A stretch of 64,000 nucleotides of DNA from Bolinopsis microptera (lineage: Eukaryota > Ctenophora > Tentaculata > Lobata > Bolinopsidae), in the NCBI RefSeq assembly GCF_026151205.1, contig NC_087084.1, forward strand, positions 1,650,312 to 1,714,311, read 5' to 3'. Below are positions 1 through 64,000 of the stretch, one piece after another. The position numbers were made by a program, and so were the translations under genes. The stretch's first letter is position 1. The number at the start of each line of letters is the position of its first letter. Under the pieces are notes generated by a model. That model searched no databases. It was not told the DNA's origin and worked only from the letters and a program-made list of their open reading frames with translations.

Positions 1-3000
1 GACACGAAGAAACAGACTCTATGGATAGAAATGATTCTCAAGATCGATCCTTGGTTACGCGGACATAGAATGCGTGGACTGTAACGCGGTGAACTGTAAT
101 AACTTGGAAAAGAACCGCTTCTTAAGATGCCGGCTAATGCTTACAGCTCCCACACATTGGAAGCCATGGCCAGAAAAAGCCAAGACCTCTACGACCTCAT
201 TCAGAATAGACTGCTTCCTTAGGAGGAGTCTTGGCTTCTGCTCCGAATGTTCAAAAGAACAAACACACGCTCACTTCACCTCCCCAGAAACCTACCAAGA
301 AAGAAAACAGATAGTATTACAATCATCCAATATGAAAGAGGTTAATCTGGTGTAAGGGCGAGGAAACGACGATGAAGATGAAGATGAGGAAGAGGATGAA
401 GACAGGGAAAGCCCTAGAGAGGTAGACCATGATGATACCGCAAATAACACCCTGAAGGTGGCCGGGAATACACTATGTGGAAGTGCCCCACGGCCTCACT
501 GGCAACGTCTCATTGGTGGGAAGAAATGCTCATACCAGCCACCCCATCAGGTGCCGCCGCTTTACTTCCAATTTCGGAGAACGACAAACGCAGAGGATGC
601 AGGAATGGGAAGAAATGCACTTTTTTTTCCACCCCTAAACTGTGCCGTAATTCAGTTGCAATCACGTTATGGTTTTTAAACAGCGATTGTGGCTTTCCAT
701 CATCTTAAAGGAACGGGGTCCAAAAGACTTTTGAAAACGTGAATCTCACTGACAGAATCGCCTGCCTCACACGAGCAGCCCATAAGATACGAGAAGAATA
801 GAATCAACACAACAGAAGTCCTGGCCGCCTCCTGGTGGTTATGAATTGGACAGTCATGGGTAGTCTAAACACCCTCAACACCCCCAACCCCCACCCACGT
901 TTTGAATATCATAAACCCCTCAACAACGAAAGACAGTACATCTGAGAGGGATAGTGCGTTTTTTTAGAAAGCTCATGGAAAACATAAAAACGGAATTATA
1001 ACCCAGGATGAACTCCAAATGAGGAACTTCGAGCAAATTCCAGCCCCTTGTCCAAGAGACACAACGGACCAGATGGACCCCCGAGATACGCCAAACATCC
1101 TCTCAGCAAATCTCGACACATTTCCCACCAACCAGCACAGTTTCTCAGCCAAGGTGCCTCTCCAAACCAGCCATGCGGATCCGATGCCACTAAACTTCAT
1201 TCCCAACCTCGCAAGTATCTTGCTACTGAATGCAGCGGTCCATCTCCCAGCCGCCAACCAGCATGTTAAATGGAAGATTCCATTCATCCTAAGACCACAT
1301 ACTTGACGACCTAGGAAGACCACCGTCCCTATTCTCGCTATCACTGAATCATGGTTGAAGCCATATATCATTGATGCTCCAAATAGCTAGAGAAGGGTAC
1401 AACATCTTAGAAGACAGACCGTCATAGTCGAAAAGGGGTGTTGTGTGCTTTACTTTACAACTCGCTGCAGAGTATCAGATACTGTAAATTTTAGTGACAA
1501 ACACTGCGTAAATGGCTGCATTGTTTCATAGACTCTATGAACGCCCTTGTCTCCGTTATATACCGACCACCAGATCCTCCCCCGGATCCTCAAAGCAGTC
1601 CTGGACAGTTGCGGAGAAACTAAATACTTTAACATCGAACGATCGATCAACCTGACATCTACATTATGGGGATTTCAACCCTCCCAAATATAGATTGGGA
1701 CTCTTGTGCCAGCTTTACCTGGTCAACCCCTTTGTGACCAGCAAGCTTGTTCCGAACTAATTGATTTCATGGAGAGAAATTTCTTGAACACAAAGGATCT
1801 TAAGCCATCGAGAAATAACAACACCATCGCGTATCTCTGCCTAACAAATTAAACCACAGAACACAGTTAGACAAATATCCCGAATGCCAACTTATCTGAC
1901 CAACAGGCTAGTCGAGCTCGTTCTCGGGAATAACCCTCTCCTGCCCAAAAGAACATATCCTATATCTTTCGACAGAAACTCTTTTCGGGCGACTGATTTT
2001 CATAGAGCAGATTTGAAGCATTGAACCGTCTGTTATAAGCTGTTAACTGGATCTCTTTGAGAGAACTCGGTTATGAGATGCAGATGGAAGTGCCTTTCTT
2101 GTGCGGATAACGCCGAACTGTCCTCTCCAGATAACCCTCCTAAGAACTCGCCTTCTTAAAGACCCTACTGGAGTCTGGGCCCTTTCCCCCCCCGTAAAGT
2201 CCGCCAAGTCCTGAAAAATACACAATGAAGAGGATAAGAAGAAAACTCAATCCGCCAATAAAGTGAACTTACTCCAAAACAACCCAACTTCCGAGAAAAA
2301 TCGAAATGCTGAAAACCGAAGTGAAATCTCTTACCTTCGAAATAGAGACCTTGTGATCATGCACTAACGAAAAAGAAGTTAAAGCGTAAGTACAATAAAG
2401 ACGAACCCAAGATTCTTTTTATTCTTACGCTAAACGTGTTGCAAAGGTAAAATCATCCGTCTCCCCAATTAGAGATTAAAAACGGAACACTTAAATGGAC
2501 CCAGCGAAAAAGCAGAAATTCTCCCAGACTCAATATGTCCACATCTTCAGCAACCCACATTCTGCAAAAGGTTGAAGAATGCCTCGCCGGATTAGATCCT
2601 CTCCAAAAGAAGATCTCAACACATTCACCTTCACAGCAGACACATATCCGATGCCATAAAAGGAACTGGAGACCCGTATGCCTCCGACCCTGATGGTGAC
2701 ATCCCGGCCAAGATCCTAATAAATGTCGAAGGACAATCGCTGAACCAATTTATCTACTCTGTAAACGCTCATTGATAACGGAGTCAACATCCGGCATGAA
2801 GACACAGTACTTCACGCCGTGTTTCAAGAAAGGAACCGAACATCTGCCGCTAACTATCGCCCTGTCTCGATAACCTCTCACATTATTAAGATATTGAGAG
2901 AGTGGTCGAAATCATCTTGTGGACATATGGAGTCAAACAGCTTTCCTCCTCCTCCCCCCACAGCCATGGATTCCGCAAGAAAAAAGCTGCTTAAACTCAC

Positions 3001-4350
3001 TAATAGACCACGTAGATACCATCGCTGAAAACTCTCAACGACGGCAACGAGGTGATGTTTGTATACCTTGATTATGCCTAAGCGGTCGATAAGTAGATCA
3101 TCATATATTACTTGCAAAGGCAAAACGCTATGAAAAAAGGAAAGACACCTGCAATGGTGACTGAATTCCTAAGGATTGCCCTGCAAACTGTGGTCCGTGG
3201 AAGAACAAAATCATCCTTTCAGCTAGTAAGCATGGGTAACCCCAAGGAACAGTATGGGACCCATTATTTTCATTCTATTACATTGACGACCAACTTGATA
3301 CATTGGTTACCGCTCTGGGAAAGGTGTTCGCTTGACGGCACCAAGCTCATTGGTAAAAATCATGGCCTTAGCAACCAAAAGCCTACTTCAAGACACCTCC
3401 CTAAATGTAATCGCCTTGGGCCCTGACGAACAACATCAACTAAATGAGGCCAAATTCGAAATAATGGAATTACAGCTTGAACAATTCATTACTGTAAGAA
3501 ATTGCCCTTCACCAGTCAATATTCCTGTTAAATTTTATCAAATGAAAATAAAAAAGAAGAACTCTTGACCAGTCCAAAATGTGAGGACCTAGGGGTTTCT
3601 CCTGTCAAATGACTGCTCCTGGTCTTCTCACATACAGCAGATGGCTAAAACAGCAAGGAAGATGAAGTCATGGGTCCTTACGAGTCAAAAGGTCACGCTT
3701 CCTCAGCCTCACACTCTACAAAACCATGGTGAGAAGCAAACTCGAATACGCGGCCCCGGTGTGGAACCCTACAAGATCAGCGATTATCGAAGCTAATTGA
3801 AAGCATCCAACGAACAACTACACTCGTCGATATCAGTGGCTGCCAGCACCGTGTTACAGGAACGCCTGCAGATCCTGAATCTTCTCTCATTACGAAAGAC
3901 GCAGAGAACGATACACCCATAATCCATACATGGAAGATGATGAATTGATTAGCACCGAACGACATCACCATGCAGTTTCAAGAAAGCTCCCGACACGGTG
4001 TAAAGGCCACTGTGCCTGCATTAACAAACAAGGCACAATGCCTCAAATCTCGACCATATGAAAACTCTTTTGGATTAATAGCAAATACAAAAGCCAAACA
4101 TGGAACCCTGCTCCCCAAGGAAGTTTAAAAACACAATCCAAGTCTTGGAAACTTACAAATCCTCCCTGCAATTCCTGAAAGGCTTCCCGGACACCCCGCC
4201 CAAAAAAGGGTATACCGCCATCACAAATAAATCTCTTCTGGAATGGACTCTACAAAACGATCTAAGCCAGGAGTGATTGGAGACTTACTTGATACTGTTT
4301 GTCCAGAAGCGAATCCCTGCGAACCTAACCTAAAGTAACCTAAAGTAAGT
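1..4350 (+). mobile_element. Degenerate non-LTR retrotransposon (LINE)
   Basis: A decayed LINE lies in sense orientation, with landmarks in the usual order but different frames. Apurinic-type endonuclease pieces read LAITESWLKP near 1,336-1,370, VIYRPPDP near 1,557-1,582, and a GDFNxPNIDW-like stretch near 1,665-1,700. Reverse transcriptase pieces read NYRPVSITSHI near 2,850-2,885, HGFRK near 2,966, YLDYA near 3,065, YIDDQLD near 3,283, and a damaged FADDTKL box read as SLDGTKLIG near 3,328. RSKLEYAAPVWNP near 3,731-3,770 is the usual post-RT motif. A short CTAAAGTAAC-type repeat at about 4,325-4,350 looks like the 3' tail. The 5' boundary is not visible and the part before 1,300 may be ORF1 remains. 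Many stops and frameshifts make it inactive. CR1/Jockey-like clade is a guess. Confidence 0.75.
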
Positions 4351-5033
4351 AAGTAGTTGTGACAGAATTTAACCTCATTTCACAATATACAAGTGCCTGT
4401 ATAAAGCTACTATTCGACACAACATATTTATGGCTATGATTGGTAGATCAACTATCAAATAATAGTTTAAAAGTTTTTTGAAGGACACCTCACAATAGAA
4501 TAAGTTTAGAAAAAAAATGCAACATTCCTCACATTCCGCTAACAACAGTCACGGCTCATTAAACGGCTGATGTGTTGCTTACACCTACAGTCCTACACCT
4601 AATAACTAATAATACAGCTAATTTGATTATATGTAGTATCTGGACGGGATACTATCTGACCTTTATAATGCAGATTAACTGGGTGACGGGTCAAGCAAAC
4701 AATAATAATATGCCAGTAGGTGAGTTCTTTAGGACGAACATTCTATCAACTCCAAATATGTAATACTTGTGATAATCGCAACTTCTGCCAGCTCATTTAC
4801 CAAATTTACAAGGTTACAGATACCCCCCCCCCCCCCCCCTACATCCCTACATGCTATGCTCTAGAGGAAAGGAGATTGATCACAAACCGGCAAACTTAAT
4901 ACATATATAATAATATATTATTATATTATTATATACACACACACAAATTTTAAAGTGACCAAATCCAATAAACTTAGTAACTTTAAAACTCCCTAAAATA
5001 TCTTCTTCAAGTAATTTTTTCGAAAAAATTGGG

Positions 5034-5215
5034 ATCCGCTCGAGTAGCCTGGTGGTTAGAAATTTTGGCTAGGAGTACCGGACAGAAAAACACTTCTGAA
5101 AGGTAAAGCTGGGCACTAAACAGTGCATGCCCACGGTAATTGAGTGCAAATGTCACGAGATACTGATCCAGCAGCTTGTACATCTGCTGTTAGTACTTAA
5201 CGTACTCTAATGAAC
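5034..5215 (+). mobile_element. tRNA-like SINE candidate
   Basis: A pol III A-box-like stretch (TAGCCTGGTGGTTAGA, from about 5,046) opens the segment, as in tRNA-derived SINEs. The expected B box is degenerate. No second full copy is visible in the window, so the call is weak. Confidence 0.25.
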
Positions 5216-5395
5216 TGTAAATACAACATCTAGACAAACATCATTTCTTTAGTTAGTACGCAGTGTTAACTCTAACAAACTGTAAATACAACATCTAGAC
5301 AAACATCATTTCTTTGGTTAGTACGCAGTGTTAACTCTAACAAACTGTAAATACAACATCTAGACAAACATCATTTCTTTGGTTACCACATCATA
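5206..5395. repeat. 65-bp tandem repeat, about 3 copies
   Basis: Three nearly identical copies of a unit beginning near TCTAACAAACTGTAAATAC and ending in AGTGTTAAC. The last copy is truncated. Confidence 0.85.
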
Positions 5396-5686
5396 CAGTT
5401 TAAGGTTTGAATCTGCCAGGATAAACAACTCCCAACACTAATTGTGAAGTATACATAGTCACGAAATACAATAAGTAAATATATGGTGGATGATATCTCG
5501 TTGAATAACTGATCATTAAATCTTTACTAAACTTGCTCACGGGGGGGGGGGGGGGGGGGGGCAATGGCATAATATGCATATATGGCATAATATGGTATAA
5601 AATGGAGTCTTTTTCTATGCAGAAAATGGAAAAACCCTTGAGTAGTTCTCCATTTTATGCCATTTTATGCAATTGGCACCACCCTC

Positions 5687-5806
5687 CCGCCCCCCCCCCC
5701 TTGCTCACTGTTAAGAGTAACATTACAATGCTACAGTAGTGCCTACCCCCCCCCCCCCCCCCCCCTTGCTCACTGTTAAGTGTAACATTCCAATGCTACA
5801 GTAGTG
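5687..5806. repeat. Duplicated poly-C-led unit
   Basis: Two copies of a C-tract followed by TTGCTCACTGTTAAG and a segment ending GTAGTGCCTACC. The second copy abuts the donor of EHBP1 exon 5 (GTAGGC on the minus strand), so both copies carry that donor hexamer. Confidence 0.8.
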
Positions 5807-5811
5807 CCTAC

Positions 5812-5952
5812 CTCGGTCAGATGAACTTTACGAGCAACAGGTTTCATCCTGTACTTTCTTCTAGTCTCCTGAGGGTGAAGTGAGGGGTCTGCCATCTGGG
5901 ACATGTTGATCCTCTTAGTGGCCAGAGCTTTGTGCTTCCCATTGGGGCCAAT
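5812..5952 (-). CDS. EHBP1: EHBP1 exon 5
   Basis: 141 bp, 47 codons, phase 0. Acceptor CCTCCCACAG, donor GTAGGC. Contains KHKALATKRINM. Its acceptor is the seed of the 29-bp array that follows at higher coordinates. Confidence 0.88.
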
Positions 5953-8900
5953 CTGTGGGAGGTTCAAATAAGACGACTAATCTGTGAGAGGTCAAATAAG
6001 ACGACTAATCTGTGAGAGGTTCAAATAAGACGACTAATCTGTGAGAGGTTTAAATAAGACGACTAATCTGTGAGAGGTTCAAATAAGACGACTAATCTGT
6101 GAGAGGTTCAAATAAGACGACTAATCTGTGAGAGGTTCAAATAAGACGACTAATCTGTGAGAGGTTCAAATAAGACGACTAATCTGTGAGAGGTTCAAAT
6201 AAGACGACTAATCTGTGAGAGGTTCAAATAAAACGACTAATCTGTGAGAGGTTCAAATAAGACGACTAATCTGTGAGAGGTTCAAGTAAGACGACTAATC
6301 TGTGAGAGGTTCAAATAAGACGACTAATCTGTGAGAGGTTCAAATAAGACGACTAATCTGCGAGAGGTTAAAATAAGACGACTGATCTGTGAGAGTTTCA
6401 AATAATACGACTAATCTGTGAGAGGTTCAAATAAGATAACTAATCTGTGAGAGGTTCAAATAAGATAACTAATCTGTGGACTGTGAGAGGTTCAAGTTCA
6501 AACCCTTGATATGCGTCATAAATTAATTAAGTTACAAATTTTGGGTTTCAAATAAACCTGGTATCAGATTTAATTAAACTATTTGAATGAAAATGTCATA
6601 AAGGATACTTATATAATATATATCTAGATTAGATTAAATATCTAATGGAGTATTGTGATCTTCTCTCTTAGTTTCTGCATTGAAAGTAGAATAATTATCT
6701 TATTACTTATGTAAATAGATATACTAAATAACGTGCCAACATTAGAATTTTGTAATTTTAATTTGTGCCTCTCTAAACTAAGTGTGGAGAAAAATACTGC
6801 TAAAAATACTTGCTCTTGATTGAGAAGTTTTTTAAATATCAAAGATTTCTCAGAATATCGCCTAAAGTAAAGATTTCTGATCAGCAAATCTGGTTTAAAG
6901 AGATTTCTCAATAAGTAATTTCATGAAAAGCTTTCAATATAAGGCTTTGATCAGTGAATAGTAAAGTGGAGTTCATTTTAGATGAATTTCATCAAATTGA
7001 GAAAGAGAAACCCTCTAAATCAACACTGTACCTTGTGTTACATTCACAATAAATGTATTAGTTAGTATAGTAACCTGGGTAGGTGTTAGAATTAGATATT
7101 TATATTTAATTAAGGTTCACAATGTTCATTTTCCAGACGCTAGGTATACACTACGTACTATAGTACTAGGTCGCGCTTGAATGGCCTGGATATATTATAT
7201 CTTTTTGGGGTATGTTTTAATGTCGAAGCGTGGTTAAATTTAATTAACAATACAATTAATTAACAACACATTTAATTAACCTATTTAAATAACTCACATT
7301 CTCTACAATCAGAGTCCAGTATTTGTCATCGAACTTCTTCTTCTGGGAATTGGTATCCTGAAAAGCAGTAAAATAAGAATTATTGTTTTGTCTACTTTGT
7401 TTTTACATTCCAAGAGAATACGTTTGTAATAAATGTAAATGTCACTAAATACTGAAATTTTACTCGTGAATAAAGCCGATGCAATAAGTGGTTGAAGTGC
7501 AATTGACAGATTAGCTTACAATGTTACAAATACTGTGCGGTGTAAGTTAAGACTAAATATTGTTTGATCTACATTCTACACTAGTGTTATATGATGTAAC
7601 ATTGAGTAATTCAAAATATGTTTATTTCATTAGCGTCTCATAATATTCAAATGTTTGTCACACGTTCAGCATAATTATGATAATGATTTGTAATATTATT
7701 ACAATTACAAATCATTCTTAGAACCTGCTGCGCTTCAAATAAGTGGGCACCATCGTGCATATCATTATTATGTACTATGGTGTACAATATGTATCGTGTA
7801 TAATACATAGTGTATACAATGTATAATGTATATTACATAATATACATAAAATTTGACCCGCAACATCTCCAGATCGGAAAATTTAAGAATAAAAGCATTT
7901 AAAAATTTAGACCGATTATCATCAGTGTCTAAATAATAACTATGGCATTCATTAATATTTCTTTAAACTCCACAGTTGAATCCGGTGACCAACAACTAGG
8001 AACCTCTCATTCCGGCCTCCCACAGGTATCACATCACATGGCCCAATCAGTGACGTATCATTTGTGATGTGATCCATATTATTCACATGACAGTTTAGTA
8101 AGTAGTTGTGTATTATAAAGGATTTTAAGAAGTGTTTGAGCTCTCGGCATGTGTTCACATAACGGACGCGAGCCAGGTCCAAAATGGGCTGGTTCTCGTA
8201 TCCAAGGATGTTGAACCTGCTTCTTAGTAATACGAACAAAACACTGTAATAATTGTTCGACTTCTGTACTTGGAATTGATGTGAACTTGAAAATATTTTG
8301 CACATATTTCAAGGCTTCCTTTTGGCGTAACACGTATGTTACTGCTACAAAAGTAGAAAAGTTCATTACTACATTCCACACACTATAATATGTTGAACAA
8401 GATAGTCAACAAGTACTAGGATTAATACTGAAGTATTCTTAATATCAGGTTAAATTTAGGTATTTTCTGTTCTTAAAGTAAATCTTCAAATTATATTAAT
8501 TTCGCGCATCCTTGCAACTTCTATTTTTCTATACTACTATTCATTAAAATCTTCTGCAAAATAAGTAGAATTGCACCGAACAAAACAAACCAGTTTAAAA
8601 AAGTATTGTTTACCAATACAATCAGGCCTCTCTATTTGTATTTTGTAAACAATCTTAGTCAAGTGTAACATTGCATTCAAACCATCAATGATCAATCTTC
8701 AAAGTTTTTGAAGATTACAATCAGGCCTCTATATAATGTAAACAATCTTAGTCAAGTGTAACATTGCATTCAAACCATCAATCTTCAAAGTTGTTATTAT
8801 TCAACAAACCATGTAAAGTGTGATGGTTGCCTCCAGAGCGTGCCAGTTTACAACTCCTTGCGTGTCCTTCCCAGGTAGGGTTGTCCATGATGTTGCCTGA

Positions 8901-9430
8901 AATTTAGAAAATTCATCATATTATGTGCATATGTAATGCCTACAACACTGCTGATACCCAACAACTTATTCAATAGTGTACGATCATCAGGGTTAAGATG
9001 CTAAACAATTTAATTAAGCTATAATATGAAGATTAGGACAATATATCAAAAGTAACCAGAGCTAGACCCCCCCCCCCCCCCCCCCCCCGGCCACAACCAG
9101 AACTTACCTCAGTTCGAACCTTCCTCCCCCTTCTAACCCACAGCACTGACACTTGATTTGGAGTCCTGTAGAATAATGTTAGGTTAGCTGAGGAATAAGT
9201 TCAACATGGTGTCAAGGAAATCTTTTAAAGTATATTACAATCTTGAATTCTAAAGAAAACAAGAACTTCCCTCTAGGGAAAATTTGGGCATATATTTATG
9301 ATTATAAATAGAAAATAACAGCTTACCATCCAGAAACACATTCAAGAGTAACAGTGTGTACTTTTATGGTGAATTCAAACTTGTAGGCAGTTTTACCAAC
9401 ACGCTGCAGCCTTCTCCATACCTTGCTCAT
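5812..9430 (-). CDS. EHBP1: EHBP1-like protein, 5' part (NT-type C2 domain)
   Basis: Five minus-strand exons join in frame: 9327-9430, 9108-9165, 8810-8896, 7298-7357, 5812-5952. They give about 150 residues starting MSKVWRRLQRVGKTAYKFEF, closely like the start of vertebrate EHBP1. Family landmarks follow in order: VLWVRRGRK, SWTTLPGKDTQGVVNW, ITLYM, FDDKYWTLIVEN, KHKALATKRINM. This is the N-terminal C2 domain that targets EHBP1 to phosphoinositide membranes; in animals the protein links Rab/EHD endocytic recycling to actin through later CH and bMERB domains. Those domains are not seen, so the gene must continue beyond exon 5 towards or past the left edge. All introns are GT-AG. Start chosen by family match; no in-frame ATG is needed upstream. 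The last C2 strand (ALQFSLSC-like) is missing from the found exons. Confidence 0.85.
5953..6490. repeat. 29-bp minisatellite on EHBP1 exon 5 acceptor
   Basis: About 18 copies of TAATCTGTGAGAGGTTCAAA followed by TAAGACGAC. On the gene strand each unit reads CCTCTCACAG|AT, nearly the same as the true acceptor CCTCCCACAG|AT next to it, so the array is a string of acceptor-like sites. Confidence 0.9.
6491..7297. other. EHBP1 intron sequence, nothing recognised
   Basis: AT-rich sequence between exons 5 and 4 beyond the minisatellite. Open frames here are short and lack family features. Confidence 0.6.
7298..7357 (-). CDS. EHBP1: EHBP1 exon 4
   Basis: 60 bp, 20 codons, phase 0. Acceptor TTTTCAG, donor GTGAGT. 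Contains FDDKYWTLIVEN, equivalent to FEDKEWTFVIEN. Confidence 0.88.
7358..8616. other. EHBP1 intron sequence, nothing recognised
   Basis: AT-rich intron between exons 4 and 3. Two overlapping minus-strand open frames near 7,952-8,381 have no recognisable domain or good splice context, so I do not call them genes. Confidence 0.55.
8617..8792. repeat. Tandem duplication, about 85 bp, two copies
   Basis: Two copies of a segment with AATCAGGCCTCT...TAAACAATCTTAGTCAAG (abridged) and ending in ACCATCAATCTTCAAAG. It lies just downstream of the exon 3 donor. Confidence 0.85.
8810..8896 (-). CDS. EHBP1: EHBP1 exon 3
   Basis: 87 bp, 29 codons, phase 0 at both ends. Acceptor TTTCAG, weaker donor GTTTGT. 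Contains SWTTLPG and GVVNW, matching the SWxPG and GVVxW of the family. Confidence 0.82.
9108..9165 (-). CDS. EHBP1: EHBP1 exon 2
   Basis: 58 bp, acceptor CTACAG, donor GTAAGT. Starts with one base of the split Trp codon and encodes TPNQVSVLWVRRGRKVRTE, aligned with the basic strand of the C2 domain. Confidence 0.85.
9327..9430 (-). CDS. EHBP1: EHBP1 exon 1 (start codon)
   Basis: ATG at 9428-9430. Encodes 34 residues plus two bases of a split Trp codon, donor GTAAGC. The W..NxVSVLW continuation across the junction matches the family. Confidence 0.88.
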
Positions 9431-9628
9431 TTTACATCCTTAGAAAATATAAGTTAAAAGAAAGTAGCTTAGAAAATAGAACCAGAGTTAAAGGAGCAAC
9501 CGCTTTAGTTAAATACATGATCTTTACCCTAACATCCTTAGAAAATATAAGTTAAAAGAAAGCAGCTTAGAAAATAGAACCAGAGTTAAAGGAGCAACCG
9601 CTTTAGTTAAATACATGATCTTTACCCA
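9431..9628. repeat. 97-bp tandem duplication in EHBP1 5' region
   Basis: Two copies, nearly identical, of the segment starting ACATCCTTAGAAAATATAAG. The first copy adjoins the start codon, so the duplicated piece is 5' UTR or a 5' intron. Confidence 0.85.
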
Positions 9629-9774
9629 TAACGTGAGACGTCATCTGTATTGTCATATATTGCAAATGTACTGGAAAATAAAAAGAGTTTATATATTGTA
9701 TATTATATATGTATGTATGCTTTGGGTGCAGTACTTGTCAATATCTATTTATCTATAACAGATAATTGTATTTA

Positions 9775-10290
9775 TCAAAGAATCTGGTTTTTCCATTATT
9801 GGTTATGCAGATGATCATCAAATCATGAAATCTTTCAAACCCTCAGATCAGGTCAAAACCTTAGCAAACCAACTTAAAAATTGCTTCGTGAGGATAGAGA
9901 ACTGGGAGTCTCAATACCATCTGCAGCTGAATCTGAAACTCAACTTATAGGCTTTGTGAAACTCAACTTATAGGCTTTGTGAAACTCAACTTATAGGCTT
10001 TGTGAAACTCAACTTATAGGCTTTGTGAAACTCAACTTATAGGCTTTGTGAAACTCAACTTATAGGCTTTGGACCAAGTAAAGTTCTCAATGAGATAGGA
10101 CTTCCAGGGTTGAAATCGTTCCTAACACATTGGTAATGATTGTGCCTACTGTTAATAACCTTGGGTTAGTTATGGACAATAAGCTGGTATTTGATAAAAA
10201 CAGATCGTAAGAAGACAGATCAAGAGACAGATCACTTAACCTGACTGTCTCAAGAAAATTTTCAAACCAATTTATTTTGAAAATAAAAGA
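9775..10290 (+). mobile_element. LINE reverse transcriptase fragment
   Basis: Contains GYADDHQIMKSFKPS (catalytic YADD box), then LKNCFVRIENW and LQLNLK, then GPSKVLNEIGLPGL and NLGLVMDNKLVFDK. This is the palm-to-thumb order of CR1/L2-like LINE ORF2. It is in several frames and interrupted by a 23-bp tandem repeat, so it is dead. Confidence 0.75.
9934..10072. repeat. 23-bp tandem repeat inside the LINE RT
   Basis: About six copies of TGAAACTCAACTTATAGGCT plus TTG. It has expanded inside the KLNxxKT(Q/E)LIGFG stretch of the RT. The unit is not a multiple of three. Confidence 0.9.
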
Positions 10291-10623
10291 AAGCGAGTTC
10301 TGCTGAAATTAATATTATAGCTGAAGAGGGTGGACTAGTCCATGATGGGAGAAGAATGATCCAAAGAGCAAATACTATTTTATGATTTTGAATGCGTCAT
10401 AGCATATTAACATATTAAGCTGAATAAATCAATATCTTTATCAATCATGATCATAGTAGCATAGTACGCTATGCATATGTTTTATAATAGGTTAAAATTC
10501 TTCCAATTACTCAAGTTATAGTCGTCTAAAGATCTCTGAAATTGACCTAAAAGTTATAAAAAATATCTGAAACTACAAAAATCCTAAATTTGTCATTCAT
10601 AAACACAATTGACAATTAGAACT

Positions 10624-11005
10624 CTAATGAAGTATCAAATGTGCACAATCTTTTAATTTTTCAAAAGCACTCAGCATGTGTCTGTGTCTAAATGTTTTTC
10701 TGTCCTCTGGGAATAGAACAACAACACAATAAACGCGAGCACGTGATATTTGAAGATAAAGTGATACCAGGTTATCTTTTGTTGATAGGTCTACTATTGA
10801 ATGTGTCATCTCATGCAATACAATAACTATTGGCCACTCAGCTGAGTAACAATTCATACTGTCAAGTAGAGTTATTTTGTCTTTCGTAACGCATCGTTTT
10901 TCAAGAGTTTGAGAAACCAAGTTCAGTACATCGTCATCAATTAGACTATCATGAACTATGCATATATAATCAAAACTTTTACAAAGTTTATCCAATTCAT
11001 CGTTT
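10624..11005 (-). pseudogene. Helicase C-terminal segment
   Basis: Begins with NDELDKLCKSF at the transposon target site and ends at a stop at 10,624. ITLLDSMNCYSAEWPIVIVL is motif V-like and YLQISRARVYCVVVLF is motif VI-like (SRAR as in UvrD-type helicases). About 120 residues. Confidence 0.6.
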
Positions 11006-12524
11006 GGCAGTCTCCAAGAAGCTCGACTGGTCCATGGACCAGTGGTCCATGGACCACTATAGGTGGTCCATGGACCACTTCACCAAGGTACAGTGGTCCA
11101 TGGACCACCATAAGTCAACTCATGAAGATTATATCTAATTTTTTATTATCAATTGAAATTGGCATCTTTATGATTGCAATATGTATAATAAGTATTACAA
11201 AAGTAAATAACATACAATTTACATAGATAGAGGGAGAAGGTCGGAGCTCTTCCTCATCTCCTCTGTCTTTCTGAGAGAGGCAGAGTCCTCAAATAAACAG
11301 TATTTACATTGATCACACAGCTTGGTTCCCTTGAACTGATCAGCTAGGTGATGATAGTGTGAGGAGTCGACAAGCTTCATTTCTGCAACAAAACGCCACT
11401 TGTAGAACGTTGATCTGGGCATCTGAATCTGCTGAATAGCCTGCCTTGCGCTCGTCCCACTCTTCACCATCTCCAAAACAAGAGGATATTGTTGATGGAT
11501 TGCTGCTTCCATGTTCCTCCGTGTGGTATTCCTCCGTCTGATAGGTCCTGCCGAGCTCTCTGGTAGTGGTTGAGGAGGCGGTATCTCGATGAGGTTGAGG
11601 GGAGAGTCGACAGTTGGGGAGGTAGGTAGAGGAGAGGGGTCTCTAGGTAGCAGGTTCAGTGGATCGTCACCACTCTCTAATCTTTCGAGAATCTGCTCAG
11701 TGTGCACAGACAAATCCAGGTCTGTATCTGCGACTTGAGAAGGAGGAGCAGAGGACTCTGGAGCTATAAAGGTTGGTGGGAGTGGAGGAGAATCCGGAAC
11801 GTAGGTAGGGGAAGGAGGGGAAGGGGGAGGAGCAGTGGAGTCTCCAACAAGGTGGGTTGGGCAGAGCTTTCGTTCTGTGATAGTGACGGTTCTTTCGACA
11901 CCATCAAGGACTGTAATTGTAGGACCCGTTCTTTTCAGCACTGTGCAGTCGGGGCATCTGGAAGGAGGGACAGGGAGAGCTGTAGAATTAGTTGGGATAG
12001 GAGCGTCTATGTTGACAGGATCCATAGCAGCGCAGGATATAGAGGCATGGCGCTCACCACAGTGTGTGCAGAAGTTGGGGTGTGCAGCCAGGACAGGAAA
12101 GAGAGGACTTCAGAATACCACGTTGAAAGAGGAAATCCCTTGCATGCTCATCAGTATTTGTAATCCGATGGATTTCGTTGTGTAGTGAGTGGCTCATATT
12201 GAAAACACAGTAGTGGTGTACAAGTATCTGTCTTGTATATCGAAAACGACGATGGCTGTGTACCACAATTCATCTTATATATCTCTGCGACGTTTTTCGT
12301 AGTTAATACTGACATCTTGCAATCTTAGCGAAGAAGTCTACCGTATGATTGGATCATATGATAATGGAAGCTAAAGTGCTTGCTGATACCATGGACCTTG
12401 TTAAAGTGGTCCATGGACCACTTGTTCAGTGATAAGGTGGTCCATGGACCAGTGGTCCATGGACCACCTAGAGTGGTCCATAGACCAGTGGTCCATGGAC
12501 CAGTCGGGCTTCTTGTAAACTGCC
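11006..12524. mobile_element. 1.5-kb DNA transposon inserted in the helicase
   Basis: The ends are inverted: GGCAGT on the left and ACTGCC on the right, followed inward by matching AAGAAGC(T/C)CGAC. Direct copies of CATCGTTT (10,998-11,005 and 12,525-12,532) are an 8-bp target duplication. Each end carries a cluster of the 14-bp palindrome TGGTCCATGGACCA, about four copies left and five right, one with a mismatch. An 8-bp duplication fits hAT or P/Merlin-like groups; no known transposase is visible, so the family is open. Confidence 0.85.
11219..12025 (-). CDS. Transposon ORF with helix-turn-helix, unknown function
   Basis: 268 codons, wholly inside the inserted element. A CPDC...CPTH cysteine cluster lies near residues 24-58, followed by a long Pro/Ser-rich linker to about residue 165. 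Residues about 170-215 form a psq-like helix-turn-helix (VLEMVKSGTSARQAIQQIQM, then STFYKW). A further cysteine pair, CDQCKYC, lies near residue 236. The frame is open upstream of the ATG with another zinc-ribbon-like CTHCGERH, so the protein may be longer or spliced. It probably binds the element's DNA, perhaps the palindromic ends. No catalytic triad was recognised. Confidence 0.5.
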   Translation of the reverse strand: MDPVNIDAPIPTNSTALPVPPSRCPDCTVLKRTGPTITVLDGVERTVTITERKLCPTHLVGDSTAPPPSPPSPTYVPDSPPLPPTFIAPESSAPPSQVADTDLDLSVHTEQILERLESGDDPLNLLPRDPSPLPTSPTVDSPLNLIEIPPPQPLPESSAGPIRRRNTTRRNMEAAIHQQYPLVLEMVKSGTSARQAIQQIQMPRSTFYKWRFVAEMKLVDSSHYHHLADQFKGTKLCDQCKYCLFEDSASLRKTEEMRKSSDLLPLSM

Positions 12525-12532
12525 CATCGTTT

Positions 12533-13060
12533 AGGATATTGACTATCAAGGATTCGTCATGGGTCTTCATGATGTGCACTACAGTTTTGGGGCCATGAAT
12601 GAAATGGCCTGGTCGCTGTTCAGGTAAAACCATGAGTAAAGCATCCAAACTGTGAGAACTGAGTCCTGGACTTGTGTAATATCCAACAAACTGACTTCTT
12701 AGTATCGTCAGAATATTTGATAGGTCACAAGTATTTCTTAAGTTTTTAGATAGAGTTTTCAGTTGACCCGACGAGAAATGTTTAGCTAATGAACTTGCTA
12801 AGTTGAAGATATCCGCGTCTTCAGTGACGAACCAATACTGTGCAATGTCGCAAGCTATGCAGACAGTTTTAGAACATGATAGATTCAGCAATGTATCAAA
12901 CAGATCATTGTATTGTTCTAAGTCTTCCATCGTATTCCATCAAAACTTGAATATCGTCAACAAACACGTGATAATCTTGCAGCAAGCGGAGTGTATAATT
13001 TGTGAACCATGTAAGATTTACATATCCCGTTATTCGTACGATGATGACATGAAATTTTGA
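12533..13060 (-). pseudogene. Helicase middle segment (Walker B onward)
   Basis: YHVFVDDIQVLM, a Walker B, is read near 12,955-12,990. After a frame change, the frame from 12,930 gives QYWFVTEDAD, LRNTCDLSNIL and PGHFIHGPKTV, as in the second RecA lobe of SF1 helicases. The frame runs to ILND at 12,533, where the transposon enters. Confidence 0.55.
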
Positions 13061-14448
13061 TTTCCCATCCGATATCTGGACATGTAGATTTCCACAACGG
13101 TTCCATTAGCTTGGACAATCTGTATAATCTTTCCACACAAGATTACGGTTTTGCCAGCTCCTGCGGGTCCATTGATCCAAAATAAATTTTCACTTGAATT
13201 AAACAAGCTGGTTTGCTGAGAAGTTAAGTTTGATACTCCAACACATTCCTTGATTACTGCAGGGGCTGAGATAACACTGGGGTTTTTACCTTCGAAAGTG
13301 AACTTTCCACTTCGTAATTTTTCGCTAATGGTGACTATACACTGGTCCAAACTACATTTTTCTTTGTCAAATTTGTCCTTATCAGTACACCAAATCGCAA
13401 GTAACATGTTTCTTGCTTTCTTATGTTTGTTGAGCAACTCCTCTTGTGCATCGTCTTCATCCAAAATGATAGATTTAATGTTATTCTTCCACCATACACT
13501 GAAACTGTTAATTTCTTTATCTGTTAGGAGGAAATCTTCTGTTGTTTCCTCATCAGAACTTTCTTCTTCACTTGTTTCCTCTTCAAAACCATCTTGTAAA
13601 CCCTCATTAACAGTTTCTTTTTCTGTTGTTTCTTCTCCAGTCATCTCCTCTTTATTTGCATCACTTTCTGTTTCTTCTTCTTCTGTATCTTCTAATGAGG
13701 TCCCTTGTTGATTGCAGTTAGTTTGTTCAATGTTGTACCACTCTCTTTGAGATACAGATCTACTGTTTGGTGGTGAATGTTGGTTTTCAGTTTTGACTTC
13801 CAATAGATCTGTAATGTAATTAACTGATTTTTCTTCAGCAAGTTTTATAAGATGCTCTTCAAAAATGATTGAAGATATTTTTGCATCCGCCAACTGAAAC
13901 TCATTCTGGAAGTGCCTGCTGAAATTTGGATATGCAGTGAAGTGAAAGACAGTCATATTTTCATCGATACAGTGAATCAGTTCCTCCATTTTTTTCCTCT
14001 GATCCAGTGATTTGTGAAAGGTTCCATTCAAAGCTTGCAGCTGCTGTACCCTGTTAATTTCACTCACCTCAACTTGGTTTAATGCGGATTCATTGACCGT
14101 ATCTTTCACTCCTAGTGATGCCATGTCTTTAACTTCAATGATAACAGCATAGTTTCTGCCCAAGATCAAAAAGTCACATTCCCCTTCTTTGTTTCCAGCG
14201 TTTTTCCCTTTACACTTTGGACATCCCTTCCGGACATGATTTTGGTCACACAAGCGATATTGGTGGTGTGTGTACTCGAAGTTATGGAGAACAATAAAAT
14301 GTTCGTCGAGTTTTTCTAGAGCACGGTAAACCCTGACTTCAGCCTCATAGTTTGACTGTCGTTGTCTGTCGTCCTTGAAATTAGCTCCTGTTTGATCGTC
14401 ATTGGGATATACATCAATATAAGTTTGTTCTGGGGCTCTAGGAAACAT
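13030..14448 (-). CDS. Helicase N-terminal half: NERD, acidic linker, Walker A
   Basis: 472 codons from the ATG at 14,446-14,448. Residues about 30-160 hold NERD hallmarks: an early Glu-rich helix (YEAEVRVYRAL), GECDFLI then VIIEVK, the D..ExK nuclease core. A zinc-knuckle-like CDQNH...CPKCKG precedes the core. Residues about 250-310 are Glu/Thr/Ser-rich and low-complexity. GPAGAGKTVIL near residue 440 is Walker A. The open frame ends soon after Walker A, which is too early for a helicase, so it continues in another frame. The upstream in-frame stretch to about 14,520 (FRQLNGEISKEW) starts after TTTTAG and is probably coding too. Confidence 0.65.
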   Translation of the reverse strand: MFPRAPEQTYIDVYPNDDQTGANFKDDRQRQSNYEAEVRVYRALEKLDEHFIVLHNFEYTHHQYRLCDQNHVRKGCPKCKGKNAGNKEGECDFLILGRNYAVIIEVKDMASLGVKDTVNESALNQVEVSEINRVQQLQALNGTFHKSLDQRKKMEELIHCIDENMTVFHFTAYPNFSRHFQNEFQLADAKISSIIFEEHLIKLAEEKSVNYITDLLEVKTENQHSPPNSRSVSQREWYNIEQTNCNQQGTSLEDTEEEETESDANKEEMTGEETTEKETVNEGLQDGFEEETSEEESSDEETTEDFLLTDKEINSFSVWWKNNIKSIILDEDDAQEELLNKHKKARNMLLAIWCTDKDKFDKEKCSLDQCIVTISEKLRSGKFTFEGKNPSVISAPAVIKECVGVSNLTSQQTSLFNSSENLFWINGPAGAGKTVILCGKIIQIVQANGTVVEIYMSRYRMGNQNFMSSSYE

Positions 14449-14520
14449 GACTAACAGAAAGCTTCGAAGATTTCTTGTCCATTCTTTAGATATTTCTCCA
14501 TTTAATTGTCGGAAATCTAA

Positions 14521-15027
14521 AAGTAAAATTACATTGATTCAAGAAATTAAGAGATTTTCTAATTCTATTTGAAAATGAACGTCTTTCGTACTTGCATTGA
14601 AAGATTGAATGGCATAAGTAAACTTGTGCAAAACAACAAGACGAAGGAAATATTTCGTAGAAACAAGAATTTAACTGAAAATAGAATAATTTGACAAATG
14701 AAATATAACTTTTTAAAAACGAATACAATTTTTTTTTGAACAGTATACACATAAAAATGTAAATTATTCAAACAATATACACATAATTGTCACAATTACA
14801 GTATACACATAATGTCACAATGACCCTAATAAAGATAACCCTTCAAAAACTCAATATTTATATAATATCTCAAATATTGTGTATTGGAAGAAACATTTGA
14901 AAATCACCCTAATTGACCTTGTATGTGGCTCCAAGTTCAAATCTAAACTATCTATATTAACAAAGTTTTTTTCGCACCTCTGTATCCCAAATAAAATAAA
15001 ACTGAATAAATAAGCCGTACAGCGTAC
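14521..15027. other. AT-rich intergenic sequence
   Basis: Very AT-rich with two overlapping low-complexity open frames (rich in Phe, Lys, Leu) that have no domain. A small duplication of a CATATACACATAA-type motif lies near 14,745-14,810. Nothing else seen. Confidence 0.5.
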
Positions 15028-15066
15028 ACAATTCGCTGAGCTAACTGTAGTAGCTCAGCAAATTGT
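15028..15066. other. Hairpin-forming inverted repeat
   Basis: ACAATTCGCTGAGCTA, a 7-base loop, then its inverse with one mismatch (16-bp arms). Confidence 0.8.
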
Positions 15067-15159
15067 AATTGTGTTGTGTATTGTGTAACTGGTTTACTAG
15101 CATTTTATTTGGTTTAAAGCACTTTGACATGTTGATGTGAAGTTAGTGGCTTTTACTAA

Positions 15160-15280
15160 TTAGCTCACCCAAAAAGTATTACGTGAATTTGGTTTTATTG
15201 TTTTGCAGCCGAACAATACCAAATACGGTTTTACGTAAACCCCAATCCAAACCCTAACCCTAACTTTAATGTTTAATCCT
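15160..15280. repeat. Dispersed repeat with CCCTAA tract
   Basis: Starts CTCACCCAAAAAGTATTACG and ends in CCCTAACCCTAAC. A related segment occurs at about 33,055-33,200, and a TTAGGG-bearing one in the opposite sense at about 34,960-35,070. The hexamer is telomere-like but the tract is only two or three units, so it is part of an interspersed repeat, not a telomere. Confidence 0.55.
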
Positions 15281-15422
15281 GAATTGTATGACAACCTACC
15301 AGGACGCGCGCCGAGTTGGACTCGTCGACGGTCCTGGAACAAATATTTTACGAGTACCACCCGTTAAGGGCCGCGCCGCAAAATGCGCTACTGGGCCGGC
15401 CTTGTTTCACATAGCCATGTGT

Positions 15423-16478
15423 ATACGCGTACTGCGCGACGCGCTTGTTTCACAAGTTGAATATAAACTATAAAGTTGAATATATCCTCCTTTGCGTTCG
15501 GCGGTCGCGCGCTACTGCAAGCGAGAGGGCTTTGGTTAGAGCAAGGGCCTTGCCGAGCTGCGAAGAATTGACATCGTCAATTAAAAAGCACTTTGATATA
15601 TTGATGTGAAGTTTGTTAAGAACCATATACTTTCTCATAAATGATTTTAAATAAAAATTAACATCGTTGATATGATAACAGTAGGGGGTGCACCATAAAA
15701 ATAAACTTGCTCGGATTTTAAATTTTTTTGTACCATTGTTTTCTAGAGACTGTGAGAATTTTCACAATACTAAATTTGTCATACCTTTTTTGGAAAGATC
15801 AGTGAGTTTCGCCTAGGTGCCATATTTGATGGTGCGCGGCTTTTGGAGCAAAATTAGCTGTAAAACTCGCGTAATTTGACCAAATTTGACCAAATTCGTT
15901 GATTTTTGTCGTATTATTTGGATATATCTTCAGTTCCTTGAATGAGATCATTTTGAAAATTGGCGAAGACCTTCCAATAGGGCTTTCACAACTGTCCGAA
16001 AAATTTGGTGGATATCGGAGTTGATATAGTGATCAAAATGGAGCAAAATACGCTGCTTTCAGCTGTAACATAATGTCTGATGGTTGGATATGCTTTAAAC
16101 TTTTCGGACACTTTCCTTGTAAGTCTATGAGTAAGCTTACCAATTTTTGTTGCAATCGGAGGTCGGGAACGATACTTAATATCTATTTGTTTGAAGAAAA
16201 TTGTGCTGGCCGAAATTAGCGCTAAAAAACCATCTTACAGTCGGCACGCGCGGCTCACTGTCGATGGCGCACTACCTAATAACAGAAAATATTCACAAAA
16301 TTATTTTTTTGTTTAATTCTATTTTATTATAGTCACTACGCAAAAATACATTTTAATATTTGTAAGCTAATATACAACAACAGCTTTTGCTTTGCTTTAT
16401 ATCCAAAGCCCTCTCGCTGGCATGCAGTAGGCGCGCGCAACCGCCGTAAAACAAGCGCGTCACGCAGTACTCGTAGAC
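15423..16478. mobile_element. Outer inverted-repeat element with nested MITE
   Basis: Left arm at about 15,423-15,534 and right arm at about 16,402-16,478 are inverse copies. Shared blocks include GACGCGCTTGTTT, GCGCGC and GCGAGAGGGCTTTGG, with small gaps. A 597-bp MITE sits between them, so this element is older. The exact ends and target duplication are not clear. Confidence 0.6.
15682..16278 (+). mobile_element. 597-bp MITE, copy A
   Basis: Bounded by imperfect inverted ends (TAGGGGGTGCACCAT left; inverse of the right end TAGGTAGTGCGCCAT). Flanked by the 7-bp direct repeat ATAACAG at 15,675-15,681 and 16,279-16,285. No coding capacity. An opposite-strand copy lies at 30,631-31,219. Confidence 0.88.
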
Positions 16479-16604
16479 TATTGTATCACGTCGTGACCCC
16501 CACGGTCGTAAAGACGTAAACAGAATGCTTCCCGAAATCAGCACAATGAAGGGAACAAGATACTGTTGGAATTTCAATTATTCATATTCCACCCGTAGTC
16601 CTTA

Positions 16605-16640
16605 CCTGGGGACCCCAGGCTATTATCAATTATGTTCATA
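16605..16640. repeat. Fragment of the 34.6-kb MITE family
   Basis: TTACCTGGGGACCCCAGGCT and the following ATTATnnnnATTATGTTCATA match the end of the MITE at 34,638-34,830. Confidence 0.6.
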
Positions 16641-16795
16641 ACAGAATAAAGATTCGGCGGAATGACAGGCTGAGCGCCGCCCAGTAACCGTAGTCCCTAC
16701 TCTAGATGTCCTGTTACAAAGTAAATTGTGTAAGGAGGAAGACAACTGTTTAGACTTTTTATACACTTACATAATGAAAAAGGAATATTCAGTAT

Positions 16796-17636
16796 ATAGT
16801 ATTCAGTATTCAGTATTCAGTATTCAGTATTCAGTATTCAGTATTCAGTATTCAGTATTCAGTATTCAGTATTCAGTATTCAGTATTCAGTATTCAGTAT
16901 TCAGTATTCAGTATTCAGTATTCAGTATTCAGTATTCAGTATTCAGTATTCAGTATTCAGTATTCAGTATTCAGTATTCAGTATTCAGTATTCAGTATTC
17001 AGTATTCAGTATTCAGTATTCAGTATTCAGTATTCAGTATTCAGTATTCAGTATTCAGTATTCAGTATTCAGTATTCAGTATTCAGTATTCAGTATTCAG
17101 TATTCAGTATTCAGTATTCAGTATTCAGTATTCAGTATTCAGTATTCAGTATTCAGTATTCAGTATTCCGTATTCCGTATTCAGTATTCAGTATTCAGTA
17201 TTCAGTATTCAGTATTCAGTATTCAGTATTCAGTATTCAGTATTCAGTATTCAGTATTCAGTATTCAGTATTCAGTATTCCGTATTCCGTATTCAGTATT
17301 CAGTATATAGTATTCAGTATTCAGTATTCAGTATTGAGTATTCAGTATTCAGTATTCAGTATTCAGTATTCAGTATTCAGTATTCAGTATTCAGTATTTA
17401 GTATTCAGCATTCAGTATTCAGTATTCAGTATTCAGTATTCAGTATTCAGTATTCAGTATTCAGTATTCAGTATTCAGTATTCAGTATTCAGTATTCAGT
17501 ATTCAGTATTCAGTATTCAGTATTCAGTATTCAGTATTCAGTATTCAGTATTCAGTATTCAGTATTCAGTATTCAGTATTCAGTATTCAGTATTCAGTAT
17601 TCAGTATTCAGTATTCAGTATTCAGTATTCAGTATT
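16796..17636. repeat. Heptamer array (CAGTATT)n, about 0.84 kb
   Basis: About 120 copies of CAGTATT with a few variants (CCGTATT in pairs at about 17,166 and 17,279; single changes near 17,305, 17,334, 17,398). Seven is not a multiple of three, so each strand translates as one heptapeptide cycle (YSVFSIQ) whichever frame is used. The long open frames here are artefacts of this. Confidence 0.97.
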
Positions 17637-17929
17637 ACTGCTGAAGGATTTAACCTTATCTTACACAAGACAATACTCCGCTCACAAAATACTAGGAAAC
17701 AAAACATCAATCGATGAACTGCTAACAGACACCAAGCAAATAATGTAGCAAAGTTCCAGCTGTTGTCCCGAAATGGTACCTACACTCTAGTTAAATTAAG
17801 TAAACACATTAGTCATTATCTCACTTTATCAGTGTGAACGTGTACACTATACATTAAACGACTTGTGCTGTGTAATGAATGTGTTAAGTTATCTGGTATA
17901 ACGTTAGATAAAATGATCTGGAGGTCAGC

Positions 17930-18390
17930 TGATGTGAAAAACGGTCACGTGACTCATCCAGCTCCACAAAACAACCTCATATAGAGCTGTGGAGAACTGG
18001 TCACATGGTTTCACAGAACAAGTCACAGCATCTGTTTGTTTAGCGGAGTCGTTTGATTGATACATGGTGTAGTTTGCTTCAACTTCAGCTGCTGCCAAGC
18101 TCCAGACAGGACGTTTGTAAATAGGGGTCTTCTTTACACGTGTCATTTTCTTCTCTGGTGCTGAACTACTGTTACCGGTATCAACAGTGGCAAGTGGATT
18201 TGTAGCAGCATTGCTGGTAGAAGGTTGATCACGGGAAGTAGCTCAGTAAGGATAATCGGTGAGCTGGAGCTAGGGTCTGGCGAATCAGGCACTGATACTG
18301 GTCTGTTCTCGGGTAAATTAATAACAACAACAAGGTTATCTTTATCTGCGTCAGCTGCTCGCGGCTGTTTACCCTTCCTTACTTTTTTAG
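17930..18390 (-). other. Possible degenerate coding fragment, unknown
   Basis: The minus strand reads a Pro/Ser-rich stretch (NRPVSVPDSPDPSSSSP) that shifts frame into APEKKMTRVKKTPIYKRPVW and a 50-residue tail. It may be a piece of a retroelement ORF, as LINE sequence follows at 18,497. No domain recognised. Confidence 0.3.
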
Positions 18391-18496
18391 TTTAACCCTC
18401 TGCATACGTTATTTTAATAACAATATAATTTACAACAATGTATATCGACAAGATTTGAATCATCAATTAATTGAGTCCATGGGACCTTACCCTTTC

Positions 18497-19190
18497 TTAC
18501 TCCGTTTGTAACATGGATTGTTGAAGGTGCATCTTCAAATTCAAATGGTTTATGTTACGCTTTGATTTTCTTAGTCCTGTTATACAAAATAACATGAAAT
18601 TAGGCCATTCGTCTTCGATGTTTTCTTTTTGCTGATCGATGAGTATAGTTTTTATACAAGTTTTGTAAATGTTCAGGTTAAATAGACTAGGTGGGGAAGT
18701 TGCTGCAACATTATATCGGTTTATTTCTAATAATGGACCTTTAAAAAATACTGAGTTGTTGTAAGGGTATTGACCATACTTTTCTGACCATTGTGTAGTG
18801 AGAATAGAATCCGGGTTAGTATTAAATAATGGTGCGCTTTTGGGAATTGTTTTCTTGAGAGACAATGGTACTACATTAGGAAAGTTTTTCAATTTATGCA
18901 TTAAAATGAGTGCGTTCTTTACAATGATACTGTGTACTGTCAATATTTTATGTGAGTGAAAACCAGACTTGGTACTTGATGGGGGGATACCCTCCGTGTA
19001 CCAGTAATTGACGAAACCAGGTAATACTGCTCGAAGGCCCATTTTCTGTTTTACAAAAAGTGATTCAATATGAGACTTGGCAGCAAAACCCCATACAAGG
19101 CTGCAATAATTAAGGTGTGACTGCACAAAACTTTGATAAATTTGAAGACGTGCCGTGACAAGTTTACTCTTTCCCACTGCATTTTTTAAA
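18497..19190 (-). mobile_element. LINE ORF2 C-terminal fragment
   Basis: 226-residue open frame. LQIYQSFVQSHLNYCSLVWG is the standard post-RT (thumb) motif, followed by the typical tail to a stop. The 5' side is cut off and joins directly to the 19.2-kb repeat. Confidence 0.75.
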
Positions 19191-20175
19191 CTATGTTATT
19201 TTGCTTAATTAGATCGTGGTAGCGTCTGGGTGGCTAAATGTAATTTGCAACGTAATTATAAAGTTTCTGCAAAATAATATCGGACAACATTTGTCGGTCC
19301 TTCAAATCATTGATCTCGAGCAGAATAAATTCGATTATGATATAAAGCAGATCAAGGTCACCGCAATATATCGAGGACCAGAATTTTTCAAATAACTTCA
19401 CAACTCAAAAGCTCTTAACTTTCGTCTGATGATGACCGTGTGCGCGTGAGTTGCCGAATTTCATTGTGTGTTTCTATTGTGTATGCGAGTACCCTTAACT
19501 TGATGCATTGTTCATCACAATACTTAGTTTGTTCTCAATCTGTGATTAGTTGTAAGCAACATCTATTCGTCATATTTTAATCTTTATTTGTAGCTAATGA
19601 TGTACAGCATGAATGTTTTTGTAATAGTTATTTCATTTGTTGCCAGTCTGGTAACCTAACTATTCGATGATCTACAAAAATATGACTGATTTTAAGCAGC
19701 ATTGCGCTGTTTTATTTAATATCGCATTCTGCCAACATTGGTATACCTACTTTAAATTCGTGTGTATATTTGGAACCTCTCGTTATTAGGGCAGTGTTTT
19801 ATATCAACAGTGGAATTTAAATAATGCCCCTTGACAAAACACAAGTTAAAAATTATGCAGGTAAACAAGTTTTGGTGCCGTCACAAGTTTACTTTATTAT
19901 TAGCTTTTTTCCGCTGTTATATTTTGTTAACTATGTTATTTTGACTAATTAGATCGTGGTAGCGTCTGGGTGGCTAAATGTAATTTGCACCGTAATTATA
20001 AAGTTTCTGCAAAATAGTATCGGAAAAATTTGTCGGTTATTCAAATCATTGATCTCGAGCAGAATAAATTCGATTATTATATAAAGCAGATCAAGGTCAC
20101 CGCAATATATCGAGGACCGGAATTTTTCAAATAACTCCACAACTCAAAAGCTCTTAACTTTCGTCTGATGATGAA
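19191..20175. repeat. Dispersed repeat family, copy 1 (plus an extra part)
   Basis: 19,206-19,435 and 19,946-20,175 are direct copies of a roughly 225-bp block starting TTAGATCGTGGTAGCGTCTG. From 19,455 a second block (TGTATGCGAGTACCC... to ATGCAGGTAAACAAG) leads into the second copy. The whole 19,455-20,175 unit recurs at 22,675-23,395. No coding role recognised; probably LINE-derived as it touches the LINE tail. Confidence 0.75.
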
Positions 20176-20869
20176 ATAGTCACGCGTATTATATAAAGCC
20201 AAGTACATATTTGGAGGAGAGCTTACATATGAATGCAGTCACTAACTGGTAGAGAGCAGTGACTTTTAGCAGCATCGTACTCTGTTTTAGTTGTCACAAC
20301 ATTTCTACACGCATAAGGTAGTTTTTTAAATTTATTATCAGGCCGAGAAATTTTGTGTCTTTAATTAATTTTAAGAACTGTTGCATAACTCATTTTTGGA
20401 TACATTTATTCAAAATACAATAGTTTGATAATAGTTTTGCCACGCTTAGGAATATGACGGTCATGTTCAATCATATTTGGGAGGAGCCAAACTAGGAGCC
20501 AACTGGGAGCAGATTAGACATTTGGTCCGTTGACTGGTCCGGTCTGTTTTAATTAGCAATATCTTGCCCTGCCGAATTTGTTCCTTGAACAATCAGGATT
20601 CATTTTACATCATGTGTGTACATTAAAGTCGTTTTACATTTGGTTGTAATTAGTGAGCTTTGTTGTCAGCTGTTGTGAAATGGGCCACGAACTGGATGTT
20701 AAGGAATACTGATAGGAACCGACCGGATATCCGGCTGAATCCGGATCTGGCCGGATATCTGGCCTAAATATCCGGTTCCGGTTCTGCCTCTGGTCCGGTT
20801 TCAAAAAATTTCGCCGGATATTTAAATAAAAAATGTATCTTTAAAATCTTGAAATGCATATTTTGCGAG
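20176..20869. other. Non-coding, with a CCGG-rich patch
   Basis: AT-rich and without exons, except a roughly 130-bp patch at 20,715-20,830 with several CCGGATAT/ATATCCGG motifs. Confidence 0.5.
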
Positions 20870-21195
20870 TATCCTTAATTTAATGTTATTCATAACAATA
20901 CTCAATATGTGATTAGTCATTAGTTGTAAGCAAAAGAGGAGGAGAATTTATATCTTTATATATATGAAACGTCAGTAACTAGTAGACAGTAACCAGGGGA
21001 CAGTGACTGATCAGCAGCATCGCGCTGTTTTATTTAGTATCGCATTCTACCAACATGGGTACCTACTCTAAACTCGTTTGTATATTTGGAACCTCTCGTT
21101 ATTAGGGTAGTGTTTTATATCAACAGTGAAATTTTAGTAATGCCCCTTGACAATAAACGAGTTAAAAGATATGCAGGTATACAAAATGGTAAGTT
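20870..21195. repeat. Dispersed repeat family, copy 2 (partial)
   Basis: Shares GAGTATCCTTAA, CATCGCGCTGTTTTATTTAG, GGAACCTCTCGTTATTAGGG and ATGCCCCTTGACAA with copies 1 and 3. The 225-bp end block is absent. Confidence 0.75.
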
Positions 21196-21246
21196 TAAGT
21201 GCGAGCCAGGTTTGGAAAGGTAATTAGACGGGATGACGCGGTGTGA

Positions 21247-21700
21247 GTTTACTCGAAGTCTATGTCACCACGGTCTGATCCACTTCCAGTTCGTCCGGCA
21301 CAATTAAGTGTTAGGTTTGCGAAATTGACAATCGTGGTGATGTGTTGGTTGTCGAATATATCATTGACAGACAGGTAATAGTCCTGGATATATTGCCATC
21401 TTATTTGGGCAATGGCCGGACACTGTCCGAGAAAGTGTGAGACAGTCTGCTCTCCGTCGAGGCACAAAGGACAAGCACTGGTGCTTGATTTGCAAATGGT
21501 GTGAAGTTGTTTGTTTAAGCTGCAGTGACCTGTAATGAGGTGAACTGCAGTTCTGTAATTTTGTTGTTGTTGTTGAGTGTAGTGTTAATATGAGGTTTTT
21601 GATGATGTTGACGTGATTGCGGCGGAATGTCAGTTTGGTGTGTCTGGGACCCTCAGTTGACCATCCTGATTTAGTCTGGTGACTTTATCGTGGATTTCAC
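21247..21700 (-). mobile_element. LINE C-terminal domain fragment
   Basis: Reads LITGHCSLNKQLHTIC then CPLCLDGEQTVSHFLGQCP, the CCHC-type tail that follows RT/RNase H in I/Jockey-type LINEs. An earlier piece (HTKLTFRRNHVNII) is in another frame. Dead. Confidence 0.7.
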
Positions 21701-22433
21701 GTTTGATATAAGATTAAATCATTATGGGATTGGACATTATAGGATTTGTTTAAAACGTATAAGTGATACGAAAAGTTTGTTTTGATTATTGGTCCTTAAA
21801 CGGCTGAGTTTATACTTTATAGTGCAGTACTTGTAAGCAGGCAGAAATTGTCACTGGTATGCCCCTGTAGGACTAGTCTGGTTGGCTGCCTCTATTTTAC
21901 TCTATCTGGGACTATGGACAACACATCCATGTAGAGAAACCTTTGTTTATGAATTTTTTCACGTTCTTTATTACTCTTTCCCTAACTATAAGCTGTTAAC
22001 TTGATCTTTCCGATCATTGATCCTCGATTCCTAAAATATAGAGACAAAGCTGTGCCGGAATAAACATTTCGACCCTTGTTCTTCACCAACAAAATACTTA
22101 ATATGTCATTACCCGCTGCATCCTAACCTAATATCATTGAATTTACAGTTAATTTTACCAATGTTACATTACTACCCCGTCACAACACAACAATGCAGAT
22201 AATATCGAGACACAGAAATGACAATTCTAGTTTACCAACAAATCACGTCTGGTACACCCCCGGTACTTGCTTCAATTCGAGGGTATTATCGTGTGTAACA
22301 TATTTTTCATATCTCTCGATCAGTTCCCGGAATATTGTTAACTCGATTGATCACCTTAATATTTCACAATCTTCATTATATTGGATAATGATGAGGAATA
22401 AGTTGTCCCCCACCGTGTATCTTTGAAGGGGTA
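21701..22433. other. Non-coding, nothing recognised
   Basis: Mixed AT-rich sequence without repeats that I could match or exons I could support. Confidence 0.45.
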
Positions 22434-23395
<962 letters not shown>

Positions 23396-23740
23396 ATTTG
23401 GAGATTCGAATATTTCAGACCACGCCCATTCAATATTAAAACATTCATATTGTTGTCTCGGAACGCCTTAGTTTTTTAGAAACAGTAGATTATTAAATTT
23501 TGCATCTGATCTGAAAATATGATGTTAAACGAATTTAAAATAAATGAGTTATCAAGTATTTAGTTTATCTAGTTAGCTTGGTGCTACCTTCAATATTCCC
23601 AGGGGCAAAATCTGATATCACGTGCTTTTAGCGTGAGAGAATTTTGGCGACAAACGAATAGTGAACCAAACTGTTGCAAAAGGAAAACTAAATTTAAAAT
23701 ATGCACACAATAATAAACAACAATAAATCTACAAATAATT

Positions 23741-24500
23741 CTAAATATGACCACCGTTCTTGTTTACCAACTTGCAGCGCCGTTTTACTGATCGGCACGC
23801 CCTAGCGAGGAACTCCACCGGAACAGTCTTCAATACGTCTTTATAATTCAGGGATGTCATGAGCAGTACCCTCCTTGTAGATTTGATCCTTAAGCCATCC
23901 CAGAAGAAGTAGTCTGGAGGTGTCATGTCAGGACTACGAGGTGGTCAAGGTTCAGCTAGTCCTTCGCCGATGGTTCTGTTATTAAATTTGAAGATATCCA
24001 CTGTCTGGCAGGAAGATGAGGAAAAGCACCATCTTGCTGGAACCACCAGTTGTGAGTGTTGGAGTCTCCAGGCGGCAGGCGATGGGAAGATGTGGATAAG
24101 TTCTGAATTGTTTAAGGTGTATTCCATTAGGTTGGGGTAGAACTTGTGGTAGAGGACTCTTGAGTAACGTTGTCCATTTACAGTAACAGTCTGCCCATTC
24201 TGCTCGAAGAAGTATGGTCCAAAGAAGCGGTGCGAGCAGATTCCAATCCATATGGTGACCTTTGGAGAATGAAGGGGACGCTGATGTACTTCTGCAGGCT
24301 GTTCTGTCCCCCAGTGTACCGCATTGTGGCTGTTGATGGTTCCATTCAGTTTACAATGGGCCTCGTCAGACCATATTATGATGAGTTCTTTAAGGAAAGG
24401 GTCTGTCTGGCATTTCTGATCGAACCAGTGGGATTGTATTACCACAGATGGCAAGAGAAGACCTGGAAGTCTAAAATGTGAACTCCCTCTTTTCGATGCT
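23741..24500 (-). pseudogene. Mariner-type transposase, inactive
   Basis: Minus-strand order: FLKELIIIWSDEAHCKLNG (first catalytic Asp), HWGTEQPAEVHQRPLHSPKV, FFEQNGQTVTVNGQRY, WFQQDGAFPH (second Asp), FNNRTIGEGLAEP, PPRSPDMTPPDYFFW (third Asp). The motifs are those of the Tc1/mariner DDD transposase. The second Asp is in a different frame from the first and third, and the N-terminal DNA-binding half is missing. Terminal repeats were not found. Confidence 0.85.
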
Positions 24501-24752
24501 ATTCGATCCGTACCACACTAATCCCGAGCTGATCATCATGGCCCCCAAATATCCTGTCCCATATTAATTGGTAATTAGCTAATTGGTAATTATCCAACTA
24601 ACTGATCATCTGACGTAAAATTTTACAAAATTTCTCCCTGATAAGATTGACACCTTCGATTACTCTGCAACCTTCTACGATGTTCATAACTAAAGATATT
24701 TGACAAACAATAAAGGTGGCTAATCATAGTGGCCTTAAGACACGTGGAAAAG

Positions 24753-24803
24753 TTTGGAAAAGTTATGAAAAGTTAGGAAAAGTTAGGAAAAGTTGGTTAG
24801 CCT
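24753..24803. repeat. 11-bp tandem repeat
   Basis: Five near-copies of AAAAGTTAGGA between two GGTTAGCCTTAA-like stretches. Confidence 0.7.
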
Positions 24804-24930
24804 TAAAGGCCTAAAGGGCATCTTATGCCAATGGGACTTAAAAACGTCAAAAATCCTAAAGAATCTTCTTGTGTCGATAGTTCGATTTTTGTATCGGTAG
24901 AATGATTTTTTAAGACGAATCTGTCTGTAC

Positions 24931-25900
<970 letters not shown>

Positions 25901-26057
25901 TTTGCAGCTCGAAAGTTGAAATTAAGATCGTTTTGTCACAATTACTTCTTGTCTTTTATAATGAACTAAAACACCCGTTGTAACAGTGATGAAGCTAGTA
26001 TTATTATATATTCTTTGGTAGTCATTTTTTATCGCATCAAAAAATATCCGTTACAAT

Positions 26058-26220
26058 CAGTGTCGTAACGGGGGGGGGGGGGGGGGGGGGGGGGGGGTGG
26101 GGGAAGGCACCTTAGGAGGGCGCAAAATCGTCGTTTGAATGTGGGACAATTTTGAAAAACTTAACTGAGGTTCTAGCAAAACTGCACGTTTTTCTCTAGA
26201 CAGGCAACGTTACGCCACTG
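26058..26220. mobile_element. 163-bp hAT-like MITE
   Basis: Ends CAGTGTCGTAACG and, inverted, CAGTGGCGTAACG, a common hAT terminus. Flanked by GTTACAAT and GTTACAAC, an 8-bp duplication with one mismatch. A long G run lies inside the left end. Confidence 0.8.
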
Positions 26221-26265
26221 GTTACAACTCACAACCGAAGATGCAGCTGATGAAAATGTAACCGA

Positions 26266-26325
26266 AAATGTAACCGATCAAAATGGCGCTCGCACGTGAT
26301 CAAAATGGCGCTTGCACGTGCGCAG
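26266..26325 (+). promoter_or_regulatory. Candidate promoter motifs of the ankyrin/XK-like gene
   Basis: Two copies of GATCAAAATGGCGCT (YY1-like AAAATGGCG core), each followed by GCACGTG (E-box core), the second extending to GCACGTGCGCA (NRF1-like half). It lies about 400 bp upstream of the coding exon, in a locally GC-richer spot. Position and motifs only; no transcript data. Confidence 0.3.
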
Positions 26326-26710
26326 GGGCATGACTAAATCGTGCCAGTTTAGAGTTAGAATTGATATAATTAAGAATTAAGATAAGAATCCCTGGGGCAC
26401 GCGGAAAGTTCTGGGGCTGGCCGATGTGGCCCATATGAACCGAGAATATATTAGATTTCTGAGTTTCAAAACGAAAACAATATTATGAGGTCAATGGTAT
26501 ATTTTTATTCGCAAGAAAGGAATCTGTGTGAAAACGTTTTTCATTTTAGAGAGCTGTAACTTTGCAGATGGCATACGGTCGTAATTATTCAATCAGGGAT
26601 TTTGTCGTAATTATTCAATCAGGGATTTTTCTAATTTTGATCGTTAAAAATTATTAAATAATTGTAATTATGATCATTAAACATTGTTAATGTATTTTCC
26701 TTTGTCAGAC

Positions 26711-29700
26711 ATGGCAAACATAATCAGTGACCCGATATGGAGAACTATACAAGAAAAAGTAGAAGAAGGAAACTTGACTGAATTGTTGGATGTTTACACT
26801 GTCAACAACTTGGACTACAATGCTAAAGGTGGATATAAAAAGAGTGCAGTACTTCATGAAACAGCAGAACAAGATAAACAAGAGATTGTAGGGTATCTAA
26901 TAAAACACGGTGCTGATGTGAACACTACGGACAAGTTTGGGGAAACACCGTTACATGTAGCTGCAAGTGATAAGAGTGCAGTAGAGGTAGCTAAATTGCT
27001 GTTAGAACAGGGAGCGGAGGTGAACATTAAGGACTATGGTGGGGACACACCGTTACATGTAGCTGCACGTAAGAACAGAGTAGAGTTAGCTAAAGTGCTG
27101 TTAGAACAGGGAGCGGAGGTGAACACTAAGAACAGTAATGGGGAAACACCGTTATATTTAGCTGCAAGTAATAAGAGTGTAGAGGTAGTTAAATTGCTGT
27201 TAGAACACGGTGCTGATGTGAACACTAAGAGCAGTAATGGGAGCACACCGTTACATTATGCTATAGATCATAACAGAGTAGATGTAGCTAAATTGCTGTT
27301 AGAGCATGGAGCGGAGGTGAACATTAAGACCATGAGTAATGGGAGCACACCGTTACATGTAGCTGCACATAATAACAGTGTAGATGTAGCTAAATTGTTG
27401 GTACAACACGGTGCAGATATCAGTACTACAGATAAAGATAATGAGTCAGGTCTTCATAGCATGCAGAAGATATGGTCCAAAAATGACTTACAAGATACAT
27501 TCCGTGCTCTTCCAAATGGCGTAAATTATTCTACTCCTGCTATTATCGTTCAGGAATTAGAAATAAGGGAAGAGTTTGATGATGATGTCAAAAGCATCTT
27601 AAGTAATATTCTGAAAGAAGCGATCGACAAATTGCCAGGTATTATGGATGATCCTGAGCAGAAATTTACGTTTTATGGAGGAGATCTATATATTCCCCTC
27701 GTTAAAGAATTCTTGAAACGGTCAGGCGGGTCAGGAGAGACGACTCTTCTACACACCATATACATTGCTCTTCAAGCAAAAACTCTATGTAATCAGCCCA
27801 CAAGAGAAATGCTCGAGAATGGACTCGACTCCGAAATCTATATGAAATTTCGGAATAAAATTAAAGAATTGACAAAATATGACATAGTTAAAGGGAGACA
27901 ACCAGAAGAACTTAATGTAATTGCTCAACAAATTTACGCAGAATACATGAAGGATAAAAAAGGATTTAGTTGTAAAGTTAAGAAATGCTGCAGCGAAGCA
28001 TGGAGAAACACGCAAGATTACCTTAAACCCTCATTTCAACGAATGAAGTCGCGCTGTATGAAAATAAATTGTGGTCTGAAGTGTTGTTGTCGAAACGTTA
28101 ACTGTTTATTTTGCCTGCCAAATCCCTCAGCAGTATACCACAGCTGTTCTGCAATAGGAATGATGGGGAGATTCTTTTGTCTCTTAGGAATTGTCGTATA
28201 CATTTTAGACTTGTACACTGATTTAGTAGTTGGCATTTCAGATTTGAACGGATTTTCCAAAAAGCTAGGGATCTTTGAGATTGCTCTGGTGTCGTTCACT
28301 TTAATTCATGAAAACTACAGATCTGCTGAAAGTGTATACATAACGGAAAAAGAGGTTCTGAGGATAAAGTTTGGGAGATTCATGTTATCTGCCAAAGAAT
28401 GGAGCGAATCAAACTTATACAGGAGCAAGAATAAGTCTGAAATGTTCTTTTACAGGCTATGTTGGCCGTTCAAGCTACAGGGAAGTTTTCTGAGTAAGCT
28501 AAAAGCGACAATCTACAACCTCCTGACATGTTTCCAATTAAGGCCAGTCGTGGATAGGTTGGTAATATTCCTACACGAACCAATAAGCTTGCGTGAGTAT
28601 TACAGACGTCAAGCAGAACAGAATAGCTTGAAACAGTTTTACCTGATTTTGGAACAATTGCCGGAACTCCTGGTTCAGTTCTATACATTTCAAATAGTGA
28701 TCAATAACCTTTCCCAAAGAGATATTGAACAGTTTGCCGGTGAATGTTACCACTATTTCGATTATCATTCGATGAATACAAACATCACCAACGACACAAA
28801 CCTATTTTGTGAAAATCTCCCACTATCTGATACAGGATTGGGAACATGTGGCACTGTGTTTCGTATATTCTCAATGGCAATTCCATTTTTCAACATTCCC
28901 TCGGGAATTGCTTCTTTGGAAGATGGCTTTAGGAAATTGGACCCGCTGACTTCTCAAATGTCCACTTTTTCAAAGATCATTTTCCAAGCATCCTATACAT
29001 TGATGGTACCAGCCAGGTTGTTCATGTTTGCAGCAGTAATGCATGCTTTGTTTATAAAGGAGTATGTGTTTGGGTTCATCATCTTCAGAGTGATAATGGA
29101 ACTTTTGGTAAACCTTCATAGCTACAAAGCGAAGTTAGCGGAACTTTCCCTTTCAAAGCTATGGCGAAAAATTCTTTCAATCTTATGGCGAATGGTCCTG
29201 TTTAGTATCAGAGATGTGTTTCTAATATCGATAAGAAACCCTGATGCTTACCTCTCAAAACCCTCAGACGTTTCTTACAAGTCATTGAGAAAGAGGAAAA
29301 ATCTAGCTGTCCGTGCAATCCCATTTATCTGCGAGGGTTTGGTCGCTGCTTTGATCATCGAACAAAGATATCCGTGCGGTAAGCATTTCAACTATTTCAA
29401 ATATTTGGGCTGGTTTTGTATAATTCCTTTAGTGCTCTCGGTATCAGCAATAGTCATGGTTTCAGACCTTTTCCATCCATTAAAAGGAAGATCTTCGTCA
29501 CTAGGAAAAGAAACACAAAAGCTCCTTCTCGCTGTTTTCATCAGTATTATGGGGACTTTCATTGTTAGTCAGAAAAGAGGGTCAGTGGAACTTCTGGTCA
29601 TGGGTCTGGCAATTTTTCTTCATATCGTCCTTGTTGCTGGACTCTGTCTGTTTGTCAAGATGTCCAACAAAAGTAAAGAAAGTAAAGAAACTCCGTACAC

Positions 29701-29758
29701 ACCTTTAGCTACGTCAACCACATCAGTCGACCACCCTCAGTCGACTACACTAGTCTGA
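26711..29758 (+). CDS. Ankyrin-repeat protein with XK-related-like membrane domain
   Basis: 1,015 codons in one exon. I start at ATG 26,711 because a good acceptor (TTTTCCTTTGTCAG) ends at 26,708, so an untranslated first exon is likely; an in-frame ATG 27 bases upstream lies inside the acceptor tract. Residues about 40-255 are six or seven ankyrin repeats (GETPLHVAAS, VAKLLLEQGAEVN and variants). Residues about 255-440 are a charged linker, then a Cys-rich stretch (KCCCRNVNCLFC). From about residue 475 there are roughly eight to ten hydrophobic segments. The first has LDLYTDLVVG and a later one LKQFYLILEQLPELLVQFY, resembling the xDxxTDL and ExxPQLxLQLY motifs of XK/XKR proteins, which include lipid scramblases. 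The C-tail is short and Ser/Thr-rich. The family call is by motif, and scramblase activity is untested. Confidence 0.75.
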   Translation: MANIISDPIWRTIQEKVEEGNLTELLDVYTVNNLDYNAKGGYKKSAVLHETAEQDKQEIVGYLIKHGADVNTTDKFGETPLHVAASDKSAVEVAKLLLEQGAEVNIKDYGGDTPLHVAARKNRVELAKVLLEQGAEVNTKNSNGETPLYLAASNKSVEVVKLLLEHGADVNTKSSNGSTPLHYAIDHNRVDVAKLLLEHGAEVNIKTMSNGSTPLHVAAHNNSVDVAKLLVQHGADISTTDKDNESGLHSMQKIWSKNDLQDTFRALPNGVNYSTPAIIVQELEIREEFDDDVKSILSNILKEAIDKLPGIMDDPEQKFTFYGGDLYIPLVKEFLKRSGGSGETTLLHTIYIALQAKTLCNQPTREMLENGLDSEIYMKFRNKIKELTKYDIVKGRQPEELNVIAQQIYAEYMKDKKGFSCKVKKCCSEAWRNTQDYLKPSFQRMKSRCMKINCGLKCCCRNVNCLFCLPNPSAVYHSCSAIGMMGRFFCLLGIVVYILDLYTDLVVGISDLNGFSKKLGIFEIALVSFTLIHENYRSAESVYITEKEVLRIKFGRFMLSAKEWSESNLYRSKNKSEMFFYRLCWPFKLQGSFLSKLKATIYNLLTCFQLRPVVDRLVIFLHEPISLREYYRRQAEQNSLKQFYLILEQLPELLVQFYTFQIVINNLSQRDIEQFAGECYHYFDYHSMNTNITNDTNLFCENLPLSDTGLGTCGTVFRIFSMAIPFFNIPSGIASLEDGFRKLDPLTSQMSTFSKIIFQASYTLMVPARLFMFAAVMHALFIKEYVFGFIIFRVIMELLVNLHSYKAKLAELSLSKLWRKILSILWRMVLFSIRDVFLISIRNPDAYLSKPSDVSYKSLRKRKNLAVRAIPFICEGLVAALIIEQRYPCGKHFNYFKYLGWFCIIPLVLSVSAIVMVSDLFHPLKGRSSSLGKETQKLLLAVFISIMGTFIVSQKRGSVELLVMGLAIFLHIVLVAGLCLFVKMSNKSKESKETPYTPLATSTTSVDHPQSTTLV

Positions 29759-30424
29759 TGAATTACCTTTTTGTCCATTTAATTCATCCTCGGCTTTCCA
29801 GAGCCATAAAAACTGTGTATTTAAAACTATTTGCTGAGCAAATATCAATTTATAGACTGTATCAGTCTTCTCAAAGCAATAACAATGAAGCAAAAATCAT
29901 TTCATCAGCAAAATTTCCCGCTGTCTTTCCAAAATCATCTAAATGCTTTATTGAGTTGGATTTACGACACAGATAACTAGCAGCTGCAGGTGGACTTCTT
30001 AAATTCAACCTCGCAACAGCACATGTAAGTAAAATACATATTTCATTACATTTACATCATTTTCCTTCTTAAACTTATGAATTTAAAATACAGTGAAACC
30101 TCTATATAGTTATACCGGGCCTGTAGGAGTGTAGGGGGTGGGGGGGGGGGGGAAGAAAAGTGCACGATACAGAAAAAACCCGGTAAGTATGCATCGAAAA
30201 CAACCTGTCAAGTGTCTCATCTTTAAAATTAGGGCTTTGTATGCATGTACATCGTGTTGTATCGCGATGGAACACAGAGTAGTTACTCAAATCGCCACCA
30301 AGTGCGATATGACTTAATATGATAAATACGATTTCTTGCACGATTTCTTGTTGACAGTATCAGGTAAGACGCAGTAAGATGCAGTTAGCACCGAGTGGAA
30401 TGTGGGAACTGGGAACCTGTTCAA
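29759..30424 (+). other. 3' flank of the ankyrin/XK-like gene
   Basis: Probably 3' UTR at first; a GTAAGT at about 30,028 may start a 3' UTR intron. A G-rich run lies at 30,137-30,152. The open frame that overlaps the stop codon has no domain. Confidence 0.45.
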
Positions 30425-32395
30425 GTGTAATAAAAATTACATTGTTAAAAAATTATAATTCACAAGTTGCAAATTTTTCTCGTAAAACTCTGTCCTATTT
30501 CAAATATTCAAATGTGAAAAGGGTAAAGAAATAACGCTCACATGGTTTTTCATCATCATGAATTTCAGAACTAAACTGCAAACCGGGGTGTCTCCAGTCT
30601 TTCCAAATGATGTCCGCTCGCTCATACTAGTAGGCAGTGCGCCATCGACAATAAGACGCGCGCGCTGACTATTGAATGGTTTTTTTGCTCTTATTTCGGC
30701 CAGCACATTATTTTGGAAACAATCGAAAAGTTATTATACTTCCCATATAACAATTTTGTTGAAATTTGGTCAGCTTACGTAAACACTTATGTTCTACTGA
30801 ACCTAATTTAGTTTGAGCAATTTCGATGCTCAGAGTTTGAGTTATCAACGAATTTATACCTATTTTGTCATTTTTAGACCTCTTAATCAAGGCCAATCTC
30901 TCCCAACTAAATTAGGTTCGGTAGTTAAGTATGATTGGAAGGTTCTGACAAATTTTCAGCATGATTTATGTTCAGGAACCGAAGATATGACAGAATAATA
31001 CGACAAAAATCAACGAATTTCGTCAAATTACGCGACTTTTACACCTAATTTTGCTCCAAAAGCCGCGCACCATCAAATATGGCACCTAGGCGAAATTCAC
31101 TGATCATTCCAAAAAGGTATGATAAATTTGCTACTGTGAAAATTCTCACAGTCTCTAGAAAACGATGGTACAAAAATTTTGAAAATCCGAGCAAGTTTAT
31201 TTTTATCGTGCACCGCCTAATACTAGTGCTACCTTTGTCCTTTAACCTTCTAACTCTACACCAATATTCAGGTTTGTTGGTAACAGTTTTCAAACAACTT
31301 ATAGTTTGAATTTAATTGGAAACAAGGTGTTTGTCAGTCTTTTCGCTGCACGATTTGAAAATAATTATCAAATGTAACTATTTGATCCAACAAAAATAAC
31401 GCCCTTGTATTACTGATATTCGGGTTTGAGTAGTTTTTTTAAACAAATTTTTAAATTTCGTATTTAAAGAGAGACAAACTGTTTATGATTATCAACGTGA
31501 CCGTAGAGTGGTTTAAATACAAATCAAAAATTCGAGCGTTATTAATTCAATCAAAATAACGCGAATAGAATGGGTTGAACGAACCAAACACATTATGTGC
31601 TAAAATCGGAAAATATAACTAAATAGGATGTATTTGCAAACTAATTCAACTACTTTTCTTTATTTTCAGATAGATCTACGACCTACGTGGTATAGCAAAG
31701 TGTTTCCTAAATCCAACATTTTACTGCTCTAATATAAAGGTACATGGTTTTTATTTGTCGTTCTATAGTCCAACTCAAAGTGTAATAAAAATTACATTGT
31801 TTATATAAAGTTATAATTCGCAAGTTGCAAATTTTTCTCGTAAAACTCTTTATTATTTCAAATTTTCAAATGTGAAAAGGGTAAAGAAATAACGCTCACA
31901 TGGTTTTTTATAAATTTCAGGACTAAACTGCAAACCGGGGTGTCTCCAATCTTTCCAACGGATGTCCAACCTTTCTCCTTTAACCTTCTAACTATACACT
32001 AATATAATATTCAGGTTTGTTGGTAACAGTTTTGAAACAACTTATAGTTTGAATTTAATTGGAATAGAATTGGCTCAACAAATCAAATGCATGATGGGCT
32101 AAAATTGGAAAGAATAACAAAATAGGATTTATTTGCAAACTATCAACGACTTAGACTTTTTTAATTTTCAGATGGATCTACAACGTATGTGGTGAATCAA
32201 AGTGTTTCCTAAATCCAACATTTTACTGCTCTATTATAAAGGTACATGGTTTTATTCCTCGTTCTATAGTCCAAGTGTAATAAAAATGACATTGTTATAA
32301 AGTTCAATTCACAAATGTTGCAAATTTTTCTCGTAAAACTTAAACTCTTCACTATTTCACATTTTCAGATCGATTTTCCTTTATCTAAACAATGT
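30425..32395. repeat. Large imperfect tandem duplication, 2.3 copies
   Basis: Unit 1 (about 30,425-31,780), unit 2 (about 31,780-32,275) and a partial unit 3 (to about 32,370). All begin GTGTAATAAAAAT(T/G)ACATTG and share CGCAAGTTGCAAATTTTTCT-type blocks. Units 1 and 2 also share AAACTGCAAACCGGGGTGTC, CTTTAACCTTCTAACT and GTGTTTCCTAAATCCAACAT. Unit 1 is longer mainly because a 589-bp MITE inserted in it. Confidence 0.8.
30631..31219 (-). mobile_element. 589-bp MITE, copy B
   Basis: Inverse of copy A at 15,682-16,278 (shared TTTTGCTCCAAAAGCCGCGC, ATGGCACCTAGGCGAAATTC). Flanked by ATACTAG at 30,624-30,630 and 31,220-31,226, a 7-bp duplication. The second tandem unit lacks the element at the equivalent point (about 31,965), giving a related empty site. 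Confidence 0.88.
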
Positions 32396-32399
32396 GGAG

Positions 32400-33369
32400 G
32401 GGGAATGCAAAGCCACGAACGTTAATTGATCAAGTGAGATCATAAATTTATCAAATCAACCGCAGATCGGAAATAAAAACTATAGAGCTTCTAATTTGTT
32501 GGCGAGGATAAATGGACTGTGGGAAATTTTATTAATGAATACTGCTATATTGCACTGACTTGAAAGAAATAATTTGTAATTTTATGTCGGTGCAAAATTT
32601 TGGATTTAAACATTTGATAAATTTCTCAAAGCCCAAACGTTTAGTTAATTACTTTAGAAGCTAAAACGTTTTGGGCGAATGATATTGTTAAAAAAGTATT
32701 TATATGCTTTATTTAAAATATAAATAGCATCACGTGCTGTTCGTGCTGATTTTTGTGAGACATTTCTGTTTTCATATTTTTGGGAGTTTTGCAACTTAGT
32801 TTTAAATTAATTGCAATAATGTTTTGCACTGTTCTACTTTTATTTTTAACTTATCTCTAACATTTTACTTTTGTCATTATTAGTCAAACCAAAAATGGAT
32901 TTACCTCATGAAAAAATGGGTCAGGCACGCATTTTGTATTTAAGACAGATTATCAAAGAGTCTTTAACCACATAAATTGACGGATGTTACTGATATTCGT
33001 CTAAATTTCTTCGAAGTAAGTTAACCATTAACGATGGGCAAGGCTTTTACTTATTCGCTCGCCCAAAAAATATCACGAGACTTTCGTCTTTATGGTTCAT
33101 GGTTTTGCACCTGAACAAAACTGTTTTACATAAACCCTAATCTGCAAACCCTAACCATAACCCCAAAGCTATTCATAACCATAACGGCAACCTTAACCCG
33201 AGCCCTAAACAATAAAATTCGCGTTTTACTAGCCTGTCAGTGCTACGCGACGAAAACGCCGTGATTTCATTTAATTGGTTAACCTGATGCCGCGCCGCAA
33301 ATCTCTATAAACACAAATTATTCATCGCACGTGCAATAAACTCAATTATTAAGTCCTAAATTGTTACCA
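32400..33369. other. Non-coding, with a CCCTAA-like patch
   Basis: AT-rich. A short CCCTAA-type tract at about 33,130-33,205 belongs to the dispersed repeat also seen at 15.2 kb. No exon seen. Confidence 0.45.
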
Positions 33370-33665
33370 AAATTATGCAGCTACATATGCAGCAATGGGA
33401 AAAAAGCGAGCCCCGTACCTCTTACCGTTTTCTTGATTAAGCTGCTCAACCCCTTTTATGTAACATTTGTGGTACAAAACCATCAATTAAACCACTTACC
33501 ACCGACCGATTTAAAAAAAATTGCTTATGGGCTTCGTCAGAGTTTTGTCGGCACTATGTCTACTGAAAAATTAGTTAAGTAACTCTTACCGTTTTAAAAA
33601 TATAACTGACCGGAAATTACACACGCACAGACAGACAAACATACGATCAGACACACACACATTTA
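33370..33665. repeat. Truncated copy of the 24.9-kb MITE
   Basis: Matches the right part of 24,931-25,900: GCAACATTTGTGGTACAAAAC-like stretch, GACCGATTTAAAAAAAATTG, AGAGTTTTGTCGGCACTAT and a GGAAATTACACAC tip. The left arm is absent. Confidence 0.75.
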
Positions 33666-33715
33666 ATTTTATGTGATTTAACCATTAACACAAGCAGGGG
33701 ATCGAGCGTGCTAAA

Positions 33716-34578
33716 TTAGTAGAGGCTCTTACGGGCATTGTCTGTTCGATACGCTAGGGACCCCAGATACACCTTACTAGACGTATTTTTGACCGTAGAA
33801 TCGATTAAAAGTGGTTTCAAGATGATTGGACTGAGTTAGCGCGGTTAAAATCGCAAAAAACCGATTTTGGGGCCAAAAATAGGCCAAAAAACCATGTTTT
33901 TTGATAATTTGGGCAAGTTAATTTTGTTGGCATGTCGGAAAAACTTGCATGAAGATAGCTAAAAGACAGCCGCACAAGATGGAATAAAAATAAAACAAAT
34001 CCCTCTATTTTAGCGCAGGTAAAAATCCAAAAAAGTGGTAAAAATGTTGACTTTTTTGCTTGAAGTTTGAATAAGTTTTTGCAGTTGTATTAAATCAACC
34101 CAAAAATAATCACATCGTGTTTGTCTAAATTTTTCCTTTCCGAGAAGTACCCACTTCATATACTTAATCGAAGTTTGAATATTGTCACTCCGCAAGCGTT
34201 TTTACCAAATTTTCGACGCGCACTACGCGCAAAAGCATTTAGTTGCTATCAATTGGCACCCGCGCGTTCATCATAAATTTCAAACAGCTATAACTCAGCG
34301 AGATTATGTCGGTTCTAGCTCATATTTTCACAACAAATAGAAAATTATGTGATCTTATTGCTGACAAAATATGAATATAATCACTTTATTTGCCTTAGAG
34401 AAATAGACTGTCAAAGTTTAAAACGCGCATTGGTATAGCACGTGACTAATAAGGCCAAATTTATACTTCTTAACATATTATCGATCCTTAGACATCATAC
34501 TATTGTGTTTAATTAGCGGTTAGGTCTCTAAACTCGTAGCAGAAAACACGTCTTTTTGCCCGTAAGAGCTTCTACTAA
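33716..34578. mobile_element. 863-bp inverted-repeat element candidate
   Basis: Inverted ends TTAGTAGAGGCTCTTACGGG and, inverted from the right, TTAGTAGAAGCTCTTACGGG, with one mismatch. No ORF and no clear target duplication. Confidence 0.6.
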
Positions 34579-34634
34579 ATCACTCTACAGTCGATTTTAT
34601 AAAGATAGCCGATAGGGCCCCCGATAGTTGAGAC

Positions 34635-34830
34635 TTATTACCTGAGGACCCCAGGCTATTAATATTATATTCATAAACATAGCCTGGCGTAACTGAACCC
34701 TCTAAAACGCGCGAATAGGCGCGTTTATGCGATTTTACAATCAAATTATAAGATTTTACAATCTAACTCATCGCGCGGCTCTTGTAGCGCATACGTCATA
34801 TGAACATAATAGCCTGGGTTCCTCAGGTAA
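34635..34830. mobile_element. 195-bp MITE
   Basis: Inverted ends TTACCTGAGG then ACCCCAGGCTATTA (right arm slightly diverged). Flanked by GTTGAGAC at 34,627-34,634 and 34,831-34,838, an 8-bp duplication; the left side has three extra bases. A fragment occurs at 16,605. Confidence 0.75.
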
Positions 34831-34838
34831 GTTGAGAC

Positions 34839-35916
34839 CAACTTGGATCGATGTAGTTTCGCACGCTGAATGCTGATTGAGTGATTCCAATTCACCCCGG
34901 CCGGCCCCCATGACATATAATATAATAGGGTTAAAATTCTCCTTTAGCGAGGTATTGGCGAAAAACTTACTCGATCACGTGATATGACCGTATAAGGAAG
35001 TTGATTTAATTTCTCGTTAGGGTTAGGGTTTCAGCATATGCTTTTGTTAAAGATTGGGTTAGGGTTAGTGTTGGGATCATTAGAGGGCTAGGATTTCGAT
35101 TAGTCATTCAGGGCCATCAAGAGAACGTGTTAAAAAACACGTGACAGTCGATCGAGTGTAGAGTAATTAATCATCAATCATCATCCAATGTGGCTCGATC
35201 TTGCTATGTGTTTGGTGTTGGTTCAGCCGAATTAATTATTTTATATTTGATATTCAAATTCATTTTTAGTTTTTAGTTTAGTTAGTTCATAGTTGCCATC
35301 CGGCCACACAGTATGCAACTTATATTGCATGCAGTACCATTTTTCCATTAATTTTGGTAATTTTGCATGGCTGAAACTGAAAGTGAAATGTAACGCTTGA
35401 TTTATAAATATAATTATTAATTGAATTTTCAAATAAAAAAGTAAAGGGATTAAGCCTATTATATTGTAATTGAGGAGGAAGTCATGTCCTCACTCTCTTC
35501 ACGTCCGACAATGGCGTTTCTCTTGTCGCTAGTATAATAATATTAATAATTATTTTTGTATCCTTGTACCTTTTTTTTGTTGTTGTATCATATGCAAAGA
35601 CTAAAAAACGCCAAATTATAGAAAATTTAAATTATCAACATCGAATTTTAATAAAAACAGTGCTATTGTTCCTTCGGAAATAAAATCATCAATAATTTCG
35701 AACAGATCAAGTTAGTTCAATTGTATTTTCAGTCATTAATTGATCGTTAATGTTGAATGAAAATTGTATACAAACTGAAATCGGTAAAATGAAAATATTT
35801 TTATACGTATGTGAAATAAATGCAAATAAAAGTAAAAATCATAATAAATTTCTAAAGTAAATCACTATAAAAACTGATTCTAATTTCTAAGTCATCAGCT
35901 CTTTGCAGTTCATTAT
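34839..35916. other. Intergenic, 3' of the sushi gene
   Basis: Contains a TTAGGG-bearing dispersed repeat near 35,010-35,065. Otherwise AT-rich with nothing recognised. Confidence 0.45.
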
Positions 35917-35922
35917 TTTATT
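35917..35922 (-). terminator. Polyadenylation signal AATAAA
   Basis: AATAAA on the minus strand, about 103 bases after the sushi-gene stop codon. Confidence 0.5.
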
Positions 35923-36024
35923 ACAATCAATCTTGGCACATTACCACAGTCTCTAATAATTGGCATCGTCCGGGCTACCTTATTTCTGAATCTAAGATGT
36001 TGTGAAAAGTCTGATAGTTAGTGT

Positions 36025-36076
36025 TTAATCGCACACTACTTCCGTTTCATACGTAGTCACTGGGAATTTAACCGTT
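36025..36076 (-). CDS. Sushi gene exon 43 (stop codon)
   Basis: Acceptor TTTTCAG. Reads TVKFPVTTYETEVVCD then TAA at 36,025-36,027. Confidence 0.78.
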
Positions 36077-39000
36077 CTGAAAAGCAGTTGGGTCAGGTTT
36101 AAACTTACTTCTTTTTAAAAAGGTTACTTTAAGTAAAGCGCCTGCTGAAACTGAACGTAGTTCATAAGTTTGTGAACTATAAATCTAATTGTGCTGTATT
36201 TTGAGCTATACGTTTATATAACACATAAAATAACAAGTTGTTAGGAAGGCTCCGCTTGTTCGACAGTGCAACAAAAAGAAACAAATTGAAACTAACGTTT
36301 CCTCGGTGCATCTTCCTAGAATACAGTTTCCTGGTATTACTTTAGTGACATACGTTACCACTTCTTTCCTCCTCTCTTTGCAGGCTGAAATTATTTGTGC
36401 TTGTAAAAATGTTCCGGGTGATAAGTACAGGTAAAATCATTTTTTTTAAATATTTGATTGTGCTGCTGGGAATTAAGACAGACCAAATAAACGTACAATC
36501 GTTTTTATCAGTTAAGATTTAAAATTAAGAAACTAATCAGCTGAATATAAATAATTATCTTACAAGCACATGTCTTGTCCACATCACCCTCCCAGAGTCC
36601 ATCATCTCCACACTTGTAAACAAGCTTGTTCTGAAATAGTGTTTTGTTGAGAGATAATCATCATAATTATGCTAGTCATATCATTATTATCCTAGACATG
36701 TCAAAGCTAGACATGTCAATGCTAGGCATGTCAATGCTAGACATGTCAATGCTAGACATGTCAATGCTAGACATGTCAATGCTAGACATGTCAATGCTAG
36801 ACATGTCAATGCTAGACATGTCAATGCTAGACATGTCAATGCTAGACATGTCAATGCTAGACATGTCAATGCTAGACATTTCAATGCTAGACATGTCAAT
36901 GCTAGACATGTCAATGCTAGACATGTCAATGCTGCTAGACATATCATACTTATATTTGATCATACGGCTCTGATTTGCTGATTGTCAAATATTGGAAAGA
37001 GCGTGGTATAATTCAGGTATGGAAACTCTTATCTTATTTAAGAAAGTAAGAAGGTTTAATTTTTTTTTACTTTGTAAAATTATATTCTATATTCTACAAA
37101 AGTTGCACGTAGTCGGTGGAGAATGTTAGGACATGTTTTGCGGGGTCCCGTTGACGGACCAGTGTTTTTTAGACTTGGGCGTTGTTTTTAACTATCCCTT
37201 GTTTAGAACTTTGTTTTTAATAATAAATTCTACGAACTAAATTGTAACTGAGAAGTGAGTACTGTTAACTGGTAACAATTAACTAACCTTGTACGGCTCA
37301 CACACAAACTGCACTGTTTCCAGATAGTCGTACTATTAACTGGTAACAATTAACTAACCTTGTACGGCTCACACACAAACTGCACTGTTTCTAGATAGTC
37401 GTACTATTAACTGGTAACAATTAACTAACCTTGTACGGCTCACACACAAACTGCACTGTTTCCAGATAGTCGTACTATTAACTGGTAACAATTAACTAAC
37501 CTTGTACGGCTCACACACAAACTGCACTGTTTCCAGATAGTCGTACTATTTACTGGTAACAATTAACTAACCTTGTACGGCTCACACACAAACTGCACTG
37601 TTTCCAGATAGTCGTACTATTTACTGGTAACAATTAACTAACCTTGTACGGCTCACACACAAACTGCACTGTTTCCATAGGGCCTGTCGTGATATCATGG
37701 ATCGCTTAGGTTCCACCAGGATCTGGTAGTCCTCATAATTCTGCGGCCTCTATGTGTCGTCATCTCGCACAACTCCGAAAAACCGTTGTGAGTTTGGCAT
37801 GTGAAAATTTGCAGCCCTCCAGACATCGATTGGGTTAACGAGTTGTCGTACGTCACCTCAAGATCGGGTGACAGGGGGCTGAACAGGCCAGAACCCAATT
37901 GATTGGGTCGGAGGTCACGTGATTATGAGCCTGAGGTCACGTGACTATGACGTCACCAGAGCTGAGAGCTCGTTCTCCGTTTCCCGCTCTTTGGACCAGG
38001 TGAGCTTGCATGCTTGTGAAAGTGGGTGTAAGTACAGCTGTACTGTAAGTGTAGTTACATCCAATTACCCCTAATAGAACGAAGATTTATTTCTGACAGA
38101 AAGCTAGAAATTTACCAAAATATCGACTTTGTTCAAAATTTATTTTGATGACCACTCCTGACCTAAAATTGCACGAGAAATCGATTAAACTTGGTTTCAG
38201 AACTCAACAATGCTTCCTTATGCCTTAAAATCCATTTTTATCGATAAAATAAACATTTTGATCCTGTGGATTAATTAGTAACAGGTAACAAATGCACAGA
38301 AAAAACCATCGCACTTACATTGCATTCTTAACGGGTCGATTTCGAGTGACCAATAATCGTCGTGATGATATTTATACGTCATGCGTTCCTGATCATCATC
38401 AGCAATCAAGAGACAGGAGCGGCGATTGCTTTAAATCAACGGTTTACGTTATTTTTGTGAATTCGACCCCTGTTTTAACGGTTATCACACTTTGTAATTG
38501 AATGTATTGAGGATAGCTTTACAAATAAGAGGACCAGTAAATAAAATTGCCACAAGTGTTTCTCTCACTCACTTTCGATAAGATACAATGGAAATTCTTA
38601 CTTCCATAAGATTCGGAATTTTTTTAAACGCTGAAGAAAATCGGAATTTTATAAAATTTAATCACGCATCTTCTGGAACCCTAAGCTTCATAAGAACCCT
38701 TACAAGGCGAGGTTCATTGCAGGTGCCCGTTTTTGCGTTACGAAACAACTTAACGTCCAAGTTAACTGTTGTCTGAAACTTTTGAGGAAATACTTTAAGA
38801 AATACTGCGAGGCAATATACAACAACAGCGGTATAAACATGTTTTGGAGCATAGATTCCTCAAGTGAATTCCTTGAAGCTATCAAAAATAGCGATGTTTA
38901 TAATATACAAGTATATGATTTTACTACTCTTTATACCAGATTAGACTTGATTGAAGTAGAGAATATGATTAATGAAGTTGTTGATTTAATATTTTCAGAC

Positions 39001-42000
39001 CGTAATAGATATATTTGTATTTCTAAAAGAGACAGTAATACATGTTTCTTTTCCAATAAAACCTATGATTCTCATGCCTGCTTTAGTCAAGATGACCTAA
39101 AAGAGGCTGTTAAATTTATTATTTATAACACTTATGTCGTCTTCGGTGGGATTGTATTCATACAAACCAAGGGTATTCCTATGGGTGGAAATTCAAGTTC
39201 CCCTATAGCTGATCTCACTGTTGGCAAAAAGGAATTTAATTATATGAAACGTTTACTTCAGGAAAAGAAAATGGGATTAGCAAAGATATTATCCAATAAT
39301 AAACGATATGTTGACGATTAACCTTAATATGACTACAAGCACATACACAGTGGCCAATTTGGTAAGCTGTTTACAGCAGGGTTTTAGCGTAATAATCGAT
39401 CTTTTAGAATGTCCTCCTCCTCCTGGGTCTTCCTGATCCTCCTCCTCCCTCTCAGTCATCCTCCTCAGTCATCCTCCTCAGTCATCCTCCTCAGTCATCC
39501 TCCTCAGTCATCCTCCTCAGCCATCCTTCTCAGCCATCCTCCTCAGTACTCTTCAGTCTTCAGTACTCTTCAGTCCTCCTCCTTCTAGGCGGACATAGCT
39601 ATAGGCGGACATAGGCGGACATAGACGGACATAGGCGGACATATACGAACATTAATGGACACCTAAATTGCTAAATAAAATGTTCAATTTTTGCTGTTAT
39701 AGGGGGGATCATGTTTTTTGTCCGTTCGGTACCCTATATTTTCAAAACGGACAAAAAATAGAGCGGACAAAAATGGACAAAAACGGACAAAAATGGAAAT
39801 AACATTTAGATGCTTCCTCCTCCTACTCTTCCTCCTCCTCCTCCTGGGTCTTCCTGATCTTCCTCAGTCCTCTTCCTCCTCCCCTCCTCAGTCCTCCTCC
39901 TACTCTTCCTCCTCGTCCTCAGTCCTCCTCATCAGTCCTTAACTGTCCTCCTCCCCAGTCCTCCTCCTCCTCCTGAGTCCTCCTCCTTAAATTTAACACG
40001 ATTTTCCGCAAAAACGCGAATTAAATAGGTAATAATTTATTTAGTCTCTTGAGTCTTAAAACCACTCAGGGGTTAGACGGGTTCCTGCTAGTAGACTTTA
40101 ACCTGTCGACAATATTTCAGGAATGATTCCCGCAAGAAATTATATTCCTTCGTTTTGCTGTGATCCCTACTCTGGAACTAACTGCTGATGGAATTTCATA
40201 CGATTCGTTGATTTTTTGTAAAAATTGAACTTATATTTTATAAAATTCCGATATTCTTCAACGGTTGAAAAATTCCGAATCTTATGGTTAAGTAAGAATT
40301 TGCATTGTGTCTTATCGAAAGTGAGTAAGAGAAACACTTGTGACAATTTTATTTACTGGTCCTCTTATTTGTAAAGATATCCTCAATACATTCTATGACA
40401 AAGTGTGATAACTGTTAAAACAGGGGTCGAATTTACAAAAAATAACGTAAACCGTTGATTTAAAGCAATCGCCGCTCCTGTCTCTTGATTGCTGATGATG
40501 ATCAGGAACGCATGACGTATAAATATCATCACGACGATTATTGGTCACTCGAAATCGACCCGTTAAGAATGCAATGTAAGTGCGATGGTTTTTTCTGTGC
40601 ATTTGTTACCTGTTACTAATTAATCCACAGGATCAAAATGTTTATTGAATCGATAAAAATGGATTTTAAGGCATAAGGAAGCATTGTTGAGTTCTGAAAC
40701 CAAGTTTAATCGATTTCTCGTGCAATTTTAGGTCAGGAGTGGTCATCAAAATAAATTTTGAACAAAGTCGATATTTTGGTAAATTTCTAGCTTTCTGTCA
40801 GAAAATAAATCTTCGTTCTATTAGGGGTAATTGGATGTAACTACAGTACAGCTGTACTTACACCCACTTTCACAAGCATGCAAGCTCACCTGGTCCAAAG
40901 AGCGGGAAACGGAGAACGAGCTCTCAGCTCTGGTGACGTCATAGTCACGTGACCTCAGGCTCATAATCACGTGACCTCCGACCCAATCAATTGGGTTCTG
41001 GCCTGTTCAGCCCCCTGTCACCCGATCTTGAGGTGACGTACGACAACTCGTTAACCCAATCGATGTCTGGAGGGCTGCAAATGTTCACATGCCAAACTCA
41101 CAACGGTTTTTCGGAGTTGTGCGAGATGACGACACATAGAGGCCGCAGAATTATGAGGACTACCAGATCCTGGTGGAACCTAAGCGATCCATGATATCAC
41201 GACAGGCCCTACTGTTTCCAGATAGTTGTACTATTAACTAGTAACAATTAACTAACCTTGTACGGCTCACACACAAACTGCACTGTTTCCAGATAGTCGT
41301 ACTATTAACTGGTAACGATTAACTAACCTTGTACGGCTCACACACAAACTGCACTGTTTCCAGATAGTCGTACTATTAACTGGTAACAATTAACTAACCT
41401 TGTACGGCTCACACACAAACTGCACTGTTTCCAGATAGTCGTACTATTAACTAGTAACAATTAACTAACCTTGTACGGCTCACACACAAACTGCACTGTT
41501 TACAGATAGTCGTACTATTAACTAGTAACAATTAACTAACCTTGTACGGCTCACACACAAACTGCACTGTTTACAGATAGTCGTACTATTAACTGGTAAC
41601 AATTAACTAACCTTGTACGGCTCACACACAAACTGCACTGTTTCCAGATAGTCGTACTATTTACTGGTAACAATTAACTAACCTTGTACGGCTCACACAC
41701 AAACTGCACTGTTTCCAGATAGTCGTACTATTAACTAGTAACAATTAACTAACCTTGTACGGCTCACACACAAACTGCACTGTTTCCAGATAGTCGTACT
41801 ATTAACTAGTAACAATTAACTAACCTTGTACGGCTCAAACACAAACTGCACTGTTTCCAGATAGTCGTACTATTAACTGGTAACAATTAACTAACCTTGT
41901 ACGGCTCACACACAAACTGCACTGTTTCTAGATAGTCGTACTATTAACTGGTAACAATTAACTAACCTTGTACGGCTCACACACAAACTGCACTGTTTCC

Positions 42001-45000
42001 AGATAGTCGTACTATTAACTGGTAACAATTAACTAACCTTGTACGGCTCACACACAAACTGCACTGTTTCCAGATAGTCGTACTATTAACTGGTAACAAT
42101 TAACTAACCTTGTACGGCTCACACACAAACTGCACTGTTTCCAGATAGTCGTACTATTTACTGGTAACAATTAACTAACCTTGTACGGCTCACACACAAA
42201 CTGCACTGTTTCCAGATAGTCGTACTATTAACTGGTAACGATTAACTAACCTTGTACGGCTCACACACAAACTGCACTGTTTCCAGATAGTCGTACTATT
42301 TACTGGTAACAATTAACTAACCTTGTACGGCTCACACACAAACTGCACTGTTTCCAGATAGTCGTACTATTAACTAGTAACAATTAACTAACCTTGTACG
42401 GCTCACACACAAACTGCACTGTTTCCAGATAGTCGTACTATTAACTAGTAACAATTAACTAACCTTGTACGGCTCAAACACAAACTGCACTGTTTCCAGA
42501 TAGTCGTACTATTAACTGGTAACAATTAACTAACCTTGTACGGCTCACACACAAACTGCACTGTTTCTAGATAGTCGTACTATTAACTGGTAACAATTAA
42601 CTAACCTTGTACGGCTCACACACAAACTGCACTGTTTCCAGATAGTCGTACTATTAACTGGTAACAATTAACTAACCTTGTACGGCTCACACACAAACTG
42701 CACTGTTTCCAGATAGTCGTACTATTAACTGGTAACAATTAACTAACCTTGTACGGCTCACACACAAACTGCACTGTTTCCAGATAGTCGTACTATTTAC
42801 TGGTAACAATTAACTAACCTTGTACGGCTCACACACAAACTGCACTGTTTCCAGATAGTCGTACTATTAACTGGTAACGATTAACTAACCTTGTACGGCT
42901 CACACACAAACTGCACTGTTTCCAGATAGTCGTACTATTTACTGGTAACAATTAACTAACCTTGTACGGCTCACACACAAACTGCACTGTTTCCAGATAG
43001 TCGTACTATTTACTGGTAACAATTAACTAACCTTGTACGGCTCACACACAAACTGCACTGTTTCCAGATAGTCGTACTATTTACTGGTAACAATTAACTA
43101 ACCTTGTACGGCTCACACACAAACTGCACTGTTTCCAGATAGTCGTACTATTTACTGGTAACGATTAACTAACCTTGTACGGCTCACACACAAACTGCAC
43201 TGTTTCCAGATAGTCGTACTGTTAACTGGTAACGATTAACTAACCTTGTACGGCTCACACACAAACTGCACTGTTTCCAGATAGTCGTACTATTAACTGG
43301 TAACAATTAACTAACCTTGTACGGCTCACACACAAACTGCACTGTTTCCAGATAGTCGTACTATTAACTGGTAACAATTAACTAACCTTGTACGGCTCAC
43401 ACACAAACTGCACTGTTTCCAGATAGTCGTACTATTAACTGGTAACAATTAACTAACCTTGTACGGCTCACACACAAACTGCACTGTTTCCAGATAGTCG
43501 TACTATTAACTGGTAACAATTAACTAACCTTGTACGGCTCACACACAAACTGCACTGTTTCCAGATAGTCGTACTATTAACTGGTAACAATTAACTAACC
43601 TTGTACGGCTCACACACAAACTGCACTGTTTCCAGATAGTCGTACTATTAACTGGTAACAATTAACTAACCTTGTACGGCTCACACACAAACTGCACTGT
43701 TTCCAGATAGTCGTACTATTAACTAATAACAATTAACTAACCTTGTACGGCTCACACACAAACTGCACTGTTTCCAGATAGTCGTACTATTAACTGGTAA
43801 CAATTAACTAACCTTGTACGGCTCACACACAAACTGCACTGTTTCCAGATAGTCGTACTATTAACTGGTAACAATTAACTAACCTTGTACGGCTCACACA
43901 CAAACTGCACTGTTTCCAGATAGTCGTACTATTAACTGGTAACAATTAACTAACCTTGTACGGCTCACACACAAACTGCACTGTTTCCAGATAGTCGTAC
44001 TCTGCCTTGTCAGTTCCTGTTATTCTACTTCCTTCAGGAACTCTTCTTTTACATCTCACTCCTGTGAGAGAGATAACAAATAATATTAAATGATAACATC
44101 TAAAAGTAAGCTATAACATAAGTATCCATATTCCGTGCACACTTTGAAACCATTTATTTATTTATCTACGATATTATGTTTTTTTGTTTGGTTGAATAAC
44201 TTTCCGTTAACTGATTGGGATCTGACACATGTAATTTTGTAATGATCTTTCTAATTTCTAATTTCTAATTTCTAATTTCTAATTTCTAAATTTCTAATTT
44301 CTAATTTCTATAAAACACGAATGAACTATTTAGAAAACGTAAGACTGTATCGAATAGAAAAATCCATAAACAGATAAACGAGTTCATTATTTGCCAGTTT
44401 ACTCTTCCGTAGAAAAACTACCATTGAATTTTGAAAGTTCTCCAAGTATTTGAAATCCAAATATCAACATTGAATATTGCAGCTTAAAGGTGTCTTAAAA
44501 CAATGGAAATATGTGTGGTGATCTACTAACGTTCACATTTTGGAGAAATCCCATCCCATTCTCCACTTTCAAGGCATGTTCGGGTATTCCGACCTTCTGG
44601 TACCATCTTATAGCCTGGATTACACATATACTGCACCGACCTGGTAAAATGGTTTTATCACTTCAACAGCTCCTTTAAGGTAATAATTATATGTCTAATA
44701 TCCACCTGCAACCAAAAATATTAAAAGGCCGTTATTTTGAATCATTTAAATATTTTAAATCTTTGCTTTAAGATTATTTTAAACTCACGTTCCCACCACG
44801 TTCTCATCAGCAGTCTCTATAATTCCGTTAAGAAGAGATAGTACGGGACAGGAGACACATTTACACTCGGGTGGGGCATATGTCCACTGTTTGTTGTTTG
44901 TGCACGTTCTTATATCTTCCCCCATCAGGTGGTACCTGGGGGTTATTACTTAGTAATACTACCTTACCGGACTTTATTAAACCTGGGGGTTGTTACTTAG

Positions 45001-48000
45001 TAATACTACCTTACCGGAATTTATTAAACCTGGGGGTTGTTACTTAGTAATACTACTTTACCGGAATTTATTAAACGGAGAGATTAATTGCGTCCAATAA
45101 TGAACAACAACTAAATCTAAATCACATGAAAACAGCGTTGGAGGCCCTAGAGTTCATATTGAACAACAACTAAATCTAAATCACATGAAAACAGCGTTGG
45201 AGGCCCTAGAGTTCACATTGAACAACAACTAAATCTAAATCACATAAAAACAGCGTTGGAGGCCCTAGAGTTCATTGAACAACAACTAAATCTAAATCAC
45301 ACGAAAACAGCGTTGGAGGCCCTAGAGTTCATAATGAACAACAACTAAATCTAAATCACACGAAAACAGCGTTGGAGGCCCTAGAGTTCGTTGAACAACA
45401 TTTGAAACCAGCGCTGACCTGTCATCCTTGCACTTGTACTGCACTGCCGCCCCCGGAGTGTCAGCACCCCCCTCTAACCCACCACTAATCTGAGTGACAC
45501 TGCCGTACAGGATATCCCCCACATTGCCACAGTGTTTCACTTTGCAGGAGGTGGGCCCCGGCCCGCTCCACTGGGAGCCGTTCAGACAGCGCCTCACAGG
45601 GTCACCGTACAACTCGTACCCTTCATCACACACGTAGTGTACTTGCTGACCTGAAGTGTTGTTTAGTGTGTTGTTACTTTATTGTTGTACTTTCTGCTGC
45701 TACTTTGTGCGATTTTCAAAAGGATAGAGTGTAGTTTTATAACTAGAGTGTAGTTTTATAACTAGAATTTAGTTTAGGTCTTCTCACTGGTACCAGCAAA
45801 TAAGAAAATAACAGTAATTTCTGAATTCTGTGTATCGAGGTTAATATTTAAATACCAAATAATATAAAAGTATTCCTACTCTTAACTTTGTTATAATACC
45901 CCATTACCCTGTGGCCGTCCATTAACCTACCGCCATAAGTGTATTTAGTGTCAGCATTAGCGACCTCCTCCAACACAGGGCACACTTGCTCCACACACAG
46001 AGGGAACTTGTTGTCCCACTCTTCATCCTCACCACACCTCAACACGGCCTGACCCGTCAGAGCGTAGCTCTCGTCACATTTAAACGTTACAGAGCTCCCG
46101 CACTCGTACTTTACTCGTATTGTGTTTGCTGTGAGTCTACCGTTACCTACTGCGTGATCAGGCTTACTGCACTGCTTCACTGAGAGATGGGGGGTTTTTA
46201 TAGAAATAGTATTTGAAGTAATAGTGAGGATTGAAAAGGTTGATTATCATGATATTTCGGTCGAGGATCACCCGAAGGCAAAAGTAAGTATGACACAAGC
46301 TTGAGGAATAAAAAAGAAAAACTCTCATTTTGTTACAGACTGACTATAAATATAGAACTTGTATATTGACTACATACCTTCACACTCAGTAGGTTTAGGA
46401 GGACTCCACCTGCCGTCTATACACTGCAGTATCTCCGCTCCAGGGTTAGTCGGACCATAACAAGGATCACACTCTATTCTGCGCAGAATGTCTGATTCCT
46501 TGACTATCCTCCCGTGGGTAACGTTTGCAAGGGGCTCACACTCGCTGTGTTCACATCTTGGGACGTCTTCCCTCCAGGTTCCATCTTGCTGGCAGGATAT
46601 TATCATGCTGCCAACTAGTTCCCAGCCTGAGGAATGCTTACTGTCAGCAGTAGTATTTGGGTAGTTTATAATAAATCAACCATCATTAAAGGATAATGTT
46701 CTGGTCCCCTAGTCCTACTTGAATTTATCCATTTACCTTTTGAAAAAAATATAGTGAAAGGTTACGAATCGAGGGCAGCCGGCAGGGGGGGGGGGTGGGT
46801 TTGGTTCCTAGATTGAACCAAATTTTTTAGCACATTTTTTTTTAGCACAAACACTCGAATTTTATAAACTTAACTGCAAGTAAAATTACACATCTTACCA
46901 TCTTCACACTCATATTCTATCTCAGTGTACGGTCTGTATTTGCCGTCCGTAGCAGCAGGATCTGGATAAGTTGTAGTTTTCATGTGTTGAGCTACTTCCG
47001 GGTGGGGGCAGGTTACTTCCTCACAGGTAGGGATAACTGTGTCATACTTACTGCTGCTCGTGCACTTCAGTTGTTTGTCTCCTACTAGTTTGTATCTGGT
47101 ACAGTGAGCATGTGAGTAAAAGGTAGTTTGATATATTGTCATGTAAGTAAAGCGCAAAATAATATAGAGCCATCTTTCAAAGTTGGCATCTTTGCTAGAG
47201 CCATAATGTTTTCGTTTGAACTGAAAATTAATAAAAGTCTTTAGCACAATGTCAAATAATGTTTGCACAAATGTCATGAATTCCTAAATAATACCGACTT
47301 ACCCTAAATCACACTCAAAGCTAACGGTTTCTCCACACTTGGGTATATCCTCGACATCATGACCACTTGTAATTCTTCCTGCAATATCATCCACTTAACC
47401 GTGTAATACAATTTGCAAGCCTACTTTGTAATAGCATACTATAGTGTCTATAGTACTGCAGTAATTTCTTCTGGTCAGACAATCTACACAACGTTTGAGC
47501 AACGTTTGATGCTCCATTAGAGATAGCGGGCAGATAACAAAGTATTGGATTGCAGAGTATTGAACCTTACGGTTAGAAATAGCAGGCAGATAACAAAGTA
47601 TTGGATTGCAAAGTATTGAACCTTACCGTTAGAGATAGCAGGCGGATAACAAAGTATTGGATTGCAAAATATTGAACCTTACCATTAGAAATAGCAGGCA
47701 GATAACAAAGTATTGGATTGCAAAGTATTGAACCTTACCGTTAGAGATAGCGGGCAGATAACAAAGTATTGGATTGCACGTGGGCTCTGGAGATGACCAA
47801 GTGACTCCTTTATTCCCATCAAATACACATTGTCTTATTTGTGCGTCTCCTCCCTGCAACTCAGAGCACGTGTTGCACTGGTAGGTAATGTTAGCTCCGT
47901 ATAGGACACCTTTACCCTGCTCTTGCAGTGAAGGGAACACTGCTCCGTTAGTGGGATCGTCCTGGGGTCTACAGGACATCTTCACACATTTAGGAGGTTG

Positions 48001-51000
48001 TGGGAACCATGCAGTCTTGTCACATCTTATCCAGGGAGTCCCCTCCATCTTGTACCCTTCCTCACACGTATACCAATACTGCTGGTTACAATCAGTATCC
48101 TCTAGGTTTATCTTAGCCTTCTTCATGTTAGCATGAGGAACAAGAGGGGGAGCCGGGCACTGCTTCCTGGCACATCCACTGTGAGGGTACTCCCAGGTTC
48201 CATCAGATTGGCAGAGTGCCTCCTCCGGCTGGGGGACGTGGAAACAGCGTCTCTGTCTGGGGTTTACTCCGCAGGTGTATTCTACCTGGTGTAGTGTAGT
48301 GTTAGTGTTAGTTAGACGTTAGTATAGTGTTAGTATAGTGTAAGTGTAGTGTAGTGTTATAATTCTACCTGGTGTAGTTATGTGTTAGTGTTAGTTATAC
48401 TAGTTAGTTATAGTGTTAGTATAGTGTAAGTGTAGTGTAGTGTTATAATTCTACCTGGTGTAGTTATGTGTTAGTGTTAGTTATACTAGTTAGTTATAGT
48501 GTTAGTATAGTGTTAGTGTAGTGTTAGTGTAGTGTTAGTGTAGTGTTAGTGTAGTGTTAGTATAGTGTTAGTATAGTGTAAGTGTAGTGTAGTGTTATAA
48601 TTCTACCTGGTGTAGTTATGCTGCTTTAGTCAGGTTTATTAGTATGGCGTCATTATAATATTTACAATAAAAAAGAGGTGCAGGTTTTATTGAAGTTGTT
48701 GTAGTTTGAATAGAACTCATGATAACTAAGTGATAACTCATTGATAACTCATTATATGAGTAGAACTCATGAACTAATGATAATTAAGTGTTATCTTACC
48801 TCGTACCCATATAGAGTATCGATATACTCAGCTACCAGCGGAAGACTGACAGAAATGTCTCCGCAATCGATCGCCACGCACTCCGGCTCCGTCCCTGACC
48901 ATTTCTCTCCGTCACATTTTCGTGTTACTGTTCGGGAACTGCAATATTTTTTTAAAAATTATAGAGGGTGTACATTTTTTGGTTCTTATTTTTTGTTACA
49001 TCTTATAACAAAAATGACACAACGCACGATAAGATAAAACGAAGAATATGTCACGACCAGATAACACACTCGATCAAGGTCAAGTTCCAATCTACAACCC
49101 AAACAAATGTCAGTAAAACAAATCTAACCTTGTAGTAGTAAAGTGGTAGCCGGTGTTACACTCGTACGTTACACTAGCCTCACACTGGAAGTTCTGAGAA
49201 CTTGTCATTCTGCCGTTAGCTGGTGTCCCTGGGTTGGAGCACCTCTTCTCTGAGGAAGATTAGGAAGAGTTAGGGAGATACTACACCTCTTCTCTGTTAA
49301 TATTAGGAAGAGTTAGGGAGATACTACACCTCTTCTCTGTTAATATTAGGAAGAGTTAGGGAGATACTACATTACCTCTCTGGGAGATTATTTAAAAGAC
49401 ATTTAAGAAGTAAAGGGATGAACTGAGATTTTTAAAATAAAGAGTTGGCACTGACCCTGACAGACAGGGAAACTTCCGTTCCAGTTCCCAGTAGCTTCGC
49501 ACTTTAGCACATGGAACCTTGGGTAGATGCTCTCTGTTTCTTTTACACTGTAGGACAATTTTATTATTGGGGGGTTATTAGGAGAGCTTCTGAGGGTTTT
49601 ATTCCTTTGTTTATACAGGGGGTGCTTTATAAGGGGGAGGGGGGGGTACAGGGGGGCTGTATAGAGGAGCGGTGCTGTACTGGAGGACGAAAGTGCAAAG
49701 AAACTGCTGCTAACTGCTGCTAACTGTTGCTAACTGCTGCTGACTGCTGCTAACTGCTGCTGACTGCTGCTAACTGCTGCTTACTGCTGCTACCTGCTGC
49801 TAACTGCTGCTAACTGCTGCTAACTGCTGCTAACTGCTGATAACTGCTGATAACTGCTGCTGACTGCTGCTAACTGCTGGTGACTGCTGCTAACTGCTGC
49901 TAACTGCTGCTAACTGCTGGTAACTGCTGCTAACTGCTGCTAACTGCTGGTGACTGCTGCTAACTGCTGCTAACTGCTGCTAACTGCTGGTAACTGCTGG
50001 TAACTGCTGGTAACTGCTGGTAACTGCTGGTAACTGCTGCTAACTGCTGCTAATTGCTGCTTACTGCTGCTAACTGCTGCTAACTGCTGCTAACTGCTGC
50101 TAACTGCTGCTGACTGCTGCTAACTGCTGCTAACTGCTGCTAACTGCTGCTAACTGCTGCTAACTGCTGCTGACTGCTGCTAACTGCTGCTAATTGCTGC
50201 TAACTGCTGCTAACTGCTGCTAACTGCTGCTAACTGCTGCTAGCAGCAGTTTTTTTGCACTTTAGTCTCCCTAGGGGGGGGGGGGGGGGTGTACAGGGGG
50301 TGTACAGGGGGCTGTATTACTAGCTCAACATAGTTAAAATCATTGGTAAGATTAGTTTTGTATTCTATGTGGAATTCGAAAACAATCTTCATCTGTTCAA
50401 TCTAACTTGAAATTTAATCAAACCCATGGAAATTGGAAGTGTTTAGTGTTTACCTTTCGTTTTTGAAGGCACTATTAAACTTGTAGCAATCATCACACTT
50501 GAACGTGACAACAGTACCGTACTCGTGTGTGAGATCAGGGAAGTGGGAGCGATAAGGTGAGGAGTTTATTGAGGTGCAGACTTTAACTAAGGGTGGAGGT
50601 TTCAGTTAGAGAACTGTGAAACAAAAATATTTAGATATCATTTTAACTATCACTAATCCGTTCATTTATTCGAGGTTACGTGTTGGCGAATGTATAAATT
50701 GATGAATCTGAAGCAATAAGAAAATTGAAACAATTATCATTCAAAAAACCAAGTTAAATATTCAGAAAGGGCTCCATTGGAGGGCTTCATTGGTTTTAGT
50801 AGGTTTCATATTTTTTTAAATAAATTTTTTAATTAAAAAAAAAAATAAGTAAATAAAATTTTAAAATTGTCTTACTTGAGCAGACAGGGTGTTTGCCGGT
50901 CCATTTTCCCCACTCAGTGCAGTTCCGGACCAAATCACCGTCCGTCAGGTAATACCCTTCATCACACTTGTAAACAGCCTGGGTTTTCAGTTTTAGGATA

Positions 51001-54000
51001 CACACAATACTTTCTCACTATTGATAGGCTAATTTTATTAATAACCGCTAAATATTGTCTTTCAGTGTTCAGGGAGAACAGTATATAGCTGGTGTACGCA
51101 TGACAAGGTCCCCCCTCCCCCCTCTCTTCCTACACCCCTGGTACGCATGACAAGGTCCCCCCCCCTCCCCCCCTTCCTACACCCCTGGTACGCATGACAA
51201 GGTCCCCCCCCCCTCCCCCTCTTCCTACACCCCTGGTACGCATGACAAGGTCCCCCCCCCTCCCCCTCTTCCTACACCCCTGGTACGCATGACAAGGTCC
51301 CCCCCTCCCCCTCTTCCTACACCCCTGGTACGCATGATAAGGTCCCCCCTCTTCCTACACCCCTGGTACGCATGATAAACAAGTTTACTGAAGAGAAGTT
51401 TAAAGTAAAAAACCTATTCCTTAAATAAACTAACCGCTCCATCACAAGTCCCATCAATACTGACAAGACTGCCGTGAGTAGGGGGACTAGGTGGGGCCTG
51501 ACACGTGATCCTCTCACAAGTGGGCGCTGTCTCGTTCCACATCCCTCTAGTACAGTCCCCAGGGTCCGGTACACACTTCCTTCTCTCACAGAGACACTCT
51601 GAGTCGTGACTGAAGGTGTAGCACCTGTCACATCTGTAACGCGCCATGTCCCCACACCCTCGTCCCGTTGTGTCTACTTGTCCGTGCTCTATTTCCGGAG
51701 CCTCCTCACATTGTCTCACTGAACATATTAAGTGGTGTTGTTAGATCTTTAGATAAGTGATAGTTGACCAATAGTTAGTCGGTTGTAAATCAACTAAATT
51801 ATTGTGGTATATTCACTATATGAGATAAGAGAAGAGAGCCATTTTAGGACGCGAGGAGAGTTAGGACTCGACGGACTACATTAAATCAATTCCCTCCTTA
51901 ACGTCCTCAATAAATGTAATAGACTGGACTACAATCTGTAGTGTACAATAGTTATAAACTATTGTGAAAATATTTTGTAACTATGACACACTCATAGTGA
52001 TCAACTTCTAAGTCTAACTCCTCCAATGTTTTCAATGACTTACAGTTCATTTTAGGCTCTTTTGTTGTCCAAGACCAAGATTTATCGTAGTTACATTGCG
52101 CTTCCATGATTCCATCCGTCGACTGAAAGACATCATTATTATAAAACAGGATCTTACCGACAAAAATGATTCATAAAAATACCTTAATGCAGTAAACTGT
52201 ACCCTTGAAACAGATTTTCCCAACATTTGTCGCATGCAGCTATATCTTTGATTTCGTATAATTCATGTATAATTAGCAAGCCCTGAAAGACAAGGCTTGC
52301 TAATTATCAAGTCATATAATATCTGAATTGCTATCTACAAATTATTGCTTTATTACATATCAAAAATGATTGTTCCAATTCGCTAAATTTGCTTTTCCCC
52401 CTAAACTAAAATCAAATAATATTATATATTAACAAATTAAGCTAATTTATGATTCAAGAATTAATAAAGAAACCATTGTCTCTTCAGCACATGACTCCTC
52501 GTAGTAGCACTCATCACACTCAAGCTCCTTCTTGAAGTTGCATTTATTCTCTCCTGCTTTGTAGGTACAGTGTGGTACAGCTGGCGGGGTGGCGCACCTC
52601 GACCCTGATAATTAATTAGTTTTTAGTTATTTTCAACTGTATTTTGATTCATTTTTTAAATACTTATTGCTTTGATGGGTTTTCTTCCTTCGATTTACTC
52701 GTATACCTTTTTAAGAGTTTCATTTATCAGGATATCCCAAAAATTATTATTTAAATTTCCAACTAAAATGAAGATACAGTTTTACTGAGGTATTTATTGG
52801 TGTGCTAACTAATTAATTAATTATAAAGAAAAAAATGAAAAAATACATGTTAAGAAAAAAGAAAAAAATATATATATATAAAAAAGTATCTCTTACTGTG
52901 GCAAGTAGGGAGGTGATGTGACCAGGTCTTGTTTGTCTGGCACGTGTGAATCTGGGACCTTGAACCGTCAGGGAGCTCATAACACTCGTCACATGTCACC
53001 TCCACCTGACCGTTCAGTTATATCAAGGAGAGGGAAATGAGTATAAATAAAACAATAATATTATTTTTTAAATTGTTTATTGGATAGTGAAACAACAGTC
53101 TAGCCTAGTCTCTTTGCTCCCAATATTATCATTTTTTTATTTATTTTGTATCTACCTTCCTATACTTTTAACATCATATCACACTTCCCCTCACACATTA
53201 ATGACCATATCAGACCTGTATCTAATGTATCTGGAATTTGACGTATTGAAATACCACTTTTGACTCTATATCCACAGTTATTCACCATGGATTTGTTTGT
53301 TATTAAATAGTTTTTCATAAATTTTTGAATTTAGATTAATTCGATGTAATGGGTCCAAGTTACTGCGGACATAGTTCACTATGTGTTTACCGTGTTTGGG
53401 TGCCAATCATATTTTACAGATGGGGCGACATTTTGAACGATTCTACTTTATATTCATCTATTGCTGTACTCTGTAAAATTTGAAAAGTATTTAATAACAA
53501 AAAATAATATAAAACGCTCTTTGAACAGTACTCACAGTGCTCTGACAATGAGCAGGGTTATCTAGACTGTACTCTTGAGGGGAGGTGTATTGAAGGTGCA
53601 TGGTCTCATCTATATCTCTGTAGGGGCAAGTCTTTACTGAAACGCATTGTGGTGGTCAGACCTTGTGTAGTTAGCAATTTAAATTTAAAACATCAAATTC
53701 GAGTTCATTTAAATGCAATGTTGCTGTGTATAATGTTTAACATTGATTTGTTTGTAATATATAAGTGATTTGCTTATTAACTTAAACTACTCACACGTGC
53801 AGGACTTGTCTCTGTTAGTCCACTCTCCTATCTCTCCTATATCTGACTGTTTCTTAACACACTGTTTTACGGGCGGGTTCTTTATTCCGTCCACTACTGC
53901 TCCATCCTGCAAATATATGCAAATATTTGACAATATGCACTATGCAGATATGCAAATATGCAAATATGCAAATATGCAAATATACAAATATACAAATATG

Positions 54001-57000
54001 CAAATATGCAAATATGCAAATATACCCTGCTTAGTTTCGGGATCAATATTTTATTAGGTCCCCTATATTGATGTCTTCACTAGTGAACTAACTAACCTCA
54101 TCGTTGTACTCAAAGCAAGGTCCGCAGATAGGATCTATCTCCTGACACACATAGTCTCTGTCACATGTGGCAAAGTTCTCTTTAACAGTCATCTCACCCA
54201 GTTCCTGTAGAACCGTTCTGGTCCCCTTTCTGTAAACCAACTGTGTACTCTTCTCCTCAGTTATTGGGTCCACCGGCTCCTCCAGGTGCTCGCAACAGAT
54301 AGCTGCGGTGTTGTCAACATGTTACCATATTAGGGCATCACGTGGTACAACATACACTACTTGCCTTGAAGTTTTAATTCTGTTCTACATTAGAATCTGC
54401 AATAAGTCTCAAATACATAATGAATAATTTCCCTAAACTTATGACCTCCCCCCGCCCTTACTACTCACGTTCACAGACAGGAGGGTTGGAGCTCCAGCCA
54501 GCAGTCCCCGTGTTGGTGTTTTGGTTACAAGTCAGAGTCTCACTTCCAACCAGTCTGTAGCAGGGATCACACTCGTATCGTACTGTACCTGTTAGGAGAC
54601 GTTGTTAGTCTACACATCATCTACATATGAACAGATACAAAGAGGAAGGGAAACTAAAAGTTAAAAATAAATAGACTAATATGAATCAGCGGATGATAAT
54701 TAATTAGCGGATAATTAGCGGATAATAGTTAATTCTCACCGCAAGTGCAAGCAGACTCCGGTTCCACTGTTTTAAAACTTCCGTTATCAATAGTGACAGG
54801 CTCGGAGCAGGTGATGGGGACGCACTTTGGAAGGTCCTTGTCCCAGAACTTAGTGGGAAGACATTGCAGGGTGTCTGTTATAACATCGGCACTGATCTTG
54901 TGACAGCAGTCACATTCCACATCTATCTGTGGAGATGTGTTGAAAGATAAAGATGTTGAGACAAAGAGACAAGAGTATCCAGATGTTTGAAGCAGCAGTG
55001 CGTTTAGAACAAAATGTTAAAGTGAGATGGACTTACAGGCTAAATATCTAAAAGTGAGATGAACTTACAGGCTAAATATTTAAAAGTGAGATGGACTTAC
55101 AGGCTAAATATCTAAAAGTGAGATGAACTTACAGGCTAAATATTTAAAAGTGAGATGGACTTACAGGCTAAATATCTAAAAGTGAGATGGACTTACAGGC
55201 TAAATATCTAAAAGTGAGATGAACTTACAGGCTAAATATTTAAAAGTGAGATGGACTTACAGGCTAAATATCTAAAAGTGAGATGAACTTACAGGCTAAA
55301 TATCTAAAAGTGAGATGAACTTACAGGCTAAATATCTAAAAGTGAGATGAACTTACAGGCTAAATATCTAAAAGTGAGATGGACTCAGAAACCAAAAATA
55401 TAAAAGTGAGATGGACTTACAGTTTGGTTGCACTTCTTTGTACTGTGTACTACAGTGTAGTGAAGGTTGTTTTCAGCTGGGATCTCAGGAACGTTACAAT
55501 CTTTTCCTGTTTAAAGTTTAGGTTAATTCTAATCAAGTCATGATTCTGATCAACGTTCTGTATTAAATGTTAGTGAGGATAGGTCATCGTAAACTGTAAT
55601 ATTTTAAAGTTTATCTTGTTTTACTCAGCAACTAAAACAATAGTGTATATTACACATATATATAATATGTTTATTGTGTAAGTAAAGTGTAAGTAAGTGT
55701 ATCTTATTTTACCTTTTGCTACTAAAGCAAATTAAACAATAAAATACTCACTGGTACACATTCTGTCGGTGTTGGTCCAGTAACCTTCCTTACTGTTACC
55801 CTTCTTGACACACTTCCTCGTGGGTGCAGAGTCGGACTGAAAACATACCAAGTTACTTTGTTACTACTAGTTAATGTAACATAACAAGTTAATGTACTTG
55901 TTTTAAACAATCAATGTTTTTGAAGTTTTCAACGTTCTTTACAATTCTGGTTTAGTTTGGATCCAGTTTCTTTTCGAGAGTATTCCTTTTAATGAGTTTA
56001 TTAAACCTCAAACAAAACTAAAGGTTGGAAAGTAAAGCAGCCGTTATGAAACAAGTAAAACAAGTAGCGTACTACTACTGCTATAAGTAGCTAATTATCA
56101 GTAACCTACCACATCCCCCTCTGTTCTGTACTCATAGCACTCGTCACACTCAGCTGCTACCTCCTGGCACACGTAGTTGTCTCCACAACCTGCCGGGTTA
56201 GCGCCGTGTGTGTAACGTACCCCCGTAGATATTACCTGCAGGTTTAAATCTTAATACTTTATAAAGTGTGTGTATAAATACGCTATAACTAATTAACTAT
56301 ATATAACTAATAATTTGAGGATGTTTGAGGGTGGGATCTGCAACAATACTTGTAATTGTATGACGGGATCAAAACGGGATCAAAACGGGATCAATACAAT
56401 TTTACACAAGAATACAATACTTGTATAGATTGGCGATTTTTATAATTCTGGTCGTTTCATTGTTTCCTTCGTTCATTAAAATTATTGAAATATTTGTAAA
56501 GGAGTAAATGTGACCTGGTAGTGTGGTTACTTACTCCTTTATAAGTAAGATTATTACCTGGTAGTGTGGTTACGTACTCCTTTATAAATATTGTTATTAC
56601 CTGGTAGTCCTCATCCTCGCTGGGTACGGGTAGTAGTGCTGGGCAGCAAATAGCTGAAACGGAATATCAGTCAGCTATGTGTAATCATAGTTTATTGTTA
56701 TAAATTTGTTGAATTTATAACAATAAACAATAAATTCAATTTTTTGTTTTATTCTAAACATTTCTTGTTTCATTGAATAATAAAATCAAAATATTTTAAA
56801 ATTAAATGTTAACCATATGCACATTTTGCAAAACTGATAAAATGATAAAACGTACGTTGACAAGAGGGCGGGGTGTTACATTTTACAAAACTGATAAAAT
56901 GATAAAACGTACGTTGACAGGATGGAGGGGTGTTGACCCAGCTCGTGAGACTGAACTCCAAATCAGGCTGAGTACAGATCACCTCCTCGTTGCCTACTAG

Positions 57001-60000
57001 TTCTGTGCACTCGTTACAAGTGTACTTTAACTGCGGAGATCAGGTGCCTGTCACTATTTGGTGGCCCATGTAATGACAGTAACAGGTTTTTTTTTCGAAC
57101 AAAAATAATTATTTTGTCATTATTTTCAAAATTGTTTGTTTAAATTATTTTCTCAAATATTACCTTTCCACCGCAGGATAAAGCTTCCTTAGTAACTGTG
57201 GCGTTAGTGACAACAGGGATCTCATCGTCCGCACATGCCATTACTGAAATTATGACCTGATTAGAAAATTTAAATTCGAGTTATATTTAATATATGATAC
57301 ACAAATTCAAAATCACACCATAAAAACATTGTTTTAAGGCTGACATATAATCAAATTATCTGGACATTGATCAACATGTTTAATAATTGTCATAAACAAT
57401 TTGAGCAATTTGAGGAATACTCAAGTAAGGTAATGTTGCCATGGTTACATGACCATTATAAGGTACTCACTTTGACAGACTGGAGGTAGTCCACTCCACT
57501 GGCCCTTAGGGTCTTTCTTAATGTCTTTAGGAACACAAGATCTCTCCAGGTCTCCACTCACGTGTCTGTAGCACTTGTCACACTCCCATCTGAAGTGTGT
57601 GAGTGTCAGTAATTTAATATATAAGTATATACATTCCCATCTGAACAGTAACATATTATAGAGTGGCGTTTATTACATAGTGAGGTAGTTTATTACTAGC
57701 AGGAACCCGTATAACCCTATTTTTTCATGCTGATTTGGAGGACATTAAAGCATTTGACCCATTCAAAAAAAGGTTCAGTAATTTATTATAGAGTGATGTT
57801 GAGGAGATAAGGATGACTGAACTCTGCTTAATCTAATGTAAATCCAATTAGAAAGGAGGTAAAGAAAGTGGTTGAACATAATAAACAGATCAAGAGAAAC
57901 TGAAGAAAGTGAACAGGTAAAAACACTTTACCTGAGTGTGTTAGGTTGTGTTACCTGAGTGAAGAAAGTGAACAGGTAAAAACACTCTACCTGAGTGTGT
58001 TAGGTTGTGTTACCTGAGTGAAGAAAGTGAACAGGTAAAACACTTTACCTGAGTGTGTTAGGTAGTGTTACCTGAGTGAAGAAAGTGAACAGGTAAAAAC
58101 ACTCTACCTGAGTGTGTTAGGTTGTGTTACCTGAGTGAAGAAAGTGAACAGGTAAAACACTTTACCTGAGTGTGTTAGGTTGTGTTACCTGAGTGAAGAA
58201 AGTGAACAGGTAAAAACACTCTACCTGAGTGTGTTAGGTTGTGTTACCTGAGTGAAGAAAGTGAACAGGTAAAACACTCTACCTGAGTGTGTTAGGTAGT
58301 GTTACCTGAGTGAAGAAAGTGAACAGGTAAAAACACTTTACCTGAGTGTGTTAGGTTGTGTTACCTGAGTGAAGAAAGTGAACAGGTAAAACACTTTACC
58401 TTAATGTGGTGGTGCAGTTGTACTCGTGGTCGTCGTTCACTAGATAAGCGTTAGAGACTGGCTCAGGAGCATCACATGTCATGTCTGGAAACGATACAGC
58501 ATGTTACCGTGGTTACAATATCACACACCACTTGGTACCAGTAAAAGTCCCATTATTTTAAACGCAGTGATTGTGGGTGCGCACTAAAGAATTCACCAGA
58601 CTATTTTCCTATAATCTAACAAGCTAACAGAACCATCAGTTACAGAGTGTTTCACATGAAATGTGTCTATTTTAAATTTGTTGAAAATACAGTAAGTTCT
58701 TACAAATGCAGCTAGGAGTGTGTGACAAATACTGCAAGTTCTTACAAATGCAGCTAGGGATGTGTGACTTACAAGTGCAGCTAGGGATGCAACTTATAAA
58801 TGCAGCTAGGGATGTGTGACGATGAAATAATGTAAGTTCTTACAAATGCAGCTAGGGATGTGTGACGATGAAATAAAGTAAGTTCTTACAAATGCAGCTA
58901 GGGATGTGTGAGGATGATATGTTCCACGTTCCATCACTCTGACACATCAACCTGTCTTTGTCACATACGTGATAACAATCTTTAGATACTGCCTGAGTAG
59001 AGGGAGGTTGTAAATATTCTACTAATTTAATGTAAATATTGTTAAAAAGGATTTTTAATAGCTATAAGATATATTGAATAGTAAAGCTATAAGATATATT
59101 TAAGAGAGTGAATAACATTCTATTCAAAGAACAGCGATGTCACTGTTAAAAGAGTAAATAACTTACCTCTACGTCCATTATATCACCACAGTAGAATGTG
59201 TCATCTCCAGAAACCCTCTTTCCGTCTACTGAACTCTCAAACTGGCAACCACCTGGTTATATATTGATTACTGTTTTAAACAACAACAAAAGATCCGAAA
59301 TTTTGTAAGAGTGTCCTTCAGTACACACTTATTTAAGTTAAATTATTATTGTTTCGTGTATAATTTCTGGGGTTAACTTCAGCTCAATATAATGACTTTT
59401 GAGTCTTATCTCACCATTATGAGTCTTATGAGGTGGTCCTAATTCACACAATATCAGGTTTCCTCTCAACCATAATACCAATCTCCTTACCTGGCCACTC
59501 TACATCATAGTTATATTTCCTCTTAACCATAATACCAATCTCCTTACCTGGCCACTCTACATCATAGTTATATTTCCTCTTAACCATAATACCAATCTCC
59601 TTACCTGGCCACTCTACATCATAGTTATATTTCCTCTTAACCATAATACCAATCTCCTTACCTGGCCACTCTACATCATAGTTATATTTCCTCTTAACCA
59701 TAATACCAATCTCCTTACCTGGCCACTCTACATCATAGTTGTATCTCCTAGAGAACTCCGGTTGTCTCCATGGACACGTCTTCCTAGAGCAGGTTGGTAT
59801 CTCGTGATCCCATTCACCAGAACCGTCACATGACAACGTGGCCTCTCCGTTCATTTCATAACATCCTGGGATAACTTTAATTTACATTACTTACCCAGAT
59901 AACCAATGGAATTGCTTAGCATTACTGAACTAAATTGCATGCTACATTTCAAATGTATAGAAATATAAAGAGATAATGTTAAACTAGATCCCCTTACCAT

Positions 60001-63000
60001 CATCGCACTCCAAAGTCACAACACAGTTACACTTGAAGAGATAATGTTAAACTAGATCCCCTTACCATCATCACACTCCAAAGTCACAACACAGTTACAC
60101 TTGAAGTATAAAGAGATAATGTTAAACTAGATCCCCTTACCATCATCACACTACAAAGTCACAACACAGTTACACTTGAAGTATAAAGAGATAATGTTAA
60201 ACTAGATCCCCTTACCATCATCACACTACAAAGTCACAACACAGTTGCACTTACCATCATCGCACTCCAAAGTCACAACACAGTTACACTTGAAGAGATA
60301 ATGTTAAATTAGGGCCCTTACCATCATCGCACTCCAAAGTCACAACACAGTTACACTTGAAGTCATTGCTACAAGTCTCCTCCACAACCCGGATGTTATC
60401 CCTCAACACCAGCTCAGGGCACTCCATCTTCACACACGTTATCTCCACCCCGTCATACACACCGTCCACGTGGGATAAAGGACAGGTCTGGTTACTCGCT
60501 ACTTGTGTGCAACTTCTTGTGTTGTCTCCGCCTTCTTGTCTGTAACAGGTGTTGCAGGTTGCGGTTGAGGCTTCTCCGCATTGTAGTGCTCCTGGGGGAG
60601 GGTGAGGTATTAGGCTGGGCCCTGGGGTGGGTATTAGGCTGGAGGAGGGTGGGTATTAGGCTGGGCCCTGGGGTGGGTATTAGGCTGGGGGAGGGTGGGT
60701 ATTAGGCTGGAGGAGGGTGGGTATTAGGCTGGGGGGAGGGTAGGTATTAGACTGGGCCCTGGGGTGGGTATTAGGCTGGAGGAGGGTGGGTATTAGGCTG
60801 GAGGAGGGTGGGTATTAGGCTGGAGGAGGGTGGGTATTAGGCTGGAGGAGGGTGGGTATTAGGCTGGAGGAGGGTGGGTATTAGGCTGGAGGAGGGTGGG
60901 TATTAGGCTGGAGGAGGGTGGGTATTATGCTGGAGGAGGGTGGGTATTAGGCTGGAGGAGGGTGGGTATTAGGCTGGAGGAGGGTGGGTATTAGGCTGGG
61001 CCCTGGGGTGGGTATTAGGCTGGAGGAGGGTGGGTATTAGGCTGGAGGAGGGTGGGTATTAGGCTGGAGGAGGGTGGGTATTAGGCTGGAGGAGGGTGGG
61101 TATTAGGCTGGGCCCTGGGGTGGGTATTAGGCTGGAGGAGGGTGGGTATTAGGCTGGAGGAGGGTGGGTATTAGGCTGGGGGGAGGGTGGGTATTAGGCT
61201 GGGCCCTGGGGTGGGTATTAGGCTGGAGGAGGGTGGGTATTAGGCTGGAGGAGGGTGGGTATTAGGCTGGGGGGAGGGTGGGTATTAGGCTGGGCCCTGG
61301 GTGGGTATTAGGCTGGAGGAGGGTTGGTATTAGGCTGGGCCCTGGGGTGGGTATTAGGCTGGGGGAGGGTGGGTATTAGGCTGGAGGAGGGTGGGTATTA
61401 GGCTGGAGGAGGGTGGGTATTAGGCTGGAGGAGGGTGGGTATTAGGCTGGAGGAGGGTGGGTATTAGGCTGGGGGGAGGGTGGGTATTAGGCTGGAGGAG
61501 GGTGGGTATTAGGCTGGAGGAGGGTGGGTATTAGGCTGGAGGAGGGTGGGTATTAGGCTGGGGGGAGGGTGGGTATTAGGCTGGGCCCTGGGGTGGGTAT
61601 TAGGCTGGAGGAGGGTGGGTATTAGGCTGGAGGAGGGTGGGTATTAGGCTGGAGGAGGGTGGGTATTAGGCTGGGGGAGGGTGGGTATTAGGCTGGAGGA
61701 GGGTGGGTATTAGGCGGGGCCCTGGGGTGGGTATTAGGCTGGAGGAGGGTGGGTATTAGGCTGGAGGAGGGTGGGTATTAGGCTGGGCCCTGGGGTGGGT
61801 ATTAGGCTGGAGGAGGGTGGGTATTAGGCTGGAGGAGGGTGGGTATTAGGCTGGAGGAGGGTGGGTATTAGGCTGGAGGAGGGTGGGTATTAGGCTGGGG
61901 GAGGGTGGGTATTAGGCTGGGCCCTGGGGTGGGTATTAGGCTGGAGGAGGGTGGGTATTAGGCTGGAGGAGGGTGGGTATTAGGTTGGAGGAGGGTGGGT
62001 ATTAGGCTGGGGGAGGGTGGGTATTAGGCTGGAGGAGGGTGGGTATTAGGCTGGGCCCTGGGGTGGGTATTAGGCTGGAGGAGGGTGGGTATTAGGCTGG
62101 AGGAGGGTGGGTATTAGGCTGGAGGAGGGTGGGTATTAGGCTGGAGGAGGGTGGGTATTAGGCTGGGCCCTGGGGTGGGTATTAGGCTGGAGGAGGGTGG
62201 GTATTAGGCTGGGGGAGGGTGGGTATTAGGCTGGGCCCTGGGGTGGGTATTAGGCTGGAGGAGGGTGGGTATTAGGCTGGAGGAGGGTGGGTATTAGGCT
62301 GGGGGGAGGGTGGGTATTAGGCTGGGCCCTGGGGTGGGGGTGGGTATAAGGCTGGGGGGAGGGTGGGTATTAGGCTGGGGGGGGGGAAGAGGGTGGGGGA
62401 GGGTGCAGCGGAGGGTGTAAGGAATATTTAGAAATAGGTGGAACACTTGTTTATTACGTTTATTTTTTACGGAACCTCTAGGGCAAACAAACAAACAAAC
62501 AAACAAACAAACCCCACCTTTTTTGTTAGTGATGAGAGCGTTGGGAACGTTTCTCTGTCTGCACATGATAGGGGCACATTGTGGCTCGCTGTTGCTCCAC
62601 ACTGTGGCTGTTCCGTTCCATTTGCACGTGCGCTCGCACGTACTCGTGCATGGGAAACTGCAGCTGTTACATTGCACGTGCAGTGTGTCTCCGCACTCCA
62701 GGATTTCTCCTGATAGATATTAATATTTTTGGGTCATTTTATAAAACATCTATATTTGTGGGTACCGTAAAATTCATTAAGCTACATATTATTGTATTTG
62801 TTAAATATTCAGCCTGTATAGTGTATATTTCCGGTTGCATTTAATAGGAATATATTGTTCCTAATGTTCCTAATGTTCCTAATGTTCCTAATGTTCCTAA
62901 TGTTCCTAATGTTCCTAATGTTCCTAATGTTCCTAATGTTCCTAATGTTCCTAATGTTCCTAATGTTCCTGCTGTTGCGCCTACCTTGAGAAACCTCAGC

Positions 63001-64000
63001 ACCATTAAACAGATAGTTCCCATCCTCGTACGATGTAACAGCAGGACACTTCCTCTTCACACATGTTGGTAGCTCACCAGACCAGCTACCGTCTGGCTGG
63101 CAGGTTCTTGTAGCGTTACCTTCAATCTGGTGGAGTCTATGTTATTACCATGGTTACTGTGTTACTGTGGTTACCAGTAACTGTGTTACTGGCAGGTTCT
63201 TGTAGCGTTACCTTCAATCTGGTGGAGTCTGTGTTATTACCATGGTTACTGAGGTTACCAGTAACTGTGTTGCTGGACACCGGTTGGGAGGTGAGCGATG
63301 TCACGTATCGATATATATTATATATATAGCTCCTCGAAGTTAAAAATATAATAAACTAATAAAGAACAGTACCTCATAACAAGGACTGTCACAATAGTAG
63401 TTTATTTGGTAGGAGCAGTAGTGAGCTCCACCAGATCTGATGGATAAGTGAGCATCTCCGCTAGCTTCTACTTCCACTGCTGGGTCCGCACACTGTTTCA
63501 CTGTATAGGAGTTAGGATTATAATTAGCACACTATATGGTAGTACAATTAGCACACTGTATGGTAGTACAATTAACACACTGTATATTAGTATAATTAGC
63601 TTCTTCCATCGTTAAATATTGAATATTTTGTAATCAGGAGACTTAAAAGAGAGTACAAAGGAGAGTATAAGATGAGGAGAACTTTTTTTCTTTTCTTTTT
63701 TAAAGCCCCTCGTAAGGGGGTTGTCTCTAATGGACTAATTTATTGATTACAATCATAATAAGTAAAAAATAAAGACCCCAATGGGCACTCCTGAAGACAT
63801 AACTACTAGAAAATATATCAAAACTAAATAGAAAAAACTGAGGACAAATGTGATAAAATCGCATCAAACTGCAAATAATGGAAGATACATTTAGGATTCG
63901 TTATTTAATGGCACGCAGCAGATAATAAAAAACTAACGTCTGCACTCAGGTAGGGTCCCATCTCCCCACTTGTTGTTGCAGCACCCCACCTCCGGGGTCC
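36025..64000 (-). CDS. Giant multi-sushi (CCP) domain protein, 3' 43 exons
   Basis: 43 exons joined by GT-AG introns with matching codon phase give about 1,988 residues and one stop at 36,025-36,027. The 5' end is beyond 64,000. Listed exon by exon below. The protein is a run of about 25 sushi/CCP-like modules: Cys, an aromatic before the second Cys, C-x-x-(G/C)-Y, then C...W and P..C. Most introns split a module just before or after the second-Cys region. About half of the modules have CxxCY in place of CxxGY. CCP proteins are extracellular, binding complement, adhesion or matrix partners. The C-terminus (GRCTEETTVKF to VVCD) has no membrane segment or GPI tail, so secretion is likely; the signal peptide would be upstream. 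The partner is unknown. I cannot name an orthologue; SVEP1/CSMD-like is only domain similarity. Confidence 0.85.
36297..36384 (-). CDS. Sushi gene exon 42
   Basis: Acceptor TTTCAG, donor GTTAGT. CKERRKEVVTYVTKVIPGNC, then ILGRCTEE. Confidence 0.78.
36564..36630 (-). CDS. Sushi gene exon 41
   Basis: Acceptor TTTCAG, donor GTAAGA. NKLVYKCGDDGLWEGDVDKT, then CA. Joins exon 40 in phase 0 across the 7.3 kb intron. Confidence 0.85.
36700..36940. repeat. 15-bp tandem repeat
   Basis: About 16 copies of CTAGACATGTCAATG in the intron between exons 41 and 40. The unit is a multiple of three, which explains long repetitive open frames on both strands; none is a gene. Confidence 0.95.
37261..37677. repeat. 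71-bp satellite, distal part (about 6 copies)
   Basis: Same unit as 41,212-43,999, cut off from it by the 3.5-kb element. On the gene strand each unit reads the exon 40 tail, donor GTTAGT and 20 nt of intron. Confidence 0.95.
38782..39321 (+). pseudogene. Penelope-like reverse transcriptase fragment
   Basis: 179 codons. VYDFTTLYTRLDL, then a long gap, GIPMGGNSSSPIADL and KRYVDD at the end: RT motifs A, B and C in the spacing and wording of Penelope-like RTs. The frame stops right after the catalytic YVDD, so the thumb and any GIY-YIG endonuclease are missing. Lies in the unique centre of the 3.5-kb inverted-arm element. An upstream frame at 38,588-38,776 (ending RNNLTSKLTVV) may be its N-terminal remainder. 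Confidence 0.65.
39400..40000. repeat. CTCCTC-rich simple repeats
   Basis: Two pyrimidine-rich tracts (39,410-39,590 and 39,810-39,990, CTCCTCAGTCAT and CTCCTC units) separated by GGCGGACATA and GGACAAAAA repeats. Confidence 0.85.
41212..43999. repeat. 71-bp satellite, proximal part (about 39 copies)
   Basis: Unit on the plus strand begins TACTATTAACTGGTAACAAT and includes CTAACCTTGTACGGCTCACA and CTGTTTCCAGATAGTCG. On the gene strand it reads TACGACTATCTGGAAACAGT through GAGCCGTACAAG|GTTAGT, which is the exon 40 tail plus donor. The copy nearest exon 40 is the exon itself. Variants (ACTAGT, TTTACTGG, AACGATT, GTTTCTAG, CTCAAACAC) recur in the same order every nine units, about 639 bp, e.g. 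41,660 and 42,299. Confidence 0.95.
43955..44061 (-). CDS. Sushi gene exon 40
   Basis: Acceptor TCACAG, donor GTTAGT. VRCKRRVPEGSRITGTD, then VQFVCEPYK. The final 45 nt and the donor are the repeating unit of the 71-bp satellite that follows downstream for about 6.7 kb. Confidence 0.85.
44245..44312. repeat. TTTCTAA short tandem repeat
   Basis: About eight copies of TTTCTAA in the intron between exons 40 and 39. Confidence 0.9.
44531..44640 (-). CDS. Sushi gene exon 39
   Basis: Acceptor TACCAG, donor GTTAGT. VQYMCNPGYKMVPEG, then EWDGISPKCE. Confidence 0.88.
44789..44935 (-). CDS. Sushi gene exon 38
   Basis: Acceptor CCCCCAG, donor GTGAGT. RTCTNNKQWTYAPPEC, then SCPVLSLLNGII. The acceptor is repeated in the 44,936-45,075 array. 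Confidence 0.88.
44936..45075. repeat. 47-bp repeat on exon 38 acceptor, 3 copies
   Basis: Plus-strand unit ACCTGGGGGTTGTTACTTAG plus TAATACTACCTTACCGGA... (abridged). On the gene strand each copy ends AACCCCCAG|GT, as at the true acceptor. Confidence 0.9.
45076..45405. repeat. 60-bp repeat in sushi intron 37, about 5 copies
   Basis: Unit includes TGAACAACAACTAAATCTAA and GTTGGAGGCCCTAGAGTTC. Lies just downstream of the exon 37 donor but does not contain it. Confidence 0.92.
45419..45650 (-). CDS. Sushi gene exon 37
   Basis: Acceptor CTTCAG, donor GTCAGC. VHYVCDEGYELYGDPVRRC, WSGPGPTSC, KHCGNVGDI, VQYKCKDD. Confidence 0.9.
45931..46179 (-). CDS. Sushi gene exon 36
   Basis: Acceptor CTCTCAG, donor GTAGGT. 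KQCSKPDHAVGNGRL, VTFKCDESYAL, EWDNKFPLC, CPVLEEV. Confidence 0.9.
46378..46626 (-). CDS. Sushi gene exon 35
   Basis: Acceptor CCTCAG, donor GTATGT. IISCQQDGTW, RCEHSECEPLANVTHGRI, IECDPCYGP, WSPPKPTEC. Confidence 0.9.
46899..47095 (-). CDS. Sushi gene exon 34
   Basis: Acceptor TACCAG, donor GTAAGA. YKLVGDKQLKC, IPTCEEVTCPHPEV, YECEDG. Confidence 0.88.
47303..47378 (-). CDS. Sushi gene exon 33
   Basis: Acceptor TTGCAG, donor GTAAGT. RITSGHDVEDIPKCGETVSF, then ECDLG. Confidence 0.86.
47517..47738. repeat. 62-bp repeat of exon 32 tail plus donor
   Basis: Downstream of the true junction (47,739) come four more copies of the exon 32 end (ATCCAATACTTTGTTATCTG on the gene strand) and its GTAAGG donor, a few with small changes. 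Confidence 0.92.
47739..48285 (-). CDS. Sushi gene exon 32 (largest)
   Basis: 547 bp. Acceptor CACCAG, donor GTAAGG. Carries parts of four modules: YTCGVNPRQRRC, WEYPHSGC, WYTCEEGYKMEG, YQCNTCSELQGG, LCYLPAISNG. The acceptor recurs in the 48.3-48.6 kb array and the tail with donor in the 47.5-47.74 kb array. Confidence 0.9.
48281..48615. repeat. Repeat of exon 32 acceptor with GTGTTA runs
   Basis: The acceptor and exon head (CTACACCAG|GTAGAAT on the gene strand) recur at about 48,362, 48,452 and 48,601, separated by TAGTGTTAG-type simple repeats. Confidence 0.85.
48800..48938 (-). CDS. Sushi gene exon 31
   Basis: Acceptor TTGCAG, donor GTAAGA. TRKCDGEKWSGTEPECVAI, then DCGDISVSLPL. Confidence 0.86.
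49129..49249 (-). CDS. Sushi gene exon 30
   Basis: Acceptor CCTCAG, donor GTTAGA. KRCSNPGTPANGRM, VTYECNTGYHF. The acceptor region is repeated at 49,250-49,375. Confidence 0.88.
49250..49375. repeat. 43-bp repeat on exon 30 acceptor, 3 copies
   Basis: Gene-strand unit runs AGAAGAGGTGTAGTATCTCC to the next CAG; each copy mimics the acceptor and the first eight exon bases (AGAAGAGG). Confidence 0.88.
49456..49547 (-). CDS. Sushi gene exon 29
   Basis: Acceptor CCTACAG, donor GTCAGT. HVLKCEATGNWNGSFPVCQ. Confidence 0.82.
49698..50246. repeat. 10-bp array (TAACTGCTGC)n with inverted caps
   Basis: About 55 units. The left cap AAAGTGCAAAGAAACTGCTG and the right cap (inverse: AAAGTGCAAAAAAACTGCTG) are inverse copies. 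G-rich flanks with GTACAGGGGG-type motifs lie outside both caps. Confidence 0.93.
50454..50586 (-). CDS. Sushi gene exon 28
   Basis: Acceptor CCCTTAG, donor GTAAAC. KVCTSINSSPYRSHFP, then VTFKCDDCYKF. Confidence 0.85.
50876..50978 (-). CDS. Sushi gene exon 27
   Basis: Acceptor ACCCAG, donor GTAAGA. VYKCDEGYYLTDGDLVRNC, then WTGKHPVC. A standard CxxGY module. Confidence 0.88.
51095..51370. repeat. Repeat with poly-C, about 6 copies
   Basis: Unit of 45-60 bp: TGGTACGCATGACAAGGTCC, a C/T tract of variable length, then TTCCTACACCCC. In the intron between exons 27 and 26. Confidence 0.93.
51435..51718 (-). CDS. Sushi gene exon 26
   Basis: Acceptor GTTCAG, donor GTTAGT. RQCEEAPEIEHGQV, RYRCDRCYTF, MWNETAPTCERITCQAPPSP. 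Confidence 0.88.
52044..52122 (-). CDS. Sushi gene exon 25
   Basis: Acceptor TTTCAG, donor GTAAGT. STDGIMEAQCNYDKSWSW, then EPKMN. The module-closing Cys usual after 'P' is absent. Confidence 0.78.
52269..52307. other. Perfect hairpin in sushi intron
   Basis: ATAATTAGCAAGCC, 11-base loop, GGCTTGCTAATTAT: a 14-bp perfect stem in the intron between exons 25 and 24. Confidence 0.85.
52474..52604 (-). CDS. Sushi gene exon 24
   Basis: Acceptor TATCAG, donor GTTTCT. SRCATPPAVPHC, ELECDECYYEESC. Confidence 0.82.
52897..53005 (-). CDS. Sushi gene exon 23
   Basis: Acceptor GGTCAG, donor GTAAGA. VEVTCDECYELPDGSRSQ, HTCQTNKTWSHHLPTC. Confidence 0.88.
53536..53636 (-). CDS. Sushi gene exon 22
   Basis: Acceptor TTTCAG, donor GTGAGT. 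KTCPYRDIDETMHLQY, then NPAHCQST. Confidence 0.82.
53795..53906 (-). CDS. Sushi gene exon 21
   Basis: Acceptor TTTGCAG, donor GTGAGT. KNPPVKQCVKKQSD, then EWTNRDKSCT. Confidence 0.82.
53910..54025. repeat. ATGCAAAT-type 8-bp array next to exon 21 acceptor
   Basis: About twelve ATGCAAAT or ATACAAAT units. On the gene strand this gives TTTGCAT runs leading into the acceptor ATATTTGCAG. Confidence 0.9.
54097..54302 (-). CDS. Sushi gene exon 20
   Basis: Acceptor CCGCAG, donor GTTAGT. ICCEHLEEPVDP, CDRDYVCQEIDPICGPCFEY. Confidence 0.85.
54469..54588 (-). CDS. Sushi gene exon 19
   Basis: Acceptor TAACAG, donor GTGAGT. VRYECDPCYRLVGSETLTC, then WSSNPPVCE. Confidence 0.88.
54740..54926 (-). CDS. 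Sushi gene exon 18
   Basis: Acceptor TCCACAG, donor GTGAGA. VECDCCHK, LQCLPTKFW, PKCVPITCSEP, CTCG. Confidence 0.88.
55020..55415. repeat. 32-bp array echoing exon 17 donor, about 12 copies
   Basis: Plus-strand unit GATGGACTTACAGGCTAAAT plus ATCTAAAAGTGA. On the gene strand each has GTAAGTCCATCTCACTTTTA-like sequence, the same as the true donor and start of the intron. Confidence 0.93.
55421..55506 (-). CDS. Sushi gene exon 17
   Basis: Acceptor AACAG, donor GTAAGT. KDCNVPEIPAENNLHY, then KKCNQT. Its donor is echoed in the 32-bp array at 55,020-55,415. Confidence 0.82.
55752..55836 (-). CDS. Sushi gene exon 16
   Basis: Acceptor TTTCAG, donor GTGAGT. SDSAPTRKCVKKGNSKEGYW, then MCT. Confidence 0.82.
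56110..56235 (-). CDS. Sushi gene exon 15
   Basis: Phase 0 both ends. Acceptor CCTGCAG, donor GTAGGT. GCGDNYVCQEVAAECDECYE. Confidence 0.85.
56515..56600. repeat. Exon 14 junction repeats
   Basis: On the gene strand, CTACCAG|GTAATA recurs as CTACCAG|GTAATA and CTACCAG|GTCACA within 80 bases of the true donor. Confidence 0.8.
56601..56653 (-). CDS. Sushi gene exon 14 (short)
   Basis: 53 bp. Acceptor TTTCAG, donor GTAATA. ICCPALLPVPSEDEDYQ. The CTACCAG|GT junction recurs twice more downstream (56,515-56,600). Confidence 0.8.
56810..56912. repeat. Duplicate of exon 13 tail plus donor
   Basis: The segment ACTGATAAAATGATAAAACG and TACGTTGACA is present twice, so donor GTACGT and a few exon bases are doubled. 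Confidence 0.85.
56913..57030 (-). CDS. Sushi gene exon 13
   Basis: Acceptor CCGCAG, donor GTACGT. LKYTCNECTELVGNEEVIC, then WVNTPPSC. The tail with donor is duplicated at 56,816-56,880. Confidence 0.85.
57164..57243 (-). CDS. Sushi gene exon 12
   Basis: Acceptor TTTCAG, donor GTAATA. ACADDEIPVVTNATV, then LSCGGK. Confidence 0.82.
57471..57589 (-). CDS. Sushi gene exon 11
   Basis: Acceptor CTTCAG, donor GTGAGT. WECDKCYRHVSGDLERSC, then WSGLPPVC. Confidence 0.88.
57900..58399. repeat. 60-bp array on exon 10 donor, about 8 copies
   Basis: Gene-strand unit includes CTCAGGTAAAGTGTTTTACC; the true junction reads TTAAG|GTAAAGTGTTTTACC. Each copy is donor-like. Confidence 0.93.
58400..58484 (-). 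CDS. Sushi gene exon 10
   Basis: Acceptor TTCCAG, donor GTAAAG. MTCDAPEPVSNAYLV, then YNCTTTL. The donor region is repeated at 57,900-58,395. Confidence 0.82.
58690..58889. repeat. Repeat of exon 9 tail plus donor, about 5 copies
   Basis: Plus-strand unit AGTTCTTACAAATGCAGCTA plus GGGATGTGTGACGATGAAAT. Gene strand: CCCTAGCTGCATTT|GTAAGAACT in each complete copy. Confidence 0.92.
58890..58992 (-). CDS. Sushi gene exon 9
   Basis: Acceptor TACTCAG, donor GTAAGA. CYHVCDKDRLMCQSDGTWN, then IPSC. The tail with donor is tandemly repeated at 58,690-58,890. Confidence 0.85.
59167..59252 (-). CDS. Sushi gene exon 8
   Basis: Acceptor AACCAG, donor GTAAGT. GCQFESSVDGKRV, then FYCGDIMDVE. Confidence 0.82.
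59415..59462 (-). CDS. Sushi gene exon 7 (short)
   Basis: 48 bp, NLILCELGPPHKTHNG. Donor GTGAGA; acceptor GAGAG has a poor pyrimidine tract and is formed by the last repeat unit. Supplies the module's third-region Cys. The acceptor is the least certain in the chain. Confidence 0.55.
59463..59718. repeat. 57-bp repeat of exon 6 tail, donor and acceptor
   Basis: Four further copies after the true donor. Unit on the gene strand: GAAATATAACTATGATGTAG...TGGCCAG|GTAAGG...AAGAG|GAAA (abridged). Each unit carries both an AG|GAAA and an AG|GTAAGG. The length is 19 codons and the frame stays open throughout. Confidence 0.92.
59719..59865 (-). CDS. Sushi gene exon 6
   Basis: Acceptor CCCAG, donor GTAAGG. 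CYEMNGEATLSCDGSGEWD, then TCPWRQPEFSRR. The frame stays open through the 57-bp array beyond the donor, but only splicing here joins exon 7 in frame. Confidence 0.75.
60000..60321. repeat. Repeat of exon 5 tail plus donor, about 5 copies
   Basis: Units of about 62-75 bp containing, on the gene strand, TGTGTTGTGACTTTGGAGTG then TGATGATG|GTAAGG. They are near-identical to the true exon end. Confidence 0.92.
60322..60591 (-). CDS. Sushi gene exon 5
   Basis: Acceptor CCCCCAG, donor GTAAGG. Contains CNTCYRQEGGD, ITCVKMECPEL and CNCVVTLECDDG. Its 3' end with donor is repeated five times at 60,000-60,322, and its acceptor faces the 22-bp array. Confidence 0.85.
60600..62390. repeat. 22-bp GC-rich minisatellite, 1.8 kb
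   Basis: About 80 units of GGGTGGGTATTAGGCTGGAG plus GA, mixed with a GGGCCCTGGG variant unit. Located immediately upstream of the exon 5 acceptor. The gene strand is pyrimidine-rich with CTCCTCCAG in each unit, like the true CTCCCCCAG acceptor. Confidence 0.96.
62518..62709 (-). CDS. Sushi gene exon 4
   Basis: Acceptor TATCAG, donor GTGGGG. Contains VQCNSCSF and WSNSEPQCAPIMC. Cysteine-dense (CTSTCERTC), more than a normal module. Confidence 0.8.
62858..62972. repeat. 9-bp array (CTAATGTTC)n
   Basis: About 12 copies in the intron between exons 4 and 3, ending ten bases before the exon 3 donor. Confidence 0.95.
62985..63126 (-). CDS. Sushi gene exon 3
   Basis: Acceptor CCACCAG, donor GTAGGC. 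NATRTCQPDGSWSGELPTC closes one module; KCPAV opens the next. The acceptor and exon head are duplicated at 63,126-63,265. Confidence 0.85.
63050..63265. repeat. Duplicated exon 3 head and acceptor
   Basis: The segment CTGGCAGGTTCTTGTAGCGT through TTACCATGGTTACTG occurs twice, so the exon 3 start and its CCACCAG acceptor are doubled. Confidence 0.88.
63373..63500 (-). CDS. Sushi gene exon 2
   Basis: Acceptor TATACAG, donor GTACTG. Module start KQCADP, then YYCDSPCYE. Ends in phase 0. Confidence 0.8.
63501..63937. other. Sushi intron 1, nothing coding
   Basis: Holds a GCACACTGTATGGTAGTACA-type repeat in three copies (63,525-63,595). The rest is AT-rich intron. Confidence 0.6.
63938..64000 (-). 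CDS. Sushi gene exon 1 of those visible (partial)
   Basis: Runs off the right edge. Reads GCCNNKWGDGTLPECR, the end of a sushi module. Donor GTTAGT, one base left over. Confidence 0.75.

Follow-up and report, generated by a model that had tools for sequence, protein, structure and literature searches.

The introns of a large sushi (CCP) gene hold many minisatellites whose units run across an exon-intron boundary, and arrays of the same build occur in kinesin genes. On the features tested they belong to the kind described in amphioxus as mirages, and they probably go back to short tandem duplications that fell at random, were purged from exons but tolerated at junctions, and then expanded. The striking pattern in this one gene is mostly a matter of geometry, in that its introns are short, the repeat units are long and exons are kept clear of arrays by purging. 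The window, by which we mean the whole stretch of 64,000 nucleotides that was analysed (C13:1650312-1714311), contains the 3' part of the gene. Window positions carry the prefix w in the text, and the genome searched comprises 264.65 Mb in 232 contigs.

36564..64000, minus strand: 3' part of the large sushi (CCP) gene (gene model, PF00084 matches, Pfam)

The gene model extends beyond the window to about w103900. Exons were predicted by a self-trained dynamic-programming gene finder, applied after collapsing the arrays; exon edges are therefore to be read as predicted and hand-curated, and exon numbers are our own, counted from the 5' end of the sequence taken. Introns are short, with a median of about 210 bp once arrays are collapsed. 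A diverged copy of the gene (copy A, C13:1490272-1541365) lies about 190 kb upstream and aligns with the window from 32.9 kb on; outside arrays it shares 93.8% identity with the window copy (copy B) over 22.1 kb aligned. The homology of A stops within the gene although its sequence continues, and B is modelled for about 17 kb further, which suggests that A is a segmental copy of part of the gene and not the other haplotype.

In B, as far as the flank taken extends, the gene finder placed 87 exons, and in A it placed 62. They form 60 pairs, 50 of which are the same in phase and length, the other 10 differing at uncertain edges. The unpaired exons within the shared part are B27, B74, B79, A1 and A17. 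Exon B74, predicted inside the w51094 array, was judged spurious and dropped as an artefact, and exon 79 was predicted in B only, with the B79 sequence and the same splice sites found in the DNA of A. Among the 60 paired exons, at their predicted edges, there is no clear case of intron gain or loss between the two copies. Exons 86 and 87 jointly give a match to a single sushi domain (PF00084, positions 6-56 of the profile, E 3.7e-4), with a 71-bp array and an inserted element between them in B, which supports the first donor as real and the array as intronic.

Past the window, the gene model also includes a protease-like stretch (C13:1722778-1727308; C13:1532791-1536849 in copy A). Its relatives by phmmer against the PDB are subtilisin, proteinase K and PCSK9-like proteins (best 4dzt, E 1.6e-12), and a Pfam search of the stretch gave no match. 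Its catalytic Asp and Ser motifs, located by eye rather than by formal alignment, read GGG and GTPY, so the stretch may be an inactive protease.

Arrays were called with TRF, and the 79 rows in the window were curated to 19 arrays with units of at least 18 bp, located in the gene within the window. On inspection of the sequence, three of them (w49240, w59960 and w63081) were assigned by hand to the junction-spanning class, and manual splitting of the merged cluster w44934-45400 gave a 47-bp and a 59-bp array. The curated count leaves out units below 18 bp, eight arrays of at least 18 bp in inserted elements (w37678-41210, w79110-80700 and w82236-85640), copy A arrays corresponding to a counted B array, and the unpaired 5' part of the gene past w86700. 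This last part contains six arrays of at least 18 bp, two of which span model junctions (w91855 and w92267, exons uncertain).

By these hand-curated statuses, 13 of the 19 window arrays, all on the minus strand, span a junction: nine donors (exons 54, 55, 57, 58, 61, 62, 65, 78 and 86) and four acceptors (exons 52, 76, 78 and 84). The other six span none, one of them abutting the exon 54 acceptor. Over both copies of the gene there are 19 junction-spanning arrays, 13 at donors and 6 at acceptors. The initial annotation had listed nine donor and four to five acceptor arrays by exon number rather than coordinate; compared by count and order, that list agrees with the nine donor arrays, the four acceptor arrays and the abutting one found here.

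41211..44001, minus strand: 71-bp x 39 donor-spanning array, exon 86, 47 exonic bases per unit (TRF, gene model, genome search, Pfam)
37259..37677, minus strand: far end of the exon 86 71-bp array, 5.9 units, past the inserted element (TRF, genome search)
37678..41211, no strand assigned: 3.5-kb mobile-element-like insertion inside the 71-bp array (long inverted arms)
44934..45076, minus strand: 47-bp x 3 acceptor-spanning array, exon 84, 2 exonic bases (TRF, gene model)
47517..47778, minus strand: 56-bp x 4.7 donor-spanning array, exon 78 (TRF, gene model)
48279..48620, minus strand: 86-bp x 4 acceptor-spanning array, exon 78; none found at the matching place in A (TRF, gene model, A/B comparison)
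49240..49382, minus strand: 43-bp x 3.3 acceptor-spanning array, exon 76 (TRF, junction assigned by hand)
55011..55422, minus strand: 32-bp x 13 donor array, exon 65, 2 exonic bases; none at the matching place in A (TRF, gene model, A/B comparison)
56513..56608, minus strand: 43-bp x 2.2 donor-spanning array, exon 62; 4.4 units in A (TRF, A/B comparison)
56821..56934, minus strand: 57-bp x 2.0 donor-spanning duplication, exon 61; single-copy site in A, 0 bp overlap (TRF, A/B comparison)
57901..58408, minus strand: 59-bp x 8.6 donor-spanning array, exon 58; unit found nowhere else in the genome search (TRF, genome search)
58685..58931, minus strand: 46-bp x 5.4 donor-spanning array, exon 57; none at the matching place in A (TRF, A/B comparison)
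59459..59749, minus strand: 57-bp x 5.1 donor-spanning array, exon 55; about 12-13 units in A (TRF, gene model, A/B comparison, genome search)
59960..60369, minus strand: 75-bp x 5.5 donor-spanning array, exon 54; one unit in A (TRF, A/B comparison, hand classing)
60592..62405, minus strand: 22-bp x ~80 array abutting the exon 54 acceptor, 0 exonic bases; unit CCTAATACCCACCCTCCTCCAG (TRF)
63081..63276, minus strand: 92-bp x 2.1 acceptor-spanning duplication, exon 52 (A/B comparison, hand classing)

Several features of this region were seen in passing. The unit of the abutting array, CCTAATACCCACCCTCCTCCAG (w60592-62405), resembles a whole 3' splice site, with a branch-like CTAAT, a pyrimidine tract and AG; about 80 copies of it precede the real acceptor. 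The insertion that splits the 71-bp array (w37678-41211) has near-perfect inverted arms with paired segments of 370, 367 and 152 nt. By eye, it contains an open frame resembling reverse transcriptase (YDFTTLYTRLDL, GIPMGGNSSSPIADL), for which Pfam and PDB (phmmer) searches returned no match at 1e-3. The 71-bp unit was also considered as a mini-exon, given a 45-nt open stretch per unit, and this was set aside since it would require 26-nt introns. Elsewhere in the window, a 99-bp tandem repeat at w26904-27418 resembles ankyrin-repeat coding sequence by eye.

Most arrays do not begin at the junction, which falls anywhere in the unit. The exonic part of the units in junction-spanning arrays ranges from 2 to 47 bases; as a fraction of the unit it extends from 0.04 to 0.86 in the 27 junction arrays compared (median 0.39; KS against uniform, P 0.07). 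Two exonic bases or fewer are present in only 2 of the 19 sushi-gene junction arrays. By hand count, an array edge lies within 3 bp of the junction in 5 of 50 sushi events, compared with 2.5 expected. It had been proposed from the letters of the sequence that at least twelve arrays start exactly at an exon-intron boundary. That many arrays do sit on boundaries, 13 of them spanning one, but with exonic parts of 2-47 bases the exact start does not hold, nor do array edges in the 50 sushi events lie near splice sites in more than the 5 cases just compared with chance.

Junction arrays in kinesin genes indicate that the phenomenon is not peculiar to the sushi gene. Eleven kinesin loci were taken from 109 HMM matches; the choice fell on loci with several matched exons and preceded any look at their sequence. 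Exon edges were assigned by hand and fixed by protein motifs (SSRSH, DLAGS and GGNS, which we take to be kinesin motor motifs; profile positions were computed here by HMM). The count retains 31 of 33 arrays of at least 18 bp, two beyond the gene spans having been dropped, and locus-mean intron length is 365-1681 bp in the first 8 loci. Of the 11 loci, 4 carry eight junction-spanning arrays, by hand count four donor and four acceptor:

Kinesin locus on C2: 35 bp x 25, donor; 41 bp x 5.8, acceptor; 49 bp x 26, acceptor, unit encoding FSFIDLAGS
Kinesin locus on C12: 33 bp x 52, donor; 26 bp x 112, acceptor
Kinesin locus on C13: 38 bp x 2.0, donor, unit encoding SSRSHA; a 21-bp acceptor array (TRF row 109 x 4.9)
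Kinesin locus on C5: 53 bp x 2.0, donor

The recurrent local process suggested for the window is supported, in the form of tandem duplication, and is seen in at least two unrelated gene families and on several chromosomes. The kinesin loci also display other arrangements. Arrays of one 21-bp unit flank a kinesin exon pair on both sides (C12:14834390-14835011 and C12:14835365-14835445), a comparable split array is found at C13:6735144-6735465 and 6736317-6736847, and two 35-bp arrays with reverse-complementary units stand head to head in a kinesin intron (C2:22506596-22507937).

As a null for the number of junction-spanning arrays, a segment of the collapsed-unit length was placed randomly in the collapsed gene, with wholly exonic places excluded. 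The window exceeds this null, with 13 of 19 arrays against 6.0 expected (P 8e-4, 2.2-fold), an excess that is to be read as an outlier chosen as such, the window having been picked for looking striking. In the rest of the sushi gene (B outside the window and A-only arrays) 6 of 31 arrays span a junction (7.9 expected), and in the kinesin genes 8 of 31 (4.8 expected, P 0.09). All data outside the window amount to 14/62 against 12.7 (P 0.39), and window and outside combined to 27/81 against 18.8 (P 0.02). In size classes that were set after the data had been seen, 30-120 bp units outside the window give 13/37 against 8.6 (P 0.06), and in kinesin genes alone 7/18 against 3.2 (P 0.02). The remaining classes outside the window give 1/23 against 2.9 for 18-29 bp units and 0/2 above 120 bp.

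An uncurated first pass yielded 15/60 against 12.2 for the window copy B (P 0.20) and 11/43 against 10.0 for copy A (P 0.42), with an excess in the 40-120 bp class only (B 13/22 against 7.5, P 0.01; A 8/13 against 4.3, P 0.03). None of the 50 sushi events is a wholly exonic array, compared with 9.5 under uniform placement (P(0) 2e-5), which is what purifying selection on coding sequence predicts. Junction-spanning is therefore largely geometry, most of it arising because introns are short and units long, and a modest junction preference for mid-sized units is possible. Anchoring of arrays on splice sites, or their targeting to them, is not supported, in view of the variable position of the junction and a level of junction-spanning outside the window that is close to random placement.

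The arrays are independent of one another in sequence. A comparison among the first two units of each of the 27 junction arrays produced no cross-match at E 1e-3. In genome searches, the listed matches of the 71-bp unit (of 208) all fall within the two gene copies, as do 17 of 17 for the 57-bp unit, and 8 of 8 for the 59-bp unit fall within the window copy. Related sequence at many loci, as expected of a dispersed repeat family or an introner-like element, was not found among these 27 arrays, nor genome-wide for the three units among the matches listed. The initial annotation was right that no single repeat family is spreading here: the junction arrays do not match each other, and the three units match their own locus or locus pair among the matches listed.

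The origin of the arrays can be followed in those with only two units. Seven of 14 two-copy arrays are clean duplications of 38-92 bp with a breakpoint overlap of 0-2 bp beyond one unit:

57 bp: exon 61 donor, copy B, 0 bp overlap, single-copy site in A
65 bp: exon 81 donor, copy A, 2 bp overlap, single-copy site in B
51 bp: exon 48 donor, copy A, 1 bp overlap, single-copy site in B with a small indel
53 bp: kinesin locus on C5, 1 bp overlap
38 bp: kinesin locus on C13, 1 bp overlap
86 bp: exon 18 acceptor (5' part of the gene, modelled with less certainty), 0 bp overlap
92 bp: re-duplication at the exon 30 donor, copy A, 2 bp overlap

The edges of these seven founders mostly lie many bases from the splice site, and overlaps of 0-2 bp speak against slippage at AG|GT sites, which had been offered as a source. 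The other seven are degraded or composite, including four that are purely intronic. The exon 62 two-copy array has a 10-bp overlap and a longer array in A, and the duplications at the exon 30 and exon 52 acceptors match over less than the full unit.

Hand matching of the 19 junction arrays of the two gene copies assigned 8 to both, 7 to B only and 4 to A only. Shared arrays differ in their number of units between the copies (about 45 and about 163 for the 71-bp unit, 5 and 12-13 for the 57-bp unit, 26 and 42 for the 31-bp unit). The likely course is that tandem duplication with little homology comes first and unequal exchange acts on its products, with an enzymology that we infer.

Each junction-spanning unit carries a splice site, and spare sites do arise in this way, as had been anticipated. 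To what extent these decoys are conserved was assessed in 16 array entries (of 17, one lacking a consensus having been skipped; the A 71-bp array was entered as two halves). Variable sites make up 74 of the 398 positions in exonic parts, 19 of the 116 in splice motifs and 72 of the 270 in intronic parts. Both exonic and splice-motif positions thus vary less than intronic positions do (Fisher P 0.017 and 0.036, respectively), with P values that are optimistic in that units are related by descent and some arrays are common to both gene copies. Single arrays differ in this respect; in the 71-bp array of A, for instance, either half has 4 variable sites among its 8 motif sites. Overall, the units keep splice sites and exon edges somewhat better than the intronic parts, which concerted evolution with the functional unit or use of the decoys would explain.

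The explanation we favour, and regard as probable, begins with a stretch of about 30-130 bp that would be duplicated in tandem by an error needing almost no sequence homology. Such duplications would fall on the gene essentially at random. Those wholly within exons would be eliminated by selection, and intronic or junction-crossing ones would survive, the latter because the original edge (the first donor or the last acceptor) is still used and the extra copies fall into the intron. With short introns and long units, about a fifth to a third of the surviving duplications would be expected to lie across a junction. From two copies on, unequal exchange or slippage would expand and contract the array, up to about 163 copies. 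What we observe in its favour are the junction-spanning units, their sequence independence, the two-copy founders, the copy-number differences, the lack of wholly exonic sushi arrays and the random fit outside the window; the repair event, the expansion mechanism and the disuse of most decoy sites are what we infer.

Alternatively, exon-intron junctions might be the target of duplication, whether through slippage or break repair at AG|GT sites or through damage linked to transcription or splicing. The window excess (13/19 against 6.0), the 30-120 bp kinesin units (7/18 against 3.2), the edges within 3 bp of a junction (5/50 against 2.5) and a 13-bp array that begins exactly at a donor GT (C12:14833546-14833832) all point this way. 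We nonetheless consider targeting unlikely, given the rest of the sushi gene (6/31 against 7.9), the variable place of the junction within the unit, and clean founders with minimal overlap and edges mostly far from the splice site. A real junction preference of some degree is possible in view of the 2.2-fold window excess and of 13/37 against 8.6 for 30-120 bp units elsewhere. A false pattern could come from assembly errors or from misplaced exon edges, considering that exons were predicted from DNA alone and that one predicted exon, B74, was itself spurious. Such an artefact is highly improbable against two diverged gene copies with mostly identical exons, a sushi domain that reads across the 71-bp array, kinesin motifs at exon edges and single-copy sites in the paralogue.

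Duplication could also be random while junction arrays are kept or expanded more than others, either by a selected functional unit re-seeding the array or by spare sites buffering splicing. This agrees with the lower variability of exonic and splice-motif positions in the 16 array entries and with kinesin arrays of at least 4 copies, of which 6 of 13 span a junction against 2.0 expected (P 0.007, first 8 loci). Sushi arrays of at least 4 copies are not significantly enriched (10/24 against 6.8, P 0.11), the variable-site counts of related units are not independent and base composition may differ, and we hold preferential retention to be improbable. Pure neutrality of the decoys, on the other hand, does not predict the lower exonic and motif variability, unless conversion from the functional unit accounts for it. 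A broader reading would have junction-spanning duplications generated or retained above random in this lineage, decoys constrained by re-seeding or splicing use, and the arrays serving as a standing genome-wide reservoir of splice sites; we regard it as doubtful. The arrays offer a natural system for studying spliceosome choice among many near-identical sites and the part played by tandem duplication in intron evolution.

Several known systems resemble these arrays. Ordinary intronic minisatellites share copy-number turnover and local origin, and many such arrays are present in the same introns, but their units, unlike those described here, do not carry an exon edge and splice site. Tandem duplications covering a splice site or intron-exon edge, as in our arrays, are reported for intron gain in potato RdRp (PMC4974935) and for human internal tandem repeats (PMC2812944). 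Whereas a new functional intron is formed in those cases, no clear gain is seen here among paired exons and the copies appear inside an existing intron; intron gain is a possible later outcome of these arrays. Among ctenophores, titles and abstract openings in the open-licence literature revealed no splice-spanning arrays. The Hormiphora genome paper gives tandem repeats as 13% of that genome, with nothing on arrays at splice junctions in its accessible text (PMC8527503).

The closest match is with the mirages of amphioxus, minisatellite-like duplications of intron-exon boundaries at either boundary, described for Adh3, from which work the name comes, and for the globins BflGb6 and BflGb9; they differ in copy number and, where tested, gave no sign of disturbed splicing (PMC3087553). 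Similar repeats are reported in lancelet PGBD5 and TnC (PMC3902484). Their description weakens the view of the present arrays as a lineage-specific mutational system. As in mirages, an exon-intron boundary lies inside the unit (in 13 window arrays, 19 in the two gene copies together and 8 in kinesin genes, at predicted or motif-based edges); the unit is of donor or acceptor type, with both 5' and 3' boundaries duplicated (13 donor and 6 acceptor in the sushi gene, 4 and 4 in kinesin genes), and brings many decoy AG/GT sites. Units of 10 to 160 bp and varying array copy number are further likenesses, although the variation is between haplotypes there and between paralogous copies of one assembly, not individuals, here. 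The present arrays differ in belonging to another genome, probably of another phylum, known from one assembly, in their density (13 in 28 kb of one gene) and in reaching up to about 163 copies, and paralogue presence or absence and breakpoints are resolved. Mirage-type minisatellites are thereby found outside amphioxus, in two unrelated gene families, with founding duplications caught next to their single-copy sites.
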